A stretch of 45,661 nucleotides of DNA, from assembly GCA_020852555.1 (NCBI GenBank), contig JADZAQ010000073.1, positions 1 through 45,661 on the forward strand. Direction: 5' to 3'. The translations under genes were made by a program, and so were the position numbers. Shown here one piece after another: positions 1 through 45,661 of the stretch. The stretch is from Burkholderiales bacterium (lineage in GTDB: Bacteria; Pseudomonadota; Gammaproteobacteria; Burkholderiales; Casimicrobiaceae). A model generated the notes under the pieces. The model did no database searches. It was not told the origin of the DNA and was given only the letters and a program-made list of their open reading frames with translations. Position 1 is the first letter of the stretch. Every line of letters starts with the position of its first letter.

Positions 1-1151
1 CTCGCCGGCGGCAGCACGAACACGCGCTCGGTGATGCACGGGCGCCCCTTCTCGTCGAGGAAGGAGACCAGCGCCTCGCCGACGCCGAGCTCGGTGATCG
101 CCGCTTCGGTGCTGAACTTGGGATTGGCGCGCATCGTTTCGGCGGCGGACTTCACCGCCTTCTGGTCGCGCGGCGTGAATGCGCGCAGCGCGTGCTGGAC
201 GCGATTGCCGAGTTGACCCAGCACGGTGTCGGGCACGTCAAGCGGATTCTGGGTCACGAAGAACACGCCCACGCCCTTGCTGCGGATGAGGCGCACGACC
301 TGCTCGATCTTGTCGAGCAGAATGCGCGGCGCTTCGTTGAAGAGGAGGTGCGCCTCGTCGAAGAAGAAGACGAGCTTCGGCTTCTCGGGATCGCCGATCT
401 CGGGTAGCCGCTCGTACAGATCCGAGAGGAGCCACAGCAGCAGCGTCGAGTAGAGCTTGGGCGACTGCATGAGCTTGTCGGCGGCGAGGATGTTGATGGT
501 GCCGCGACCGTCGACCGTCTGCAGGAGGTCGTCGACGTTGAGCATCGGTTCGCCCAGGAACTTGTCGCCGCCCTGCTGCTCGAGGGTCAGGAGGCCGCGC
601 TGGATCGCGCCGATCGACGCCGCGGAGACGTTGCCGTAGGTCGTCTGGAACTGGCCCGCGTTGTCGCCGATGTACTGGAGCAAGGCGCGCAGGTCCTTGA
701 GATCGAGCAGCAGCAGTCCGCCATCGTCGGCGATCTTGAAGGTCAGCGTGAGGACTCCGGCCTGCGTGTCGTTGAGGTTCAGGATGCGCGCGAGGAGCAG
801 CGGACCCAAATCCGAAACGGTCGCGCGAACGGGATGCCCCTGTTCGCCGAAGACGTCCCAGAACGTCACGGGGAAGCCGGTGAAGGTTGGCTTCGTGGCG
901 CCGATCGTCTGGAGACGCGCGTCGAGCTTGGGGGAATCCCTTCCCGGCTGCGACAGCCCCGCGAGGTCGCCCTTGACGTCGGCCATGAAGACCGGCACAC
1001 CCAGTGCGGACAGGCGTTCGGAGATCACCTGCAGCGTGACCGTCTTGCCGGTGCCCGTGGCGCCGGTGATGAGACCGTGACGGTTGGTGAGACCGGGGAG
1101 GAGCGAGCAGGTGATGTCGCCGTGGACGGCGATCGGCATGGGATCGGGCAT
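1..1151 (-). CDS. HerA-like / DUF853 (YjgR-type) ATPase, C-terminus cut by window edge
   Basis: Predicted P-loop ATPase of the HerA/FtsK-like superfamily, DUF853 branch (E. coli YjgR relatives). The 383 visible residues show a Walker A motif (GATGTGKT, about residues 30-37) close to the N-terminus and a Walker B run ([12 protein letters not shown]) in the middle, followed by a segment typical of the family ([18 protein letters not shown]). Family members are around 500 residues, so roughly the last 100 residues lie to the left of position 1. The start chosen is the ATG at 1151; a second in-frame ATG lies four codons on, and neither has a strong Shine-Dalgarno. The cellular role of this family is poorly defined. 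A DNA-translocation role is only inferred from HerA. It sits downstream of the first GST-like gene on the same strand with a 194-bp gap, so it probably has its own promoter and is a housekeeping neighbour, not part of the catabolic cluster. Confidence 0.9.
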
Positions 1152-1180
1152 GGCAGGTCCGGTGGCGGTTGAACGTGCAA

Positions 1181-1209
1181 GTGTAGCGTGACCGCCGGGC
1201 GCGCTACAC
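1181..1209. promoter_or_regulatory. Perfect 8-bp inverted repeat upstream of the HerA-like gene
   Basis: GTGTAGCG at 1181-1188 is repeated as CGCTACAC at 1202-1209 with a 13-nt spacer, 30 nt before the start codon of the HerA-like gene (minus strand). No T-run follows on the minus strand, so it does not look like an intrinsic terminator of the upstream GST-like gene. It could be an operator or a leader hairpin. Confidence 0.4.
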
Positions 1210-1345
1210 GATGCAAAGCGCGAGCGGGATTCAACGCCGTTCGACGCGACCGCGATCGGGCGTCGCCGCCGCGCCGGTTGCCGCCGAGCGTCGACGCACG
1301 TCGTGCTTCGCGCATCATCCGGATGCGCTTGCCGACGAGCGCGAT

Positions 1346-2449
1346 CTATGCGAACCGTGCGGAGAGCCCGCGCACCTCGACGCGCGGGATCTCGAGGTCG
1401 AGCAGCCGCGTACCACCCGAGGCGCGCACCCACGCGAGCGCACGCTCCGAGTCGGCGGTCGGCATCGCGGCGAGGACGTCGAGCGCGCGCTGCACGAGCC
1501 ACAGCGTATGCGGCGTCGCCAGCCGCTCGTGCATCGCGTCGCCGTACGGGTGCCGCACCGGGCCCAGCATGCGCGGGATGCGTGTGCCGCGCACCGGTGC
1601 CGGGAAGGCACGCCGCACCTCCGCGAGCGTCCCCTCGACGAACGGCACGAGTTCGTCGAACACACTGCGCACGACGGGCTCGATGGTCGCCGGCAGAGGC
1701 GCGCCGACATCGGGGAATAGCGGCGGCTCGGTGCCGACGTACGGCTGCTGCATTCGCCACACCCACGCGTGCAGGTGCGGCCGCGGCTCGAGGTACTCGC
1801 GGCGCGACCACGGATCCTGCGCGAGATGGCCGAAGAACGGGCAGATCAACCCGAAGTCGGCGCGCGTCGCGCGCGGGCCGAGGAGGTACGGATGCACGGC
1901 GAAGTGCCGCTCCAGCGCATCCATCGTTCGGTGCGCCCAACCGAAGATCGCCGGCGCGGTCTGCGCGCTCGCGCCGAGTCGCGGCAGGTGCGCTCGGATC
2001 ACGCGCGCGAGCCTGGCAGTGAGCGCATTCTGCGCTCGCTTCGGAAACCCCGGGAACATCCCTTCGCCCAGTTCGTCGAACCACCACGGGTACTCGCTGC
2101 GACCGAGCCAGCGCGTGGCGAGATCGACCGGCAGCCAGAATTCGCTTCCCCACACACTCGCGATCGCTGCGAAGAACGCGTGCACCGGATCGGGCGGCGC
2201 GATCGGATGCTGCGGATGTTGCGCCTCGAACGCGTCGAGGATGCGCTCGCTGTCGGCGACCCATTCGCCGTCGGGCATGATCACGACCGGGATCGCCGGG
2301 TCGCCGAAGCGGCGGCGGATGGTCACGAAGTACGTCCACGCGGTCGGCACCCGCTCGACGTACTGGATGCCCTTCTTGACCAGGTAGCTGCGCACGCGCG
2401 CGCTGTAACGCGAGCAGACGGCACCGAGGAGGAGGGGGACGTTGTGCAT
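1346..2449 (-). CDS. Glutathione S-transferase-like protein with extended C-terminus (copy 1)
   Basis: 367-residue protein with an N-terminal thioredoxin-fold, GST_N-like region (about residues 3-85, including [12 protein letters not shown] and [10 protein letters not shown], which match the cis-Pro and SNAIL-type region of GSTs) and an all-helical C-terminal part much longer than the usual 200-220-residue GST. The start is the ATG at 2449; an upstream in-frame GTG/ATG region to 2521 overlaps the regulatory palindrome and lacks conserved residues. A paralogue lies at 15698-16777, with the same domain order and shared blocks such as the RSYL-KKG/QKG start and the SEFWLP/DEFWLP motif. Both copies are divergently transcribed from an enzyme of the pathway. 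The substrate is unknown; a glutathione-dependent step or a non-catalytic GST fold are both possible. Confidence 0.8.
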
Positions 2450-2499
2450 CGTGTCGTATCGAGGCGTCGCGCCGCGCAGACGGTAACGATACGCGGGCA

Positions 2500-2542
2500 C
2501 CGCCGCGCGACCCCCACCCACCGCCGGGGGGACGCGCGGCGG
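2500..2542 (+). promoter_or_regulatory. Site A: nested palindrome with C-run/G-run box upstream of the ThDP enzyme
   Basis: The core at 2511-2531 reads CCCCC, then ACCCACCGCC, then a G6 run. It is framed by perfect 10-bp arms, CCGCCGCGCG (2500-2509) and CGCGCGGCGG (2533-2542), so a 15-bp stem could form with an A-A mismatch. The element lies between divergent genes, so it is not a terminator. A TTATCG sequence starts exactly 20 nt after the G-run (2552-2557). It is one of seven related boxes in the window. The G-run is 181 nt from the chosen start of the ThDP enzyme, farther than in the other six. Confidence 0.55.
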
Positions 2543-2712
2543 CCGCGTCGTTTATCGTCGTGAGCACGGCTGTGTGGCACGGCCGGACAGGCCGAGGCCC
2601 GCGGAGACCGCCGCGAGCTGGGCGCGAAGTCTTCGGCCGTAGACCTGCCGCATGGCAGGCGTCAGCGACCGCAGTCGACCGCAAGGTCATTCACTCGACA
2701 CGAAAGGCAAGC

Positions 2713-4419
2713 ATGACGACCATCACCGGCGGCGAGCTGCTCGCCAAGGCGCTCGCCAACGAAGGCGTGCGAACGGTCTTCGGGCTCTCCTGCCCGGAGA
2801 TCGATCCCCTGCTGGCGGCGCTGGCCGCGAACGGCATTCGGCAGATTCCGATTCGCCACGAGGCGGCTGCCGTGCACATGGCCGAGGGTTTGTACAAGAC
2901 GACCGGGCAGGTCGCGGTCGTCCTCGGGAATCCCGGGCCGGGCTCGGCGAACCTCATTCCCGGGCTCGTCACCGCGCGGCATGAGGGCGTGCCGGTGCTC
3001 GCCATCAGCTCGCAGCATCGGCTGGGCATCGCCTATCCGTCGACACCGGCGACGTTCCAGGGGCAGGATCAGCTCGACCTGTTTCGTCCCGCGGTCAAGT
3101 GGACCGGCCCCGTATTCGACTGGACACGAATTCCCGAGCTCGTGCGCATGGCGTTCCGCGAGATGTGGGCGGGACGACCTGGTCCGGCGCATCTCGAGAT
3201 CCCGGGCCCGGTGCTGTACGCAAGCGCTGCCGCGGCGACCGCACCGATCTTTCCGTGGGAACGGGGCCGGGCGAGTGCGCCGCAGCCGTCGGACGCGCAA
3301 CTCGAGGCAGCCGCCGAGTTGCTGGCGCATGCGCAGCAGCCGCTCGTCTTTGCGGGCGCCGGCGTCGACCGCGCCGGTGCCAACGCCGCGCTCCTCGCGC
3401 TCGTCGCGCGCCTCGACTGCCCGGTGATCCCGTCGATGGCCGGACGCTCGGTCGTCCCGCACGATCACCCAAACTGCTTCCTGTCGCAGAGTCCGGTCGC
3501 CGACGATCTTCGCCGTGACGCGGACGTCATCCTTGCGGTCGGGACGCGCCTGGGCAACCTCGACGTGCCGTACGACAAGTATTGGGGCGACCCGATGCGC
3601 TGCGCATTGATTCACGTCGACGTCGAGCCGCGCCACATCGGCGTGTCGCGTCCGGTGACCGTGGGGATCGTCGCCGACGCACGCGCCACGCTCGAAGGCC
3701 TGGATGCGAAGCTCGCGGGCCGCACGCTCGTGAGCGCGGGACGCGCCGATCTCGCGGCGGCGCGCGAGCGGTATCGCGCGTCGATGCACGCGCTCGGCGG
3801 CTCGATCGCGACGTGGACCGGCGACGGCGTACATCCCGGCCAGGCCTGTGCCGTCGTCGGGCAGGTTTTCGGTCGCGACGCGGTGTATGTGACCGACGGC
3901 GGCATGACCTCGCTGTGGACGAGCGCCATGCTGCCGTCGACCCGCCCGTCCTCCTACCACAACATCCTCGAGCTCGGCATGCTCGGCACCGGCATTCCGT
4001 CGGCGATCGGCGCGAAGCTCGGCGCGCCGGCGCGCGAAGTCGTCTGCGTCACGGGCGACGGAGCTGCGGGCTTCAATGTGATGGAGCTGGAAACGGCCGC
4101 GCGCGAGGGCGTCAAGGTGACGGTGGTCGTCCTCGCCGAAGGCGAGTGGTCGATGGAGATCCTGAACCCGACGCTGCGCTGGGGCAAGACGTTCGGGACG
4201 ACGATGAGCAAGGTCGACTGGGCGAGGGTTGCCGAGGGTCTGGGCTGTCACGGCGAGAACGTCGACACCATGGCCGCGCTGGCGCCCGCGCTCACGCGCG
4301 CACGGGCCGATGTCCGCCCTTCGCTCGTCTGTGTGCGAACGAGCGTCGCCGCGAATCTCGCGGTGCCGACGGTGCTGCTCTCCCGTTTCAACGAGGTCTA
4401 TTTCGGCCCTTCCTCCTGA
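2713..4419 (+). CDS. ThDP-dependent enzyme, acetolactate synthase / 2-hydroxyacyl-CoA lyase superfamily, with atypical metal motif
   Basis: 568-residue thiamine-diphosphate enzyme with the three-domain layout of acetolactate synthase, oxalyl-CoA decarboxylase and 2-hydroxyacyl-CoA lyase. The N-terminal Pyr domain has the conserved activating Glu (RHE50AAAVHMAEG) and GNPGPGSAN; a central Rossmann-like domain covers about 190-335; the C-terminal PP domain has VTGDG at 446-450. In the ThDP metal motif GDG-x(24-27)-NN the Asn pair is replaced by Ala475-Glu476 (VVLAEGEWSM), which is unusual. The start is the ATG at 2713 with AAAGG upstream; an in-frame extension to 2560 has no family-like sequence. 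It converges with the thiolase gene, only 7 bp away. The reaction cannot be fixed from sequence: carboligation, decarboxylation or acyl-CoA lyase chemistry on a pathway intermediate are candidates, the last favoured by the acyl-CoA genes around it. Confidence 0.85.
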   Translation: MTTITGGELLAKALANEGVRTVFGLSCPEIDPLLAALAANGIRQIPIRHEAAAVHMAEGLYKTTGQVAVVLGNPGPGSANLIPGLVTARHEGVPVLAISSQHRLGIAYPSTPATFQGQDQLDLFRPAVKWTGPVFDWTRIPELVRMAFREMWAGRPGPAHLEIPGPVLYASAAAATAPIFPWERGRASAPQPSDAQLEAAAELLAHAQQPLVFAGAGVDRAGANAALLALVARLDCPVIPSMAGRSVVPHDHPNCFLSQSPVADDLRRDADVILAVGTRLGNLDVPYDKYWGDPMRCALIHVDVEPRHIGVSRPVTVGIVADARATLEGLDAKLAGRTLVSAGRADLAAARERYRASMHALGGSIATWTGDGVHPGQACAVVGQVFGRDAVYVTDGGMTSLWTSAMLPSTRPSSYHNILELGMLGTGIPSAIGAKLGAPAREVVCVTGDGAAGFNVMELETAAREGVKVTVVVLAEGEWSMEILNPTLRWGKTFGTTMSKVDWARVAEGLGCHGENVDTMAALAPALTRARADVRPSLVCVRTSVAANLAVPTVLLSRFNEVYFGPSS

Positions 4420-4426
4420 TCCGGCG

Positions 4427-5665
4427 TCAACGCACGAGGAGGTGCACGGCGACCGCGGCCTCCTCCACCCCCTGCATGCCGCCGCCGTTCTCCTGGATCG
4501 CGACGCGAGCGCCTTCGACCTGCCGCGCACCGGCGTCGCCGCGCAACTGCGTGACGAGTTCGAAGAGCTGTCCGATGCCCGTCGCCCCAAGCGGGTGGCC
4601 CTTCGATTCCAGGCCGCCCGATGGATTGATCGGGATCCGACCGCCGAGCGTGAAGTCGCCGCGCTCCGCGGCCGGCCCGCCCTCGCCGCGTGGGATGAGG
4701 CCCAAGTTCTCGGCCTGAATGATCTCGCCCATCGCCGAGGCGTCGTGCATTTCGGCGACGTCGACGTCATCGGGGCCGATGCCGGCGATCTCGTACGCCT
4801 CGCGCGCCGCGAGGGCGCCGATCGCCTTCTCGGGCTCGTCGATGCCGCGGTGCGTGAAGCTGCGCATGACGCTGGCGGCGACGCGGATGCACCGACTGCG
4901 GTCGGCGCCGATGCGGGCGAGGCCCTCGTCGGTGCACAGGATCGCGGCCGCGGCGCCATCGGACAGCGGTGCGCACATCGGCAGGGTGAGCGGATAGGTG
5001 ATGGGGGGTGCCGCGAGCACCTCGTCGATCGTGAAGGTCTTCCGGAACTGGGAATAGGGGTTGTGTACCGAGTGCCCGTGGTTCTTGGCGCACACGGCTG
5101 CGATCTGGCGCTGCGTCGTCCCGTAGGTCTTCATGTGCCAGCGGCACATCGCCGCGTAGATCGCCATGAACCGGCTGTACGGCCGGTCGGACTCCGACCC
5201 GCTCGGCGGTACGATCCCGTCGCCCATGGCAATCAGCGTCGCGTAGTTCTCCTCGGCTCGGGCGACGTCCCACCCGGCCTCGAAGATCGACATCGCCTTC
5301 GCCTTGTCGGGAATGTTCATTTTCTCGGCGCCGATCGCCAGCGCGACATCGGCGGCGCCGGCGCGCAGGCTCTGCACGGCGAGATGCACCGCCGAACTGC
5401 CCGACGCGCAGGCGTTCTCGACGTTGAACATGGGGATGCCTTCGAGGCCAATGCGGCCGAAGACGACCTGTCCCGGGATCGCGATCTGCCCCTGCAGCGG
5501 GCCGTTGGTCATCCCCGCGTAGTACGCGACGCCGAGGTCGGCGCGTGTGCAGCCCGCGTCCGCCAGCGCGCCGTCGAGTGCCTCGCGCGCGAGGTCGTGC
5601 AGCGAGCGCTCCAGGTGGCGACCGAATACGGTCATGGCGATGCCGGCGATGTACACGTTCCTCAT
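4427..5665 (-). CDS. Thiolase-fold protein, SCP2/lipid-transfer type
   Basis: 412-residue thiolase-superfamily protein, expected to act in the cytoplasm on acyl-CoA or 3-oxoacyl-CoA. The nucleophilic Cys is at position 86 (NVENACASGSSA), with the family motif GGLESKGHPLGATG and EMHDAS in place of the usual NEAF/HEAF box. The second catalytic Cys of classical thiolases (CxGGG) is missing: the equivalent place reads QENGGG, so Glu stands where Cys is expected. This is a feature of SCP2-thiolase-like and Ltp-like proteins, some of which are retro-aldolases needing a DUF35 partner; I see no DUF35 gene here. The start is the ATG at 5665, 8 nt after AAAGGA. It is divergent from the DUF1302 unit. 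Side-chain cleavage of a bulky acyl-CoA is an attractive but unproved role. Confidence 0.88.
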   Translation of the reverse strand: MRNVYIAGIAMTVFGRHLERSLHDLAREALDGALADAGCTRADLGVAYYAGMTNGPLQGQIAIPGQVVFGRIGLEGIPMFNVENACASGSSAVHLAVQSLRAGAADVALAIGAEKMNIPDKAKAMSIFEAGWDVARAEENYATLIAMGDGIVPPSGSESDRPYSRFMAIYAAMCRWHMKTYGTTQRQIAAVCAKNHGHSVHNPYSQFRKTFTIDEVLAAPPITYPLTLPMCAPLSDGAAAAILCTDEGLARIGADRSRCIRVAASVMRSFTHRGIDEPEKAIGALAAREAYEIAGIGPDDVDVAEMHDASAMGEIIQAENLGLIPRGEGGPAAERGDFTLGGRIPINPSGGLESKGHPLGATGIGQLFELVTQLRGDAGARQVEGARVAIQENGGGMQGVEEAAVAVHLLVR

Positions 5666-5722
5666 CGATTCGATCCTTTCGTCGGTTGATGCCGCAAGTC
5701 TCGACGGCAGCGATCGCGCCCG

Positions 5723-5743
5723 CCCCCCCTGCGGCGGGTAGAG
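5723..5743 (-). promoter_or_regulatory. Site B2: C/G-run box facing the thiolase gene
   Basis: Read on the minus strand: ACCC, then GCCGCA, then G7. The G-run (5723-5729) is 57 nt from the thiolase start codon. It belongs to the seven-member box family and shares a GCGGCGGGT core with the box at 29897-29915. Part of the same stretch also forms a small CCCGCC/GGCGGG hairpin (5719-5738). Confidence 0.5.
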
Positions 5744-5842
5744 CGGAGACGCGCCTGGAGCGGTCACCGATCGCATGGCGGCCATTCCGGACGCCGGCAA
5801 TCCCGGGCAATGTCTCGCCGCGCGGCCGTTCGCCGCGTACGC

Positions 5843-5889
5843 TCCCCCTCGTCGATGGGGGGGATTCCCGCCCGCGGGATCCGTAATGT
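5843..5889 (+). promoter_or_regulatory. Site B: C/G-run box plus candidate -10 for the DUF1302 operon
   Basis: TCCCCC (5843-5848), an 8-nt spacer, then G7 and A (5857-5864). Exactly 20 nt after the G-run is TAATGT (5884-5889), a reasonable -10 hexamer; the start codon of the DUF1302 gene is 41 nt further on. The G-run would overlap the -35 region, where class II activators bind. A separate imperfect palindrome, GGATTCCCGC / GCGGGATCC (5862-5882), fills the space between box and -10 and may be a second protein site. Confidence 0.5.
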
Positions 5890-5930
5890 TCGCTTCCGGA
5901 CGCCCGGCCGTGGGTGTCGATGAGGAGGCA

Positions 5931-7823
5931 ATGATGAAGGGGAGGAAAACCTGCAAACGTGTTGCTGGGCGCGCGCGCCTGCGTCACGGTGCTCTTGCGG
6001 CCGCCATGGCCGCCGTCGTCGGCAACGCCGCACCGGCCCTCGCTTTCGAGATTCCAAGCGACAACCCGGACCTCACGGTGCGCTGGGACAACACGCTTCG
6101 CTACAACGCGGGAGTTCGCGCCCAAAGCCAGGATTCGGCAATTCTCGGGAATCCGAATTACGACGACGGGGACCGCAACTTCAGCAATGGCTCGATGACC
6201 GCGAACCGGCTCGACATCCTGTCCGAGTTCGACTTCGTCTGGCGTCGCAAATACGGCTTTCGCGTCTCGGCTGCGGGCTGGTACGACGGCGCGGCGAGCA
6301 ATCTCGCCAACAACTCGCCGGCGACCTCCAACTACCTGGGCGAGAATGGTCTGCCCATGGTCGGGCTGTCGCCGTATACGCAACGCTATGCGCGCGGCAT
6401 GTCCGGGGAAGTTCTCGATGCCTTCGCCTTCGCCAACGTCGACCTCGGCACGATGCCGTTCAGCGTCAAGGTCGGCCAGCACACCGTCTACTGGGGCGAG
6501 AGCCTGCTGCTCGGGGGCGCGCTGCACGGCGTCGACTATGCCCAGAACTCGCTCGACATCTGGAAGGGCCTGCAGGTCCCCGGATCCGAAGCGAAGGAAC
6601 TGTTCCGGCCACGGCAGGGCATCACGGCCCAGCTGCAGGCGATGCCGGATCTGTCGGTCGCGGCACAGTGGTTCTGGAACTGGCAAGCCGTGCGCTATCC
6701 CGAGTCCGGGAGTTATCTCACGGTCAACGATGCGCTCAATTTCGGCGGCCAGTCGCTCATCGTCGGCCCCAATCCGTTTGCGGCAGCGATCCCAGGCGCC
6801 CCGGCATACCTGCGAGCATGGAATCTCAACCCGATCGATCCATCGGTGACCAACGGCAGCACGATGGGCGACTGGGGCCTCGCCGCCCGCTGGAGCCCGG
6901 CCTGGCTCGACGGTACCGTCGGCCTGTATTACCGCAACGCCACCGACATCCAGCCGCAGCTCATCCTGACGCCGGGGATGGTGCCGCTGTCGGCGCAGCT
7001 GACGCCGGCCGCGTGCGGTGCGATCGGTGGCCAGGTCGCCTTCAAGGCCGTGTGCATGATCAACAAGGACGCGACCACGCAGGCGGACCTCGCGAGCAAG
7101 GGAAAGTACGGCACCTACCAGACTGCGTACGGTAACAACATCCACATCCTCGGCCTGTCGCTGTCGAAGAACATCGCCGGCGTTTCGGTCGGGGCGGAGC
7201 TGTCGTATCGCCAGAACATGCCGTTGCTCTCCGATCCGGTGACGGTGCTGCCGGCGCCGCTCGCGGCGATGACGCCGGGCGCGATCAGCGTCGGCACGAT
7301 CCCCTCGCAGGGCACGCCGGGTGCTCTGGGTGACACGATGCACGGCCTGCTCAACGGCATCTGGAGCGTGCCCAAGACGCCGCTGTGGGACACGGCGACG
7401 CTGCAAGGCGAGCTCAGCTGGATGACCTGGCTCAGCGTCACGCAGAACGAAGCCGTGTTCAAGGGCCGCTCGAGCTACACCGGCATCGACAAGCCGGACA
7501 AGAACTATTTCGGACTCGGCCTCAACTTCACGCCGACCTGGTACCAGGTGTTTCCGGGGATCGACATGTACGCGCCGCTCACCTGGAGCCAGGGGATATC
7601 GGGCAACGCGGCGGTGACGTCGGGCGGCAACGACGGCACCGGCAACTGGTCGGCTGGCGTGGCTATGGACATCCAGCAAAAATACCGCGTCGACCTCAAG
7701 TACACCGGCTACTACGGCAGCTATTCGACGCTTCCCAACGGCGCGATGAACGTTCCCAATGGCGTGTCGGCCGCGCTGTCCGATCGCGGGTTCGTGTCGC
7801 TCACCTTCAAGACCACTTTCTGA
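5931..7823 (+). CDS. DUF1302 family outer-membrane beta-barrel protein
   Basis: 630-residue secreted protein. The N-terminus (MMKGRKTCKR followed by a hydrophobic Ala-rich stretch ending APALA before FEIPS) is a clear signal peptide. The mature part has many alternating strands rich in Tyr, Trp and Gly and ends in FVSLTFKTTF, a typical C-terminal outer-membrane barrel signature. Blocks such as NRLDILSEFDFVW and YWGESLLLGGALHG are family-like. The start ATG at 5931 follows GAGGAGG; the adjacent ATG at 5934 is an alternative. It is the first gene of a unit with DUF1329, YCF48 and RND genes, an arrangement seen in many proteobacteria that degrade hydrocarbons or lipids. The likely role is an outer-membrane channel or adaptor for a hydrophobic compound; direction of transport is unknown. 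Confidence 0.9.
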   Translation: MMKGRKTCKRVAGRARLRHGALAAAMAAVVGNAAPALAFEIPSDNPDLTVRWDNTLRYNAGVRAQSQDSAILGNPNYDDGDRNFSNGSMTANRLDILSEFDFVWRRKYGFRVSAAGWYDGAASNLANNSPATSNYLGENGLPMVGLSPYTQRYARGMSGEVLDAFAFANVDLGTMPFSVKVGQHTVYWGESLLLGGALHGVDYAQNSLDIWKGLQVPGSEAKELFRPRQGITAQLQAMPDLSVAAQWFWNWQAVRYPESGSYLTVNDALNFGGQSLIVGPNPFAAAIPGAPAYLRAWNLNPIDPSVTNGSTMGDWGLAARWSPAWLDGTVGLYYRNATDIQPQLILTPGMVPLSAQLTPAACGAIGGQVAFKAVCMINKDATTQADLASKGKYGTYQTAYGNNIHILGLSLSKNIAGVSVGAELSYRQNMPLLSDPVTVLPAPLAAMTPGAISVGTIPSQGTPGALGDTMHGLLNGIWSVPKTPLWDTATLQGELSWMTWLSVTQNEAVFKGRSSYTGIDKPDKNYFGLGLNFTPTWYQVFPGIDMYAPLTWSQGISGNAAVTSGGNDGTGNWSAGVAMDIQQKYRVDLKYTGYYGSYSTLPNGAMNVPNGVSAALSDRGFVSLTFKTTF

Positions 7824-7835
7824 GGATTTCCCATC

Positions 7836-9191
7836 ATGGTGCGCAAGACACTTCTCGCGCTCGCCGTTGCATCGCTGTGCACCGGCGCGCTGGCGGCGGT
7901 TACGGCCGATGAGGCCAAGCAGCTCGGCACGACCCTGACACCGACCGGTGCCGAGAAAGCCGGGAACAAGGACGGCACGATTCCCGAATGGACGGGCGCG
8001 CTGAAGGCTCCGGCCAACTTCCAGGCCGGCGGCACCAAGCGACCCGACCCCTTCGCCGGCGAAAAGCCGCGCCTGGTCATCGACGCCAGGAATGCGGCGT
8101 CGCAGGCGGACAAGCTGACCGAAGGAACGAAGGAGCTCCTGAAGCGCTATCCGACGATGCGCGTCGACGTCTACCCCACGCACCGCACGGTGGGCTATCC
8201 GGCGAAGCTCGTCGAGAATACGCAGAAGAATGCGACCGGCGCCAAGATCACCGATGGTGGCCTTGGCACCGAGAACGTGTTGCCGGGTTTTCCGTTCCCG
8301 ATTCCGAAGAGCGGTTACGAGGCGATGTGGAACCATCTCCTCACGTACAAGGGCCTTACCTACAGCGCCAAGTACGACTCGTGGAACGTCGATTCCGCGG
8401 GCACGCCGATCCTCGCGACCACCGGGGAGATCTTCTACGGCTGGCCGAACTTCGATCCGAAGAAGGTCGGCGTCATGAAGGAAACCGACCCCTTCTGGTA
8501 CTTGAAGCTCTTCTACCTCGGCCCGGCCCGTCGCAACGGCGAGGCACTGATGGTGTGGGATTCGGCCAATCCACTCAAGCAGGGCCGGCGCGCGTGGCAA
8601 TACCTCCCCGGCCAGCGTCGCGTGAAGCTCGCCCCGGATGTCGCCTATGACACGCCGAACCCGGGCTCGGCGGGCGCCTCGACGTACGACGACGCCTACG
8701 TGTTCAACGGCGCGATGGATCGCTTCGATTTCAAGCTCGTCGGCAAGAAGGAGATCTACGTCCCCTACAACAACTACCGGCTGACGTACGAGGCAAAGCC
8801 CGCGGACATCACCAAGCCCGGCCACATCAACCCGGACCTCGTACGCTGGGAGCTGCACCGCGTGTGGGTGGTCGAGGCGACGCTCAAGGAAGGCAAGCGC
8901 CACATCTACAGCAAGCGGATCTTCTATCTCGACGAGGATACCTGGCAGGCGCTCGCATCCGACGAATATGATGCCCGTGGCCAGCTCTACCGATCCGGCT
9001 TTGCGTATCCGTCGTTCAGCTACGACGTCGGGGCACCCCTGCTCGATACGCAGGCGTTCTACGACTTCAGTTCCGGCGCGTACAACATCACGGGGCTGTT
9101 CGGGCCGTACTACGGCGCCAAGTACGCGAACGAGTTGCCGGAGCCGAGCTTCTGGTCCCCCGACGCGCTCGCCGGCGCCGGGCTGCGCTGA
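7836..9191 (+). CDS. DUF1329 family periplasmic/envelope protein
   Basis: 451-residue protein with a signal peptide (MVRKTLLALAVASLCTGALA, then AVTADEAK). It has the characteristic DUF1329 features: early LTPTGAEKAGNKDGTIPEW, internal YDTPNPGSAG and YVPYNNYRL blocks, and VWVVEATLKEGKRHIYSKR near the middle of the C-terminal half. The family is predicted to adopt a LolB-like incomplete barrel that could shield a lipid; that is structural inference, not shown by sequence alone. The ATG at 7836 is 12 nt after the DUF1302 stop, preceded by GAGGA, so the two are almost certainly co-transcribed. The pairing with a DUF1302 barrel suggests a shuttle across the periplasm or an outer-membrane assembly partner. 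There is no lipobox. Confidence 0.92.
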   Translation: MVRKTLLALAVASLCTGALAAVTADEAKQLGTTLTPTGAEKAGNKDGTIPEWTGALKAPANFQAGGTKRPDPFAGEKPRLVIDARNAASQADKLTEGTKELLKRYPTMRVDVYPTHRTVGYPAKLVENTQKNATGAKITDGGLGTENVLPGFPFPIPKSGYEAMWNHLLTYKGLTYSAKYDSWNVDSAGTPILATTGEIFYGWPNFDPKKVGVMKETDPFWYLKLFYLGPARRNGEALMVWDSANPLKQGRRAWQYLPGQRRVKLAPDVAYDTPNPGSAGASTYDDAYVFNGAMDRFDFKLVGKKEIYVPYNNYRLTYEAKPADITKPGHINPDLVRWELHRVWVVEATLKEGKRHIYSKRIFYLDEDTWQALASDEYDARGQLYRSGFAYPSFSYDVGAPLLDTQAFYDFSSGAYNITGLFGPYYGAKYANELPEPSFWSPDALAGAGLR

Positions 9192-9270
9192 CGCGGATCG
9201 CGGACGACCCATGGCAACCACGTCGTTCGCGGCAGTGCGCGACCGGTTCGATCCACGAGTGGCCTCCTCC

Positions 9271-9296
9271 CCCCGGGCTCGTCCCGGGGTCTTCTT
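9271..9296 (+). terminator. Intrinsic-terminator-like hairpin between DUF1329 and YCF48 genes
   Basis: Perfect 7-bp stem CCCCGGG (9271-9277) / CCCGGGG (9283-9289) with a CTCGT loop, followed by TCTTCTT. It sits 79 nt after the DUF1329 stop and 20 nt before the GTG chosen for the YCF48-like gene, so it may attenuate transcription into the downstream pair and lower YCF48/RND output relative to the two envelope proteins. Confidence 0.5.
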
Positions 9297-9315
9297 GCAA
9301 TCGACGGGGCGGGAT

Positions 9316-10389
9316 GTGAGGCGCGGATGCGTCGTCCTCGCAGCGTTCCTCGCAGCGGCGTGCCTCACGGCGCCGGTCCATGCCGACCCGAAGGCGTTCC
9401 GGGATCCGCTCGAAGTCGCCGCGCAGTCGTCGCCGCTCGCCGCGCGATCGCTGTTGCAGGGCGTCGCGCGTGCCGGTGACCGGATCGTCGCCGTCGGCCA
9501 GCGCGGACACATCGTCGTGTCGAGCGACCTCGGCGCGACGTGGACGCAGGCGAAGGTTCCGGTGAGTTCGGATCTCAATGCCGTGTTCTTCGTCGACGCC
9601 CGGCAGGGCTGGGCCGTCGGCCACGACGGCGTGATTCTCGCGACCACCGACGCCGGCGACACGTGGACATTGCAGCTCGACGGCCGGCGTGCCAACGAGC
9701 GACTGGTGGAGTACATGCAGCGCCGCGCCGCCGAGTCGCCGACGCCGGAAGCGCGGCAACTGCTCGACGACGCGAAGCGCTATCGCGAGCAGGGCGCCGA
9801 CAAGCCGTTTCTCGACGTCTGGTTCGCCGACGCGAGCCACGGCTACGCGGTCGGCGCGTACAACCTCATCTTCCGGACCACCGACGGCGGCAAGGACTGG
9901 CAGCCGTGGTTCGATCGAACCGACAATCCGAAGGCGTTCAATCTCTACGCGATCCGGCCCGCGGGTGGAGCGCTCTACATTGCCGGCGAGGGTGGGCTCG
10001 TGCTCAAGCTCGACCCTGCTGCGCAGCGCTTCCGTGCCCTCGACGTGCCGTACAAGGGCAGCTTCTTCGGCATCGTCGACGCCAAGGACGCGGTCGTCGT
10101 CTATGGCCTGCGTGGCACCGCGTTTCGCAGCGCCGACGGCGGCGCAAGCTGGGCGAAGATCGATGCCGGGCTCAAGGCGACGATCGCGAGCGGCACGCGC
10201 ACCGCCGCTGGGGCGCTCATGCTCGCCGATGTCGCGGGGCGCCTCGCGGTGAGCGGTGACGATGGACGCACGTTCAAGCCCGCCGGTGCGGCAGCGGTTC
10301 CCATCACCGGCATCGTCGCGATCGGCGACGGGCGATTCGTGATCGTCGGTCCGCGCGGCACTGCCGCCGCCGAGATCCCGCCCAAGTAA
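9316..10389 (+). CDS. YCF48/HCF136-like Asp-box repeat protein, secreted
   Basis: 357-residue predicted beta-propeller. It contains at least five Asp-box (BNR-like) repeats of the form S-x-D-x-G-x-T-W: DLGATW, DAGDTW, DGGKDW, DGGASW and DDGRTF. The chosen start is GTG at 9316, behind GGGGCGGG, giving a signal peptide (VRRGCVVLAAFLAAACLTAPVHA region) before DPKAF. An ATG at 9211 would add 35 unlike residues and run through the hairpin at 9271-9296, so I prefer the GTG. YCF48 in plants and cyanobacteria assists photosystem II assembly; in heterotrophic bacteria the relatives lie beside RND/MMPL permease genes, as here, where the role is presumably to assemble or assist the permease in the periplasm. 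The permease gene follows after 19 nt. Confidence 0.88.
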   Translation: MRRGCVVLAAFLAAACLTAPVHADPKAFRDPLEVAAQSSPLAARSLLQGVARAGDRIVAVGQRGHIVVSSDLGATWTQAKVPVSSDLNAVFFVDARQGWAVGHDGVILATTDAGDTWTLQLDGRRANERLVEYMQRRAAESPTPEARQLLDDAKRYREQGADKPFLDVWFADASHGYAVGAYNLIFRTTDGGKDWQPWFDRTDNPKAFNLYAIRPAGGALYIAGEGGLVLKLDPAAQRFRALDVPYKGSFFGIVDAKDAVVVYGLRGTAFRSADGGASWAKIDAGLKATIASGTRTAAGALMLADVAGRLAVSGDDGRTFKPAGAAAVPITGIVAIGDGRFVIVGPRGTAAAEIPPK

Positions 10390-10408
10390 TTCCCACGGAT
10401 AGGACATC

Positions 10409-12907
10409 ATGGCTGCCGTTACCGACGACGTCGATCGCATGCCGGTCGTGCGCGACCTCAAGGACTTCGATCGAGACTCCGGCAACCTTCTCGAGCGGCT
10501 GGTATTCAACCACCGGCTGGTGCTGGTGCTCGCCTGCGCGCTCGTCACGCTGGTGCTGGGCTACGTCGCGGCGACGCGGCTCGTGCTGAACGCGAGCTTC
10601 GAGAAGATGATCCCGCAGTCGCAGCCGTACATCCGCAACTACCTCGACAACCAGAAGGCCCTGCGCGGCCTCGGCAATTCCATCCGCGTCGTCGTCGAGA
10701 ATACGCGCGGCGACATCTTCGATCCGCAGTACCTCGAAGTCGTGAAGCAGGTCACCGACGAGCTGGTCCTCACGCCGGGCGTCGATCGCGCGTGGGTCAA
10801 GTCGTTGTGGACGCCGGCGGTGCGCTGGACCGAGGTGACCGAGGAGGGATTCCAGGGCGGGCCGGTGATGCCGGACACCTACGACGGCTCGCCGCAGAGC
10901 ATGGAGCAACTCAAGCAGAACATCGCGCGCTCGGGCATCGTCGGCAGTCTCGTCGCCAACGACTTCAAATCGAGCATGATCTTCGTGCCGCTGCTCGATC
11001 ACGATCCGGTCACCAAGGCCAGCATCGACTATCGCGGGCTGTCGCGGGTGCTGGAGGAGAAGATCCGGGACCGCTACGAGCTGGCCAAGAATCTCGACAA
11101 GGTTCGCGACAAGGCCGAGACGCCGATGGTGAAAGTCCGGGTGATCGGTTTCGCCAAGCTCGTCGGCGAGCTGATCGATGGGCTCGTCAAGGTCATGATG
11201 TTCTTCGGCATCGCCGCGCTGATCGCCACGGTCGTCATCTTCGCCTACACGCACTGCGTGCGCAGCACGGCGCTGGTGATCGCCTGTTCGCTGGTTGCCG
11301 TGGTCTGGCAGCTTGGCCTGGTCGCCCTCTTCAATTTCGAGCTCGACCCGTTCAGCATCCTGGTGCCGTTCCTGGTCTTCGCGATCGGCGTGTCGCACGG
11401 CGCGCAGAAGATGAACGGCATCATGCAGGACGTCGGCCGCGGCACCGTGAAGCTGGTCGCAGCGCGCTACACGTTTCGCCGGCTGTTCCTCGCCGGGCTC
11501 ACCGCGCTCGTCGCCGACGCGGTCGGCTTTGCGGTGTTGATGGTGATCGATATCCCGGTGATCCGCGATCTCGCGCTCACCGCGAGCATCGGAGTGGCGG
11601 TGCTGATCTTCACCAACCTGCTGCTCTTGCCGGTGCTGCTGTCGTACACGGGGGTGAGCGCGGTCGCCGCGCAGCGCAGCCTCCGTGCCGAGCGGGCGGA
11701 CACGCGCGGCAAGGGAATCGGCCACCTGTGGCAGCTGCTCGGGCGCTTCACGTCGCGCCGCTGGGCGAGCGCGGCAGTCATCATGGCGGCGACGCTGACG
11801 CTTGGGGGGCTCCTCGTCGGCACCCACCTCAAGATCGGCGACCTCGATCCGGGTGCTCCGGAATTGCGGCCCAATTCACGCTACAACGTCGACAACGCGT
11901 ACATCACCGGCCACTACGCGCTGTCGTCGGACCAGTTCGCGGTCATCGTCAAGACGGACAAGGAAGGCTGCCTCAAGTACGAGACGCTGGTCGAGGCCGA
12001 CCGCCTGGCCTGGGCCCTGCGGCAGGTGCCGGGCGTCCAGGCGACGGTGTCGTTGCCCGACGCGGTGCGGCAGATCACCGCCGGGTCGTTCGAAGGCAAT
12101 CCGAAGTGGTTGACGCTCAACCGCAACCAGGACGTGTTGAACTACGCGGCGCAGCAGGCGTCGGTCAACAACCCCGATCTCTTCAATACCGAGTGCTCGG
12201 TGATGCCGGTGATCGCGTATCTCGCCGACCACAAGGCGGCGACGCTCGACCGCGTGGTGCAGGCGGCGGACGCGTTCGCCAAGGAGCACTCGACCCACGA
12301 TCGCGTCTTCCTGCTCGCTGCCGGCAGCGCCGGCATCGAGGCCGCGACCAATATCGTGGTGCGCAGCGCCTGGCGGGAGATGCTGCTGTACGTGTACGCA
12401 GCGGTCATCGTGCTGTGCTTCGTCACCTTCCGCAGCTGGCGGGCGGTGGTGGTGGCGGTGGTGCCACTGATGATCACCTCGGTGCTGTGCGAGGCGCTGA
12501 TGGTGCTCCTCGGCATCGGCGTCAAGGTGGCCACGCTGCCAGTGATTGCCCTCGGGGTCGGGATCGGCGTCGACTACGCGCTCTACCTGCTCTCGGTGCA
12601 ACTCGCGAACCAGCGCCGCGGCCTCGAGCTGCCGGAGGCGTACATGCAGGCACTGCAGTTCACGGGCAAGGTGGTGGCGCTGGTGGGGGTCACCCTCGCG
12701 GCCGGCGTCGTGACCTGGGCGTTCTCGCCGATCAAATTCCAGGCCGACATGGGCATCCTGCTGACGTTCATGTTCCTGTGGAACATGGTCGGAGCGCTGG
12801 TGGGCATCCCGGCGCTTTCGTACTTCCTCCTCCCGACCTCGGCCGTGCGTGGCGCGACGTCGCAGCACGGCACATCACCCGCAGTGCCGGTAGTCGCGGA
12901 ACGCTGA
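10409..12907 (+). CDS. RND superfamily (MMPL/HpnN-like) inner-membrane permease
   Basis: 832-residue proton-driven transporter of the RND superfamily. It has the expected two-fold repeat: TM1 near residues 35-55, a first periplasmic domain to about 255, a block of five hydrophobic helices to about 420, TM7 near 450-470, a second periplasmic domain, and a final helix bundle from about 650 to 825. The second half has the conserved GVGIGVDYALYLL helix with an Asp for proton relay, and the first half FAIGVSHGAQKM at the matching place. The ATG at 10409 follows AGGA. MMPL and HpnN relatives move lipids or hopanoids. Together with the outer-membrane barrel, DUF1329 and YCF48 proteins it probably forms a trans-envelope lipid or steroid-like transport route. 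There is no membrane-fusion protein or TolC partner nearby, so it is not a classic tripartite efflux pump. Confidence 0.93.
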   Translation: MAAVTDDVDRMPVVRDLKDFDRDSGNLLERLVFNHRLVLVLACALVTLVLGYVAATRLVLNASFEKMIPQSQPYIRNYLDNQKALRGLGNSIRVVVENTRGDIFDPQYLEVVKQVTDELVLTPGVDRAWVKSLWTPAVRWTEVTEEGFQGGPVMPDTYDGSPQSMEQLKQNIARSGIVGSLVANDFKSSMIFVPLLDHDPVTKASIDYRGLSRVLEEKIRDRYELAKNLDKVRDKAETPMVKVRVIGFAKLVGELIDGLVKVMMFFGIAALIATVVIFAYTHCVRSTALVIACSLVAVVWQLGLVALFNFELDPFSILVPFLVFAIGVSHGAQKMNGIMQDVGRGTVKLVAARYTFRRLFLAGLTALVADAVGFAVLMVIDIPVIRDLALTASIGVAVLIFTNLLLLPVLLSYTGVSAVAAQRSLRAERADTRGKGIGHLWQLLGRFTSRRWASAAVIMAATLTLGGLLVGTHLKIGDLDPGAPELRPNSRYNVDNAYITGHYALSSDQFAVIVKTDKEGCLKYETLVEADRLAWALRQVPGVQATVSLPDAVRQITAGSFEGNPKWLTLNRNQDVLNYAAQQASVNNPDLFNTECSVMPVIAYLADHKAATLDRVVQAADAFAKEHSTHDRVFLLAAGSAGIEAATNIVVRSAWREMLLYVYAAVIVLCFVTFRSWRAVVVAVVPLMITSVLCEALMVLLGIGVKVATLPVIALGVGIGVDYALYLLSVQLANQRRGLELPEAYMQALQFTGKVVALVGVTLAAGVVTWAFSPIKFQADMGILLTFMFLWNMVGALVGIPALSYFLLPTSAVRGATSQHGTSPAVPVVAER

Positions 12908-12961
12908 GGTCGAAGTCGCGCCGGCGGCGTCGGGCCCGCCGATCCTCGCGACGGGTGGCCG

Positions 12962-12979
12962 CGGCGATCGGCATCGCCG
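12962..12979. terminator. Hairpin between convergent RND and regulator genes
   Basis: Perfect 7-bp stem CGGCGAT (12962-12968) / ATCGCCG (12973-12979) with a CGGC loop, in the 81-bp gap between two convergent stop codons. It lacks a T-run on either side, so termination is only suggested by position. Confidence 0.35.
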
Positions 12980-12988
12980 GTGGCGCGG

Positions 12989-15622
12989 TTACGCGGCGAC
13001 CAGCCCGAGCAGGCGCGCCCGATCGACCGCGTGCCTGCGCGTCCCCGCGTTGAGCTTCGAGAACAGGTTCTTGAGGTGCCACTTCACCGTCTCGTCGCTG
13101 ATGCTCATCGTTTTCGCGATGACCTTGTTCGACATCCCGCCGACGAGCAGGCGCAATACCTCCGCCTCCTTGGGCGTGAGCAGGCCTCCGGGTATCGTCG
13201 CGGCACGAGCGGTGGCGGAGGTCAACGCCGGAGCAGGCGCCGCCTTGTGGTCGGTCGCTTGCGCCAGTCTTGCTGCGATCGGGTGCGTGTCGACGACGAG
13301 GCGTCGAAACCCGCCGAGATCGAGGAGATCGAGCAGTTCGCGCAGCAATGATGTGGCATCCAGACCGCGCTCGTGCGCGACCACTACCTGCAGGATGCGA
13401 ACGACGAACTGCAATCCGCGATCGCGCAGGCCCAGCGTGATCGCGCTCGCGTCGCGCAAGCGCGCGTCCGCAGTGTCGACGTCGAGCCGGGCCAGTGCCA
13501 CCTGCGCCCGGGATATCGCGAGCAGCGCATCGTAGATCGGACCATAGACTGCGAAATCGGACTCGTCGAACGCTGCGCGCAGGGCCTCGATCGTCCCGAC
13601 CAGTGCGGTTGCCGTTTCCACCCGTCCACGCGCCGCGTGGATGCGCACCTGGTCGGCGAGCGCGAGCAGTGCGATGCGCGGCATCTCGCGCGTGCGTGCG
13701 AGCTCGTGCAGGCTGCCGAGCGTTTCCAGCGCGCCACGCTCGTTGCCTTGCGCCATGGCGACGTGCGCGAGCACCCGGTAGGCGATGGCGACGGCGTCGG
13801 GGAGTCCGGTCTGCTCGATCACGTCGAGCCTGTTGGCGAGCATCGCGCGAGCCCCGGCGACATCTCCCTGCTCGTAGAGCACGAGCGCGAGCGGGGCGGC
13901 GAACGTCGCCGCGAGTACGTGGCGCCGTCCTGCCTGTCGCTCGGCAGCCACGAGCGCCGATCGGAGGACGGCATCGGCCTTGAAGAGGTCGCCGTCCCAC
14001 ACATGGCTGAGGGCGACGATGACGCGGCCAAGTGCCACCGCCATCGACAGCGACTCGTTCGCGGGCTGGAGCGAATAGGGTGCCTCGAGCTGGCGGGCGC
14101 GCTCGGTGGCGCCGGCGTGCAGTTCGATCCACGCGCAGACGTTTGCGTACGAAACCTCGTGGACGGGCGTGGCGAACGCCTTCGGCGGCTCGTCGACGCG
14201 CCCGAGCCAGTTCCGCAGTACGCCAGGGCGGTCGAGGAACGCCGCTGCGCAGGTGGCGACAAGGACGCCGACGAATTGCTGCGCGGCGGTCGCGGACGCC
14301 GACGCGTAGACCGCTTCGGCGATCTCGAGGCCGCGCCGCGGCTGCACGCCGACGGCAAGGACCCACGCGGCGACGAGCCGCAGGTCGTTGTCGCTCGCCA
14401 GCAGGTCGTCAGGAAGCTGCTCGAGCCACGCCTGCGCTTCCCGGATCCTGCCCTGGGCACCGATGGCAAAGAGGCAGCGCTTGGCGTAGCTGCGCGCGAG
14501 GCCGGCGTCACCCGCGGCAAGCGCATGCCGCCCCGCTTCGTGAAAATGACCGTGTGCCGCCAACCAGTCGCCCGCACGGCGGTGCACGGCGCGCTGCTCG
14601 TCTCGCGGCAGCTTTTCGAAGCGGCCCAAGAGGAAATCACGGCCGAGACCATGGATGCGCATCCAGTCACGCTGCTCGCCGACGACGATCATCGGGCTGT
14701 CGGTCACGAGCTTGGCCAGATACCGAGCGGTTTCGGCGCAGCCGGTTACGGCTGCTGCGAGATCGACCGAGAAGTCGTCCAGGATCGCGATGCGGATCAG
14801 GAAGTCGCCTACTGCCGGCGGCAGCTGCGAGAACGAGGATTCGACAAAATATCGCTCGAGGTCGCCCTCGCGGGCCGACAGGCTCGCGATCGCCTCGTGG
14901 AGATCGGAGGCGCGTTCGATCGCCGTCGCCGCGAGCTGGAGCCCGAGCGGCCAGCCCTCGGTGGCCTCGTGCAGGCGTACGGCGTCATCGAGCACGATCC
15001 GCTGGCCAAAGCGCTTCTCAAGCATCGAGACCGATTCGAAGAGATCGAGCCGCAGGTCGTTCGCGTCGATCGATCCGAACTGACCGTGTGCCCGCAGAGC
15101 AACGGTTGGCACGCGCAGCGGACCGCGGGAGCCGATGACGATGTGCAGATTGGGTGGCGCGTTGAAGGCGAGGTAGGCGAGCGAATGATGCAGCGTTTCA
15201 TCCGGCAGCCGCTCGGCATCGTCGAGCATCAGCACGGTGGGGGTCGCGAGCCCGGCGACCTCGGCGAGCAGTCCGGTCAGCATGTCGACGCTGTGCGCCG
15301 AGGCATCGGTGTACTCGGCCATGATGCGTTCGAACGCCGGGCGCCCGCTCGCCACCCGCAGCGCGTAGAGGAGGAGGCTTGCGAAGCGCGCCGGGTCGTC
15401 GGTGGCATCGAGCGTTGCCCAGGCGACGACGGCGCCGTGCTCCATCCACAGTCGCCGCCACTGGGTAAGCAGTGTCGTCTTGCCGAATCCGGACGGCGCC
15501 GAGACCGAGATTGCCGTGCGATCGCGCAACTCGAGCCATGCTTGTGTCAGGCGCTCGCGGAGCAGCGCCGTGCGCAGCACGCGCGGCGGCGTGGTCTTGA
15601 GGATGAATTGCGGGTCGGCCAT
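12989..15622 (-). CDS. MalT/AlkS-type LuxR-family ATP-dependent transcriptional regulator
   Basis: 877-residue STAND-class activator. An N-terminal NTPase has Walker A APSGFGKTT (about 42-50) and Walker B TVLMLDDAE; a long helical TPR-like sensor region follows; the C-terminal LuxR helix-turn-helix starts LTPKEAEVLRLL and contains SNKVIAKTMSISDETVKWH. This is the MalT/AlkS architecture, in which ATP and an inducer trigger oligomerisation on promoter boxes. The start is uncertain: the ATG at 15622 precedes the conserved FILKTTPPRVLR segment, while a GTG at 15661 would add 13 residues; neither has a clear ribosome site. It lies 75 nt downstream of the second GST-like gene on the same strand and may be co-transcribed. 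It is the only MalT-type regulator in the window and the best candidate to read the repeated G-run boxes. Confidence 0.92.
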   Translation of the reverse strand: MADPQFILKTTPPRVLRTALLRERLTQAWLELRDRTAISVSAPSGFGKTTLLTQWRRLWMEHGAVVAWATLDATDDPARFASLLLYALRVASGRPAFERIMAEYTDASAHSVDMLTGLLAEVAGLATPTVLMLDDAERLPDETLHHSLAYLAFNAPPNLHIVIGSRGPLRVPTVALRAHGQFGSIDANDLRLDLFESVSMLEKRFGQRIVLDDAVRLHEATEGWPLGLQLAATAIERASDLHEAIASLSAREGDLERYFVESSFSQLPPAVGDFLIRIAILDDFSVDLAAAVTGCAETARYLAKLVTDSPMIVVGEQRDWMRIHGLGRDFLLGRFEKLPRDEQRAVHRRAGDWLAAHGHFHEAGRHALAAGDAGLARSYAKRCLFAIGAQGRIREAQAWLEQLPDDLLASDNDLRLVAAWVLAVGVQPRRGLEIAEAVYASASATAAQQFVGVLVATCAAAFLDRPGVLRNWLGRVDEPPKAFATPVHEVSYANVCAWIELHAGATERARQLEAPYSLQPANESLSMAVALGRVIVALSHVWDGDLFKADAVLRSALVAAERQAGRRHVLAATFAAPLALVLYEQGDVAGARAMLANRLDVIEQTGLPDAVAIAYRVLAHVAMAQGNERGALETLGSLHELARTREMPRIALLALADQVRIHAARGRVETATALVGTIEALRAAFDESDFAVYGPIYDALLAISRAQVALARLDVDTADARLRDASAITLGLRDRGLQFVVRILQVVVAHERGLDATSLLRELLDLLDLGGFRRLVVDTHPIAARLAQATDHKAAPAPALTSATARAATIPGGLLTPKEAEVLRLLVGGMSNKVIAKTMSISDETVKWHLKNLFSKLNAGTRRHAVDRARLLGLVAA

Positions 15623-15697
15623 CGATCGGTGCGGGGCGCCTGCGGCGGCGCGAACCGTCACAGACTAACCGAAACGACCGCCGCTTCGCCACTGGCG

Positions 15698-16777
15698 CTA
15701 GATGACCCGGCCGGCGGCGAGCCCGATCCGGCGCACGCGCGGCAGGTCGAGTTGCAACAACTCGCCCCCGCCGAGCGCATCCAGCCATTGCCGGACTGCC
15801 TGCCGGTCGGCGAGCGGCGCGGCCCGCCAGCTGTCGAGCAGGCGCTGCGCCATCCACACCGGATACGACAGCCCGGGCCGGCGGTGGACGCCGCCGGCAA
15901 ACGGATAGGTCACCTCGGGCAGCATGCGAATCGCTGCCGGCGCATCGGCAGCGACGATCGGGGTCGATCGGACTCGCGCCGCGCAGGCGTCGAGGAACGG
16001 CAGCATCTCGTCGACGATCGAGCGCAGGCAGGGGGTGAGCGTCGGCGGCACGCTGTCGTGTGCAAGGAAGCTTCCCGACGACGCCCCGGGCTCGAACATG
16101 CGCTTTATCCACGCGCCGAGATGGGGCCGGGGGCCGATCAGCTCGCGCCGCGGCCAGGGATCGCGCCCGAGGTGCGCGTACAGCGGCCCGATGAGTCCGA
16201 AATCGCCCAGCGAGGCGCGATCGCCGAACAGGAAGCGATGCTTCGCGAAATGCGTGTCGAGCGCGTCGAGCTGGATCTGCGCGAAGCGATCGATCAGCGG
16301 TGCAAACTCGGGAGTCACCCCAACGGCCCGGGCGAGCGCATGCATCAGGCGCGCGTGGTTGCGTCCGATAAGGTTCTTCGCCCAGCGCGGCCAGGCCGGC
16401 AGCAGCGCGTCGCCGGCGTCGTGCACGAAGAGCGGCAGATTCTCCGCGTGACTCCAGCGGGCGTGCATGGCCAGCGGCAGCCAGAATTCGTCACCCCACA
16501 ACTCGAACAGGAACGCTGCGAAGCGCAGCACCGGCGTTGCCGGGAGCACCGGTCGTTCCGGGAACCGCTGCTCCAGGCGATCGATGATCTCGCTCGTATC
16601 CTGGAGCCACTCTCCTTCTGGCGTGATGAGGATGGGCACCGCCCGCGCGTGGGTCCGTCGCTTCGCCGTCCATACGAACTCGAAGGGACTCGAGCCCCGC
16701 TCGACAAACGCGATACCCTTCTGGATGAGGTAGCTGCGCAGCTTGCCGCTGTACAGCGACAGCTCGGCGCCGATCAT
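15698..16777 (-). CDS. Glutathione S-transferase-like protein with extended C-terminus (copy 2)
   Basis: 359-residue paralogue of the protein at 1346-2449, with the same N-terminal thioredoxin-like fold ([34 protein letters not shown]) and the same long helical C-terminus containing [13 protein letters not shown]. The ATG at 16777 aligns with the start of copy 1; an in-frame ATG at 16819 would add 14 residues with no counterpart. It is divergent from the acyl-CoA ligase and leads into the MalT-like regulator gene. No canonical catalytic Ser, Tyr or Cys of a defined GST class can be assigned with confidence, so enzyme activity is unproved. Its placement as first gene before the regulator suggests a role in the same pathway, perhaps in handling an intermediate. 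Confidence 0.8.
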
Positions 16778-16833
16778 CGTGAAGCGAGGCTCGCTGCCGC
16801 GTATGGACGCTGGATGCATGCGTCAAGAGCATG

Positions 16834-16891
16834 CGGCAGCCGCACGCACGGTCACCCACCCATGGTGGGGGGCGAGCGGGGCCGGCTGCCG
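16834..16891 (+). promoter_or_regulatory. Site C: nested palindrome between GST copy 2 and acyl-CoA ligase
   Basis: The inner box (16854-16872) reads ACCC, ACCCAT, GGT, G6, with a perfect CCCACC/GGTGGG stem around CAT. The outer arms CGGCAGCCG (16834-16842) and CGGCTGCCG (16883-16891) are exact reverse complements. The G-run ends 89 nt before the ligase start. Like site A it is a box nested inside larger arms, between a GST-like gene and an enzyme gene transcribed away from each other. Confidence 0.55.
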
Positions 16892-16961
16892 GCGGCATCT
16901 TGTGGCACCTTCTTCACCGACGCACCGGGGCCACCGCCCCGTAACGACGACAGGACCCATC

Positions 16962-18605
16962 ATGCAAGGACTGATGCAGGATCGCCCACTGTTGATCTCG
17001 TCGCTCATCGAGCACGCGAATGCGTTCCATCCGGGCGCCGAGATCGTCTCGCGCACTGTCGAGGGCCCCATTCACCGCTGCACGTACGCCGACATCCGGC
17101 GCCGCGCGAAGCAGGTGGCCAATGCGCTGACCGCGCTCGGGGTGCGCGCAGGGGAGCGCATCGGGACGCTCGCCTGGAACGGCTTCCGGCACATGGAGCT
17201 CTACTTCGGGGTGTCCGGGATGGGGGCTGTCCTGCACACCATCAACCCGCGTCTTTTTCCCGAGCAGATCGCCTACATCGTCGACCATGCCGACGATCAG
17301 TACCTGTTCTTCGACCTGACGTTCGCGCCGCTCATCGCGCGCCTGGCACCGCAGCTCAAGGGCGTCAAGGGCTTCGTCGCGATGACGGACCGCGCGCACA
17401 TGCCGGCGATCGACGTGCCCAACCTCGTGTGCTACGAGGAACTCGTCGGCGAGCATACGGACGACTTCGACTGGCCCATGCTCGACGAGAATGCGGCGTC
17501 CTCGCTGTGCTACACGTCGGGGACCACCGGCAATCCCAAGGGTGTGCTCTATTCGCACCGGTCGACGGTGCTGCACTCGTTCGCGGTGTGCGCGGCCGAC
17601 GGCATCGCGCTGTCCGCGCGCGACAGCGCGCTGCTGGTCGTGCCGATGTTCCACGTCAACGCCTGGGGCACTCCGTACGCAGGTGCCATGTCCGGCGCCA
17701 AGCTCGTCATGCCCGGCCCGAACCTCGACGGCAAGAGCGTCTACGAGCTGATGCGCGACGAACGGGTGACGGTCGCGCTCGGCGTGCCGACCGTCTGGCT
17801 GATGCTGTTTGGCCATGTCGAGGCGAACAGCCTCGATCCTCGCCGTGAGCTCACCCTCCAGCGCGTCGTGATCGGCGGCTCGGCCGCACCGCGCACCATG
17901 TGCGAGCACTTCGAGTCGCGGTTCGGGGCATTTGCCCTCCACGCGTGGGGCATGACCGAGACGTCGCCCATCGGCACCGTCTGCAATCTATTGCCCAAGC
18001 ATGTCGGGCTGCCGCTCGCCGGCCGCCTGGACGTGCAGAAGAAGCAGGGACGGCCGCTCTTCGGCGTCGAACTGCGGATCACCGACGACGACGGGCGCCG
18101 GTTGCCGCACGACGGCGTCGCGTTCGGCCACCTGATGGTGCGCGGGCCGTGGATCGCGGCCAGCTACTTCAAGAGCGAGGGAGGGGACCTGCTCGACGCG
18201 GACGGCTTCTTCGACACCGGTGACGTCGCCACCATCGACCCCGACGGCTACATGCAGATCACCGATCGCAGCAAGGACGTCATCAAGTCCGGGGGCGAGT
18301 GGATCAGCTCGATCGACATCGAGAACGCGGCGATTGGGCACCCGGCGGTGGGCGAGGCCGCGGTGATCGGCGTCGCGCACGAGAAGTGGCAGGAACGGCC
18401 GCTTCTCGTCGTCGTGCGCAAGCCCGGGCAAGACGTCTCCCGCGAGGAGTTGCTCCACTTTCTGGAAGGCAAGGTGGCGAAGTGGTGGTTGCCGGACGAC
18501 GTGCAGTTCGTCACCGAACTGCCGCACACGGCCACGGGCAAGCTCCAGAAGATCAGGCTGCGCGAGATGTTCCGCGACTACCGGCTGCCGGCGGCTGCGG
18601 CGTAA
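16962..18605 (+). CDS. AMP-forming acyl-CoA ligase (AlkK/FadD-like)
   Basis: 547-residue ANL-superfamily ligase that should activate a fatty or aromatic/alicyclic acid to its CoA thioester through an acyl-adenylate in the cytoplasm. The P-loop is [11 protein letters not shown] (184-194); the adenylate motif is AWGMTETSP; the hinge region is [22 protein letters not shown]; the catalytic Lys is K527 in TGKLQK. Sequence style ([26 protein letters not shown]) matches the medium/long-chain branch that includes AlkK. The ATG at 16962 follows CAGGA. It is the first plus-strand gene after site C, with the hydrolase gene 2 nt downstream. Together they could release and activate an acid. Exact chain specificity cannot be read from the sequence. 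Confidence 0.93.
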
Positions 18606-18607
18606 CG

Positions 18608-19576
18608 GTGGGCGCGTTGTTGCCGGTGGAGGCGGCGGGTCGAGCGGTACGATGGATCCCGGAAGCGGGCGCGCGCTGGCGGCGCCGCTTCGTCGAGGCG
18701 ATGCTGCGGTTCGGCATCCGGCGCCGGCTCGGTCCCGAGGCGGGCATCGACCACCTGCGCGAGGTCGCCGAACGAATGGATTTGCGGTTCGGCGCGGCCG
18801 AGCGTGACGTGCGGCGCACGCCCGTCGACGCCGGCGGGGTGGCCGCGGAATGGATCGACGTGGTATCGGGCGGCGACGCCCCCGTGATCGTCTACCTGCA
18901 CGGTGGCGCCTTCTGCCTGCGCTTCCCGTGCACGCACGCGGCGCTGGTGGCGCGGCTGTGCCGGCGCCTCGGCGCGCGTGCCCTGCTGCCCGACTACCGG
19001 CTGGCGCCGGAGCACCGCTATCCGGCCGCGCTCGACGACTGCGTCAAGGCGTATCGCTTCGCGCTTGCGCAGTGCGCAGACCCGAAGCGCATCGTTCTCG
19101 CGGGTGACTCCGCGGGAGGAACGCTGGTGCTTGCCGCGCTGCTCCGCCTGAAGGCATCGGCGTTGCCGCTGCCGGCCTGCGCCGTCGCGATCTCGCCGTT
19201 GACCGATTTCACCCTCTCCGGTCGCAGCATGGTCGACAACGAAGGCATCGATCCGATGTTCCGGCTGCGCGTGATCGCCGCCATGCGAACCCTCTATGCG
19301 GATGCCGTGCAGTTCACCGATCCCTTCGTATCGCCGCTGTTCGGAGCGTTCCACGGGTTGCCTCCGCTGCTCCTGCAGGTGGGCAGCACCGAGATGCTGC
19401 GCGACGACGCGCTGCGCATCGCGGCCCGAGCGCAGCAAGCGGGCGTGGACGCGGAAGTCGAGGTCTACGAGAACATGCCGCACGTATTCCACGTGATGCG
19501 CATGCTGCCCGCAAGCGACAAGGCGCTCGACGCCATCGCCGACTTCGTGCGGGCGCGCACCGGCCGGTTCCTGTAA
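18608..19576 (+). CDS. Alpha/beta hydrolase, hormone-sensitive-lipase type esterase
   Basis: 322-residue cytoplasmic esterase of the HSL (GDSAGG) family. The oxyanion-hole motif HGGAF is at 98-102, the nucleophile Ser168 lies in AGDSAGG, the acid is Asp266 or Asp267 (MLRDDAL) and the base is probably His292 (MPHVFHV). Size and motif order are normal. The start is taken as GTG 18608, two nucleotides after the ligase stop, because translational coupling is likely; the Shine-Dalgarno is weak and an ATG at residue 32 is possible. HSL enzymes hydrolyse short acyl esters or lactones. Beside an acyl-CoA ligase it may free a carboxylate for activation, or cleave an ester formed by the WS/DGAT gene further down. 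Confidence 0.88.
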
Positions 19577-19597
19577 GGGCGCTGGCGGAAGGCGCCC
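19577..19597 (+). terminator. Hairpin directly after the hydrolase gene
   Basis: GGGCGC (19577-19582) pairs with GCGCCC (19592-19597), beginning on the base after the stop codon. No T-run follows. It may end the ligase-hydrolase transcript before the next promoter (site D). Confidence 0.35.
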
Positions 19598-19625
19598 GCG
19601 TCCGGCCCGTCCGGTTGCCGGGCGC

Positions 19626-19674
19626 ACCCCACCCCTTCGCAGGGGGGGCGTCCTGCCGTACTCCTCTCTAGCCT
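19626..19674 (+). promoter_or_regulatory. Site D: C/G-run box and candidate -10 for the acyl-CoA dehydrogenase operon
   Basis: ACCCC, ACCC, CTTCGCA, then G7 (19626-19648). TAGCCT begins exactly 20 nt after the G-run (19669-19674), the same spacing as the TAATGT at site B. The start codon of the acyl-CoA dehydrogenase gene is 81 nt after the G-run. This would drive the nine-gene unit that ends at 29261. Confidence 0.5.
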
Positions 19675-19729
19675 TCGCTCTTACGGTGCGCGCTGCACCC
19701 GACGCTGCGCTGGCCGACGGAGAACGGAC

Positions 19730-21010
19730 ATGATCCATCTGCACGAAACGCTGGAACTCCCGGTCGCGGGTCTCTCGGGATTCGATGCCCCGGCGAGCGA
19801 GGAGGAGTCGGCGATCCAGGCGTCGGCGCATCGCTTTGCGAAGGACGTGCTGCGGCCGATCGGCCGCGAGCTCGATCGCCTGAGCGCCGAGGACGCGATC
19901 GCGCCGGGCTCGCCGTACTGGGCGGTGTTCGCCGAGGCGAAAAAGCTCGGCCTCGATCCGTCGCTGCTCGCGCAGTTCCCGCCGGCGGTCGGCGCACGGC
20001 TCGAATCGATGATCGGCGAGGAGCTGGGTTGGGGCGACGCCGGGCTCGCAACGTCGCTCGCCGCGGCGCAATTTCCGCTGACGATGGCAGTGGCTGCGGA
20101 GCACCGCGAACTGATCGAGCTTTGCGCCGACCGCATCGGCTGCTGGCTCATCACGCAGCCGGATCGTGGCTCCGACGTGGGGGTGATGTACGCCGACGAG
20201 TGGCCGGCCGGCGTGCCCGGCAACAAGGGCAACGTCACGGCCAAGGTCGCCGGCGACGAAATCGTGCTGAACGGCCAGTGCTCGGCGTGGGTATCCAACG
20301 GCGCGGTGGCGCAGGTGGCCCTGTGCTACGTCGCCGCGGACTATGGAGACGGCTTCCTCGGGAAGGACGGGGTGGTCAACGGGCTCGTCTGCGTCGCGCC
20401 GCTCGACGTGAAGGGCGTGTCGCGCGGCAAGCCGCTCGAGAAGATCGGCCAGCGCTCGCTGCCGCAGGGGGAGATCTACTTCGACAACGTTCGCATCCCG
20501 CGCCGCTTCGCGATCGCGGAGCGCGATCGCTACTACGGCAACCTGTCGGCGACCTGGTCCTACGCTGGAACGCACATGTGCCAGACGTTTACCGGCGTGG
20601 CGCGCGCCGCCTTCGAGCACGCGCTTGCCTACGCGCACGAGCGCACCCAGGGTGGGGCGCTGCTCGCCCGGCACCAGCTCGTCCGTTGGCGCCTGGGCGA
20701 CATGGGTCGGCGCGTCGAACTCATCCGCGCGGCGGCGCGCCGCGCCGTCGAGTACGCGCGCCTCACGCCCCGCGGTCACGCGTTCGTCACGGCGCAGGCC
20801 AAGGTGACGGTCACCGAGGAAGCGATGAAGGTCGTGCACGAGGCGCTGCAGATGTTCGGCGGCAACGGCACCACGCGCGAGTACCCGGTCGAGAAGCTCT
20901 TCCGCGACACGCGCGCCGCGCTCATCGAGGATGGCGAGAACTATGTGCTGACGATGCGCTTCGGCGCGCTGCTGTCGCGCCTGTACGAGTCGGGCTGGGC
21001 CAACGGCTGA
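19730..21010 (+). CDS. Acyl-CoA dehydrogenase family flavoprotein
   Basis: 426-residue acyl-CoA dehydrogenase, expected to introduce an alpha-beta double bond in an acyl-CoA with FAD and pass electrons to ETF. Domain order is normal: N-terminal helical domain to about 135, a beta domain with LITQPDRGSDVG (FAD/substrate loop), and a C-terminal helical domain with QMFGGNGTTREYPVEKLFRD and the late RDTRAALIEDGEN segment, where a Glu near the usual catalytic position is available. It is somewhat longer than the 380-residue norm because of an insertion after the beta-domain loop (DEWPAGVPGNKGN). The ATG at 19730 follows GGAGA. It is the first gene of a long operon behind site D. No enoyl-CoA hydratase gene is present in the window, so a full beta-oxidation cycle must borrow enzymes from elsewhere. 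Confidence 0.92.
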   Translation: MIHLHETLELPVAGLSGFDAPASEEESAIQASAHRFAKDVLRPIGRELDRLSAEDAIAPGSPYWAVFAEAKKLGLDPSLLAQFPPAVGARLESMIGEELGWGDAGLATSLAAAQFPLTMAVAAEHRELIELCADRIGCWLITQPDRGSDVGVMYADEWPAGVPGNKGNVTAKVAGDEIVLNGQCSAWVSNGAVAQVALCYVAADYGDGFLGKDGVVNGLVCVAPLDVKGVSRGKPLEKIGQRSLPQGEIYFDNVRIPRRFAIAERDRYYGNLSATWSYAGTHMCQTFTGVARAAFEHALAYAHERTQGGALLARHQLVRWRLGDMGRRVELIRAAARRAVEYARLTPRGHAFVTAQAKVTVTEEAMKVVHEALQMFGGNGTTREYPVEKLFRDTRAALIEDGENYVLTMRFGALLSRLYESGWANG

Positions 21011-21051
21011 GGCCGTTCGCACCGCGAATCACTTCACGAAGGAATAACGAC

Positions 21052-22182
21052 ATGGCGAAGCACCCCGTCGTCGTCTACGGCGCATCCGGCTACACCGGCA
21101 TGCTGACCATGGACTGGCTGATCGATCAGGACATTCCGTTCACCGCGGTCGCGCGCAACGCGCAGCGGACCGAGGAAATGATGCGCCAGCGCGTCGTGCG
21201 TCTCGAGTCGGCGCGTTACGAGATCGTCGAGTGTGCGCACGACGTCGCGGCGCTGACCGCGGCGTTTCGCGGTGCCAGGGTCGTCTGCAACACCGTCGGG
21301 CCGTTCGTCAGGTTCGGGCTCGAGGGCGTACAGGCCGCGCTCGCCGCCGGCTGCCATCACCTCGACACGACCGGCGAGCAGTCGTACGTGCTCGCCGCGC
21401 GCGAGCGCTTCGGTGCCGCGTATGCCGACGCCAACCTCGTCCTCGCGCCGTCGACCTCGTACATGTACACGCTGTCCGAAATCGCCGCCGAGCTCGCGCT
21501 GGAGACGCCGGGCATCGATGCCCTCGAGACGGCGAGCCTGTCCCGCGGGCCGCGGGCGAGCGCGGGCATCACCGTCGGCTCGACGGCGTCGATCTTCGAG
21601 ATGTATCGCGCGAAGGAGCATTTCCTCTGGGACAACGCGCTCGTCGAGCACGAGAAGCACAAGGGCTACGAAATCTCCGTCCCGGAGTTGCTGCTGCCGG
21701 TGTTCTGTCTGCCGTGGAGCGGCACTTCGCTGCCGGTGTTCTTCGAGGGCGATCCGCGGGTGCGCCACTGCTTCTCGCTGGTCGGCTTCTACGACAACCC
21801 GGCGATGCGGATGGTCGCCGCGCTGGGGCAGAAGTGGGACGCCGAATACCGGAACCTGCCGCAAGAGCAGCAGGATGCCGTGCTGCAGCAGATCGTGAGC
21901 TCGACCACGCCGGCGATGCCGCCGCGCGAGCGGACGACGTTGAACCGCTCGATCGATATTGCGGTCGGTCGCGGCCAGCTCACCTCGGTACGCGCGGTGG
22001 TGCACAGCGTCACTCCGTATATCACGACGGGCGCGCTGCAGACGGCGGCGGTGATGAAGCTTCTCGACGGCCGGTTCGCGCAGCCCGGCTTCGTCTCCGC
22101 GTGCCAGGCCTTCGGCCATCGCTACCTCCTCGCCTTCCTCGAGCAGCGCGGGCTCGCTCGGGCCAGCGTGACGCACTCCTGA
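21052..22182 (+). CDS. Saccharopine dehydrogenase-like Rossmann protein (DUF5938-type)
   Basis: 376-residue protein with an N-terminal NAD(P)-binding Rossmann fold (VVVYGASGYTGML at 6-18, then VARN) and the trans-acting region VVCNTVGPFVRFG seen in saccharopine-dehydrogenase-like enzymes. The C-terminal half resembles the uncharacterised domain attached to these reductases in proteobacteria. True saccharopine dehydrogenase (lysine metabolism) is unlikely given the setting between an acyl-CoA dehydrogenase and an acyl-CoA ligase; related trans-acting enoyl reductases act on lipid-linked substrates in actinobacteria. A reductase on a CoA- or lipid-bound intermediate is the best guess. The ATG at 21052 follows AAGGA, 41 nt after the previous stop. 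Confidence 0.82.
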   Translation: MAKHPVVVYGASGYTGMLTMDWLIDQDIPFTAVARNAQRTEEMMRQRVVRLESARYEIVECAHDVAALTAAFRGARVVCNTVGPFVRFGLEGVQAALAAGCHHLDTTGEQSYVLAARERFGAAYADANLVLAPSTSYMYTLSEIAAELALETPGIDALETASLSRGPRASAGITVGSTASIFEMYRAKEHFLWDNALVEHEKHKGYEISVPELLLPVFCLPWSGTSLPVFFEGDPRVRHCFSLVGFYDNPAMRMVAALGQKWDAEYRNLPQEQQDAVLQQIVSSTTPAMPPRERTTLNRSIDIAVGRGQLTSVRAVVHSVTPYITTGALQTAAVMKLLDGRFAQPGFVSACQAFGHRYLLAFLEQRGLARASVTHS

Positions 22183-22205
22183 GCGCAGCGACGAGGAGCG
22201 GCGCA

Positions 22206-23762
22206 ATGGCAATGATCGATTTCTTCGATCGCGGGTGGCGCAGCCATCCGCGGCGGCCGGCATTCGTGATGGACGAGCGCGCACGGACCTACGACGAGAT
22301 CGGCGAGCTGTCGTGCCGGATCGCCCACGGGCTCCTTGCCGCCGGCTTCGCGCGCGAAGCGAAGGGTGCGGTGCTGGCCGGCAACGATCCCGGGGCCTGG
22401 GCGTGCACGCTCGGCCTGTGGCGGGCCGGCATGGCGTGGGTGCCGGTCAATCCGCGGGGCACGCCGCAGGAATGCCAGTACGTCGTGGACAGCTTCGACT
22501 GCGAGGCGATCTTCTTCCAGCGCGCCTTTGCTCCGCTGGTGGCGGCGCTGCGCGACAAGCTCGAGAAGGTGAAGTTGTGGGTGTGCATCGACGGTGACGC
22601 CGAGGGTGCGCCATCGCTCGAGGCGTGGGCCGGCGCGCAGTCGGCGACGCGACCCGAGATCGCGGTCGACCTCGACGACGTCGTGATGGTCGCGGCAACG
22701 GGTGGAACCACCGGCATGCCGAAGGGGGTGATGAATACGCATCGCAGCGTGCAGACGTTCGTCGCGCATTACATGATGGCGATCACGTATCCGTGCGACG
22801 TCGTTCCCGTGAACCTCGCCGCCGCACCGATGACGCACACGGCGGGCATCCTGTCGCTGCCGACGTCGGCGCGGGGCGGTACCGTCGTGGTCCTCTCCAA
22901 GCCCGATCCGGCGGCGCTGCTGGCGGCGATCGCGAAGCATCGGGTGACCGAGTTCTTCCTGCCGCCGACGGTGATCTACCGCCTGCTCGACATCCCGGGC
23001 ATCGAGCGCGCCGACTTCTCGTCGCTGCGCTACTTCATGTACGGGGCGGCGCCGATGTCGGTCGACAAGCTGAAGCGGGCGATCGAGGTATTCGGCCCCG
23101 TGATGACGGGTGGCTACGGCCAGACCGAGGCGCCAGCGTCGATCGCGTACCTGCGACCCGACGAGCACTTCGTCGACGGCAAGCTCGCGTCGGATGCGCG
23201 CCTGACCTCCGTCGGTCGTCCGAATCCGCTGATCCGCGTCGAGATCCTCGACGCGGAGGGCCGTGTGCTGTCCACCGGCGAGTCGGGCGAGATCTGCGTG
23301 CGCGGCGACCTCGTGATGAAGGGCTACTACAAGGCGCCGGACAAGACCGCCGAGACGATCGTCGACGGCTGGCTGCACACCGGCGACGTCGGTCACCTCG
23401 ACGACGAGGGCTACCTGCACATCACCGATCGGCGCAAGGACATGATCATCAGCGGCGGCTTCAACATCTATCCGGGCGAGATCGAGCAGGTCATCTGGTC
23501 GCACCCGGCGGTGCAGGATTGTGCGGTCATCGGCGTGCCGGACAACGAATGGGGCGAGGCGGTGAAGGCGGTGGTCGAGCTGAAGCCCGGCGCCACCGTC
23601 GACGGTGCGGAACTCATCGCGCTGTGCAAGGCGCGGCTCGGCAGCGTCAAGGCGCCAAAGAGTGTCGATACCGTCGCGGCGCTGCCCCGGAGCAGCGTCG
23701 GCAAGGTCTTGAAGAAGGACCTGCGCGAGGCGTACTGGCAGGGCATCGAGCGACGGATCTGA
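22206..23762 (+). CDS. AMP-forming acyl-CoA ligase, second copy
   Basis: 518-residue ANL-superfamily ligase. The phosphate loop is AATGGTTGMPKG (163-174), with Gly replacing the usual Ser; the adenylate motif is GGYGQTEAP; the hinge is HTGDVGHLDDEGYLHITDRRKD; the catalytic Lys is K500 in VGKVLKK. It differs clearly from the ligase at 16962-18605, so it probably activates a different acid, for example a ring-derived or shortened intermediate. The ATG at 22206 follows GAGGAG and lies 23 nt after the reductase stop, inside the operon started at site D. Aromatic acid:CoA ligase or short/medium-chain ligase are both possible. Confidence 0.92.
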   Translation: MAMIDFFDRGWRSHPRRPAFVMDERARTYDEIGELSCRIAHGLLAAGFAREAKGAVLAGNDPGAWACTLGLWRAGMAWVPVNPRGTPQECQYVVDSFDCEAIFFQRAFAPLVAALRDKLEKVKLWVCIDGDAEGAPSLEAWAGAQSATRPEIAVDLDDVVMVAATGGTTGMPKGVMNTHRSVQTFVAHYMMAITYPCDVVPVNLAAAPMTHTAGILSLPTSARGGTVVVLSKPDPAALLAAIAKHRVTEFFLPPTVIYRLLDIPGIERADFSSLRYFMYGAAPMSVDKLKRAIEVFGPVMTGGYGQTEAPASIAYLRPDEHFVDGKLASDARLTSVGRPNPLIRVEILDAEGRVLSTGESGEICVRGDLVMKGYYKAPDKTAETIVDGWLHTGDVGHLDDEGYLHITDRRKDMIISGGFNIYPGEIEQVIWSHPAVQDCAVIGVPDNEWGEAVKAVVELKPGATVDGAELIALCKARLGSVKAPKSVDTVAALPRSSVGKVLKKDLREAYWQGIERRI

Positions 23763-23766
23763 TGCC

Positions 23767-24174
23767 ATGCGCCAAAGCGAATCACGACACGCCAGCATCT
23801 ACGCCTGGGCGGGGCTCACGACCGCGCTGGCGCTCACGCTGACGCTCGCTCCCGGCGTGCTGGCGCGGATCGCCGGCGTGCCGCTCACCGATGCAGCAGC
23901 GCCGTGGGCGCGGCTGGCGGGCCTGATGGCTGCCGGCTATTCGCTCGCCTACTGGATCGCGGCCGTCTACCGCCTCCTCCCCTGGATGTGGGCGTCGGTG
24001 GTTCTGCGTGGCACGGTGCTCGTGCCGGTTGGCGCTCTCGTTGCGTTCGGACTGTTGCCGCCGTCCGCCATCGCAATCGGCGTCGTCGATCTGTGCGGCG
24101 CGCTGTGGACCTGGCGCGAACTCGCCACACCGCGTCGTCGCGTCGTGGATCCGCAGTTTCAGGAGAGTCGATGA
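23767..24174 (+). CDS. Small four-helix membrane protein (copy 1)
   Basis: 135-residue inner-membrane protein with four predicted helices (about residues 12-36, 45-66, 72-94 and 98-117), a short basic N-terminus and a charged C-terminal tail (RRRVVDPQFQESR). It starts 4 nt after the ligase stop and its own stop overlaps the SDR start (ATGA), so it is translationally coupled on both sides. No motif identifies its function. Length and topology resemble the 130-residue protein at 28869-29261 in the same operon, and the two may be distant paralogues. A membrane anchor or accessory role for neighbouring enzymes is only a suggestion. Confidence 0.8.
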   Translation: MRQSESRHASIYAWAGLTTALALTLTLAPGVLARIAGVPLTDAAAPWARLAGLMAAGYSLAYWIAAVYRLLPWMWASVVLRGTVLVPVGALVAFGLLPPSAIAIGVVDLCGALWTWRELATPRRRVVDPQFQESR

Positions 24175-25007
24175 ATCCGTATCAAGACAAGGTCGCCGTC
24201 ATCACCGGGGCGGGCTCCGGCATCGGGCGCGAACTCGCGCAGCTCCTCGCCCAGCGGGGCGCGCGGCTCGCGCTCTCCGATGTCGACGAGCAGGGACTTG
24301 CGGAGACGCGTCGGCGCTGCGGGGATGCGGCGACGATCCGTACGTACCGGCTCGACGTGTCGCAGCGCGCCGGCGTCTTCGCGCACGCGGATGACGTGAA
24401 GCGCGACTTCGGCGGTGCCCATTTCATCTTCAACAATGCGGGCGTGTCGCTCGCCGCAACCTTCGAGCACATGACGATCGAAGAGCTCGAGTGGCTGCTC
24501 GGGATCAACCTGTGGGGCGTCGTCTACGGGACCAAGGCGTTCCTGCCGATGATGCTCGCGCAGCGCGAGGGACGCATCGTGAACATCTCGAGCATCTTCG
24601 GCTTCGTCGGCGTGCCCGCGCAGTCGGCGTACAACATCTCGAAGTTCGCGGTGCGCGGATTGAACGAGTGCCTGTGGGCGGAGCTCGAAGGGACGGGCGT
24701 GCAGGTGACGTCGGTGCACCCGGGCGGCATCCGGACCAACATCGACAAGGCGGCGCCCCTCGGCAAGTTCGCGGGCGACTACGAGAAGGGGGTGCTCGAA
24801 ACCGTCTCCCGCATGCTGGTGACTCCGCCGGAGCAGTGCGCGCGGGAGATCGTCGATGGTGTTGCACGCGGCCATCGACGAATCGTCACCGGCAAGAGCG
24901 CCGGTCTCACCGATCTCGTGGCCAGGCTCTCCCCAAAGCACTACGGCAAGGTCCTCGCGTGGATGGGCCTGCGTGGCCCGTACGCGCACCTGGGGAGCGG
25001 CCGATGA
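24171..25007 (+). CDS. Short-chain dehydrogenase/reductase
   Basis: 278-residue classical SDR oxidising or reducing a hydroxyl/keto group with NAD(P). The cofactor motif is TGAGSGIG (12-19), the structural motif NNAG is at 88-91, and the catalytic Ser140/141, Tyr154 and Lys158 are in order (SAYNISK). Asp37 at the end of the second strand (LALSDVDE) suggests a preference for NAD over NADP. The start ATG at 24171 overlaps the preceding stop as ATGA, and its own stop overlaps the next ATG in the same way. Candidate substrates are a 3-hydroxyacyl-CoA, an alcohol, or a hydroxysteroid-like ring; the sequence does not decide. The C-terminal 60 residues are longer than the minimal SDR fold. Confidence 0.92.
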   Translation: MNPYQDKVAVITGAGSGIGRELAQLLAQRGARLALSDVDEQGLAETRRRCGDAATIRTYRLDVSQRAGVFAHADDVKRDFGGAHFIFNNAGVSLAATFEHMTIEELEWLLGINLWGVVYGTKAFLPMMLAQREGRIVNISSIFGFVGVPAQSAYNISKFAVRGLNECLWAELEGTGVQVTSVHPGGIRTNIDKAAPLGKFAGDYEKGVLETVSRMLVTPPEQCAREIVDGVARGHRRIVTGKSAGLTDLVARLSPKHYGKVLAWMGLRGPYAHLGSGR

Positions 25008-26482
25008 GCCGCAACATTCCTCCGCTCGACCTCATGTGGCTCCTGGTCGAGACGGCGAACGCCCCCACGCACGTCGGCGCGCTGCTGCTCTTCGAGCGCC
25101 CGGCGCGCGCCCCGGCTTCCTTTGTCGCCGATCTGGTCGCGAGCTACCGGGCCGCCACCCCACGCACGCCGTTTGATCAGGTTCCGCGGCTCGTGGGGAC
25201 GCGGCTCCCGCATTGGCAGCAAGTCGAGGCGATCGACCTCGATTACCACGTGCAGCACCTCGTGCTGCCAGCCGGTGCCACCGAGCGCACGCTGGTCCGC
25301 CTGGTCGAGGACCTGCACGAACCGATGCTCGACCGCAATCGGCCGCTCTTTCGTCTCGTATTCATCGAGGGACTGCCCGACGGCCGCTTCGCGATGTACC
25401 TCAAGCTGCACCACGCGATCATCGACGGCATGTCGGCGATCTCGCGCATCGTCGCCTCGCTGGCGACGTCGCCGAAGGAGCGGACACGCCCGCCGATGTT
25501 CGCCGTCGACGTCGCACCGCCGCGAACGCGCCACCCGCGGCGGCTTTCCGCCGAGGTGAGCGCATTCAACCGCTCGGCGTTGCGGCAGACGAGTGCGCTC
25601 AAGGACGTATCGGTCGGTCTCGTCGTCAAGACGCTGCGCCGGCTCGTGGTGAAGGATACCGCCGGCAGCCAGCCGTTCGCCGCCGCCCACCTTGCGACCA
25701 ACGAGCCGGTGCGCACGCCGCGCGCCTTCGCGATGCTCGCACTGCCGCTCGAGACCATGCGGGAGATCGGCAAGGCGTTCGGCGGCACCCTCAACGACGT
25801 CGCGGCCACGATCGTCGACGCGGGGCTGCAACGCTATCTCGACGACCTCGGCCGGCCGGCGCGCAAGCCGCTGGTCACGATGCTTCCGGTTTCGCTGCGC
25901 GACGAGGGCGACACGTCGGCGAAAACGCTGGCGTCGGCCATGTTCGTCGCGCTCGGCGCGCCCGACGCCGAGGCGGAGGACCGCATGCGGCAGGTGATGG
26001 CCGCGGTCGCCGCGGGCAAGGCCGACCTGCGCGCGATGTCGAAGGATGCCGCGCTGCTGTATGCGACGACGGTCCTCGGCATCGGCACGGCGACCGAGAT
26101 GTCTAGCGTCGTCGGCCGCGTCACCGGGCATCTTGCCAATTTCGTGCTGTCGAACGTGCCGGGGTCGCGCGAAGACCTCTATCTGCACGGCGCAAGGCTC
26201 GCCGCGATCTTCCCGATCTCCGCGCTCGCGCTCAACGTCGGCGTCAACGTGACGCTCACCTCGCATGCCGGGACGATGTTCTTCGGATTCGTCGGCAACG
26301 GGATCGCGCTACCCGACTTCGATCGTCTCGCGCGCCACACCGGCGATGCGTTCGCCGCGCTCGGGGCGGCGGTGCAGCGGCCGGCGCAGCGCCGGCGGGC
26401 GAAGCCGGGCACCACCGCGGCCGCCGCCGCAAAGCCCTCCCGCAAGCGTGCTGCCGCCATCGGTCGCGGCGCGCCGGGATGA
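25004..26482 (+). CDS. Wax ester synthase / diacylglycerol acyltransferase (WS/DGAT) family protein
   Basis: 492-residue acyltransferase transferring an acyl group from acyl-CoA to an alcohol or diacylglycerol. The catalytic HHxxxDG motif is present as HHAIIDG (136-142), followed by the C-terminal WS/DGAT domain with FVLSNVPGSREDLYLHGA. An early PPLDLMWLL segment is family-typical. The last 35-40 residues form a Lys/Arg/Ala-rich tail (around QRRRAKPGTTAAAAAKPSRKR), probably disordered and possibly membrane-surface binding. The ATG at 25004 overlaps the SDR stop. In proteobacteria such genes make storage lipids, but within a catabolic operon it may instead esterify a toxic or poorly soluble intermediate. 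Confidence 0.92.
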   Translation: MSRNIPPLDLMWLLVETANAPTHVGALLLFERPARAPASFVADLVASYRAATPRTPFDQVPRLVGTRLPHWQQVEAIDLDYHVQHLVLPAGATERTLVRLVEDLHEPMLDRNRPLFRLVFIEGLPDGRFAMYLKLHHAIIDGMSAISRIVASLATSPKERTRPPMFAVDVAPPRTRHPRRLSAEVSAFNRSALRQTSALKDVSVGLVVKTLRRLVVKDTAGSQPFAAAHLATNEPVRTPRAFAMLALPLETMREIGKAFGGTLNDVAATIVDAGLQRYLDDLGRPARKPLVTMLPVSLRDEGDTSAKTLASAMFVALGAPDAEAEDRMRQVMAAVAAGKADLRAMSKDAALLYATTVLGIGTATEMSSVVGRVTGHLANFVLSNVPGSREDLYLHGARLAAIFPISALALNVGVNVTLTSHAGTMFFGFVGNGIALPDFDRLARHTGDAFAALGAAVQRPAQRRRAKPGTTAAAAAKPSRKRAAAIGRGAPG

Positions 26483-26512
26483 CTTCCGGGCGACACAGGG
26501 AAACGTGACCCG

Positions 26513-28063
26513 ATGAAACGACATGAACCCGCGCGTAGCGCGGCGAGGCGGTGGACCGTCGCGGCGACGCTGCTGGCGACGACCGCATGGGTCGGCGCGC
26601 AGCCGCTGAGCGGGCCGCCAGCCGACCCTCGCTTCAAATTCTCGACACCGATGCCAGCCGGCATCGCGGCGCCCGACAAGGTCGACACGCGGCTCGGGAC
26701 GCTCGGGTTCTTCGACGGATTTCCCGACCGGGAGACGGCACGCAAGCTCTTCGACAATCTCGATTTCCAGCGCGCCGTGCAGGCGTACCTGCTCGCGATT
26801 CCCGCGGTGAGCCAGGTGGCGGATCGCAACGCGAACCGCGCGCTCGGACCCGTCAATCGGACGATCCCGATCTGGGAAGAGCTCGTCGACTCGCGCACCG
26901 TAGGACTCACGTTCAACGACAACACCGTCTACAGCTGGGGGTGGGTCAACCTCGCGCAGGGACCGCTCGTCCTCGAAGTGCCGCCGAAGGTGCTCGGCGG
27001 GATCAACGACATCTGGTTTCGCTGGGTCGTCGATCTCGGCATCACCGGGCCGGACGAGGGACGCGGCGGCAGGTACCTGTTGCTGCCGCCCGGCTACGCC
27101 GGCAACGTGCCTGACGGCTACCACGTTGTGCGCTCGCCGACGTTCAACCTGTGGATTCCGTGGCGCAGCTTCCTCGTCGACGGAGATCCGAAGCCCGGTG
27201 TGGACCTCGTCAAGAAGCACACGAAGATCTACCCGCTCGCCGACGCGGGGAAGCCGGCGCCCGAACTCACCTGGGTCGATCTCTCGGGGAAGCCCTTCAA
27301 TATCGTGAACCCCACGGGCTACGCGTTCTGGGAGCTGCTCGACCAAGCGGTGCAGGAGGAGCCGAGCGAGTCTCTCGACCCGATTCGCTTGGGCTTCTAC
27401 GCGTCGATCGGCATCCGCAAGGGCAAGCCGTTCGCGCCCGACGCGCGGATGAAGAAGATCCTGACCGAAGCGGCCGCTGTCGGCGACGCAACCGCACGCG
27501 CGATCGCGTTCCACTGGCGCGAGAAGGACGGCTACTACTACGCAGGCAGCCGATGGCAGCTTCCGTTCGTCGGCGGCTACAAGTTCGAGTCGCAGCCCGG
27601 CGTGCTCGATCTCGACGCGTACGCCTTCTATTACTTCCTTGCGACCGGCGTCACGCCGGCGATGGAGGCGAAGATGGTCGGGCGCGGCTCGCAATATGCG
27701 TGGACATCGCGCGACTCGAAGGGTGACGCGCTCGACGGCGGGCGCAACTACAGGCTGCATCTGCCACCGAACATCCCGGTCAAGGACTTCTGGTCGGTGA
27801 TCGTCTACGGCAACCAGACGCGCTCGATGATCCAGACCGACCAGCGCTTCCCGAGCGTCACCAGCCAGAACAAGGCGCTGGTCGTCAACGCGGACGGCTC
27901 GGTCGACGTCTGGTTCGGGCCGAAGGCGCCGCCCGGCAAGGAAGCGAACTGGGTGCAGACGGTACCCGGGCACGGCTGGAACACAATCCTGCGCCTCTAC
28001 GGGCCGCTCGAGCCGTGGTTCGACAAGACCTGGCGCCCCGGCGAAATCGAGATCCTGCCGTGA
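26513..28063 (+). CDS. DUF1254/DUF1214 domain protein, exported
   Basis: 516-residue protein with an N-terminal signal sequence (basic MKRHEPARSAARR, hydrophobic run to WVGAQ), a DUF1254 domain (about 75-200, with FQRAVQAYLLAIPAVS and TVYSWGWVNLAQGPLVLEVP) and a C-terminal DUF1214 domain (about 390-510, with YRLHLPPNIPVKDFWSVIVY, NADGSVDVWFG and LYGPLEPWFDKTW). It is complete and of normal family length. The function of the family is unknown. It follows WS/DGAT after 30 nt and its stop overlaps the next gene as GTGA. A second, broken copy of its C-terminal half lies at 37187-37966. A periplasmic role linked to lipids is inferred from context only. Confidence 0.9.
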   Translation: MKRHEPARSAARRWTVAATLLATTAWVGAQPLSGPPADPRFKFSTPMPAGIAAPDKVDTRLGTLGFFDGFPDRETARKLFDNLDFQRAVQAYLLAIPAVSQVADRNANRALGPVNRTIPIWEELVDSRTVGLTFNDNTVYSWGWVNLAQGPLVLEVPPKVLGGINDIWFRWVVDLGITGPDEGRGGRYLLLPPGYAGNVPDGYHVVRSPTFNLWIPWRSFLVDGDPKPGVDLVKKHTKIYPLADAGKPAPELTWVDLSGKPFNIVNPTGYAFWELLDQAVQEEPSESLDPIRLGFYASIGIRKGKPFAPDARMKKILTEAAAVGDATARAIAFHWREKDGYYYAGSRWQLPFVGGYKFESQPGVLDLDAYAFYYFLATGVTPAMEAKMVGRGSQYAWTSRDSKGDALDGGRNYRLHLPPNIPVKDFWSVIVYGNQTRSMIQTDQRFPSVTSQNKALVVNADGSVDVWFGPKAPPGKEANWVQTVPGHGWNTILRLYGPLEPWFDKTWRPGEIEILP

Positions 28064-28872
28064 CGACGAACGGCGATACGCCAACGCGCGGCGCGGGCGA
28101 ATCGACTGCGCCAGTCGTGCGCGAACCGATCCCATCGTGGGCCGGTTTCTTCATCGAAGTCCAGAGGCGGCTGATATGGGACTTCCCCGGGCGCCGGGCG
28201 ATCCCGGTCGCGTGGTCGCTGAATGTGCACAAGTACGTCACCATCTTCGTCATCTACGCGATGATGGTTCACTACCAGCGCTTCGACGCTGCGGCGTGGG
28301 TGTATCTCGCGCTTCACGGCATCTACGGCTACTGCTGGCTGCTGAAGGACTTCGGATTTCGGGATGAGCGGTTCAACACTCCGGTGAGCATCGGCGGCGC
28401 TGCGATGCTCTACGTGGTCATCGGCGTCCCGTACTGGGCGATCGCGTGGGTGTTCTGCGCGCGACCGACAGCGACGACGGGCTTCGACCTGTTCTTCGCC
28501 GTCGCTCTGCACACGCTCGGCGTCGTCATGATGGTGGCGAGCGACTGCCAGCGCCATTTCACGCTCAAGTATCGCAAGGGCCTGATGACCGACGGCATGT
28601 TCGCGTGGACGCGCAATCCCAACTACCTCGGCGAGATCATGCTGTACTCCGCTTATGCGTTCCTCGCCGCGCACTGGCTCGCGTGGGCGATCGTGGGCTA
28701 CGCCGTGGTCTGCGTGTACCTGCCGAACATGTACCAGAAGGACGCGTCGATTTCGCGCTATCCCGGCTGGAGCGCTTACAAGGCAAAGAGCGGGCTGCTC
28801 GTTCCGTGGGCGTGGTTCACGGGACGCGCGCTCCGCGACGTGTTCGCGCGTGCGCGGGCAACGCGACCGTGA
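28060..28872 (+). CDS. Isoprenylcysteine carboxyl methyltransferase-like / DUF1295-type membrane protein
   Basis: 270-residue integral membrane protein with about six hydrophobic segments. The C-terminal signature RNPNYLGEIMLYSAYAF plus NMYQKDASISRYPGW is shared by ICMT-type methyltransferases, the phospholipid methyltransferase group and the DUF1295/steroid 5-alpha-reductase C-terminal family, so the reaction may be a methyl transfer or a reduction. The start is GTG 28060, overlapping the previous stop as GTGA; no other start fits the coupling. The first 30 residues are polar and cytoplasmic. Its coupling to the exported DUF1254/DUF1214 protein and to a 4-TM protein suggests a membrane-associated step. 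Confidence 0.83.
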   Translation: MTTNGDTPTRGAGESTAPVVREPIPSWAGFFIEVQRRLIWDFPGRRAIPVAWSLNVHKYVTIFVIYAMMVHYQRFDAAAWVYLALHGIYGYCWLLKDFGFRDERFNTPVSIGGAAMLYVVIGVPYWAIAWVFCARPTATTGFDLFFAVALHTLGVVMMVASDCQRHFTLKYRKGLMTDGMFAWTRNPNYLGEIMLYSAYAFLAAHWLAWAIVGYAVVCVYLPNMYQKDASISRYPGWSAYKAKSGLLVPWAWFTGRALRDVFARARATRP

Positions 28873-29261
28873 TCGACACCGAGCACGGTCGCCGCCGGCT
28901 GTTCCTGAGCGCAGCCCTCTTCAACCTCGGATGCGCCGCAATCTTTGCGGTCGGCCGCTCGTGGGTTTTCGGTGCGCTCGGCTTCGAGCCGGCGCCGCAA
29001 CCGGCGCTGTGGTACGAGCTCGTGCTGCTCGCGATCGCCGTGTTCGGATACGGCTACGGGTGCGTCGCCTTCGACCCGACGCAGACGCTGGTGGTGCAGA
29101 TGGGCGTGATCGCGAAGCTCGGGTTCGTCGCTCTGATCCTCGGGCATTGGATCGCCGGTCACGCATCGTGGCAGCTTGCCGCGCTGGTCCTGGTCGATCT
29201 CGTGTACGCGGTCCTGTTCCTGGCGTTCCTGCGCGGCAGGCGGGCATCGGGCCCGCGGTGA
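28869..29261 (+). CDS. Small four-helix membrane protein (copy 2)
   Basis: 130-residue hydrophobic protein starting at GTG 28869, which overlaps the methyltransferase-like stop as GTGA. Four helices are visible (roughly 11-28, 44-60, 72-92, 97-118), with GYGYGCVAFDPTQ in the loop after helix 2 and a basic C-terminus. No family function is recognised. Topology and several hydrophobic positions resemble the protein at 23767-24174 of the same operon. It is the last gene of the plus-strand unit; the next coding sequence is on the opposite strand. Confidence 0.75.
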   Translation: MIDTEHGRRRLFLSAALFNLGCAAIFAVGRSWVFGALGFEPAPQPALWYELVLLAIAVFGYGYGCVAFDPTQTLVVQMGVIAKLGFVALILGHWIAGHASWQLAALVLVDLVYAVLFLAFLRGRRASGPR

Positions 29262-29682
29262 GCGCCCCCGACCACCGCGCCAGGTCACGGACGCGCGCCG
29301 CACCACGCAGATCATCGTCAGCGTTCGCACGTAGCTGACGCGGGGCAGGGCAGGTTGATCTCGAGCAAGGCGAGGCGGTTCCCGCGAGCGGCTCGATCCG
29401 GTTGAGCAGGCACACGGCGATCGCGCAGATGTGCGCCGTCGATGCCGTCATGCTTTCATGGCGAACGGGAGCGTAGACTCATCGCGAGGAACAACTTACA
29501 GGCTGGGATCTCGCGTCGCGGGTGGCGAACTGGCCGGCTCGTTCCCGAGAGGCCGCCTATCGTCCGCCAGTCCGCCACTCCGTCAAGCGATAATTCGCAT
29601 TTAGTATCTCGCAATTCGCAATACGTGTCCTGCGGCGAGACGCAGCGCAGACGCTCGCCGCGGTGACGCGGCGGGTCGCCGT
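29262..29682. other. 421-bp intergenic region with an AT-rich island
   Basis: It lies between convergent genes and no convincing coding sequence is seen. Around 29588-29630 the base composition drops sharply to AT-rich, and AATTCGCA occurs twice (29592-29599 and 29613-29620), 21 bp apart. No strong terminator with a T-run is seen. An unannotated small RNA or a remnant of inserted DNA are possible. Confidence 0.4.
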
Positions 29683-29841
29683 TCAGTGGGGAAAGACGAG
29701 GCGCACGGAGCGAAGCGCGGCAACCGCCATGACAGGCGCGCTGGCATCGGCGCGGGTGGCCGGCGGCATCGACACTTCGTTGCGCGCGGCGAGCAGCGCG
29801 ATCATGCCGATGGCGAGGCAGGCGGTGACGGCGCGTTTCAT
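29683..29841 (-). CDS. Tiny secreted peptide, copy 1 (52 aa)
   Basis: 52-residue protein, MKRAVTACLAIGMIALLAAR then a Pro/Ala-rich linker and the C-terminus ALRSVRLVFPH. The N-terminus is a signal peptide or single TM anchor. A clear relative occurs at 38140-38292, with the same start (MKRA), the same hydrophobic core and nearly the same last 11 residues (ALRSVxLVFPH), while the middle differs in sequence and length. That pattern argues for real selection on both ends. The ATG at 29841 has AGGA upstream in the shared sequence CCAGGAYGCAGCC. A box of the C/G-run family lies 55 nt upstream of the start, exactly as in copy 2. Function unknown; candidates are an envelope peptide, a signal, or a toxin-like peptide. 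Confidence 0.6.
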   Translation of the reverse strand: MKRAVTACLAIGMIALLAARNEVSMPPATRADASAPVMAVAALRSVRLVFPH

Positions 29842-29896
29842 GGCTGCGTCCTGGGTAGCACAGGTTGCAGCGTGCACGAAGTCGGCGCTACCCGCG

Positions 29897-29915
29897 CCCC
29901 CGGCGGCGGGTGGGG
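29897..29915 (-). promoter_or_regulatory. C/G-run box upstream of tiny peptide copy 1
   Basis: Minus-strand reading: CCCC, ACCC, GCCGCC, G5. The G-run (29897-29901) is 55 nt from the ATG at 29841. It is closely similar to the core of site A (CCCCACCC, purine, CCGCC, G-run). The flanks ACCCGC/GCGGGT (29890-29895 and 29906-29911) also form a 6-bp inverted repeat. Confidence 0.5.
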
Positions 29916-29992
29916 CCGGCTCGCCGCATGGTTTCCCGAGCGATGTACCGGGAACGGCGGCTAGGGCTACCGCTCGCGCCGGAATGCCGTCG

Positions 29993-30793
29993 TCAAGGCG
30001 TGGGCACGACCTTGTAGAACACGCCGTTCGCGCCGTACGCCGGCTGGAACCAAGTGTTGCCGCACAGATAATAGGTGCCACTGCCGACGTTTGGCGTGAT
30101 GCAGCCCGCAGGCAGGGCCGCGTAGTTGACGCCCATTACGTATGTCCCTGAAGCCGGAGCCACGGCGCCGGCGGCTCCGGCCGTAACACCGGCAGTGTAG
30201 GCGGCGCTCGTCGCGGCGGCCGTGCCTGCGCTGCCGGCTGCAACACCTGCCGAATAGGCGCTCGACGTGGCGGCCGCCGTGTTGGCCGATGCCGCGGCAG
30301 CGCCCACGGCGACTCCGGCGATGGCGCCAGCCGCCGCCGCACATCCGTAACATCCGGACGAGTAGTAGGGCACTGCGACCGGCGGGTGATAGACCGGATA
30401 CGTCGGGTATACGGGGTAGGCGGGATGTGTGGGGTACGGATAGTAGCCGGGCGGATGGTACGCGGTCGCGCCGCCCGGATACGTGTGCGACCATCCCGAG
30501 CCGTAGGCGCCGGACGTGGTGCCACCGTAGACGTTGGTGTGCGACGTGCCGCCGTAATAGGAATGCGACGTGCTGCCCCCGTACGCGTTGGTGTGCGATG
30601 TCCCTTCGCCCCACGTGTGGTCGGTGCCGCCGCCCCACCGGTTCTCGTGGCTCGTGGAGCCGTAGCTGTGACTCGTGCTGCCGCCGAAACGGTTGGCACT
30701 CGCCCAGGCTGCCGCCTCGCTGGTCCAAAAGATGGCGGCAGCCATAGCGCCAACGAAGAAAACGATTGTGTTCATGGTCGATGGCCTCTTCAT
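29993..30793 (-). CDS. Exported Gly/Ser/Thr/His-repeat protein
   Basis: 266-residue secreted protein of low complexity. After a signal peptide (MKRPSTMNTIVFFVG, cleavage near SEAAA) come about seven degenerate repeats of the pattern GG-S/T-T-SH-S/T-x (residues about 36-100), then a Pro/Tyr-rich stretch, an Ala/Gly/Ser-rich stretch (about 150-215) and a compact C-terminus with paired Cys (CITPNVG; YYLCGNTWFQPAYG). Regular His in the repeats suggests metal binding. The start at 30793 overlaps the DUF2092 stop (ATGA); the ATG at 30775 has a better Shine-Dalgarno (AAGAGG) and could be the true start. It is the last gene of the 32017-29993 unit. The C-terminal Cys-rich motif recurs in small exported proteins of unknown function. 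Confidence 0.75.
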   Translation of the reverse strand: MKRPSTMNTIVFFVGAMAAAIFWTSEAAAWASANRFGGSTSHSYGSTSHENRWGGGTDHTWGEGTSHTNAYGGSTSHSYYGGTSHTNVYGGTTSGAYGSGWSHTYPGGATAYHPPGYYPYPTHPAYPVYPTYPVYHPPVAVPYYSSGCYGCAAAAGAIAGVAVGAAAASANTAAATSSAYSAGVAAGSAGTAAATSAAYTAGVTAGAAGAVAPASGTYVMGVNYAALPAGCITPNVGSGTYYLCGNTWFQPAYGANGVFYKVVPTP

Positions 30794-31701
30794 GGCTGCT
30801 TGGCCGGAGCCTTCGTCGCCGCCTTGGCGGGCGGCATCTTGACGAGCGGCTTCACGCCGGGTGGAGATGCGGCAGCGGGGTTTGCGAAGGCGATGCGCTT
30901 CGCCGCCAGCGCTTTCTGCGATACGAAGGCGTCGGCAGAGATCGGCGCGTTCAGCTGCCAGTTCGAAAGCTCGAGTTCGTGGCGCAACTCGAGTGGGTCG
31001 GTCCGGTAGAGCGCGCGGATGCGCCGCGGCAGCTTGTCGTCGACACCGATCCAGATCTGCAGGAACACATCGGCGTTCGCCCAGACGACCATGTCGGTCT
31101 TCGTCCCGCCGACAATGCCAGATGGGCCGACATAAAAGGCGAGAATCGCGCCCTCGGTCAACGCAGCGTACGGGTCGGCGACCAGCAGATCGGTGAACGG
31201 GTAGTAGATCGCTGCGGTGTCGAATGCAGCCTTGAGAGCCGCATCGATCGTCGGCGGCGCGTCGGCGATCGCCACCAGGTTTTCGGCCGGGGCGTACGCC
31301 ATCATCGACTTGCCGTCGTAGTAGAACTCCGAGGCCGGCCCATCACCGGGCATGATGATCCGAAGCTTGTCGGGCCGTTGCATCGTCACGTCGTAGCGCG
31401 ACGTGTAGACGATGGGCGGTCCGAGCTTGCTCGGATACTCGTAACCGACGACGGCCGTGAACGACATCGACTTCGCTGCGGCGAGCTTCTCGCTGGTCGC
31501 CTTGAGCAGTTCCATCGCGCGCGGCTCGAGCACAAGCTTGAACTCGGGTTCGGCCGTCCTCTTCGCCGCCTTGGCAGCCTTCGTCGCAGCCGGTTTCGCG
31601 GTTGCGGAAGCAGGCGGCGCGATTTGCGCGCCAACTGTCGTTGCCAGCGCGAGTCCAGCGACAAGTGCCAGCGCGGACGATATAGCCGGAATGTGTGTCA
31701 T
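30790..31701 (-). CDS. DUF2092 family periplasmic protein
   Basis: 303-residue exported protein with a signal peptide (ending about VGA-QIAPPAS), an Ala/Lys-rich linker, and a DUF2092 domain (about 55-260): MELLKATSEKLAAAKSMSF, YEYPSKLGPPIVYTSRYDVTMQRPDKLRI spread over about 85-115, and YYDGKSMMAYAP. The domain resembles the LolA/LppX-like half-barrel fold used by lipoprotein and lipid carriers, so a periplasmic lipid-carrier role is plausible but inferred. The ATG at 31701 has GGAGG five bases upstream, better than the GTG at 31707. The C-terminal 40 residues are Pro/Ala/Lys-rich. It is second in a three-gene unit with a small periplasmic protein and the His-repeat protein. Confidence 0.85.
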   Translation of the reverse strand: MTHIPAISSALALVAGLALATTVGAQIAPPASATAKPAATKAAKAAKRTAEPEFKLVLEPRAMELLKATSEKLAAAKSMSFTAVVGYEYPSKLGPPIVYTSRYDVTMQRPDKLRIIMPGDGPASEFYYDGKSMMAYAPAENLVAIADAPPTIDAALKAAFDTAAIYYPFTDLLVADPYAALTEGAILAFYVGPSGIVGGTKTDMVVWANADVFLQIWIGVDDKLPRRIRALYRTDPLELRHELELSNWQLNAPISADAFVSQKALAAKRIAFANPAAASPPGVKPLVKMPPAKAATKAPAKQP

Positions 31702-31713
31702 CGCCACCTCCAG

Positions 31714-31732
31714 GCGCCGCCAAGCGCGGCGC
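31714..31732 (-). other. Intercistronic hairpin before the DUF2092 gene
   Basis: GCGCCGC (31714-31720) and GCGGCGC (31726-31732) form a perfect 7-bp stem with a 5-nt loop, between the stop of the 92-aa gene and the ribosome site of the DUF2092 gene. No T-run follows. It may stabilise or process the transcript. Confidence 0.4.
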
Positions 31733-31738
31733 GTTGTC

Positions 31739-32017
31739 TCAGGGAATCATCCCGCATTCGAACATCTTGTTCATGACCGGACCGGCGATCTTGTTGAAGA
31801 ATGCCTCGCGCATCATCTGGTCCTGCTTGAGAAAGCTCATCACGCGTTGCTCCTCGGGATTCTGCTTGCCCCGGCTCTCCCAGAGCTGCTCGCAAGTCGA
31901 TGACTGGTATTTCTGGATGACCTTGTCGGCGATCATGTTCATGATCGGGTACTGCGCGTAGGCGATACCCGCCACGACTGAAGCGGTAACGGCGATCAGC
32001 ACGATTCGTTTGCTCAT
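31739..32017 (-). CDS. Small periplasmic protein (92 aa)
   Basis: 92-residue protein with a signal peptide (MSKRIVLIAVTASVVAGIAYA, then QYPIMN). The mature part is helical and Met-rich (MIADKVIQKYQSSTCEQLW, then EQRVMSFLKQDQMMREAFF) with two Cys that could pair. The ATG at 32017 follows AAGGAG. It leads the unit with DUF2092 and His-repeat genes. I do not recognise a characterised family; small exported proteins of this kind often accompany DUF2092 genes, but their role is not known to me. Confidence 0.75.
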   Translation of the reverse strand: MSKRIVLIAVTASVVAGIAYAQYPIMNMIADKVIQKYQSSTCEQLWESRGKQNPEEQRVMSFLKQDQMMREAFFNKIAGPVMNKMFECGMIP

Positions 32018-32045
32018 GACGAACTCCTTCGGTTGGATGGGGACT

Positions 32046-32300
32046 CTAGGTGAGGCTCCGATCGACAGTCGGCGAGTACGCCAGCATCATCCGCAACACG
32101 CCGTCGTGAGACTCCTGGATGAAGACAGGCCGTCCCTTGAATGGCCATATCTTCGACTTCTGCGACACCACGGTCGGGGTATGGCGGCTCTGCGACAGGC
32201 TCACGCCCGTCGACGGTGCGCGCTCGTCCACCGTGATCGGATGGTGCGCCGCTCTAACCGGCGCGGTGGTGATGCTTGTGATAATTCCAGTCATCTCCAT
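32046..32300 (-). CDS. Possible small protein downstream of the PLD-like gene
   Basis: 84-codon frame overlapping the last 47 bp of the PLD-like gene in another frame. From about residue 23 on, codons favour G or C in the third position, as in real genes here, and the segment PFKGRPVFIQESHDG looks protein-like. There is no clear ribosome site and no recognised family; translation may begin later, at a GTG near residue 24. It may also be a degraded extension. Confidence 0.3.
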   Translation of the reverse strand: MEMTGIITSITTAPVRAAHHPITVDERAPSTGVSLSQSRHTPTVVSQKSKIWPFKGRPVFIQESHDGVLRMMLAYSPTVDRSLT

Positions 32301-33282
32301 CCTCGTACAGGACGAGCTTGTCCGGGCTCAAGCCCTGTCGCTTCTCGAGATCGGCGAGCAGGCCGGCGTCTGACAAGTCGAGTTTGTGCGATTTGCCCCA
32401 GTCGTGCTCCGCCACGTGACGCAGCCGCTTCACGACCTCCGCGTTGTCGGTTTCGATGGCCAGCTCGCGGCGAGAATCGAAGCTCCCCGGTGCCAGGTTG
32501 ATCGAGCCGACGATGGCGCGCTTGCCGTCGGCAAGCAGCATCTTCGAATGAAGCTTGAGATGATGGAGCGTATGCACCTTGGCGCCGACATCCTGCAGGA
32601 TGCGCAAACCGCCGACACCCTCGATCAGCTTGTCGGGCTTGAGCGAGTGCGGCGGCTTGGCCAAGATATGCACCTTGACGCCGCGCGTGACCGCCCGCAC
32701 CAGCCGTTCGATGATGACCTGGTCCTGGTAACGCTCGTTTTGCGCCCAGAGCTCGTGCTTTGCCGCGTCGATGAACCGTGCGACGCGTTGTCGGCCGTTA
32801 TTCGGGCACCAGATCAGCTCCGATTCGGCATGAGGTGCAAACTCTTTGCGGTCCCAGTCGGCGTCGAAACAGGCGACCATTTCCGCAACCTCGTGCCCGT
32901 GCCTCGTGACAATCGCGTAGTCGCGCGTGACGGTCAGGTCCTTCGGCTCCCAATTGAGCGACTCGACGAGGCCTATCTCGTTGTCGACGACCATCGACTT
33001 CTGATGCGTGAGGTCGAACGCGGGGTTGCTGTCGCGAACCTCGATCCCGGCGTCGGTCAGCACCTTGCGCGCCTCCTCGTTCTCGGATTCGCCGCTCCGG
33101 CGCGCCGGGTTGAGCATCACGCGGACCAGGACCCCACGCCGCTTCGCGGCAACCACCGCATCGAGCAGAGTGGGGTCGGTGAACAGGAACATCCGGATGT
33201 TCAGCGCCTTCCTGGCGCCGTTGACGGCATCCACGATGGGCTTGGCCGTGTCATCGGGCAGAACGATCAAGTGATGTGACAT
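32254..33282 (-). CDS. Phospholipase-D-like (cardiolipin synthase-type) protein
   Basis: 342-residue protein with two PLD/HKD motifs: H93-Q-K95 with D100 in THQKSMVVDNEIG, and H245-S-K247 with D252 in LHSKMLLADGKR, each followed by the usual Gly/Ser-Asn strand (VESLN; VGSINLAPGSFDSRRE). This is the bilobed PLD fold of cardiolipin synthases and phosphatidyltransferases, but there is no N-terminal TM segment or signal peptide, so it resembles the short cytosolic PLD-like group. The C-terminus ends in a His-rich HKHHHRAG. It lies 39 nt downstream of the ABC exporter gene on the same strand, suggesting a lipid-linked operon. Nuclease activity cannot be excluded. Confidence 0.85.
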   Translation of the reverse strand: MSHHLIVLPDDTAKPIVDAVNGARKALNIRMFLFTDPTLLDAVVAAKRRGVLVRVMLNPARRSGESENEEARKVLTDAGIEVRDSNPAFDLTHQKSMVVDNEIGLVESLNWEPKDLTVTRDYAIVTRHGHEVAEMVACFDADWDRKEFAPHAESELIWCPNNGRQRVARFIDAAKHELWAQNERYQDQVIIERLVRAVTRGVKVHILAKPPHSLKPDKLIEGVGGLRILQDVGAKVHTLHHLKLHSKMLLADGKRAIVGSINLAPGSFDSRRELAIETDNAEVVKRLRHVAEHDWGKSHKLDLSDAGLLADLEKRQGLSPDKLVLYEDGDDWNYHKHHHRAG

Positions 33283-33321
33283 GGTTGGGGATCTTCGAGT
33301 GGGGATCGGATGGGTCGTGCC

Positions 33322-35241
33322 CTAATCACGTCCAGAACGCTCGGTCGCTGCCGTCGTGGTCATCGGCGATGATTGAAACTGGATGCGGTGCAGCTCGGCA
33401 TAGACGCCGCCCCGTGCGATCAACTCGTCGTTCGTGCCCTCTTCTGCCACGACGCCATCCTTCAGCACGATGATCTTGTCGGCGTGCTGAATCGTGGAGA
33501 GGCGATGCGCGATCATGATGACGGTGCGTCCCTTCATCAGCCGCTCGAGGCCCTCGATGACCAGCTGTTCCGACTCGGTGTCCAGCGCCGCGGTGGGCTC
33601 GTCCAGGATCATGATGGGACTGTTGCGGATGACGGCACGGGCGATGCCGATGCGTTGTCGCTGTCCCCCCGAGAGTGTGTCGCCGCGCTCACCGACGAGC
33701 GAATCGTAGCCCTGCGGCATGCGGCTGATGAATTCGTCCGCGTTGGCGAGCCTAGCCGCGGCGACGACTTCCTCCTCGGTCGCGTCGGGGCGCCCATAGG
33801 CAATGTTCTCCCGAATCGTGCCGCGGAACAGGACGGTCTCCTGCAGGACGAATCCGATTTGCTGCCTCAGGGCGGCGAGCTTGAATCGGCGAGTGTCCGC
33901 CCCGTCGATCAGCACTCGCCCACCGGTCGGGTCGTAGAAACGCGGCATCATACTCACCACGGTCGACTTGCCACTGCCGGTCGGCCCGACGATGCCCACG
34001 ACTTGACCCGGCTTGATCGTGAAGCAGACATCGCGGAGCACCGGCGGCTCGTTGTGATAGCCGAAAGCGACATGATCGAAGGTGATCTCGCCGTTCAGGC
34101 GGCCGGGATCGGCGGCATCGGCGTGCTCCCCGATGACTTCGTCCGCGCTCAAGATGTTCTGGATTCGCTCCAGGGCGACCGAGGTCTGCGCAATTGCGCT
34201 GGTCATGCTGGCGAGGTCCTTCACCGGCTTGAAGAACTTGGTCAGGTAGGCAAGGTACACCGTCAGCGCACCGGCGGTCATGGTGCCGGCGACGATCAGC
34301 GACGTTCCCCTCCACAGTACGATCCCGGCGCAAAGCGCCACCACGACGCTGACGACCGGCGACAACAGCGACTTGACGCGGCGAGCCTTGAGGGCGCTCT
34401 CGACGGTGGCGTGACTCGCCGCCTCCATCCGCGTTATCTCAAGATCCTGGCGCCCGAATGCGCGCACGGCCCGCACCGATCCAAGCCCTTCCTGCGCCAC
34501 CGCAACGACCTCGCTTTGCCGGACACGCACCTCGCGGGTCACCTCCTTGACCATCGTCTTGAGGCGGGTGACGAACACCAGCAGGAATGGCATTGCGGCG
34601 ATGGCGATCAGCGTGTAATCCCAGTCGAGCCAGAACATGAGGCCCAGCATGAACACGATGGTCAGCATGTCGACGATGATCCCCAGCGTCGAAGAGGACG
34701 CGAAATTCTGCACCGTCGCAACGTCACTCGTGATGGTCGACATCAACGCGCCGCTCTTCGCGCCGTCGTAGTAAGCAAGCGACAGTCGCTGCAAGTGCTC
34801 GTAGATCCGCACACGCAAATCATTGGCTACCCACTGACCCACGCTTGCGGTGTAGTAGTTGTCGATGTAGGTGGCCAGCGCGCCGATGACCGCGATCGCG
34901 ACCGTTGCCAACCCCGCGAACAGCGCCACGCCGAGCGTATGCCGGCCGATCCCGTAATCGTGCGCCCAGGCCAGCCAGTGCGGCAGGTGGTGATTCCCCA
35001 GCGCATCGTCGAGCACGAGCTTGAGCGGCCATGGCGCTGCCAGACTCATCGCGATCTCAGCCAGCATCGCGATGAAGACGATCAGAAGCCACCGGTGATA
35101 AGGTCGCACCAGGTCAATGACCAGGTGCGACATTGGCGGTCTGGCTGCTGCCTGCTGACGCCCCTTGGACTTCCCGGCGGCGCGGGACGCCGAGGCTGGT
35201 GCGGCCTCGGACGGTAAAGGAGTCGAATTTCGGACGGGCAT
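33322..35241 (-). CDS. MsbA-like ABC exporter, fused transmembrane and ATPase domains
   Basis: 639-residue half-transporter working as a homodimer in the inner membrane. Six helices span about residues 50-345. The NBD carries Walker A GPTGSGKST (419-427), Q-loop near QET468, signature LSGGQ (523-527), Walker B IMILDE (543-548), D-loop and His579 (MIAHR). The set is complete, so it should be active. A 35-40-residue Ala/Lys-rich extension precedes the first helix; translation from an ATG at residue 37 (35133) is possible, since there is no good ribosome site at 35241. Lipid or drug export are the usual roles. Placement between a SYLF lipid-binding gene and a PLD-like gene favours a lipid substrate. 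Confidence 0.92.
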   Translation of the reverse strand: MPVRNSTPLPSEAAPASASRAAGKSKGRQQAAARPPMSHLVIDLVRPYHRWLLIVFIAMLAEIAMSLAAPWPLKLVLDDALGNHHLPHWLAWAHDYGIGRHTLGVALFAGLATVAIAVIGALATYIDNYYTASVGQWVANDLRVRIYEHLQRLSLAYYDGAKSGALMSTITSDVATVQNFASSSTLGIIVDMLTIVFMLGLMFWLDWDYTLIAIAAMPFLLVFVTRLKTMVKEVTREVRVRQSEVVAVAQEGLGSVRAVRAFGRQDLEITRMEAASHATVESALKARRVKSLLSPVVSVVVALCAGIVLWRGTSLIVAGTMTAGALTVYLAYLTKFFKPVKDLASMTSAIAQTSVALERIQNILSADEVIGEHADAADPGRLNGEITFDHVAFGYHNEPPVLRDVCFTIKPGQVVGIVGPTGSGKSTVVSMMPRFYDPTGGRVLIDGADTRRFKLAALRQQIGFVLQETVLFRGTIRENIAYGRPDATEEEVVAAARLANADEFISRMPQGYDSLVGERGDTLSGGQRQRIGIARAVIRNSPIMILDEPTAALDTESEQLVIEGLERLMKGRTVIMIAHRLSTIQHADKIIVLKDGVVAEEGTNDELIARGGVYAELHRIQFQSSPMTTTAATERSGRD

Positions 35242-35267
35242 GGCCGAACATCCGCGACATCCGCGGA

Positions 35268-35933
35268 TCAGTTGAGATCAGGGTCCACGAAGAACTTCGT
35301 GCCGGACACCGTGATGGTCGCCGCGAGACCCGTGTTGGTGAGTTGGTACAGGTAGACGCCAGGCGCTATCGACGCCGCACCACTCATCATGCCGCCCTTG
35401 CCACCAGCGATCGCAGAAATGTTCGCCTGACCGCCGAATTCCCAGCCCTGGTTGATGAAATTGCGCAGCGCCTGTTCGGTCGTGAAGACGAAGATGAGGC
35501 GGTTCTGATTGATACCGAAGCCCAGGCCGCCCTGCACCTGAACCATCTTCATGAACGTCTGGCGATGCGTCCGCTGGTTCACGACCACACCCTTGCCGGC
35601 GGTACCGCCGGCGAAGAACAGCTTCACGCCGAACGTACTGAATACCGCGTAACCGGCGGACCGGTCGATCACCCTCCGCGTGGCCGGTGCATACTCGATC
35701 AGCGTTGCCAGTGAATCTTGCGCCATTTCTCTCACCTGCTGGCGGGCCTGGATGATCTTGCCCTCATTCGGCACGCCCTCGGGTAAGGCGTTCTCGATGT
35801 CCTTCAGGGGGTCCCAGGAGAACACTGGCTGCGCCGCGAGCGGTGTCGAGGCGAGGCAGAGCACCGCCGCAGCGATCGCAACAAGACCATTCAGGGGACT
35901 GTCAGCACTGAGCAATGCAAACCTCGTCATCAT
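35268..35933 (-). CDS. SYLF (Ysc84-type) lipid-binding protein, exported
   Basis: 221-residue protein with a signal peptide (cleavage near TPLAA-QPVFS) and a SYLF domain: RVIDRSAGYAVFSTFGVKLFFAGGTAGKG, then GGLGFGINQNRLIFVF and the final strand GTKFFVDPDLN. SYLF domains bind phosphoinositides or other membrane lipids in eukaryotes; bacterial copies are periplasmic and poorly studied. The ATG at 35933 lies 8 nt after AAAGGAAA; an adjacent ATG is in frame. It is the first gene of the SYLF-ABC-PLD unit, with the ABC gene 26 nt downstream. Confidence 0.88.
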   Translation of the reverse strand: MMTRFALLSADSPLNGLVAIAAAVLCLASTPLAAQPVFSWDPLKDIENALPEGVPNEGKIIQARQQVREMAQDSLATLIEYAPATRRVIDRSAGYAVFSTFGVKLFFAGGTAGKGVVVNQRTHRQTFMKMVQVQGGLGFGINQNRLIFVFTTEQALRNFINQGWEFGGQANISAIAGGKGGMMSGAASIAPGVYLYQLTNTGLAATITVSGTKFFVDPDLN

Positions 35934-35941
35934 TCATTTCC

Positions 35942-35974
35942 TTTCGAAATCTCGCACGATGAACTATTTCGAAA
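35942..35974 (-). promoter_or_regulatory. Two TTTCGAAA palindromes upstream of the SYLF gene
   Basis: TTTCGAAA occurs at 35942-35949 and at 35967-35974, 25 bp apart, in an AT-rich patch that stands out from the GC-rich background. The first overlaps the ribosome-binding region of the SYLF gene. They may be a repressor site or part of its promoter. Confidence 0.4.
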
Positions 35975-36072
35975 CAGTACTTGCAGCGAAAGGGCACCCT
36001 TATTGACGCGGGCCGTCGCGTTACTTGAGCCGGCGTGCGGCGGAGTTGCGGCCGCGTGCATCGCGCTCGCTC

Positions 36073-36888
36073 CTACTTCGGGAACATGAACTGCACTTGC
36101 GCGCGGACCTGCCAGTGCGGGCCGTAATCCGGCTTCACGACGTTGTAGTAGGCGCCGATTTGCGTATTCACCGGGAGCCTGCCGAGATGGAAGATGTGCC
36201 CGATTCCGCCGCCGAGCGGCACGGTCCACTGGTTGCCGCTGTCGGCCTTCCAGTTCGCGGTGAGGATCGGTGACGACGTGAGATACGTGCCGCCCTCGAA
36301 GTTGTAGTTGAGGAATGGTTGCAGCAGGAAGTTGTTGTACGAACCGCCTGCTCCGCTCCCCACCGACCAGACGTTGTTGACGAGCACGCCGTACACCCAA
36401 GGGTTGCCCTTGTCGAGGTGCAGGATCACGAATGTCGGTCCAAGTCCCCAGCGATAGGAACCGAGGGCCGAATCCGATGTGGTCGGCAGCTGGGCGATCC
36501 CGCCCAGCCCCCAGATCAAGCCGCCCTTCGGATCGGCCGGCGACAGGAAGGCCGAGAACTGTGCCGGCCCGATCCCGGACGTGCTGGAATCGGTCGGCGA
36601 CAACGCGGGCTGCCACACGAGGGGAATGATCGTTCGGGTGATGATGTTCCAGTCGCTGTTCACATCGATCGGAATGACCGGCTGGATGTTGAGGATGTTC
36701 TGCGTCTTCGAGAGCGGGCCGTAGTTCAGGTTCGTGTTGTTCTGAAACGGCACGCTGATCAGGTTGCCGACCGGGTTCTGCGCGAGCTTGGCGAGCTCTT
36801 CGGCGCTCAATTCGGCGTGGACGGGCGTGGCGAGGGCGGTCGCGATCGCAGCTGCGGCGATGATCGTCGTTGGCTTTCGATTGTGCAT
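36073..36888 (-). CDS. Outer-membrane beta-barrel protein (transporter-like, often misnamed neuromedin U)
   Basis: 271-residue exported protein. The signal peptide is MHNRKPTTIIAAAAIATALA, cleaved near VHA-ELSAEE. The mature start ELAKLAQNPVGNLISVPF and then NTNLNYGPL mark a well-known bacterial family with an outer-membrane barrel of about 12 strands, many aromatic residues and a final AQVQFMF-PK. The name neuromedin U in databases is an annotation error; phenol/hydrocarbon porin-like function has been suggested for relatives. The ATG at 36888 has AGGAG upstream; in-frame codons further upstream to 37029 do not resemble a signal. It precedes the SYLF operon on the same strand with a 140-bp gap, so it probably has its own transcript. 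Confidence 0.85.
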   Translation of the reverse strand: MHNRKPTTIIAAAAIATALATPVHAELSAEELAKLAQNPVGNLISVPFQNNTNLNYGPLSKTQNILNIQPVIPIDVNSDWNIITRTIIPLVWQPALSPTDSSTSGIGPAQFSAFLSPADPKGGLIWGLGGIAQLPTTSDSALGSYRWGLGPTFVILHLDKGNPWVYGVLVNNVWSVGSGAGGSYNNFLLQPFLNYNFEGGTYLTSSPILTANWKADSGNQWTVPLGGGIGHIFHLGRLPVNTQIGAYYNVVKPDYGPHWQVRAQVQFMFPK

Positions 36889-36944
36889 GGCGGGCTCCTG
36901 ACGCACACCGATGACCCTGGCGTAGACGCCTGCGCGATCGCCGT

Positions 36945-36962
36945 GTTGCGGGATCGCGCAAC
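36945..36962 (-). other. Inverted repeat upstream of the barrel gene
   Basis: GTTGCG (36945-36950) and CGCAAC (36957-36962) form a 6-bp stem, just after the stop of the gene fragment 36962-37165 and 56 nt before the start of the barrel gene. It could be a terminator for the debris or an operator; no T-run is present. Confidence 0.3.
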
Positions 36963-37165
36963 TACCTGGCGCGCGTGAAGTAGACATGTTGCGCGACCGC
37001 CTGGAAGTACACAGCTTGCAGCGTGTCACTCACAGGATCGTAGGTCAGCGTGTAGGTCGAGCCGTTGTAGCCGCCGGCGGCGAGCATCGGCAGCGGCAGA
37101 ATGCGGGCAAGAAGCGAACCCGCTGCCGCGAAGCGACTGCGCATGGCGCCGGCTCGATTTCGCAT
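36962..37165 (-). pseudogene. C-terminal fragment of an unidentified exported protein
   Basis: A 67-codon frame whose second half (GGYNGSTYTLTYDP, then DTLQAVYFQAVAQHVYF) looks like the final beta-strands of a larger protein, while the first half (AMRNRAGAMRSRFAAAG) does not look like a domain or a clean signal peptide. It lies 21 bp downstream of the truncated DUF1214 copy, so both are probably debris from one rearrangement. It could also be a genuine small protein; no ribosome site is obvious. Confidence 0.4.
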
Positions 37166-37186
37166 GGCCACGGTCCGCGCGGCTCG

Positions 37187-37966
37187 CTATTTGACCAGCA
37201 CGATGTCGTCAGGCCGCCAGGTGCGATTGAACCACGGCTCCAGCGGACCGTAGAGGCGCAGGATCATGAACCATGCCTTGCCGGGAATCGTCGGGACCCA
37301 GTTCGGTTCCTTGCCCGCGGGCGCTTGCGGGCCGAACCAGACATCCACCGAGCCATCCGCGTTGACGATCAAATCCTTCTTCTGGCTGCTCACGCTCGGG
37401 AACGGCTGGTTCGTCTGCAGCATCGACCGGGTCTGGGTGTCGTAGACGATCACCGACCAGAAGGTCTTCACCGGGATGTTCGGCGGCAGGTGCAGCGTGT
37501 AGTTCTTGCCGCCGTCGAATGGATGGTTGTCGGCATCCACCGCCGTCCACGGATAGGTCGAGCCTTCGCCGACGATCTTCGTGTCCATCGCCGGCGTGAC
37601 GCCGGTGGCCGCAAAGAAGAACATGGCCGCCGCGCCCAGATCCGGCACGCCGGGTTGTGACTCGAACTTGTAGCCACCGATGAACGGATACTTCCATCGG
37701 CGATTATCGTAGATGTAGGCCGCCTTCTCGCGCGTCCGGTAGGCCAGGGCGCGTCCGGTCGCGTCGCCCACCGCGGCCGCCTCGGTCAGGATCTTCTTCA
37801 TGCGCTCGTCGGGCGCGAAGGGTTGGCCCTTGCGGATGCCCACCGATGCCCAGAAGCCGAGCGTCGTCGCGTCGACCGAGTCCGTCGGTTCTTGCTGCAC
37901 GACCTTGTTGAGCATTTCCCAGAACCGGAAGTCTCCGGGTCCGACCATGTTGAACGGCTTGCTGAA
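37187..37966 (-). pseudogene. Truncated DUF1214 copy (C-terminal half of a DUF1254/DUF1214 protein)
   Basis: About 258 codons matching the C-terminal half of the intact protein at 26513-28063, from its KPFN at about residue 261 to the end: shared blocks RMKKILTEAAAVGDAT, GGYKFESQPGV, LHLPPNIPVK, NADGSVDVWFG and LYGPLEPWF. The whole DUF1254 half and the signal peptide are missing. Upstream of 37966 the open frame continues for about 100 codons with no similarity and Arg-rich out-of-frame composition. There is no ribosome site at the junction; an internal ATG at 37948 is the only nearby start. It is either dead or a non-exported fragment. Confidence 0.75.
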
Positions 37967-38139
37967 GTGGTCGTTCCTCGCTGACGACGCGCTCGATGGC
38001 TTCGCCCGAGTGTTCGCGACGCCGAACGCGGAAGGCGTCGGGCGACCGCGTCGACCGTGACCCTCGCCAACATGACCTACCGCTCGCCCGAGATCTCTTC
38101 TGATCATCCCATCGGATGCCGCGGATACGCGGCGCGCAT

Positions 38140-38292
38140 TCAGTGTGGAAATACGAGGTGCACGGAGCGAAGCGCCGTAACGGCCACGCCGGGTGTGCCT
38201 ACACTGGTTGCGGGCGGCGCCGGAACTGGGCGAAGCGCGGTGAGTAGCAATACGGCGCCGATGACGATGCACATGCTGATTGCGCGTTTCAT
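38140..38292 (-). CDS. Tiny secreted peptide, copy 2 (50 aa)
   Basis: 50-residue protein with MKRAISMCIVIGAVLLLTAL, a Pro-rich linker and the C-terminus ALRSVHLVFPH. It pairs with the peptide at 29683-29841. Similarity extends upstream through the ribosome site (CCAGGATGCAGCC before the ATG at 38292) to a C/G-run box, with the G-run 55 nt from the start in both copies despite small compensating insertions and deletions. Function unknown. It sits between the patatin gene and gene debris, and is likely a stand-alone transcript. Confidence 0.6.
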   Translation of the reverse strand: MKRAISMCIVIGAVLLLTALRPVPAPPATSVGTPGVAVTALRSVHLVFPH

Positions 38293-38347
38293 GGCTGCAT
38301 CCTGGATGGCAACACAGGTAGCGTGCAGGAGGCCGGCGCGACCCGCA

Positions 38348-38366
38348 CCCCCGGAGTCGGGTGGGA
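38348..38366 (-). promoter_or_regulatory. C/G-run box upstream of tiny peptide copy 2
   Basis: Minus-strand reading: TCCC, ACCC, GACTCC, G5. The G-run (38348-38352) is 55 nt from the ATG at 38292. It is the counterpart of the box at 29897-29915 and a member of the same seven-site family. Confidence 0.5.
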
Positions 38367-38413
38367 TCGGGGGGGCGGCTCTCCCGTCGGCGCGCGGGGG
38401 CCCGGGACCGCCG

Positions 38414-39877
38414 TCAGTGGGCGATAGCCTCCATCTGCGCCCGTGCCCCGATGTCGCGCAGCAGCTTTTGAAAGTCCGGCGACTCGCGGATGATCTGGCC
38501 CGCGGCGGCGCGCAGGCGGTCCACCGCCTCCGGCGGCAGCACGAACGATGTCGGGAGTTCGTTGAGGTACGCGCGTTCGGCGGGATCGTGCAAGGCCTTG
38601 AAGGAAACGTCGATTGCGTAGAGGTCGACGTCGGGGACCTTGAGAAGATCGGCCAGCACCGGATCGTGCTTGATCTCGGGTGCGACGCGCGCGCGTATCG
38701 CCCGCAGCTTCGCCCAGCGCGCGATGGTGTCGCGGAGCAACTCGACGCCATCGTACGAGTAGTGGTCGATCGGAACGCCGGTGGCCTTGATGAGGAGCTC
38801 GATGGTGCCCGGCCCCTGCTCGGACATGTCCCAGTTGTTTTGCGGGTCGGACAGCGAGTTCACGATGAAGACGATGATCCGGCGCACGTGGTCGAGCGGC
38901 GTCGGGATGCCCTTCTCGTAGAGCGCTTCCAACTCGTCGAGCACTTCCAGCACGCCGCGCATCGCGAGGTTGTCGGCCAACCCGCCATCGACGAGGTGCA
39001 GGTACGGGTGGCGCGTGCTGTCGGCGAGCGTCCGCAGGTCATCGATCTGGCGCATCGCCCGAGCCGCGGGTCGCGGCGTCGTCGCCGAATCGGTGAAGCC
39101 CTGGAGGTACGGCGGCAAGGTGTAGCCGCAGGTGCCGCCGTAGTTGTCGAGCGTGACCGGCGACAGCACGAACGGCACCGCCGACGACGCCGCGGCGGCG
39201 CGCGACAGGCGCACGCCGGCGAGGTCCGAGCAGATCAGGTCGAATACCTGCTGGTTGAAGCCGAAGCGCACGCCGGAGGCGATTTCCGTCGCCTGCACCG
39301 CGATGATCGGCCCCTTGCGTCGCTCGAGATCGGCGAACGTCGCGCCGTCGAAGAGGATCTGGTCGTAGAGGTCGGCGGCGAGCTCCGAGCGTCCCCAGCC
39401 CCTCGACAGCAGCGCGCTCCAGTTCGCGGGGTCGAGCGCCTGGCGAATGAGCTCGCCCTGCACGTCGCGCTTGAGGAAACGCGTCTCGTATTGTCCGAAC
39501 AGCGCCTCCCCGTAGAGTCCGTAGGCAAGCGCGGTGAAGCTGCCCCCCGACACGCCGGTGATGACGTCGACCTGGTCGAGGGCGCGACCGCGCTGCCCGT
39601 GCGCGCCGACGAGTTCGATGTCGCGCAAGGCCTCGAGCACGCCGTACGAGAACGCAGCCGCGCGCGTGCCGCCTCCGGAGAACGCGAGGATGACGAGATT
39701 TTCCCGGGCGGGATCGAGTTCCGGCCGCGTGGCAAGGCGGTAGCCCGCCTGACGATCGATTGCCGTCACCGGCGCGTTCACCGGGCGCGTGGCGCAACCG
39801 GCGATCAGCAGGACGACGATGAGCACTCCGGCGATCGCGCGACCGCAGCCGCGACCGCATGGGCGACCCCTGGCCAT
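38414..39877 (-). CDS. Patatin-like phospholipase lipoprotein
   Basis: 487-residue lipid-anchored protein. The lipobox LIAGC28 gives a lipoprotein signal peptide. The patatin domain has the oxyanion motif GGGTR (68-72), the nucleophile Ser110 in GVSGGS, and the catalytic Asp in HLVDGGLADN. An extended C-terminal region (about 300-487) with helical segments follows, larger than in minimal patatins. It should hydrolyse acyl esters of phospholipids or galactolipids at the envelope. It begins 9 nt after the maturase stop and ends the sulfatase operon, which suggests it takes lipid moieties released or exposed by desulfation. Confidence 0.9.
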   Translation of the reverse strand: MARGRPCGRGCGRAIAGVLIVVLLIAGCATRPVNAPVTAIDRQAGYRLATRPELDPARENLVILAFSGGGTRAAAFSYGVLEALRDIELVGAHGQRGRALDQVDVITGVSGGSFTALAYGLYGEALFGQYETRFLKRDVQGELIRQALDPANWSALLSRGWGRSELAADLYDQILFDGATFADLERRKGPIIAVQATEIASGVRFGFNQQVFDLICSDLAGVRLSRAAAASSAVPFVLSPVTLDNYGGTCGYTLPPYLQGFTDSATTPRPAARAMRQIDDLRTLADSTRHPYLHLVDGGLADNLAMRGVLEVLDELEALYEKGIPTPLDHVRRIIVFIVNSLSDPQNNWDMSEQGPGTIELLIKATGVPIDHYSYDGVELLRDTIARWAKLRAIRARVAPEIKHDPVLADLLKVPDVDLYAIDVSFKALHDPAERAYLNELPTSFVLPPEAVDRLRAAAGQIIRESPDFQKLLRDIGARAQMEAIAH

Positions 39878-39886
39878 CGTCGCCCG

Positions 39887-41170
39887 CTACTTCGGGACGG
39901 GGTGCGCCGCGGGCGCCGCCCCGAGCTCGACCGCGATCCGGTGCGCTGTCGGAACGGCGTGCGCGAAGAACTTCTTGAATGCGGGGCACAGATAGTTGAG
40001 TCCGGGTTCGCCATCCGGCGTGCGCACGAAGCGGTTCTTGGGACACTCTCCCCAGCAGTCGGTGAGGAACTCGCAGCGCCGGCAGTACTGCGGCAGCGCG
40101 TCGGACTTGTCGTAGCCGAACTTCACTTGCCGCGGCGAGAAGACGAGGTCGGCGAGCGCCGCCGAGCGCACGTCGCCGAGACGATACTCGGGGTAGACGT
40201 AGTGGTCGCACGAGTAGACGCCGCCGTCGTGCTCGACGACGACGCCCTTGCCGCAGGTCTCGGAGAACACGCAGATCTGCGACGGCTCGCCCATGTGCTG
40301 CGCGACGAGCGTTTCGCAGAAGTTGACGAACGCCTTGCCGACGTCGCGCCGCTGCCATTCATCCCACACCTTGCACAGGAAGTAGCCGTACTCGTCGGGG
40401 TCGACCGACCACTCGGTGACCACGGACTCGGGGTGACCGGGATGCGTCGGCGGGCTCCCCGTGATCGGCAGCGTGGCCGCATCCCAATGCGCCGGTGCGA
40501 CGCTACGAAAGTCGCAGCGCTCGACGATCGGGATGAACTGCAGGTACGTCGAGCCGAGCTCGCGGCGGAGGAAGCGGTAGACGTCGAGCGGGCGCGTCGC
40601 GTTGTAGCGATGCACGCAGGTCAGCGTGTTGAACGATACCCCGTGGCGCTTGAGCAACTGGGCGCCCGTCATGACCGCGTCGAACGTCGGCTTGCCTTGC
40701 TTGCTGACCCGCAGCGCGTCGTGGACGTCTTTCGGTCCGTCGATCGAGAGGCCGACGAGGAACCGATTCGCCTTGAGGAACTTCGCCCAATCCTCGTCGA
40801 TCAGGACGCCGTTGGTCTGCAGGTCGTTCTCGATGCGCTGGCCGGGCTTCGCGTACTTGCGCTGCAGCGCGACGACCTTCTCGTAGAACGCGATGCCGCG
40901 CAGCGTCGGCTCGCCGCCCTGCCAGGTGAAGACGACTTCGTCGGTCGTGACGCCTGCGATGTAGTCGCGGACGAAGCACTCGAGCACGTCGTCGCGCATG
41001 TGCCCCGGCCCCGGGCCGCCCGCGAGGTCGTGCTTCGACAGATAGAAGCAGTACGCGCAGTCGAGATTGCACGCGGCACCGGCGGGCTTCGCCATCGCGT
41101 GGAAGCGCCGCGGTGCGCGGGCGCCGAGCCACTCGGGGACGTGATATTTGTCGGGAGGTGCGTCGCTCAT
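39887..41170 (-). CDS. Radical-SAM anaerobic sulfatase-maturating enzyme
   Basis: 427-residue radical SAM/SPASM protein that converts the Cys of a sulfatase CxPxR motif to formylglycine. The cluster motif is C34-x3-C38-x2-C41 in ACNLDCAYCFYLSK; the GGEP motif occurs in FTWQGGEPTL; the C-terminal SPASM Cys set follows (CGKGVVVEHDG; SCDHYVYPE; CRRCEFLTDCWGECP; YLCPAFKKF). The start ATG at 41170 is 20 nt after the barrel stop. Its target is very likely the Cys-type sulfatase of the same operon. A maturase of this type works without oxygen, unlike FGE. Confidence 0.93.
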   Translation of the reverse strand: MSDAPPDKYHVPEWLGARAPRRFHAMAKPAGAACNLDCAYCFYLSKHDLAGGPGPGHMRDDVLECFVRDYIAGVTTDEVVFTWQGGEPTLRGIAFYEKVVALQRKYAKPGQRIENDLQTNGVLIDEDWAKFLKANRFLVGLSIDGPKDVHDALRVSKQGKPTFDAVMTGAQLLKRHGVSFNTLTCVHRYNATRPLDVYRFLRRELGSTYLQFIPIVERCDFRSVAPAHWDAATLPITGSPPTHPGHPESVVTEWSVDPDEYGYFLCKVWDEWQRRDVGKAFVNFCETLVAQHMGEPSQICVFSETCGKGVVVEHDGGVYSCDHYVYPEYRLGDVRSAALADLVFSPRQVKFGYDKSDALPQYCRRCEFLTDCWGECPKNRFVRTPDGEPGLNYLCPAFKKFFAHAVPTAHRIAVELGAAPAAHPVPK

Positions 41171-41190
41171 CCGGCTGCGTGCCTGGTCGG

Positions 41191-42033
41191 TCACCAGCGG
41201 AATCGTACGCCGACCATCGGGCCATTGAAGTTCATGTCCTCGATCGGCTGGTCCGACTTGAACTTGTAATCGAGATAGCGCCACATCGCGAGCACGTCGC
41301 CCCACGAGAAGGTGTAGCCGATCCCGCCCGCGATCTGCCAGGTGACGTCCGACTGGCCGGTGCCGACGTCGGCATAGAACGGCAAGCTCCACTCGCGGTT
41401 GGCGCCGAACCGATACTGGCCCTTGATCCCGGCGATTCCGTCCCACTGGTTCTGCGTCACCTCGGCGCTGCCGCCGCGCCCCGGCAGGGGGAGTGGCCCG
41501 AGGTCGCCGTTGAAGTTCCACGACAGCTTGGGCTTGATCCCGAAGTAGCGGGCACCGGCGACCCCGTCGACCGTGACCGCGGAATCCTGCACGAAGCGGT
41601 ATTCGCCGGCGATCGTCCAGATCGTGCCCTTGAGATCGAGGTCGAGGTCGGCGGTGACCGACGCCGGAATGCCGACTTGTCCCAATCGAAAGTCGCGCGA
41701 TTGCGCCTTCGAGCCGCCGACATTGAGGTAGAGGAGGTCGGTGAACACGCCCCAGCGTCCGTTGTGCAGGTCGAGCGTCCCCATGAACGTGCCCTTGAGG
41801 TTCTCGATGATCTGCCGCGCGTCGACGCTGATCCCGGGGCTTCCCTCCGGCACCGGAAACGTCGTCTTGCCGCCGATGGTGGGGAAGTAGCCGTAGAGGA
41901 TCACGGCGCCGTGCCATTTGCCATCGTCGGTAGCAACCGATTGTGCGCATGCGGCCGTGGGGAACGCCGCGGCTGCGGCGAGCGCAAGGCCGACCGCTGC
42001 CGCAGTTTTCTTGGGCGACACTGCAATGTTCAT
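41191..42033 (-). CDS. Outer-membrane beta-barrel protein of the sulfatase operon
   Basis: 280-residue exported protein with a signal peptide (cleavage at about AACA-QSVATD) and a barrel-like mature region ending MVGVRFRW, with alternating aromatic strands such as WRYLDYKF and GGIGYTFSW. No specific family is recognised beyond general outer-membrane protein. The ATG at 42033 has GAGGT six bases upstream. It lies between sulfatase and maturase genes and so is probably an outer-membrane protein for the sulfated substrate or product. Confidence 0.82.
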   Translation of the reverse strand: MNIAVSPKKTAAAVGLALAAAAAFPTAACAQSVATDDGKWHGAVILYGYFPTIGGKTTFPVPEGSPGISVDARQIIENLKGTFMGTLDLHNGRWGVFTDLLYLNVGGSKAQSRDFRLGQVGIPASVTADLDLDLKGTIWTIAGEYRFVQDSAVTVDGVAGARYFGIKPKLSWNFNGDLGPLPLPGRGGSAEVTQNQWDGIAGIKGQYRFGANREWSLPFYADVGTGQSDVTWQIAGGIGYTFSWGDVLAMWRYLDYKFKSDQPIEDMNFNGPMVGVRFRW

Positions 42034-42133
42034 TTCGGACCTCGTGTGGGGTGCGTACGGTGGCCAAACGACCGTCGCGTCGGCTCGCGGGGGTCCGCGC
42101 GCACCGCGCGCCGGACGCGCCGCGGCGTCGCCA

Positions 42134-44650
42134 TCATTCGGCTTGCGCCTTCGCCTTCATGGCAGCTTCGAGCTTCGCCACCTCGGCGGGCGAAAGCTGC
42201 GGCCGGTCGAGTTTGATCGTCAGCTTGTTGAGTTTCGCGGTCAGCGGAAACGGCGGCTGGTAGTCGGCGTCGTTCACGCCGGTGAGGGTATCGGATCCTA
42301 CGTCGAAGCTCTCGTCCCACTGCAGGATCATCGGCAGCGTGCGCTTCATCTCCTTGGTGTCCACCACCTTGCCGTCGACCTTGAGCGTCCCCACGCCCGG
42401 TCGCCCGATGCCGCTGAAGTCGTTGAAGGCGAGCGTACCGGCACCCGTGCCATCATATCTGAAGTCGAACTCGACGCTGTGCCGGCCGGGGGTGACCGCC
42501 TCGGCGCCTTCCCACTTCAGGCGTTCGAGGTCGACCATGTTCCACAGCCACACGGGCTTCCCCTTGAGCAGGTAGAAGCCGTAGCCGGCGAAGCGCCCGC
42601 CCGAGGTCACGATCATCCCCTCGGCGCCCCCTTGCGGCACTTCGATGTCGGCGGTCACGGTGTAGCTGGTGTTGAGCAGCAGCGGCGAGTCGCCCTGCGG
42701 CAAGCCGGTCATCGGCCGCGTGTAGACGAACTCGCTGCGCCCGGCGGTGATGTTGGGCCGTGGCGCGACGATGCGCGCGGCGACCGACGCGTCGAGCGGG
42801 AACACCTCGTGCTTCTTCGCCTCGGCGAAGAACTTCGCCCGCAGCTCCTTGACCTTCTGCGGGTGCTTCGCGGCGACGTCGTCGGTCTGGCTGAAGTCGG
42901 CCCTGAGATCGTAGAGCTGGAACACCTGGCGGTTGAGAGGATCGGGGTTGGCGGGACCGAAGGCCTGCCACGGCGCCCGGTTGACCTTGGTGGAGAGCAG
43001 CCAGCCGTCGTCGTAGAGCGCGTACTGGCCCATCATCTCGAAGTACTGCGTCTTGTGGCGCGCGGGCGCGTTCGCATTCTTCGCGTCGAAGGTGTAGAGG
43101 AAGCTCGTCCCCTCGATCGGCGCCTGCGCGATGCCGTCGACGACCTTCGGCGCGCGGATGCCCGCCGCCTCGAGGATCGTCGGGACCACGTCGATCACGT
43201 GCACGAACTGCTCGCGCAAGCCCCCCTTGTCCTTGATTCGCGCCGGCCACGAGACGACCATGTTCTGGTTGATCCCACCCAGGCGCGAGGCATTCTGCTT
43301 GAACCAGTCGAAGGGCGTGTCGAACGCCCACGACCAGCCCGCGGACATGTGGTTGTAGGTGGCTTCGGTGCCCCAGACGTCGTAGAACTTCAACTGCACT
43401 TCGGCCGGCAGCTCGTTCAGGCCGTTGAAGAACGCGACTTCGTTGGGGGTGCCCAACGGGCCCCCCTCGGCGCTGGTGCCGTTGTCGCCATTGATGTAGA
43501 TGACGAGCGTATTGTCGAGCCGGCCCAGGTCCTGGAAGTGCTGGACGACGCGGCCGATCTCGTAGTCGTCGTACGCGGCATAGGCGGCAAACACCTCGAC
43601 CTGCCGGATGAAGAGCTTCTTCTCATCCGCCGTCAGCTGATCCCAGGGCTTCAGTATCTCCTTCGGCCAGGGCGCAAGCTTGGTGTCCTTGGGGATCACG
43701 CCGAGCTTCTTCTGGTTCTCGAAGATCCGCTCGCGCAGCTTCTCGTAGCCGTCGTCGAAGAGGTGCATCGCGGCGATCTTGTCGACCCACTCCTTCGTCG
43801 GGTGGTGCGGCGCGTGGGTCGCCCCCGGCGTGTATTTGATGAAGATCGGCTTCGCGGGGTCGATCTGGTGCATCCGCGTCATGTAATCGATGGCGTCGTC
43901 GGCCATGGCGGTGACGAGGTTCCAGGTGCCCGGCGGCTTGCCCGCGAACGGATAGATCTGCGTTGTGTTGCGGAAGAGATTGGGTTGCCACTGGTTGGCG
44001 TCGCCGCCGATGAAGCCGTAGAAGTACTCGAAGCCCATGCCGATCGGCCACTGATCGAACGGTCCCACCTGACTCGCCGCGAAGGCCGGGACGTTGTGGT
44101 CCTTGCCGAACCAGGCGGTCGCGTAGCCGTTGTCCTTGAGCATCCGGCCGATGGTCGCCTTGTCCCGCGGAATGATGCTGTTGTAGCCGGGGAAGCCCGT
44201 CGATTGTTCGGAGATGACGCCGAAGCCGACCGAGTGGTGGTTGCGGCCGGTGAGCAGCGCGGCGCGCGTCGGCGAGCACAGCGCCGTCGAGAACATGCGG
44301 TTGTAGCGCAGCCCCTCGCTGGCGAGGCGGTCCATCGTCGGCGTCGGGATCACGCCGCCGAAAGTGCTCGGGACGCCGAAGCCCGCATCGTCGGTCATGA
44401 CGAGGAGCACGTTCGGCGCACCCTTCGGCGGCACCACGCGTGGCGGCCACCAGGGCTTGCTCTGCAGCGCGCCGTCCTTGATGACGCCACCGAACCTGGG
44501 ATCGGGCGGCGGGAGCTGCCGACCGTCGACCGACATCGTCGCGGACGGCGAGCCCAGCGTGCCGTATACCTGCTGCGCCTCCACTGCCGATGCCACGAGC
44601 ACGCCGCTCGCGAGCATCGCCAGCCATACCCTTCGGTGCTTGCTGCGCAT
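42134..44650 (-). CDS. Cys-type sulfatase (arylsulfatase family), exported
   Basis: 838-residue sulfatase, much longer than the 500-residue minimum because of a C-terminal beta-rich extension (from about residue 600). A signal peptide (ending near SAVEA-QQVYG) is followed by a GTLGSPSAT segment, the metal site LVMTDD (D87, D88), and the catalytic motif C125-S-P-T-R, followed by GRNHHS. A second metal loop is YINGDNG. The Cys should be turned to formylglycine by the operon's radical SAM protein. The ATG at 44650 has AGGAG eight bases upstream; an ATG at 44668 also has one and would add six residues. It is the first gene of a sulfatase-barrel-maturase-patatin operon divergent from an AraC-type regulator. 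The substrate is unknown; aryl, steroid and alkyl sulfates are possible. Confidence 0.93.
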   Translation of the reverse strand: MRSKHRRVWLAMLASGVLVASAVEAQQVYGTLGSPSATMSVDGRQLPPPDPRFGGVIKDGALQSKPWWPPRVVPPKGAPNVLLVMTDDAGFGVPSTFGGVIPTPTMDRLASEGLRYNRMFSTALCSPTRAALLTGRNHHSVGFGVISEQSTGFPGYNSIIPRDKATIGRMLKDNGYATAWFGKDHNVPAFAASQVGPFDQWPIGMGFEYFYGFIGGDANQWQPNLFRNTTQIYPFAGKPPGTWNLVTAMADDAIDYMTRMHQIDPAKPIFIKYTPGATHAPHHPTKEWVDKIAAMHLFDDGYEKLRERIFENQKKLGVIPKDTKLAPWPKEILKPWDQLTADEKKLFIRQVEVFAAYAAYDDYEIGRVVQHFQDLGRLDNTLVIYINGDNGTSAEGGPLGTPNEVAFFNGLNELPAEVQLKFYDVWGTEATYNHMSAGWSWAFDTPFDWFKQNASRLGGINQNMVVSWPARIKDKGGLREQFVHVIDVVPTILEAAGIRAPKVVDGIAQAPIEGTSFLYTFDAKNANAPARHKTQYFEMMGQYALYDDGWLLSTKVNRAPWQAFGPANPDPLNRQVFQLYDLRADFSQTDDVAAKHPQKVKELRAKFFAEAKKHEVFPLDASVAARIVAPRPNITAGRSEFVYTRPMTGLPQGDSPLLLNTSYTVTADIEVPQGGAEGMIVTSGGRFAGYGFYLLKGKPVWLWNMVDLERLKWEGAEAVTPGRHSVEFDFRYDGTGAGTLAFNDFSGIGRPGVGTLKVDGKVVDTKEMKRTLPMILQWDESFDVGSDTLTGVNDADYQPPFPLTAKLNKLTIKLDRPQLSPAEVAKLEAAMKAKAQAE

Positions 44651-44711
44651 GGTTGCTCTCCTGCTCATGGCGTTTCGACTCCTGAATGGGGTGCGAGCGG
44701 CGTGCTTGGAC

Positions 44712-44741
44712 ATCCCGGATGGTCGCGAACTATCGCGGATG
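44712..44741. promoter_or_regulatory. Direct repeats in the sulfatase/AraC intergenic region
   Basis: ATCCCGGATG (44712-44721) and ATCGCGGATG (44732-44741) match at nine of ten bases and are exactly 20 bp apart, so they face the same side of the helix. AraC-family proteins often bind direct repeats spaced about two turns. The pair lies between the divergent sulfatase and regulator starts and is a candidate operator. Confidence 0.45.
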
Positions 44742-44815
44742 CCGCCAACAGCCGCTTGGCAAAGTGCGACAGCCGTCATACATTTCCTGCCATCGGACGA
44801 TCGAGGGGGGACGAC

Positions 44816-45661
44816 GTGAAGGCCGTAGCGGAGGGCATCAAGACACCCGCGTTCGCTCGGGTGCCGAGCGGCATGATCCGAGCCGGGGTGATCCAGGGAA
44901 TTCCGCGGCTCCTGGCCGCGAAGGGCATCGCGGTCGCTCCGGTTGTCGAGGCCGTCGGCCTGCCCGCTGCGACCTTCGCCGACGCGGACGTTGCGCTGCC
45001 GGTAGGCGTCGTCGGTGAACTCCTCGCCTGCTGCGCCGAAGCGACGAACGACCCCCATTTCGGATTGCACGCGGGTCAACTCGCCGGCCTGCCATCGTTC
45101 GGTGTCGACGGCTTCGTCGTGCAGAACTCGCCCGACGTGGCGACCGCGCTGCGCAACCTGGAACGGCATCTGGCGTTCCACGACCGGGCGGGGATCGTCA
45201 GCGTGACCGTCCAGCACGATGCCGCAGCGCTCGTCTACGAGTTGACACGAACCGATGTCCCGGGCCGGGTGCACATCCTGGGTGGCGCGATGGCCATCGC
45301 TTGCAACCTGATGCGTGCGCTGTGCGGCGAGGCGTGGACGCCGCAGGAAGCATGGTTCGCGTTTCGCAAGCCAGTCGACGTGGGGCCGTATCGCCGCTTC
45401 TTCCGGGCGCCGGTACGCTTCGATGCGGATGCCTGCATGCTGCTGTTTCCGGCGGCAACGCTCGCCCAGCCCGTCGTGGGTGCGAACCCTGTGCTGTATC
45501 GCATCCTCGAGGGCGAACTGTGCGGCGCGGAGGACAAGGCGACCACACCGTTCGCCGAACGACTCGCCTGCCTCGTGCGGCGCACGCTGGGGTCAGGGGG
45601 GGCGTCGCTCGAGCGGGTGGCCGCGCTGCTGGCGATGCACCCACGCACGCTCAACCGGCGC
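44816..45661 (+). CDS. AraC-family transcriptional regulator, C-terminus cut by window end
   Basis: 282 visible residues of an AraC-type regulator. The N-terminal 190-residue region (GIPRLLAAKGIAV; NDPHFGLHAGQ; AFRKPVDVGPYRRFF) matches the arabinose-binding-like domain found in the OruR/VirS-type branch. The last residues (LERVAALLAMHPRTLNRR) are the first helix-turn-helix of the C-terminal domain, so only about 60 residues are missing. The start is taken as GTG 44816 after a GAGGGGGG ribosome site; an ATG at 44873 is the alternative. It is divergent from the sulfatase operon with 165 bp between start codons, and most likely controls it in response to a small hydrophobic effector. Confidence 0.85.
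   Translation, partial: MKAVAEGIKTPAFARVPSGMIRAGVIQGIPRLLAAKGIAVAPVVEAVGLPAATFADADVALPVGVVGELLACCAEATNDPHFGLHAGQLAGLPSFGVDGFVVQNSPDVATALRNLERHLAFHDRAGIVSVTVQHDAAALVYELTRTDVPGRVHILGGAMAIACNLMRALCGEAWTPQEAWFAFRKPVDVGPYRRFFRAPVRFDADACMLLFPAATLAQPVVGANPVLYRILEGELCGAEDKATTPFAERLACLVRRTLGSGGASLERVAALLAMHPRTLNRR

Follow-up and report, generated by a model that had tools for sequence, protein, structure and literature searches.

A recurrent C-run/G-run inverted repeat as the putative operator of a MalT-like LuxR regulator in a Burkholderiales catabolic gene cluster

The 45,661-nt stretch of DNA analysed here (the window) carries seven C-run/G-run boxes, which are very probably operators of a single pathway-specific activator, the LAL (MalT-like LuxR) regulator encoded at 12989..15622 on the minus strand, with binding predicted from sequence. 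The box, its symmetry, its spacing and positions, its recurrence in other genomes, its concentration in the cluster and the presence of one full-length regulator were all obtained directly. On the best reading, the regulon would comprise the genes for a TPP-dependent enzyme, a thiolase, DUF1302 and DUF1329 proteins, an acyl-CoA ligase and an acyl-CoA dehydrogenase, and these genes probably serve the breakdown of fat-like compounds.

Results

Boxes and their candidate target genes

Re-reading of the sequence found all seven boxes as the sequence-only reading had described them. Box 1 (2511..2531, plus strand) is the putative operator of the TPP-dependent enzyme gene (2713..4419, plus), whose product belongs to the acetolactate synthase/2-hydroxyacyl-CoA lyase superfamily, with none of the 25 NCBIfam matches listed for it reaching the cut-off. 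A −10 element, TATCGT, lies 21 nt past the box, and TATCGT at 2491-2486 in the minus direction suggests possible divergent use for the gene of GST-like protein 1 (1346..2449, minus); the genome scan gave 0 mismatches to the box plus −10 pattern on the plus strand and 2 on the minus strand. Box 2 (5723..5743, minus), upstream of a thiolase related to SCPx/lipid-transfer proteins (4427..5665, minus; Thiolase_N and Thiolase_C_1), is the weakest of the seven at a matrix score of 8.9, and no −10 was seen downstream of it. Box 3 (5843..5863, plus; −10 TAATGT) is the putative operator of the DUF1302 (5931..7823, plus; scanned from 5775) and DUF1329 (7836..9191, plus) genes. It starts with CCCCC and so falls outside the strict ACCC pattern, yet it is the best-scoring of all boxes, at 23.6 bits. 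An RND/MMPL transporter gene (10409..12907, plus) lies between DUF1329 and the regulator.

Box 4 (16854..16872, plus) is the putative operator of an AMP-binding acyl-CoA ligase gene (16962..18605, plus), with CATCTT at 22 nt. In the minus direction, CATGCT at 21 nt is compatible with divergent use for the regulator and GST-like protein 2 (15698..16777, minus; start set by eye from GST-like protein 1, the ORF opening at 16819). This box is absent from the box plus −10 matches of the genome scan. Box 5 (19626..19648, plus; −10 TAGCCT) is the putative operator of the acyl-CoA dehydrogenase gene (19730..21010, plus) and the genes after it.

Boxes 6 (29896..29915, minus) and 7 (38347..38366, minus), each with CACGCT at 21 nt, lie upstream of two putative tiny ORFs, at 29686..29841 (52 aa) and 38143..38292 (50 aa), both on the minus strand. 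The two boxes belong to one duplicated 261-nt unit, 72% identical between copies. Differences between the ORFs are spread over the codon positions without pattern (16/13/16; dN/dS 0.66), and an open frame would survive such divergence by chance in about 30% of cases. No convincing homologue was found among 60 relatives (best E 0.02). The tiny peptides proposed earlier as regulon members are putative: neither the relatives search nor the substitution pattern supports them as conserved genes, and the case for coding sequences is weak.

The distance from G-run to start codon is 57 nt for the thiolase, 67 nt for DUF1302, 81 nt for the acyl-CoA dehydrogenase, 55 nt for each tiny ORF and 89 nt for the ligase, whose ATG is at 16962. 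This agrees with an earlier count of six boxes in seven at 55-89 nt, the exception being the TPP enzyme at 181 nt. The hexamers TTATCG, TAATGT and TAGCCT, noted before at 20 nt past the G-run, are all present. Because the G-run of box 1 is one base shorter, TATCGT at 21 nt past the box is the better reading of the first, in register with the relatives.

Box symmetry and −10 spacing

The box is an inverted repeat of 19 bp, approximately CCCCCYC-N5-KGGGGGG, whose half-sites tolerate CCCACCC. Variants of it occur among the relatives' loci, such as CCCCTC-N5-GAGGGG in L068-L071. A matrix built from 58 sites of the regulator's relatives is, by inspection, symmetrical around position 11, and its −10 elements lie 20-23 nt past position 20 (40 of 58 at 21 nt; 57 of 58 at 20-22 nt). 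Its runs and −10 depend on the seed, because the seed sites were C-run/G-run sites followed by TANNNT; near-identical sites had been removed.

The spacing histogram uses no −10 in the choice of anchors. For 159 anchors in 59 relatives' loci, it placed TANNNT 60 times at 19-23 nt past the G-run, 25-fold above other positions (0.48 per position), and a control with swapped G-run and C-run gave 24 anchors and no TANNNT at that spacing. This set leaves out three known same-genus loci, and a 62-locus version gives the same picture. The fixed spacing spans 13 label groups of relatives (genera and pooled MAGs) and supports the earlier proposal that the −35 region is covered by a box of the activator type. 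An inverted repeat over the −35 at a fixed distance from the −10 is the arrangement of a LuxR-type class II operator.

Among the window boxes, TANNNT occurs at 20-22 nt in three of seven (P 1.5e-6) and [TC]ANNNT in six of seven (P 1.3e-8), although the [TC] relaxation was picked after viewing the window and the two tiny-ORF boxes among the six represent one duplication. The CANNNT-only form of boxes 4, 6 and 7, like the missing −10 of box 2, counts against the operator reading.

Concentration in the window and recurrence beside regulator relatives

The boxes exceed chance. ACCCN{5,8}GGGGG has eight matches at six distinct places in the window, against 1.14 expected and a maximum of 4 in 100 shuffles. 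With the relatives' matrix, six of the seven boxes score at least 10, and the nine oriented matches at that threshold (corresponding to these six boxes) compare with a mean of 0.55 and a maximum of 3 in 40 simulated windows. Genome-wide, 14 distinct places fit the box with at most one mismatch, six of them in the window, which makes up 1.2% of the DNA (P 8e-9, or 3e-7 with the tiny-ORF boxes counted as one). All six box plus −10 matches of the genome fall in the window, while the reversed-pattern control gives three genome-wide.

In Pseudomonas, Variovorax and other bacteria, genes for relatives of the regulator are accompanied by this box at this spacing. In these loci, collected via the LAL protein alone, at least one C-run/G-run anchor is present in 54 of 62, and an anchor followed by TANNNT in 52 of 62 under looser criteria. 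The 54 loci hold 121 oriented matches of at least 14 bits, 71 of them in the pair of 500-bp bins that border the regulator gene (whose start is position 10001 in 47 of the 54). Counts over relatives are uncorrected for kinship, except that near-identical sites were dropped from the matrix.

Three same-genus genomes with a close regulator copy have 6, 7 and 10 box plus −10 matches, and the other 19 have 0-3; same-genus genomes lacking a close copy are at control level, which supports the link to this regulator. Weighing against the operator reading, the excess over the reversed-pattern control in the three genomes is only about twofold (6/3, 7/3 and 10/5), and it is absent in some genomes with a relative (3 vs 11, 2 vs 3, 3 vs 3 and 1 vs 1). 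In one genome with two regulator copies (G006), six of seven box plus −10 matches surround one copy, at 41.7-60.2 kb of its contig, and the contig carrying the other copy has the seventh. This second copy (locus L010), which adjoins an 83%-identical thiolase, is a further point against: its only strong box (16.7) is close to the far end of the locus and lacks TANNNT, and otherwise there is only a weak box (8.3), before the ligase gene.

Genes downstream of the boxes in relatives

A box of at least 12 bits lies upstream of 15 of 78 homologues of boxed genes and of 1 of 77 homologues of unboxed genes (P 1.5e-4, which ignores kinship; checked starts, uncertain-start genes excluded, 260-nt upstream range). 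On the opposing side, a strong box within 260 nt is lacking for the remaining 63 of the 78, for example at thiolase and acyl-CoA dehydrogenase genes of the Pseudomonas loci L016, L017, L032 and L036. The genes that follow relatives' boxes most often encode thiolases (12), TauD (11), ligases (7), universal stress proteins (6) and hemerythrins (6), with DUF1302 proteins and acyl-CoA dehydrogenases at three each. This tally took the longest ORFs starting within 350 nt past the boxes and scanned 73 of 87; 14 were excluded, 11 as near-identical or closely related and three others (one regulator gene and two more) with no reason recorded. The universal stress protein and hemerythrin genes are non-catabolic and speak against the reading of one pathway-specific activator. 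DUF1302/DUF1329 genes adjoin such regulators in 24 of 75 loci, and many Pseudomonas loci have DUF1302, DUF1329 and RND homologues next to an LAL gene and a box.

The LAL regulator

The 877-aa regulator combines an ATPase, TPR_MalT and a GerE helix-turn-helix, the composition of an LAL protein. PF00196 was found at residues 828-881 of the 890-aa ORF (E 5.6e-17), AAA_22 and TPR_MalT scored just over cut-off, and AAA_16 under it. It is the sole whole-length match in the genome. The next match (E 3e-14, residues 9-446) is to an ATPase with no GerE domain in the 953 residues read. Together with the clustering of boxes at relatives' regulator genes, this single full-length copy favours the link to 12989-15622 drawn by the sequence-only reading, with binding as a prediction.

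Discussion

From this arrangement we infer a class II mechanism, as is known for LuxR. The helix-turn-helix of the regulator would bind the 19-bp inverted repeat, centred about 43 bp upstream of the transcription start, so that the G-run would occupy the −35 position; once bound, the protein would recruit RNA polymerase to a promoter with a −10 but no need of a −35. Starts are accordingly predicted about 34 nt past the end of the box, on both sides for boxes 1 and 4. Given its symmetry, the repeat may at some boxes act on a pair of divergent promoters, and GST-like protein 2 and the regulator may be driven from box 4 in positive feedback. Judged by the gene content, the inducer sensed is probably lipophilic: a fatty-acyl compound, an ester or something related, or the CoA ester of such a compound.

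The boxes could instead be operators for a different DNA-binding protein, either a second activator or a −35-covering repressor, with the LAL gene a mere neighbour. A repressor is also compatible with a G-run over the −35, and the genome has eight other partial matches to the regulator, of which seven cover just its C-terminal end. However, the anchors and their −10 elements appear, mostly near the ends of the regulator gene, in loci chosen by the LAL protein alone, and box plus −10 counts stay at the control level in same-genus genomes that lack a close LAL copy. LuxR-type helix-turn-helix domains typically bind inverted repeats near −42, which the boxes fit, and we consider a different protein unlikely.

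A role as RNA, in terminators, G-quadruplexes or leader structures, is very improbable. The C-run/G-run inverted repeats are able to fold, terminators in GC-rich genomes can resemble them, and some relatives' anchors may be terminators. However, TTTT is found in the next 15 nt at none of the seven window boxes, for which the terminator or hairpin reading was rejected, and in the next 12 nt at 5 of 159 relatives' anchors; the −10, where seen, is downstream at a fixed distance, and the box would therefore lie outside that RNA. Chance in GC-rich DNA, selected after the fact, would accord with the 52 places of the strict pattern genome-wide and with two more window matches (9.4-9.9 bits) inside a sulfatase ORF. 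The window enrichment, the matrix from other genera and the fixed −10 spacing oppose it, and the spacing histogram has already refuted it, unless the locus sets are biased. Control by the LAL regulator remains our preferred reading.

In Pseudomonas putida GPo1 and in Alcanivorax, alkane genes are activated by AlkS, a MalT-like LuxR protein whose binding site contains a 20-bp inverted repeat lying upstream of the promoter; in GPo1 it exerts positive feedback on its own gene (PMC8784404). Compared by description rather than sequence, it resembles the present system in activating a catabolic cluster for lipophilic substrates from an inverted-repeat site. The AlkS system serves alkane genes, whereas no alkB was found among the annotated proteins of the window. 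Enterobacterial MalT has a similar architecture and is the best solved-structure match of the regulator (PDB 8bob, aligned over residues 13-410). However, the regulator reaches 258.7 bits against a cut-off of 537 for the MalT equivalog (NF003420), and MalT boxes are short G-rich repeats of hexamer type whereas the element here is a 19-bp dyad. The likeness to MalT boxes suggested earlier is rejected on both grounds.

In P. putida, PP_0767 is presumably the regulator of the PP_0765/PP_0766 system. PP_0765 (DUF1302) and PP_0766 (DUF1329), with PP_2018/PP_2019, are reported in PMC10866462 as essential for Tween 20 metabolism; the window likewise holds DUF1302, DUF1329 and an efflux-type transporter. 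The main text of that article does not mention PP_0767, and an open-access search found no paper on it. Nor did the open-access searches yield a description of a C-run/G-run operator or of what a DUF1302/DUF1329-linked regulator binds.

A broader version is doubtful in its entirety. In it, a single LAL subfamily and a single operator grammar (19-bp C/G dyad, 21 nt, TANNNT) would accompany lipid-catabolism clusters with DUF1302, DUF1329 and RND genes throughout Beta- and Gammaproteobacteria; individual symmetrical boxes would each fire a divergent pair of promoters, and the regulon of this genome would have taken in an exported micropeptide that is duplicated.

With both the box and its spacing defined, likely targets could be read from a genome and told more easily from mere neighbours of the regulator. 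A box promoter would also provide a ready reporter in the search for the inducer.

Box architecture in relatives

Seventy-five loci were fetched from public genomes solely by homology to the LAL (MalT-like LuxR) regulator proposed to read the boxes (12989-15622, minus strand), and four regulators were aligned. Among the matches listed, C-run/G-run pairs are conspicuous next to the relatives' regulator genes. The plain pattern ACCC-N5-9-GGGG shows a weak excess over controls (20 vs 12 and 95 vs 83). Exact C6-N-G6 pairs, counted in 62 loci, reach a maximum at gaps of 7-8 nt (29 and 40 places), against 0 and 1 for a control with G-run and C-run exchanged. With anchors picked without any -10 information, TANNNT begins between 19 and 23 nt past the G-run and peaks sharply at 20 nt, a distance shown by 33 matches for 173 anchors (54 of 62 loci). 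Without the three same-genus loci, the set spans 13 label groups (genera and pooled unnamed MAGs) and gives 60 TANNNT at 19-23 nt for 159 anchors, against 0.48 per position outside that range; the exchanged control gives 24 anchors and no match. The peak recurs less often at other gaps (gap 3, 4 matches for 35 anchors; gap 12, 24 for 62; gap 14, 9 for 35), possibly because long runs would fit several gaps.

The 58 sites used to build a matrix exclude the same-genus loci. The matrix has its symmetry axis at position 11 and reads nCCCCC[CT]C, then five weakly conserved bases, then [GT]GGGGGG; the -10 mostly lies 21 nt after matrix position 20 (40 of 58 sites). By convention a -10 element occupies -12 to -7; if this holds here, the dyad centre would lie near -43. 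A purer dyad, CCCCTC-N5-GAGGGG, occurs near distant LAL genes (27-29%) of Paraburkholderia/Caballeronia (loci L068-L071).

Boxes in the window and genome

All seven C-run/G-run sites claimed by a sequence-only reading could be read where it placed them. Scored with the relatives' matrix, they rank as box 3 (5843-5863, plus strand; 23.6), box 5 (19626-19648, plus; 16.2), box 1 (2511-2531, plus; 14.2), box 6 (29896-29915, minus; 12.5), box 4 (16854-16872, plus; 11.9), box 7 (38347-38366, minus; 10.1) and box 2 (5723-5743, minus; 8.9). The pattern ACCCN{5,8}GGGGG matches the window eight times, on six separate sites, against 1.14 matches expected from shuffles. Two matrix matches inside a large sulfatase ORF, both weak (9.9 and 9.4, below 10 bits), are taken as noise. 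At 39887-45274 (minus), this ORF lies beside an anaerobic sulfatase maturase (TIGR03942, 477.6 bits vs a cut-off of 349), whose ORF as opened is extended at the N terminus by about 320 aa.

At a distance of exactly 21 nt, box 1 is followed by TATCGT, box 3 by TAATGT and box 5 by TAGCCT, and CANNNT follows boxes 4, 6 and 7 at 21-22 nt; box 2 has no -10 at that spacing. On the opposite strand, TATCGT lies 22 nt from box 1, ahead of GST-like gene 1; at box 4, CATGCT precedes GST-like gene 2, with the regulator gene behind it. Boxes 1 and 4 may serve divergent promoters, and box 4 would then provide positive feedback on the regulator. The two GST-like proteins (1346-2449 and 15698-16819, both minus) each have a box in common with a divergent catabolic gene.

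Boxes 6 and 7 start a duplicated unit of box, putative -10 and tiny ORF (29657-29914 and 38118-38365, minus), 72% identical over a 261-column alignment that includes the box. The two tiny ORFs are 52 and 50 aa long, share 56% identity and show, by eye, an apparent signal sequence and a conserved ALRSV[RH]LVFPH end. Their substitution pattern gives no sign of clear protein constraint in this two-copy comparison, and no convincing homologue was found among 60 relatives. The two boxes with their ORFs should be counted as one observation.

Across the whole genome (282 contigs totalling 3.83 Mb, one of them identical with the window), the boxes are concentrated in the window. The strict pattern ACCCN{5,8}GGGGG occurs at 52 distinct places, six in the window (P 3.6e-5, or 3.6e-4 with both peptide boxes counted once). 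Allowing at most one mismatch, the box occurs at 14 distinct places, six of them in the window, including both perfect ones; box 2 is absent from these genome-wide matches. This pattern has 18 matches vs 16 for its reversed control, so box number alone is uninformative and location is what tells. With the downstream -10 added (at most two mismatches), all six genome matches fall in the window (boxes 1 on both strands, 3, 5, 6 and 7); the reversed control gives three across the genome.

Association with the regulator

The 877-aa LAL protein is the sole whole-length match to itself in the genome; the next-best match, an ATPase, shows no GerE domain within the 953 residues read. At E 1e-60 or better the regulator is found in 4 of 61 genomes, its own and one with a 28%-identical protein (G020) included, and at 1e-100 in 3 of 64 genomes of the family. 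Three genomes with a close copy hold 6, 7 and 10 matches to the box with its -10 (controls 3, 3 and 5), and the other 19 same-genus genomes, G020 included, hold 0-3 each (16 in total vs a control of 22). These 19 genomes stand at control level. More distant relatives vary: some repeat-rich genomes without the regulator at the same threshold carry many box-only matches.

Bins just outside the regulator gene hold 71 of 121 oriented matches (54 loci). Across 12 genomes reached via the loci, the box with its -10 occurs 1-19 times; the genomes of L056 (Ramlibacter monticola) and of L059 (P. arsenicoxydans) have the highest count, 19 each (controls 2 and 3); four of the 12 (those of L025, L017, L030 and L029) are not above control. 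Genome G029 (same family, other genus) carries part of a LAL gene at the edge of a contig (locus L074, G029:C387) and has six such matches vs none in the control; it lay outside the same-genus comparison. In genome G006, many window genes are divided between two clusters (L008 and L010) with one LAL copy each, and the L010 cluster is almost without boxes.

Candidate target genes and probable cluster function

At E 1e-10 and 40% of length, the 75 loci hold homologues of DUF1302 (24), DUF1329 (24), RND (22), ligase (32) and thiolase (29), some of them distant paralogues. Among 78 homologues of genes that have a box in the window, 15 have a strong box upstream, vs 1 of 77 homologues of unboxed genes. 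Since the remaining 63 of 78 have no strong upstream box, boxed promoters seem to shift place inside clusters.

One study reports that P. putida needs DUF1302/DUF1329 proteins together with PP_2018/PP_2019 as essential components for metabolizing Tween 20, and proposes that they form a transport system (PMC10866462). The window cluster also encodes a ligase, an acyl-CoA dehydrogenase, a thiolase resembling SCPx and a TPP enzyme that belongs to the acetolactate synthase / 2-hydroxyacyl-CoA lyase superfamily. This gene content suggests that a lipophilic acid or ester is taken up and degraded in a CoA-dependent manner. The thiolase (4427-5665) and RND protein (10409-12907) are about 80% and 75% identical to those of Pseudomonas loci L014 and L016-L018, whereas the regulator is only 38% identical, a contrast suggesting that the cluster may be transferred between classes, with its regulators being exchanged or diversifying.
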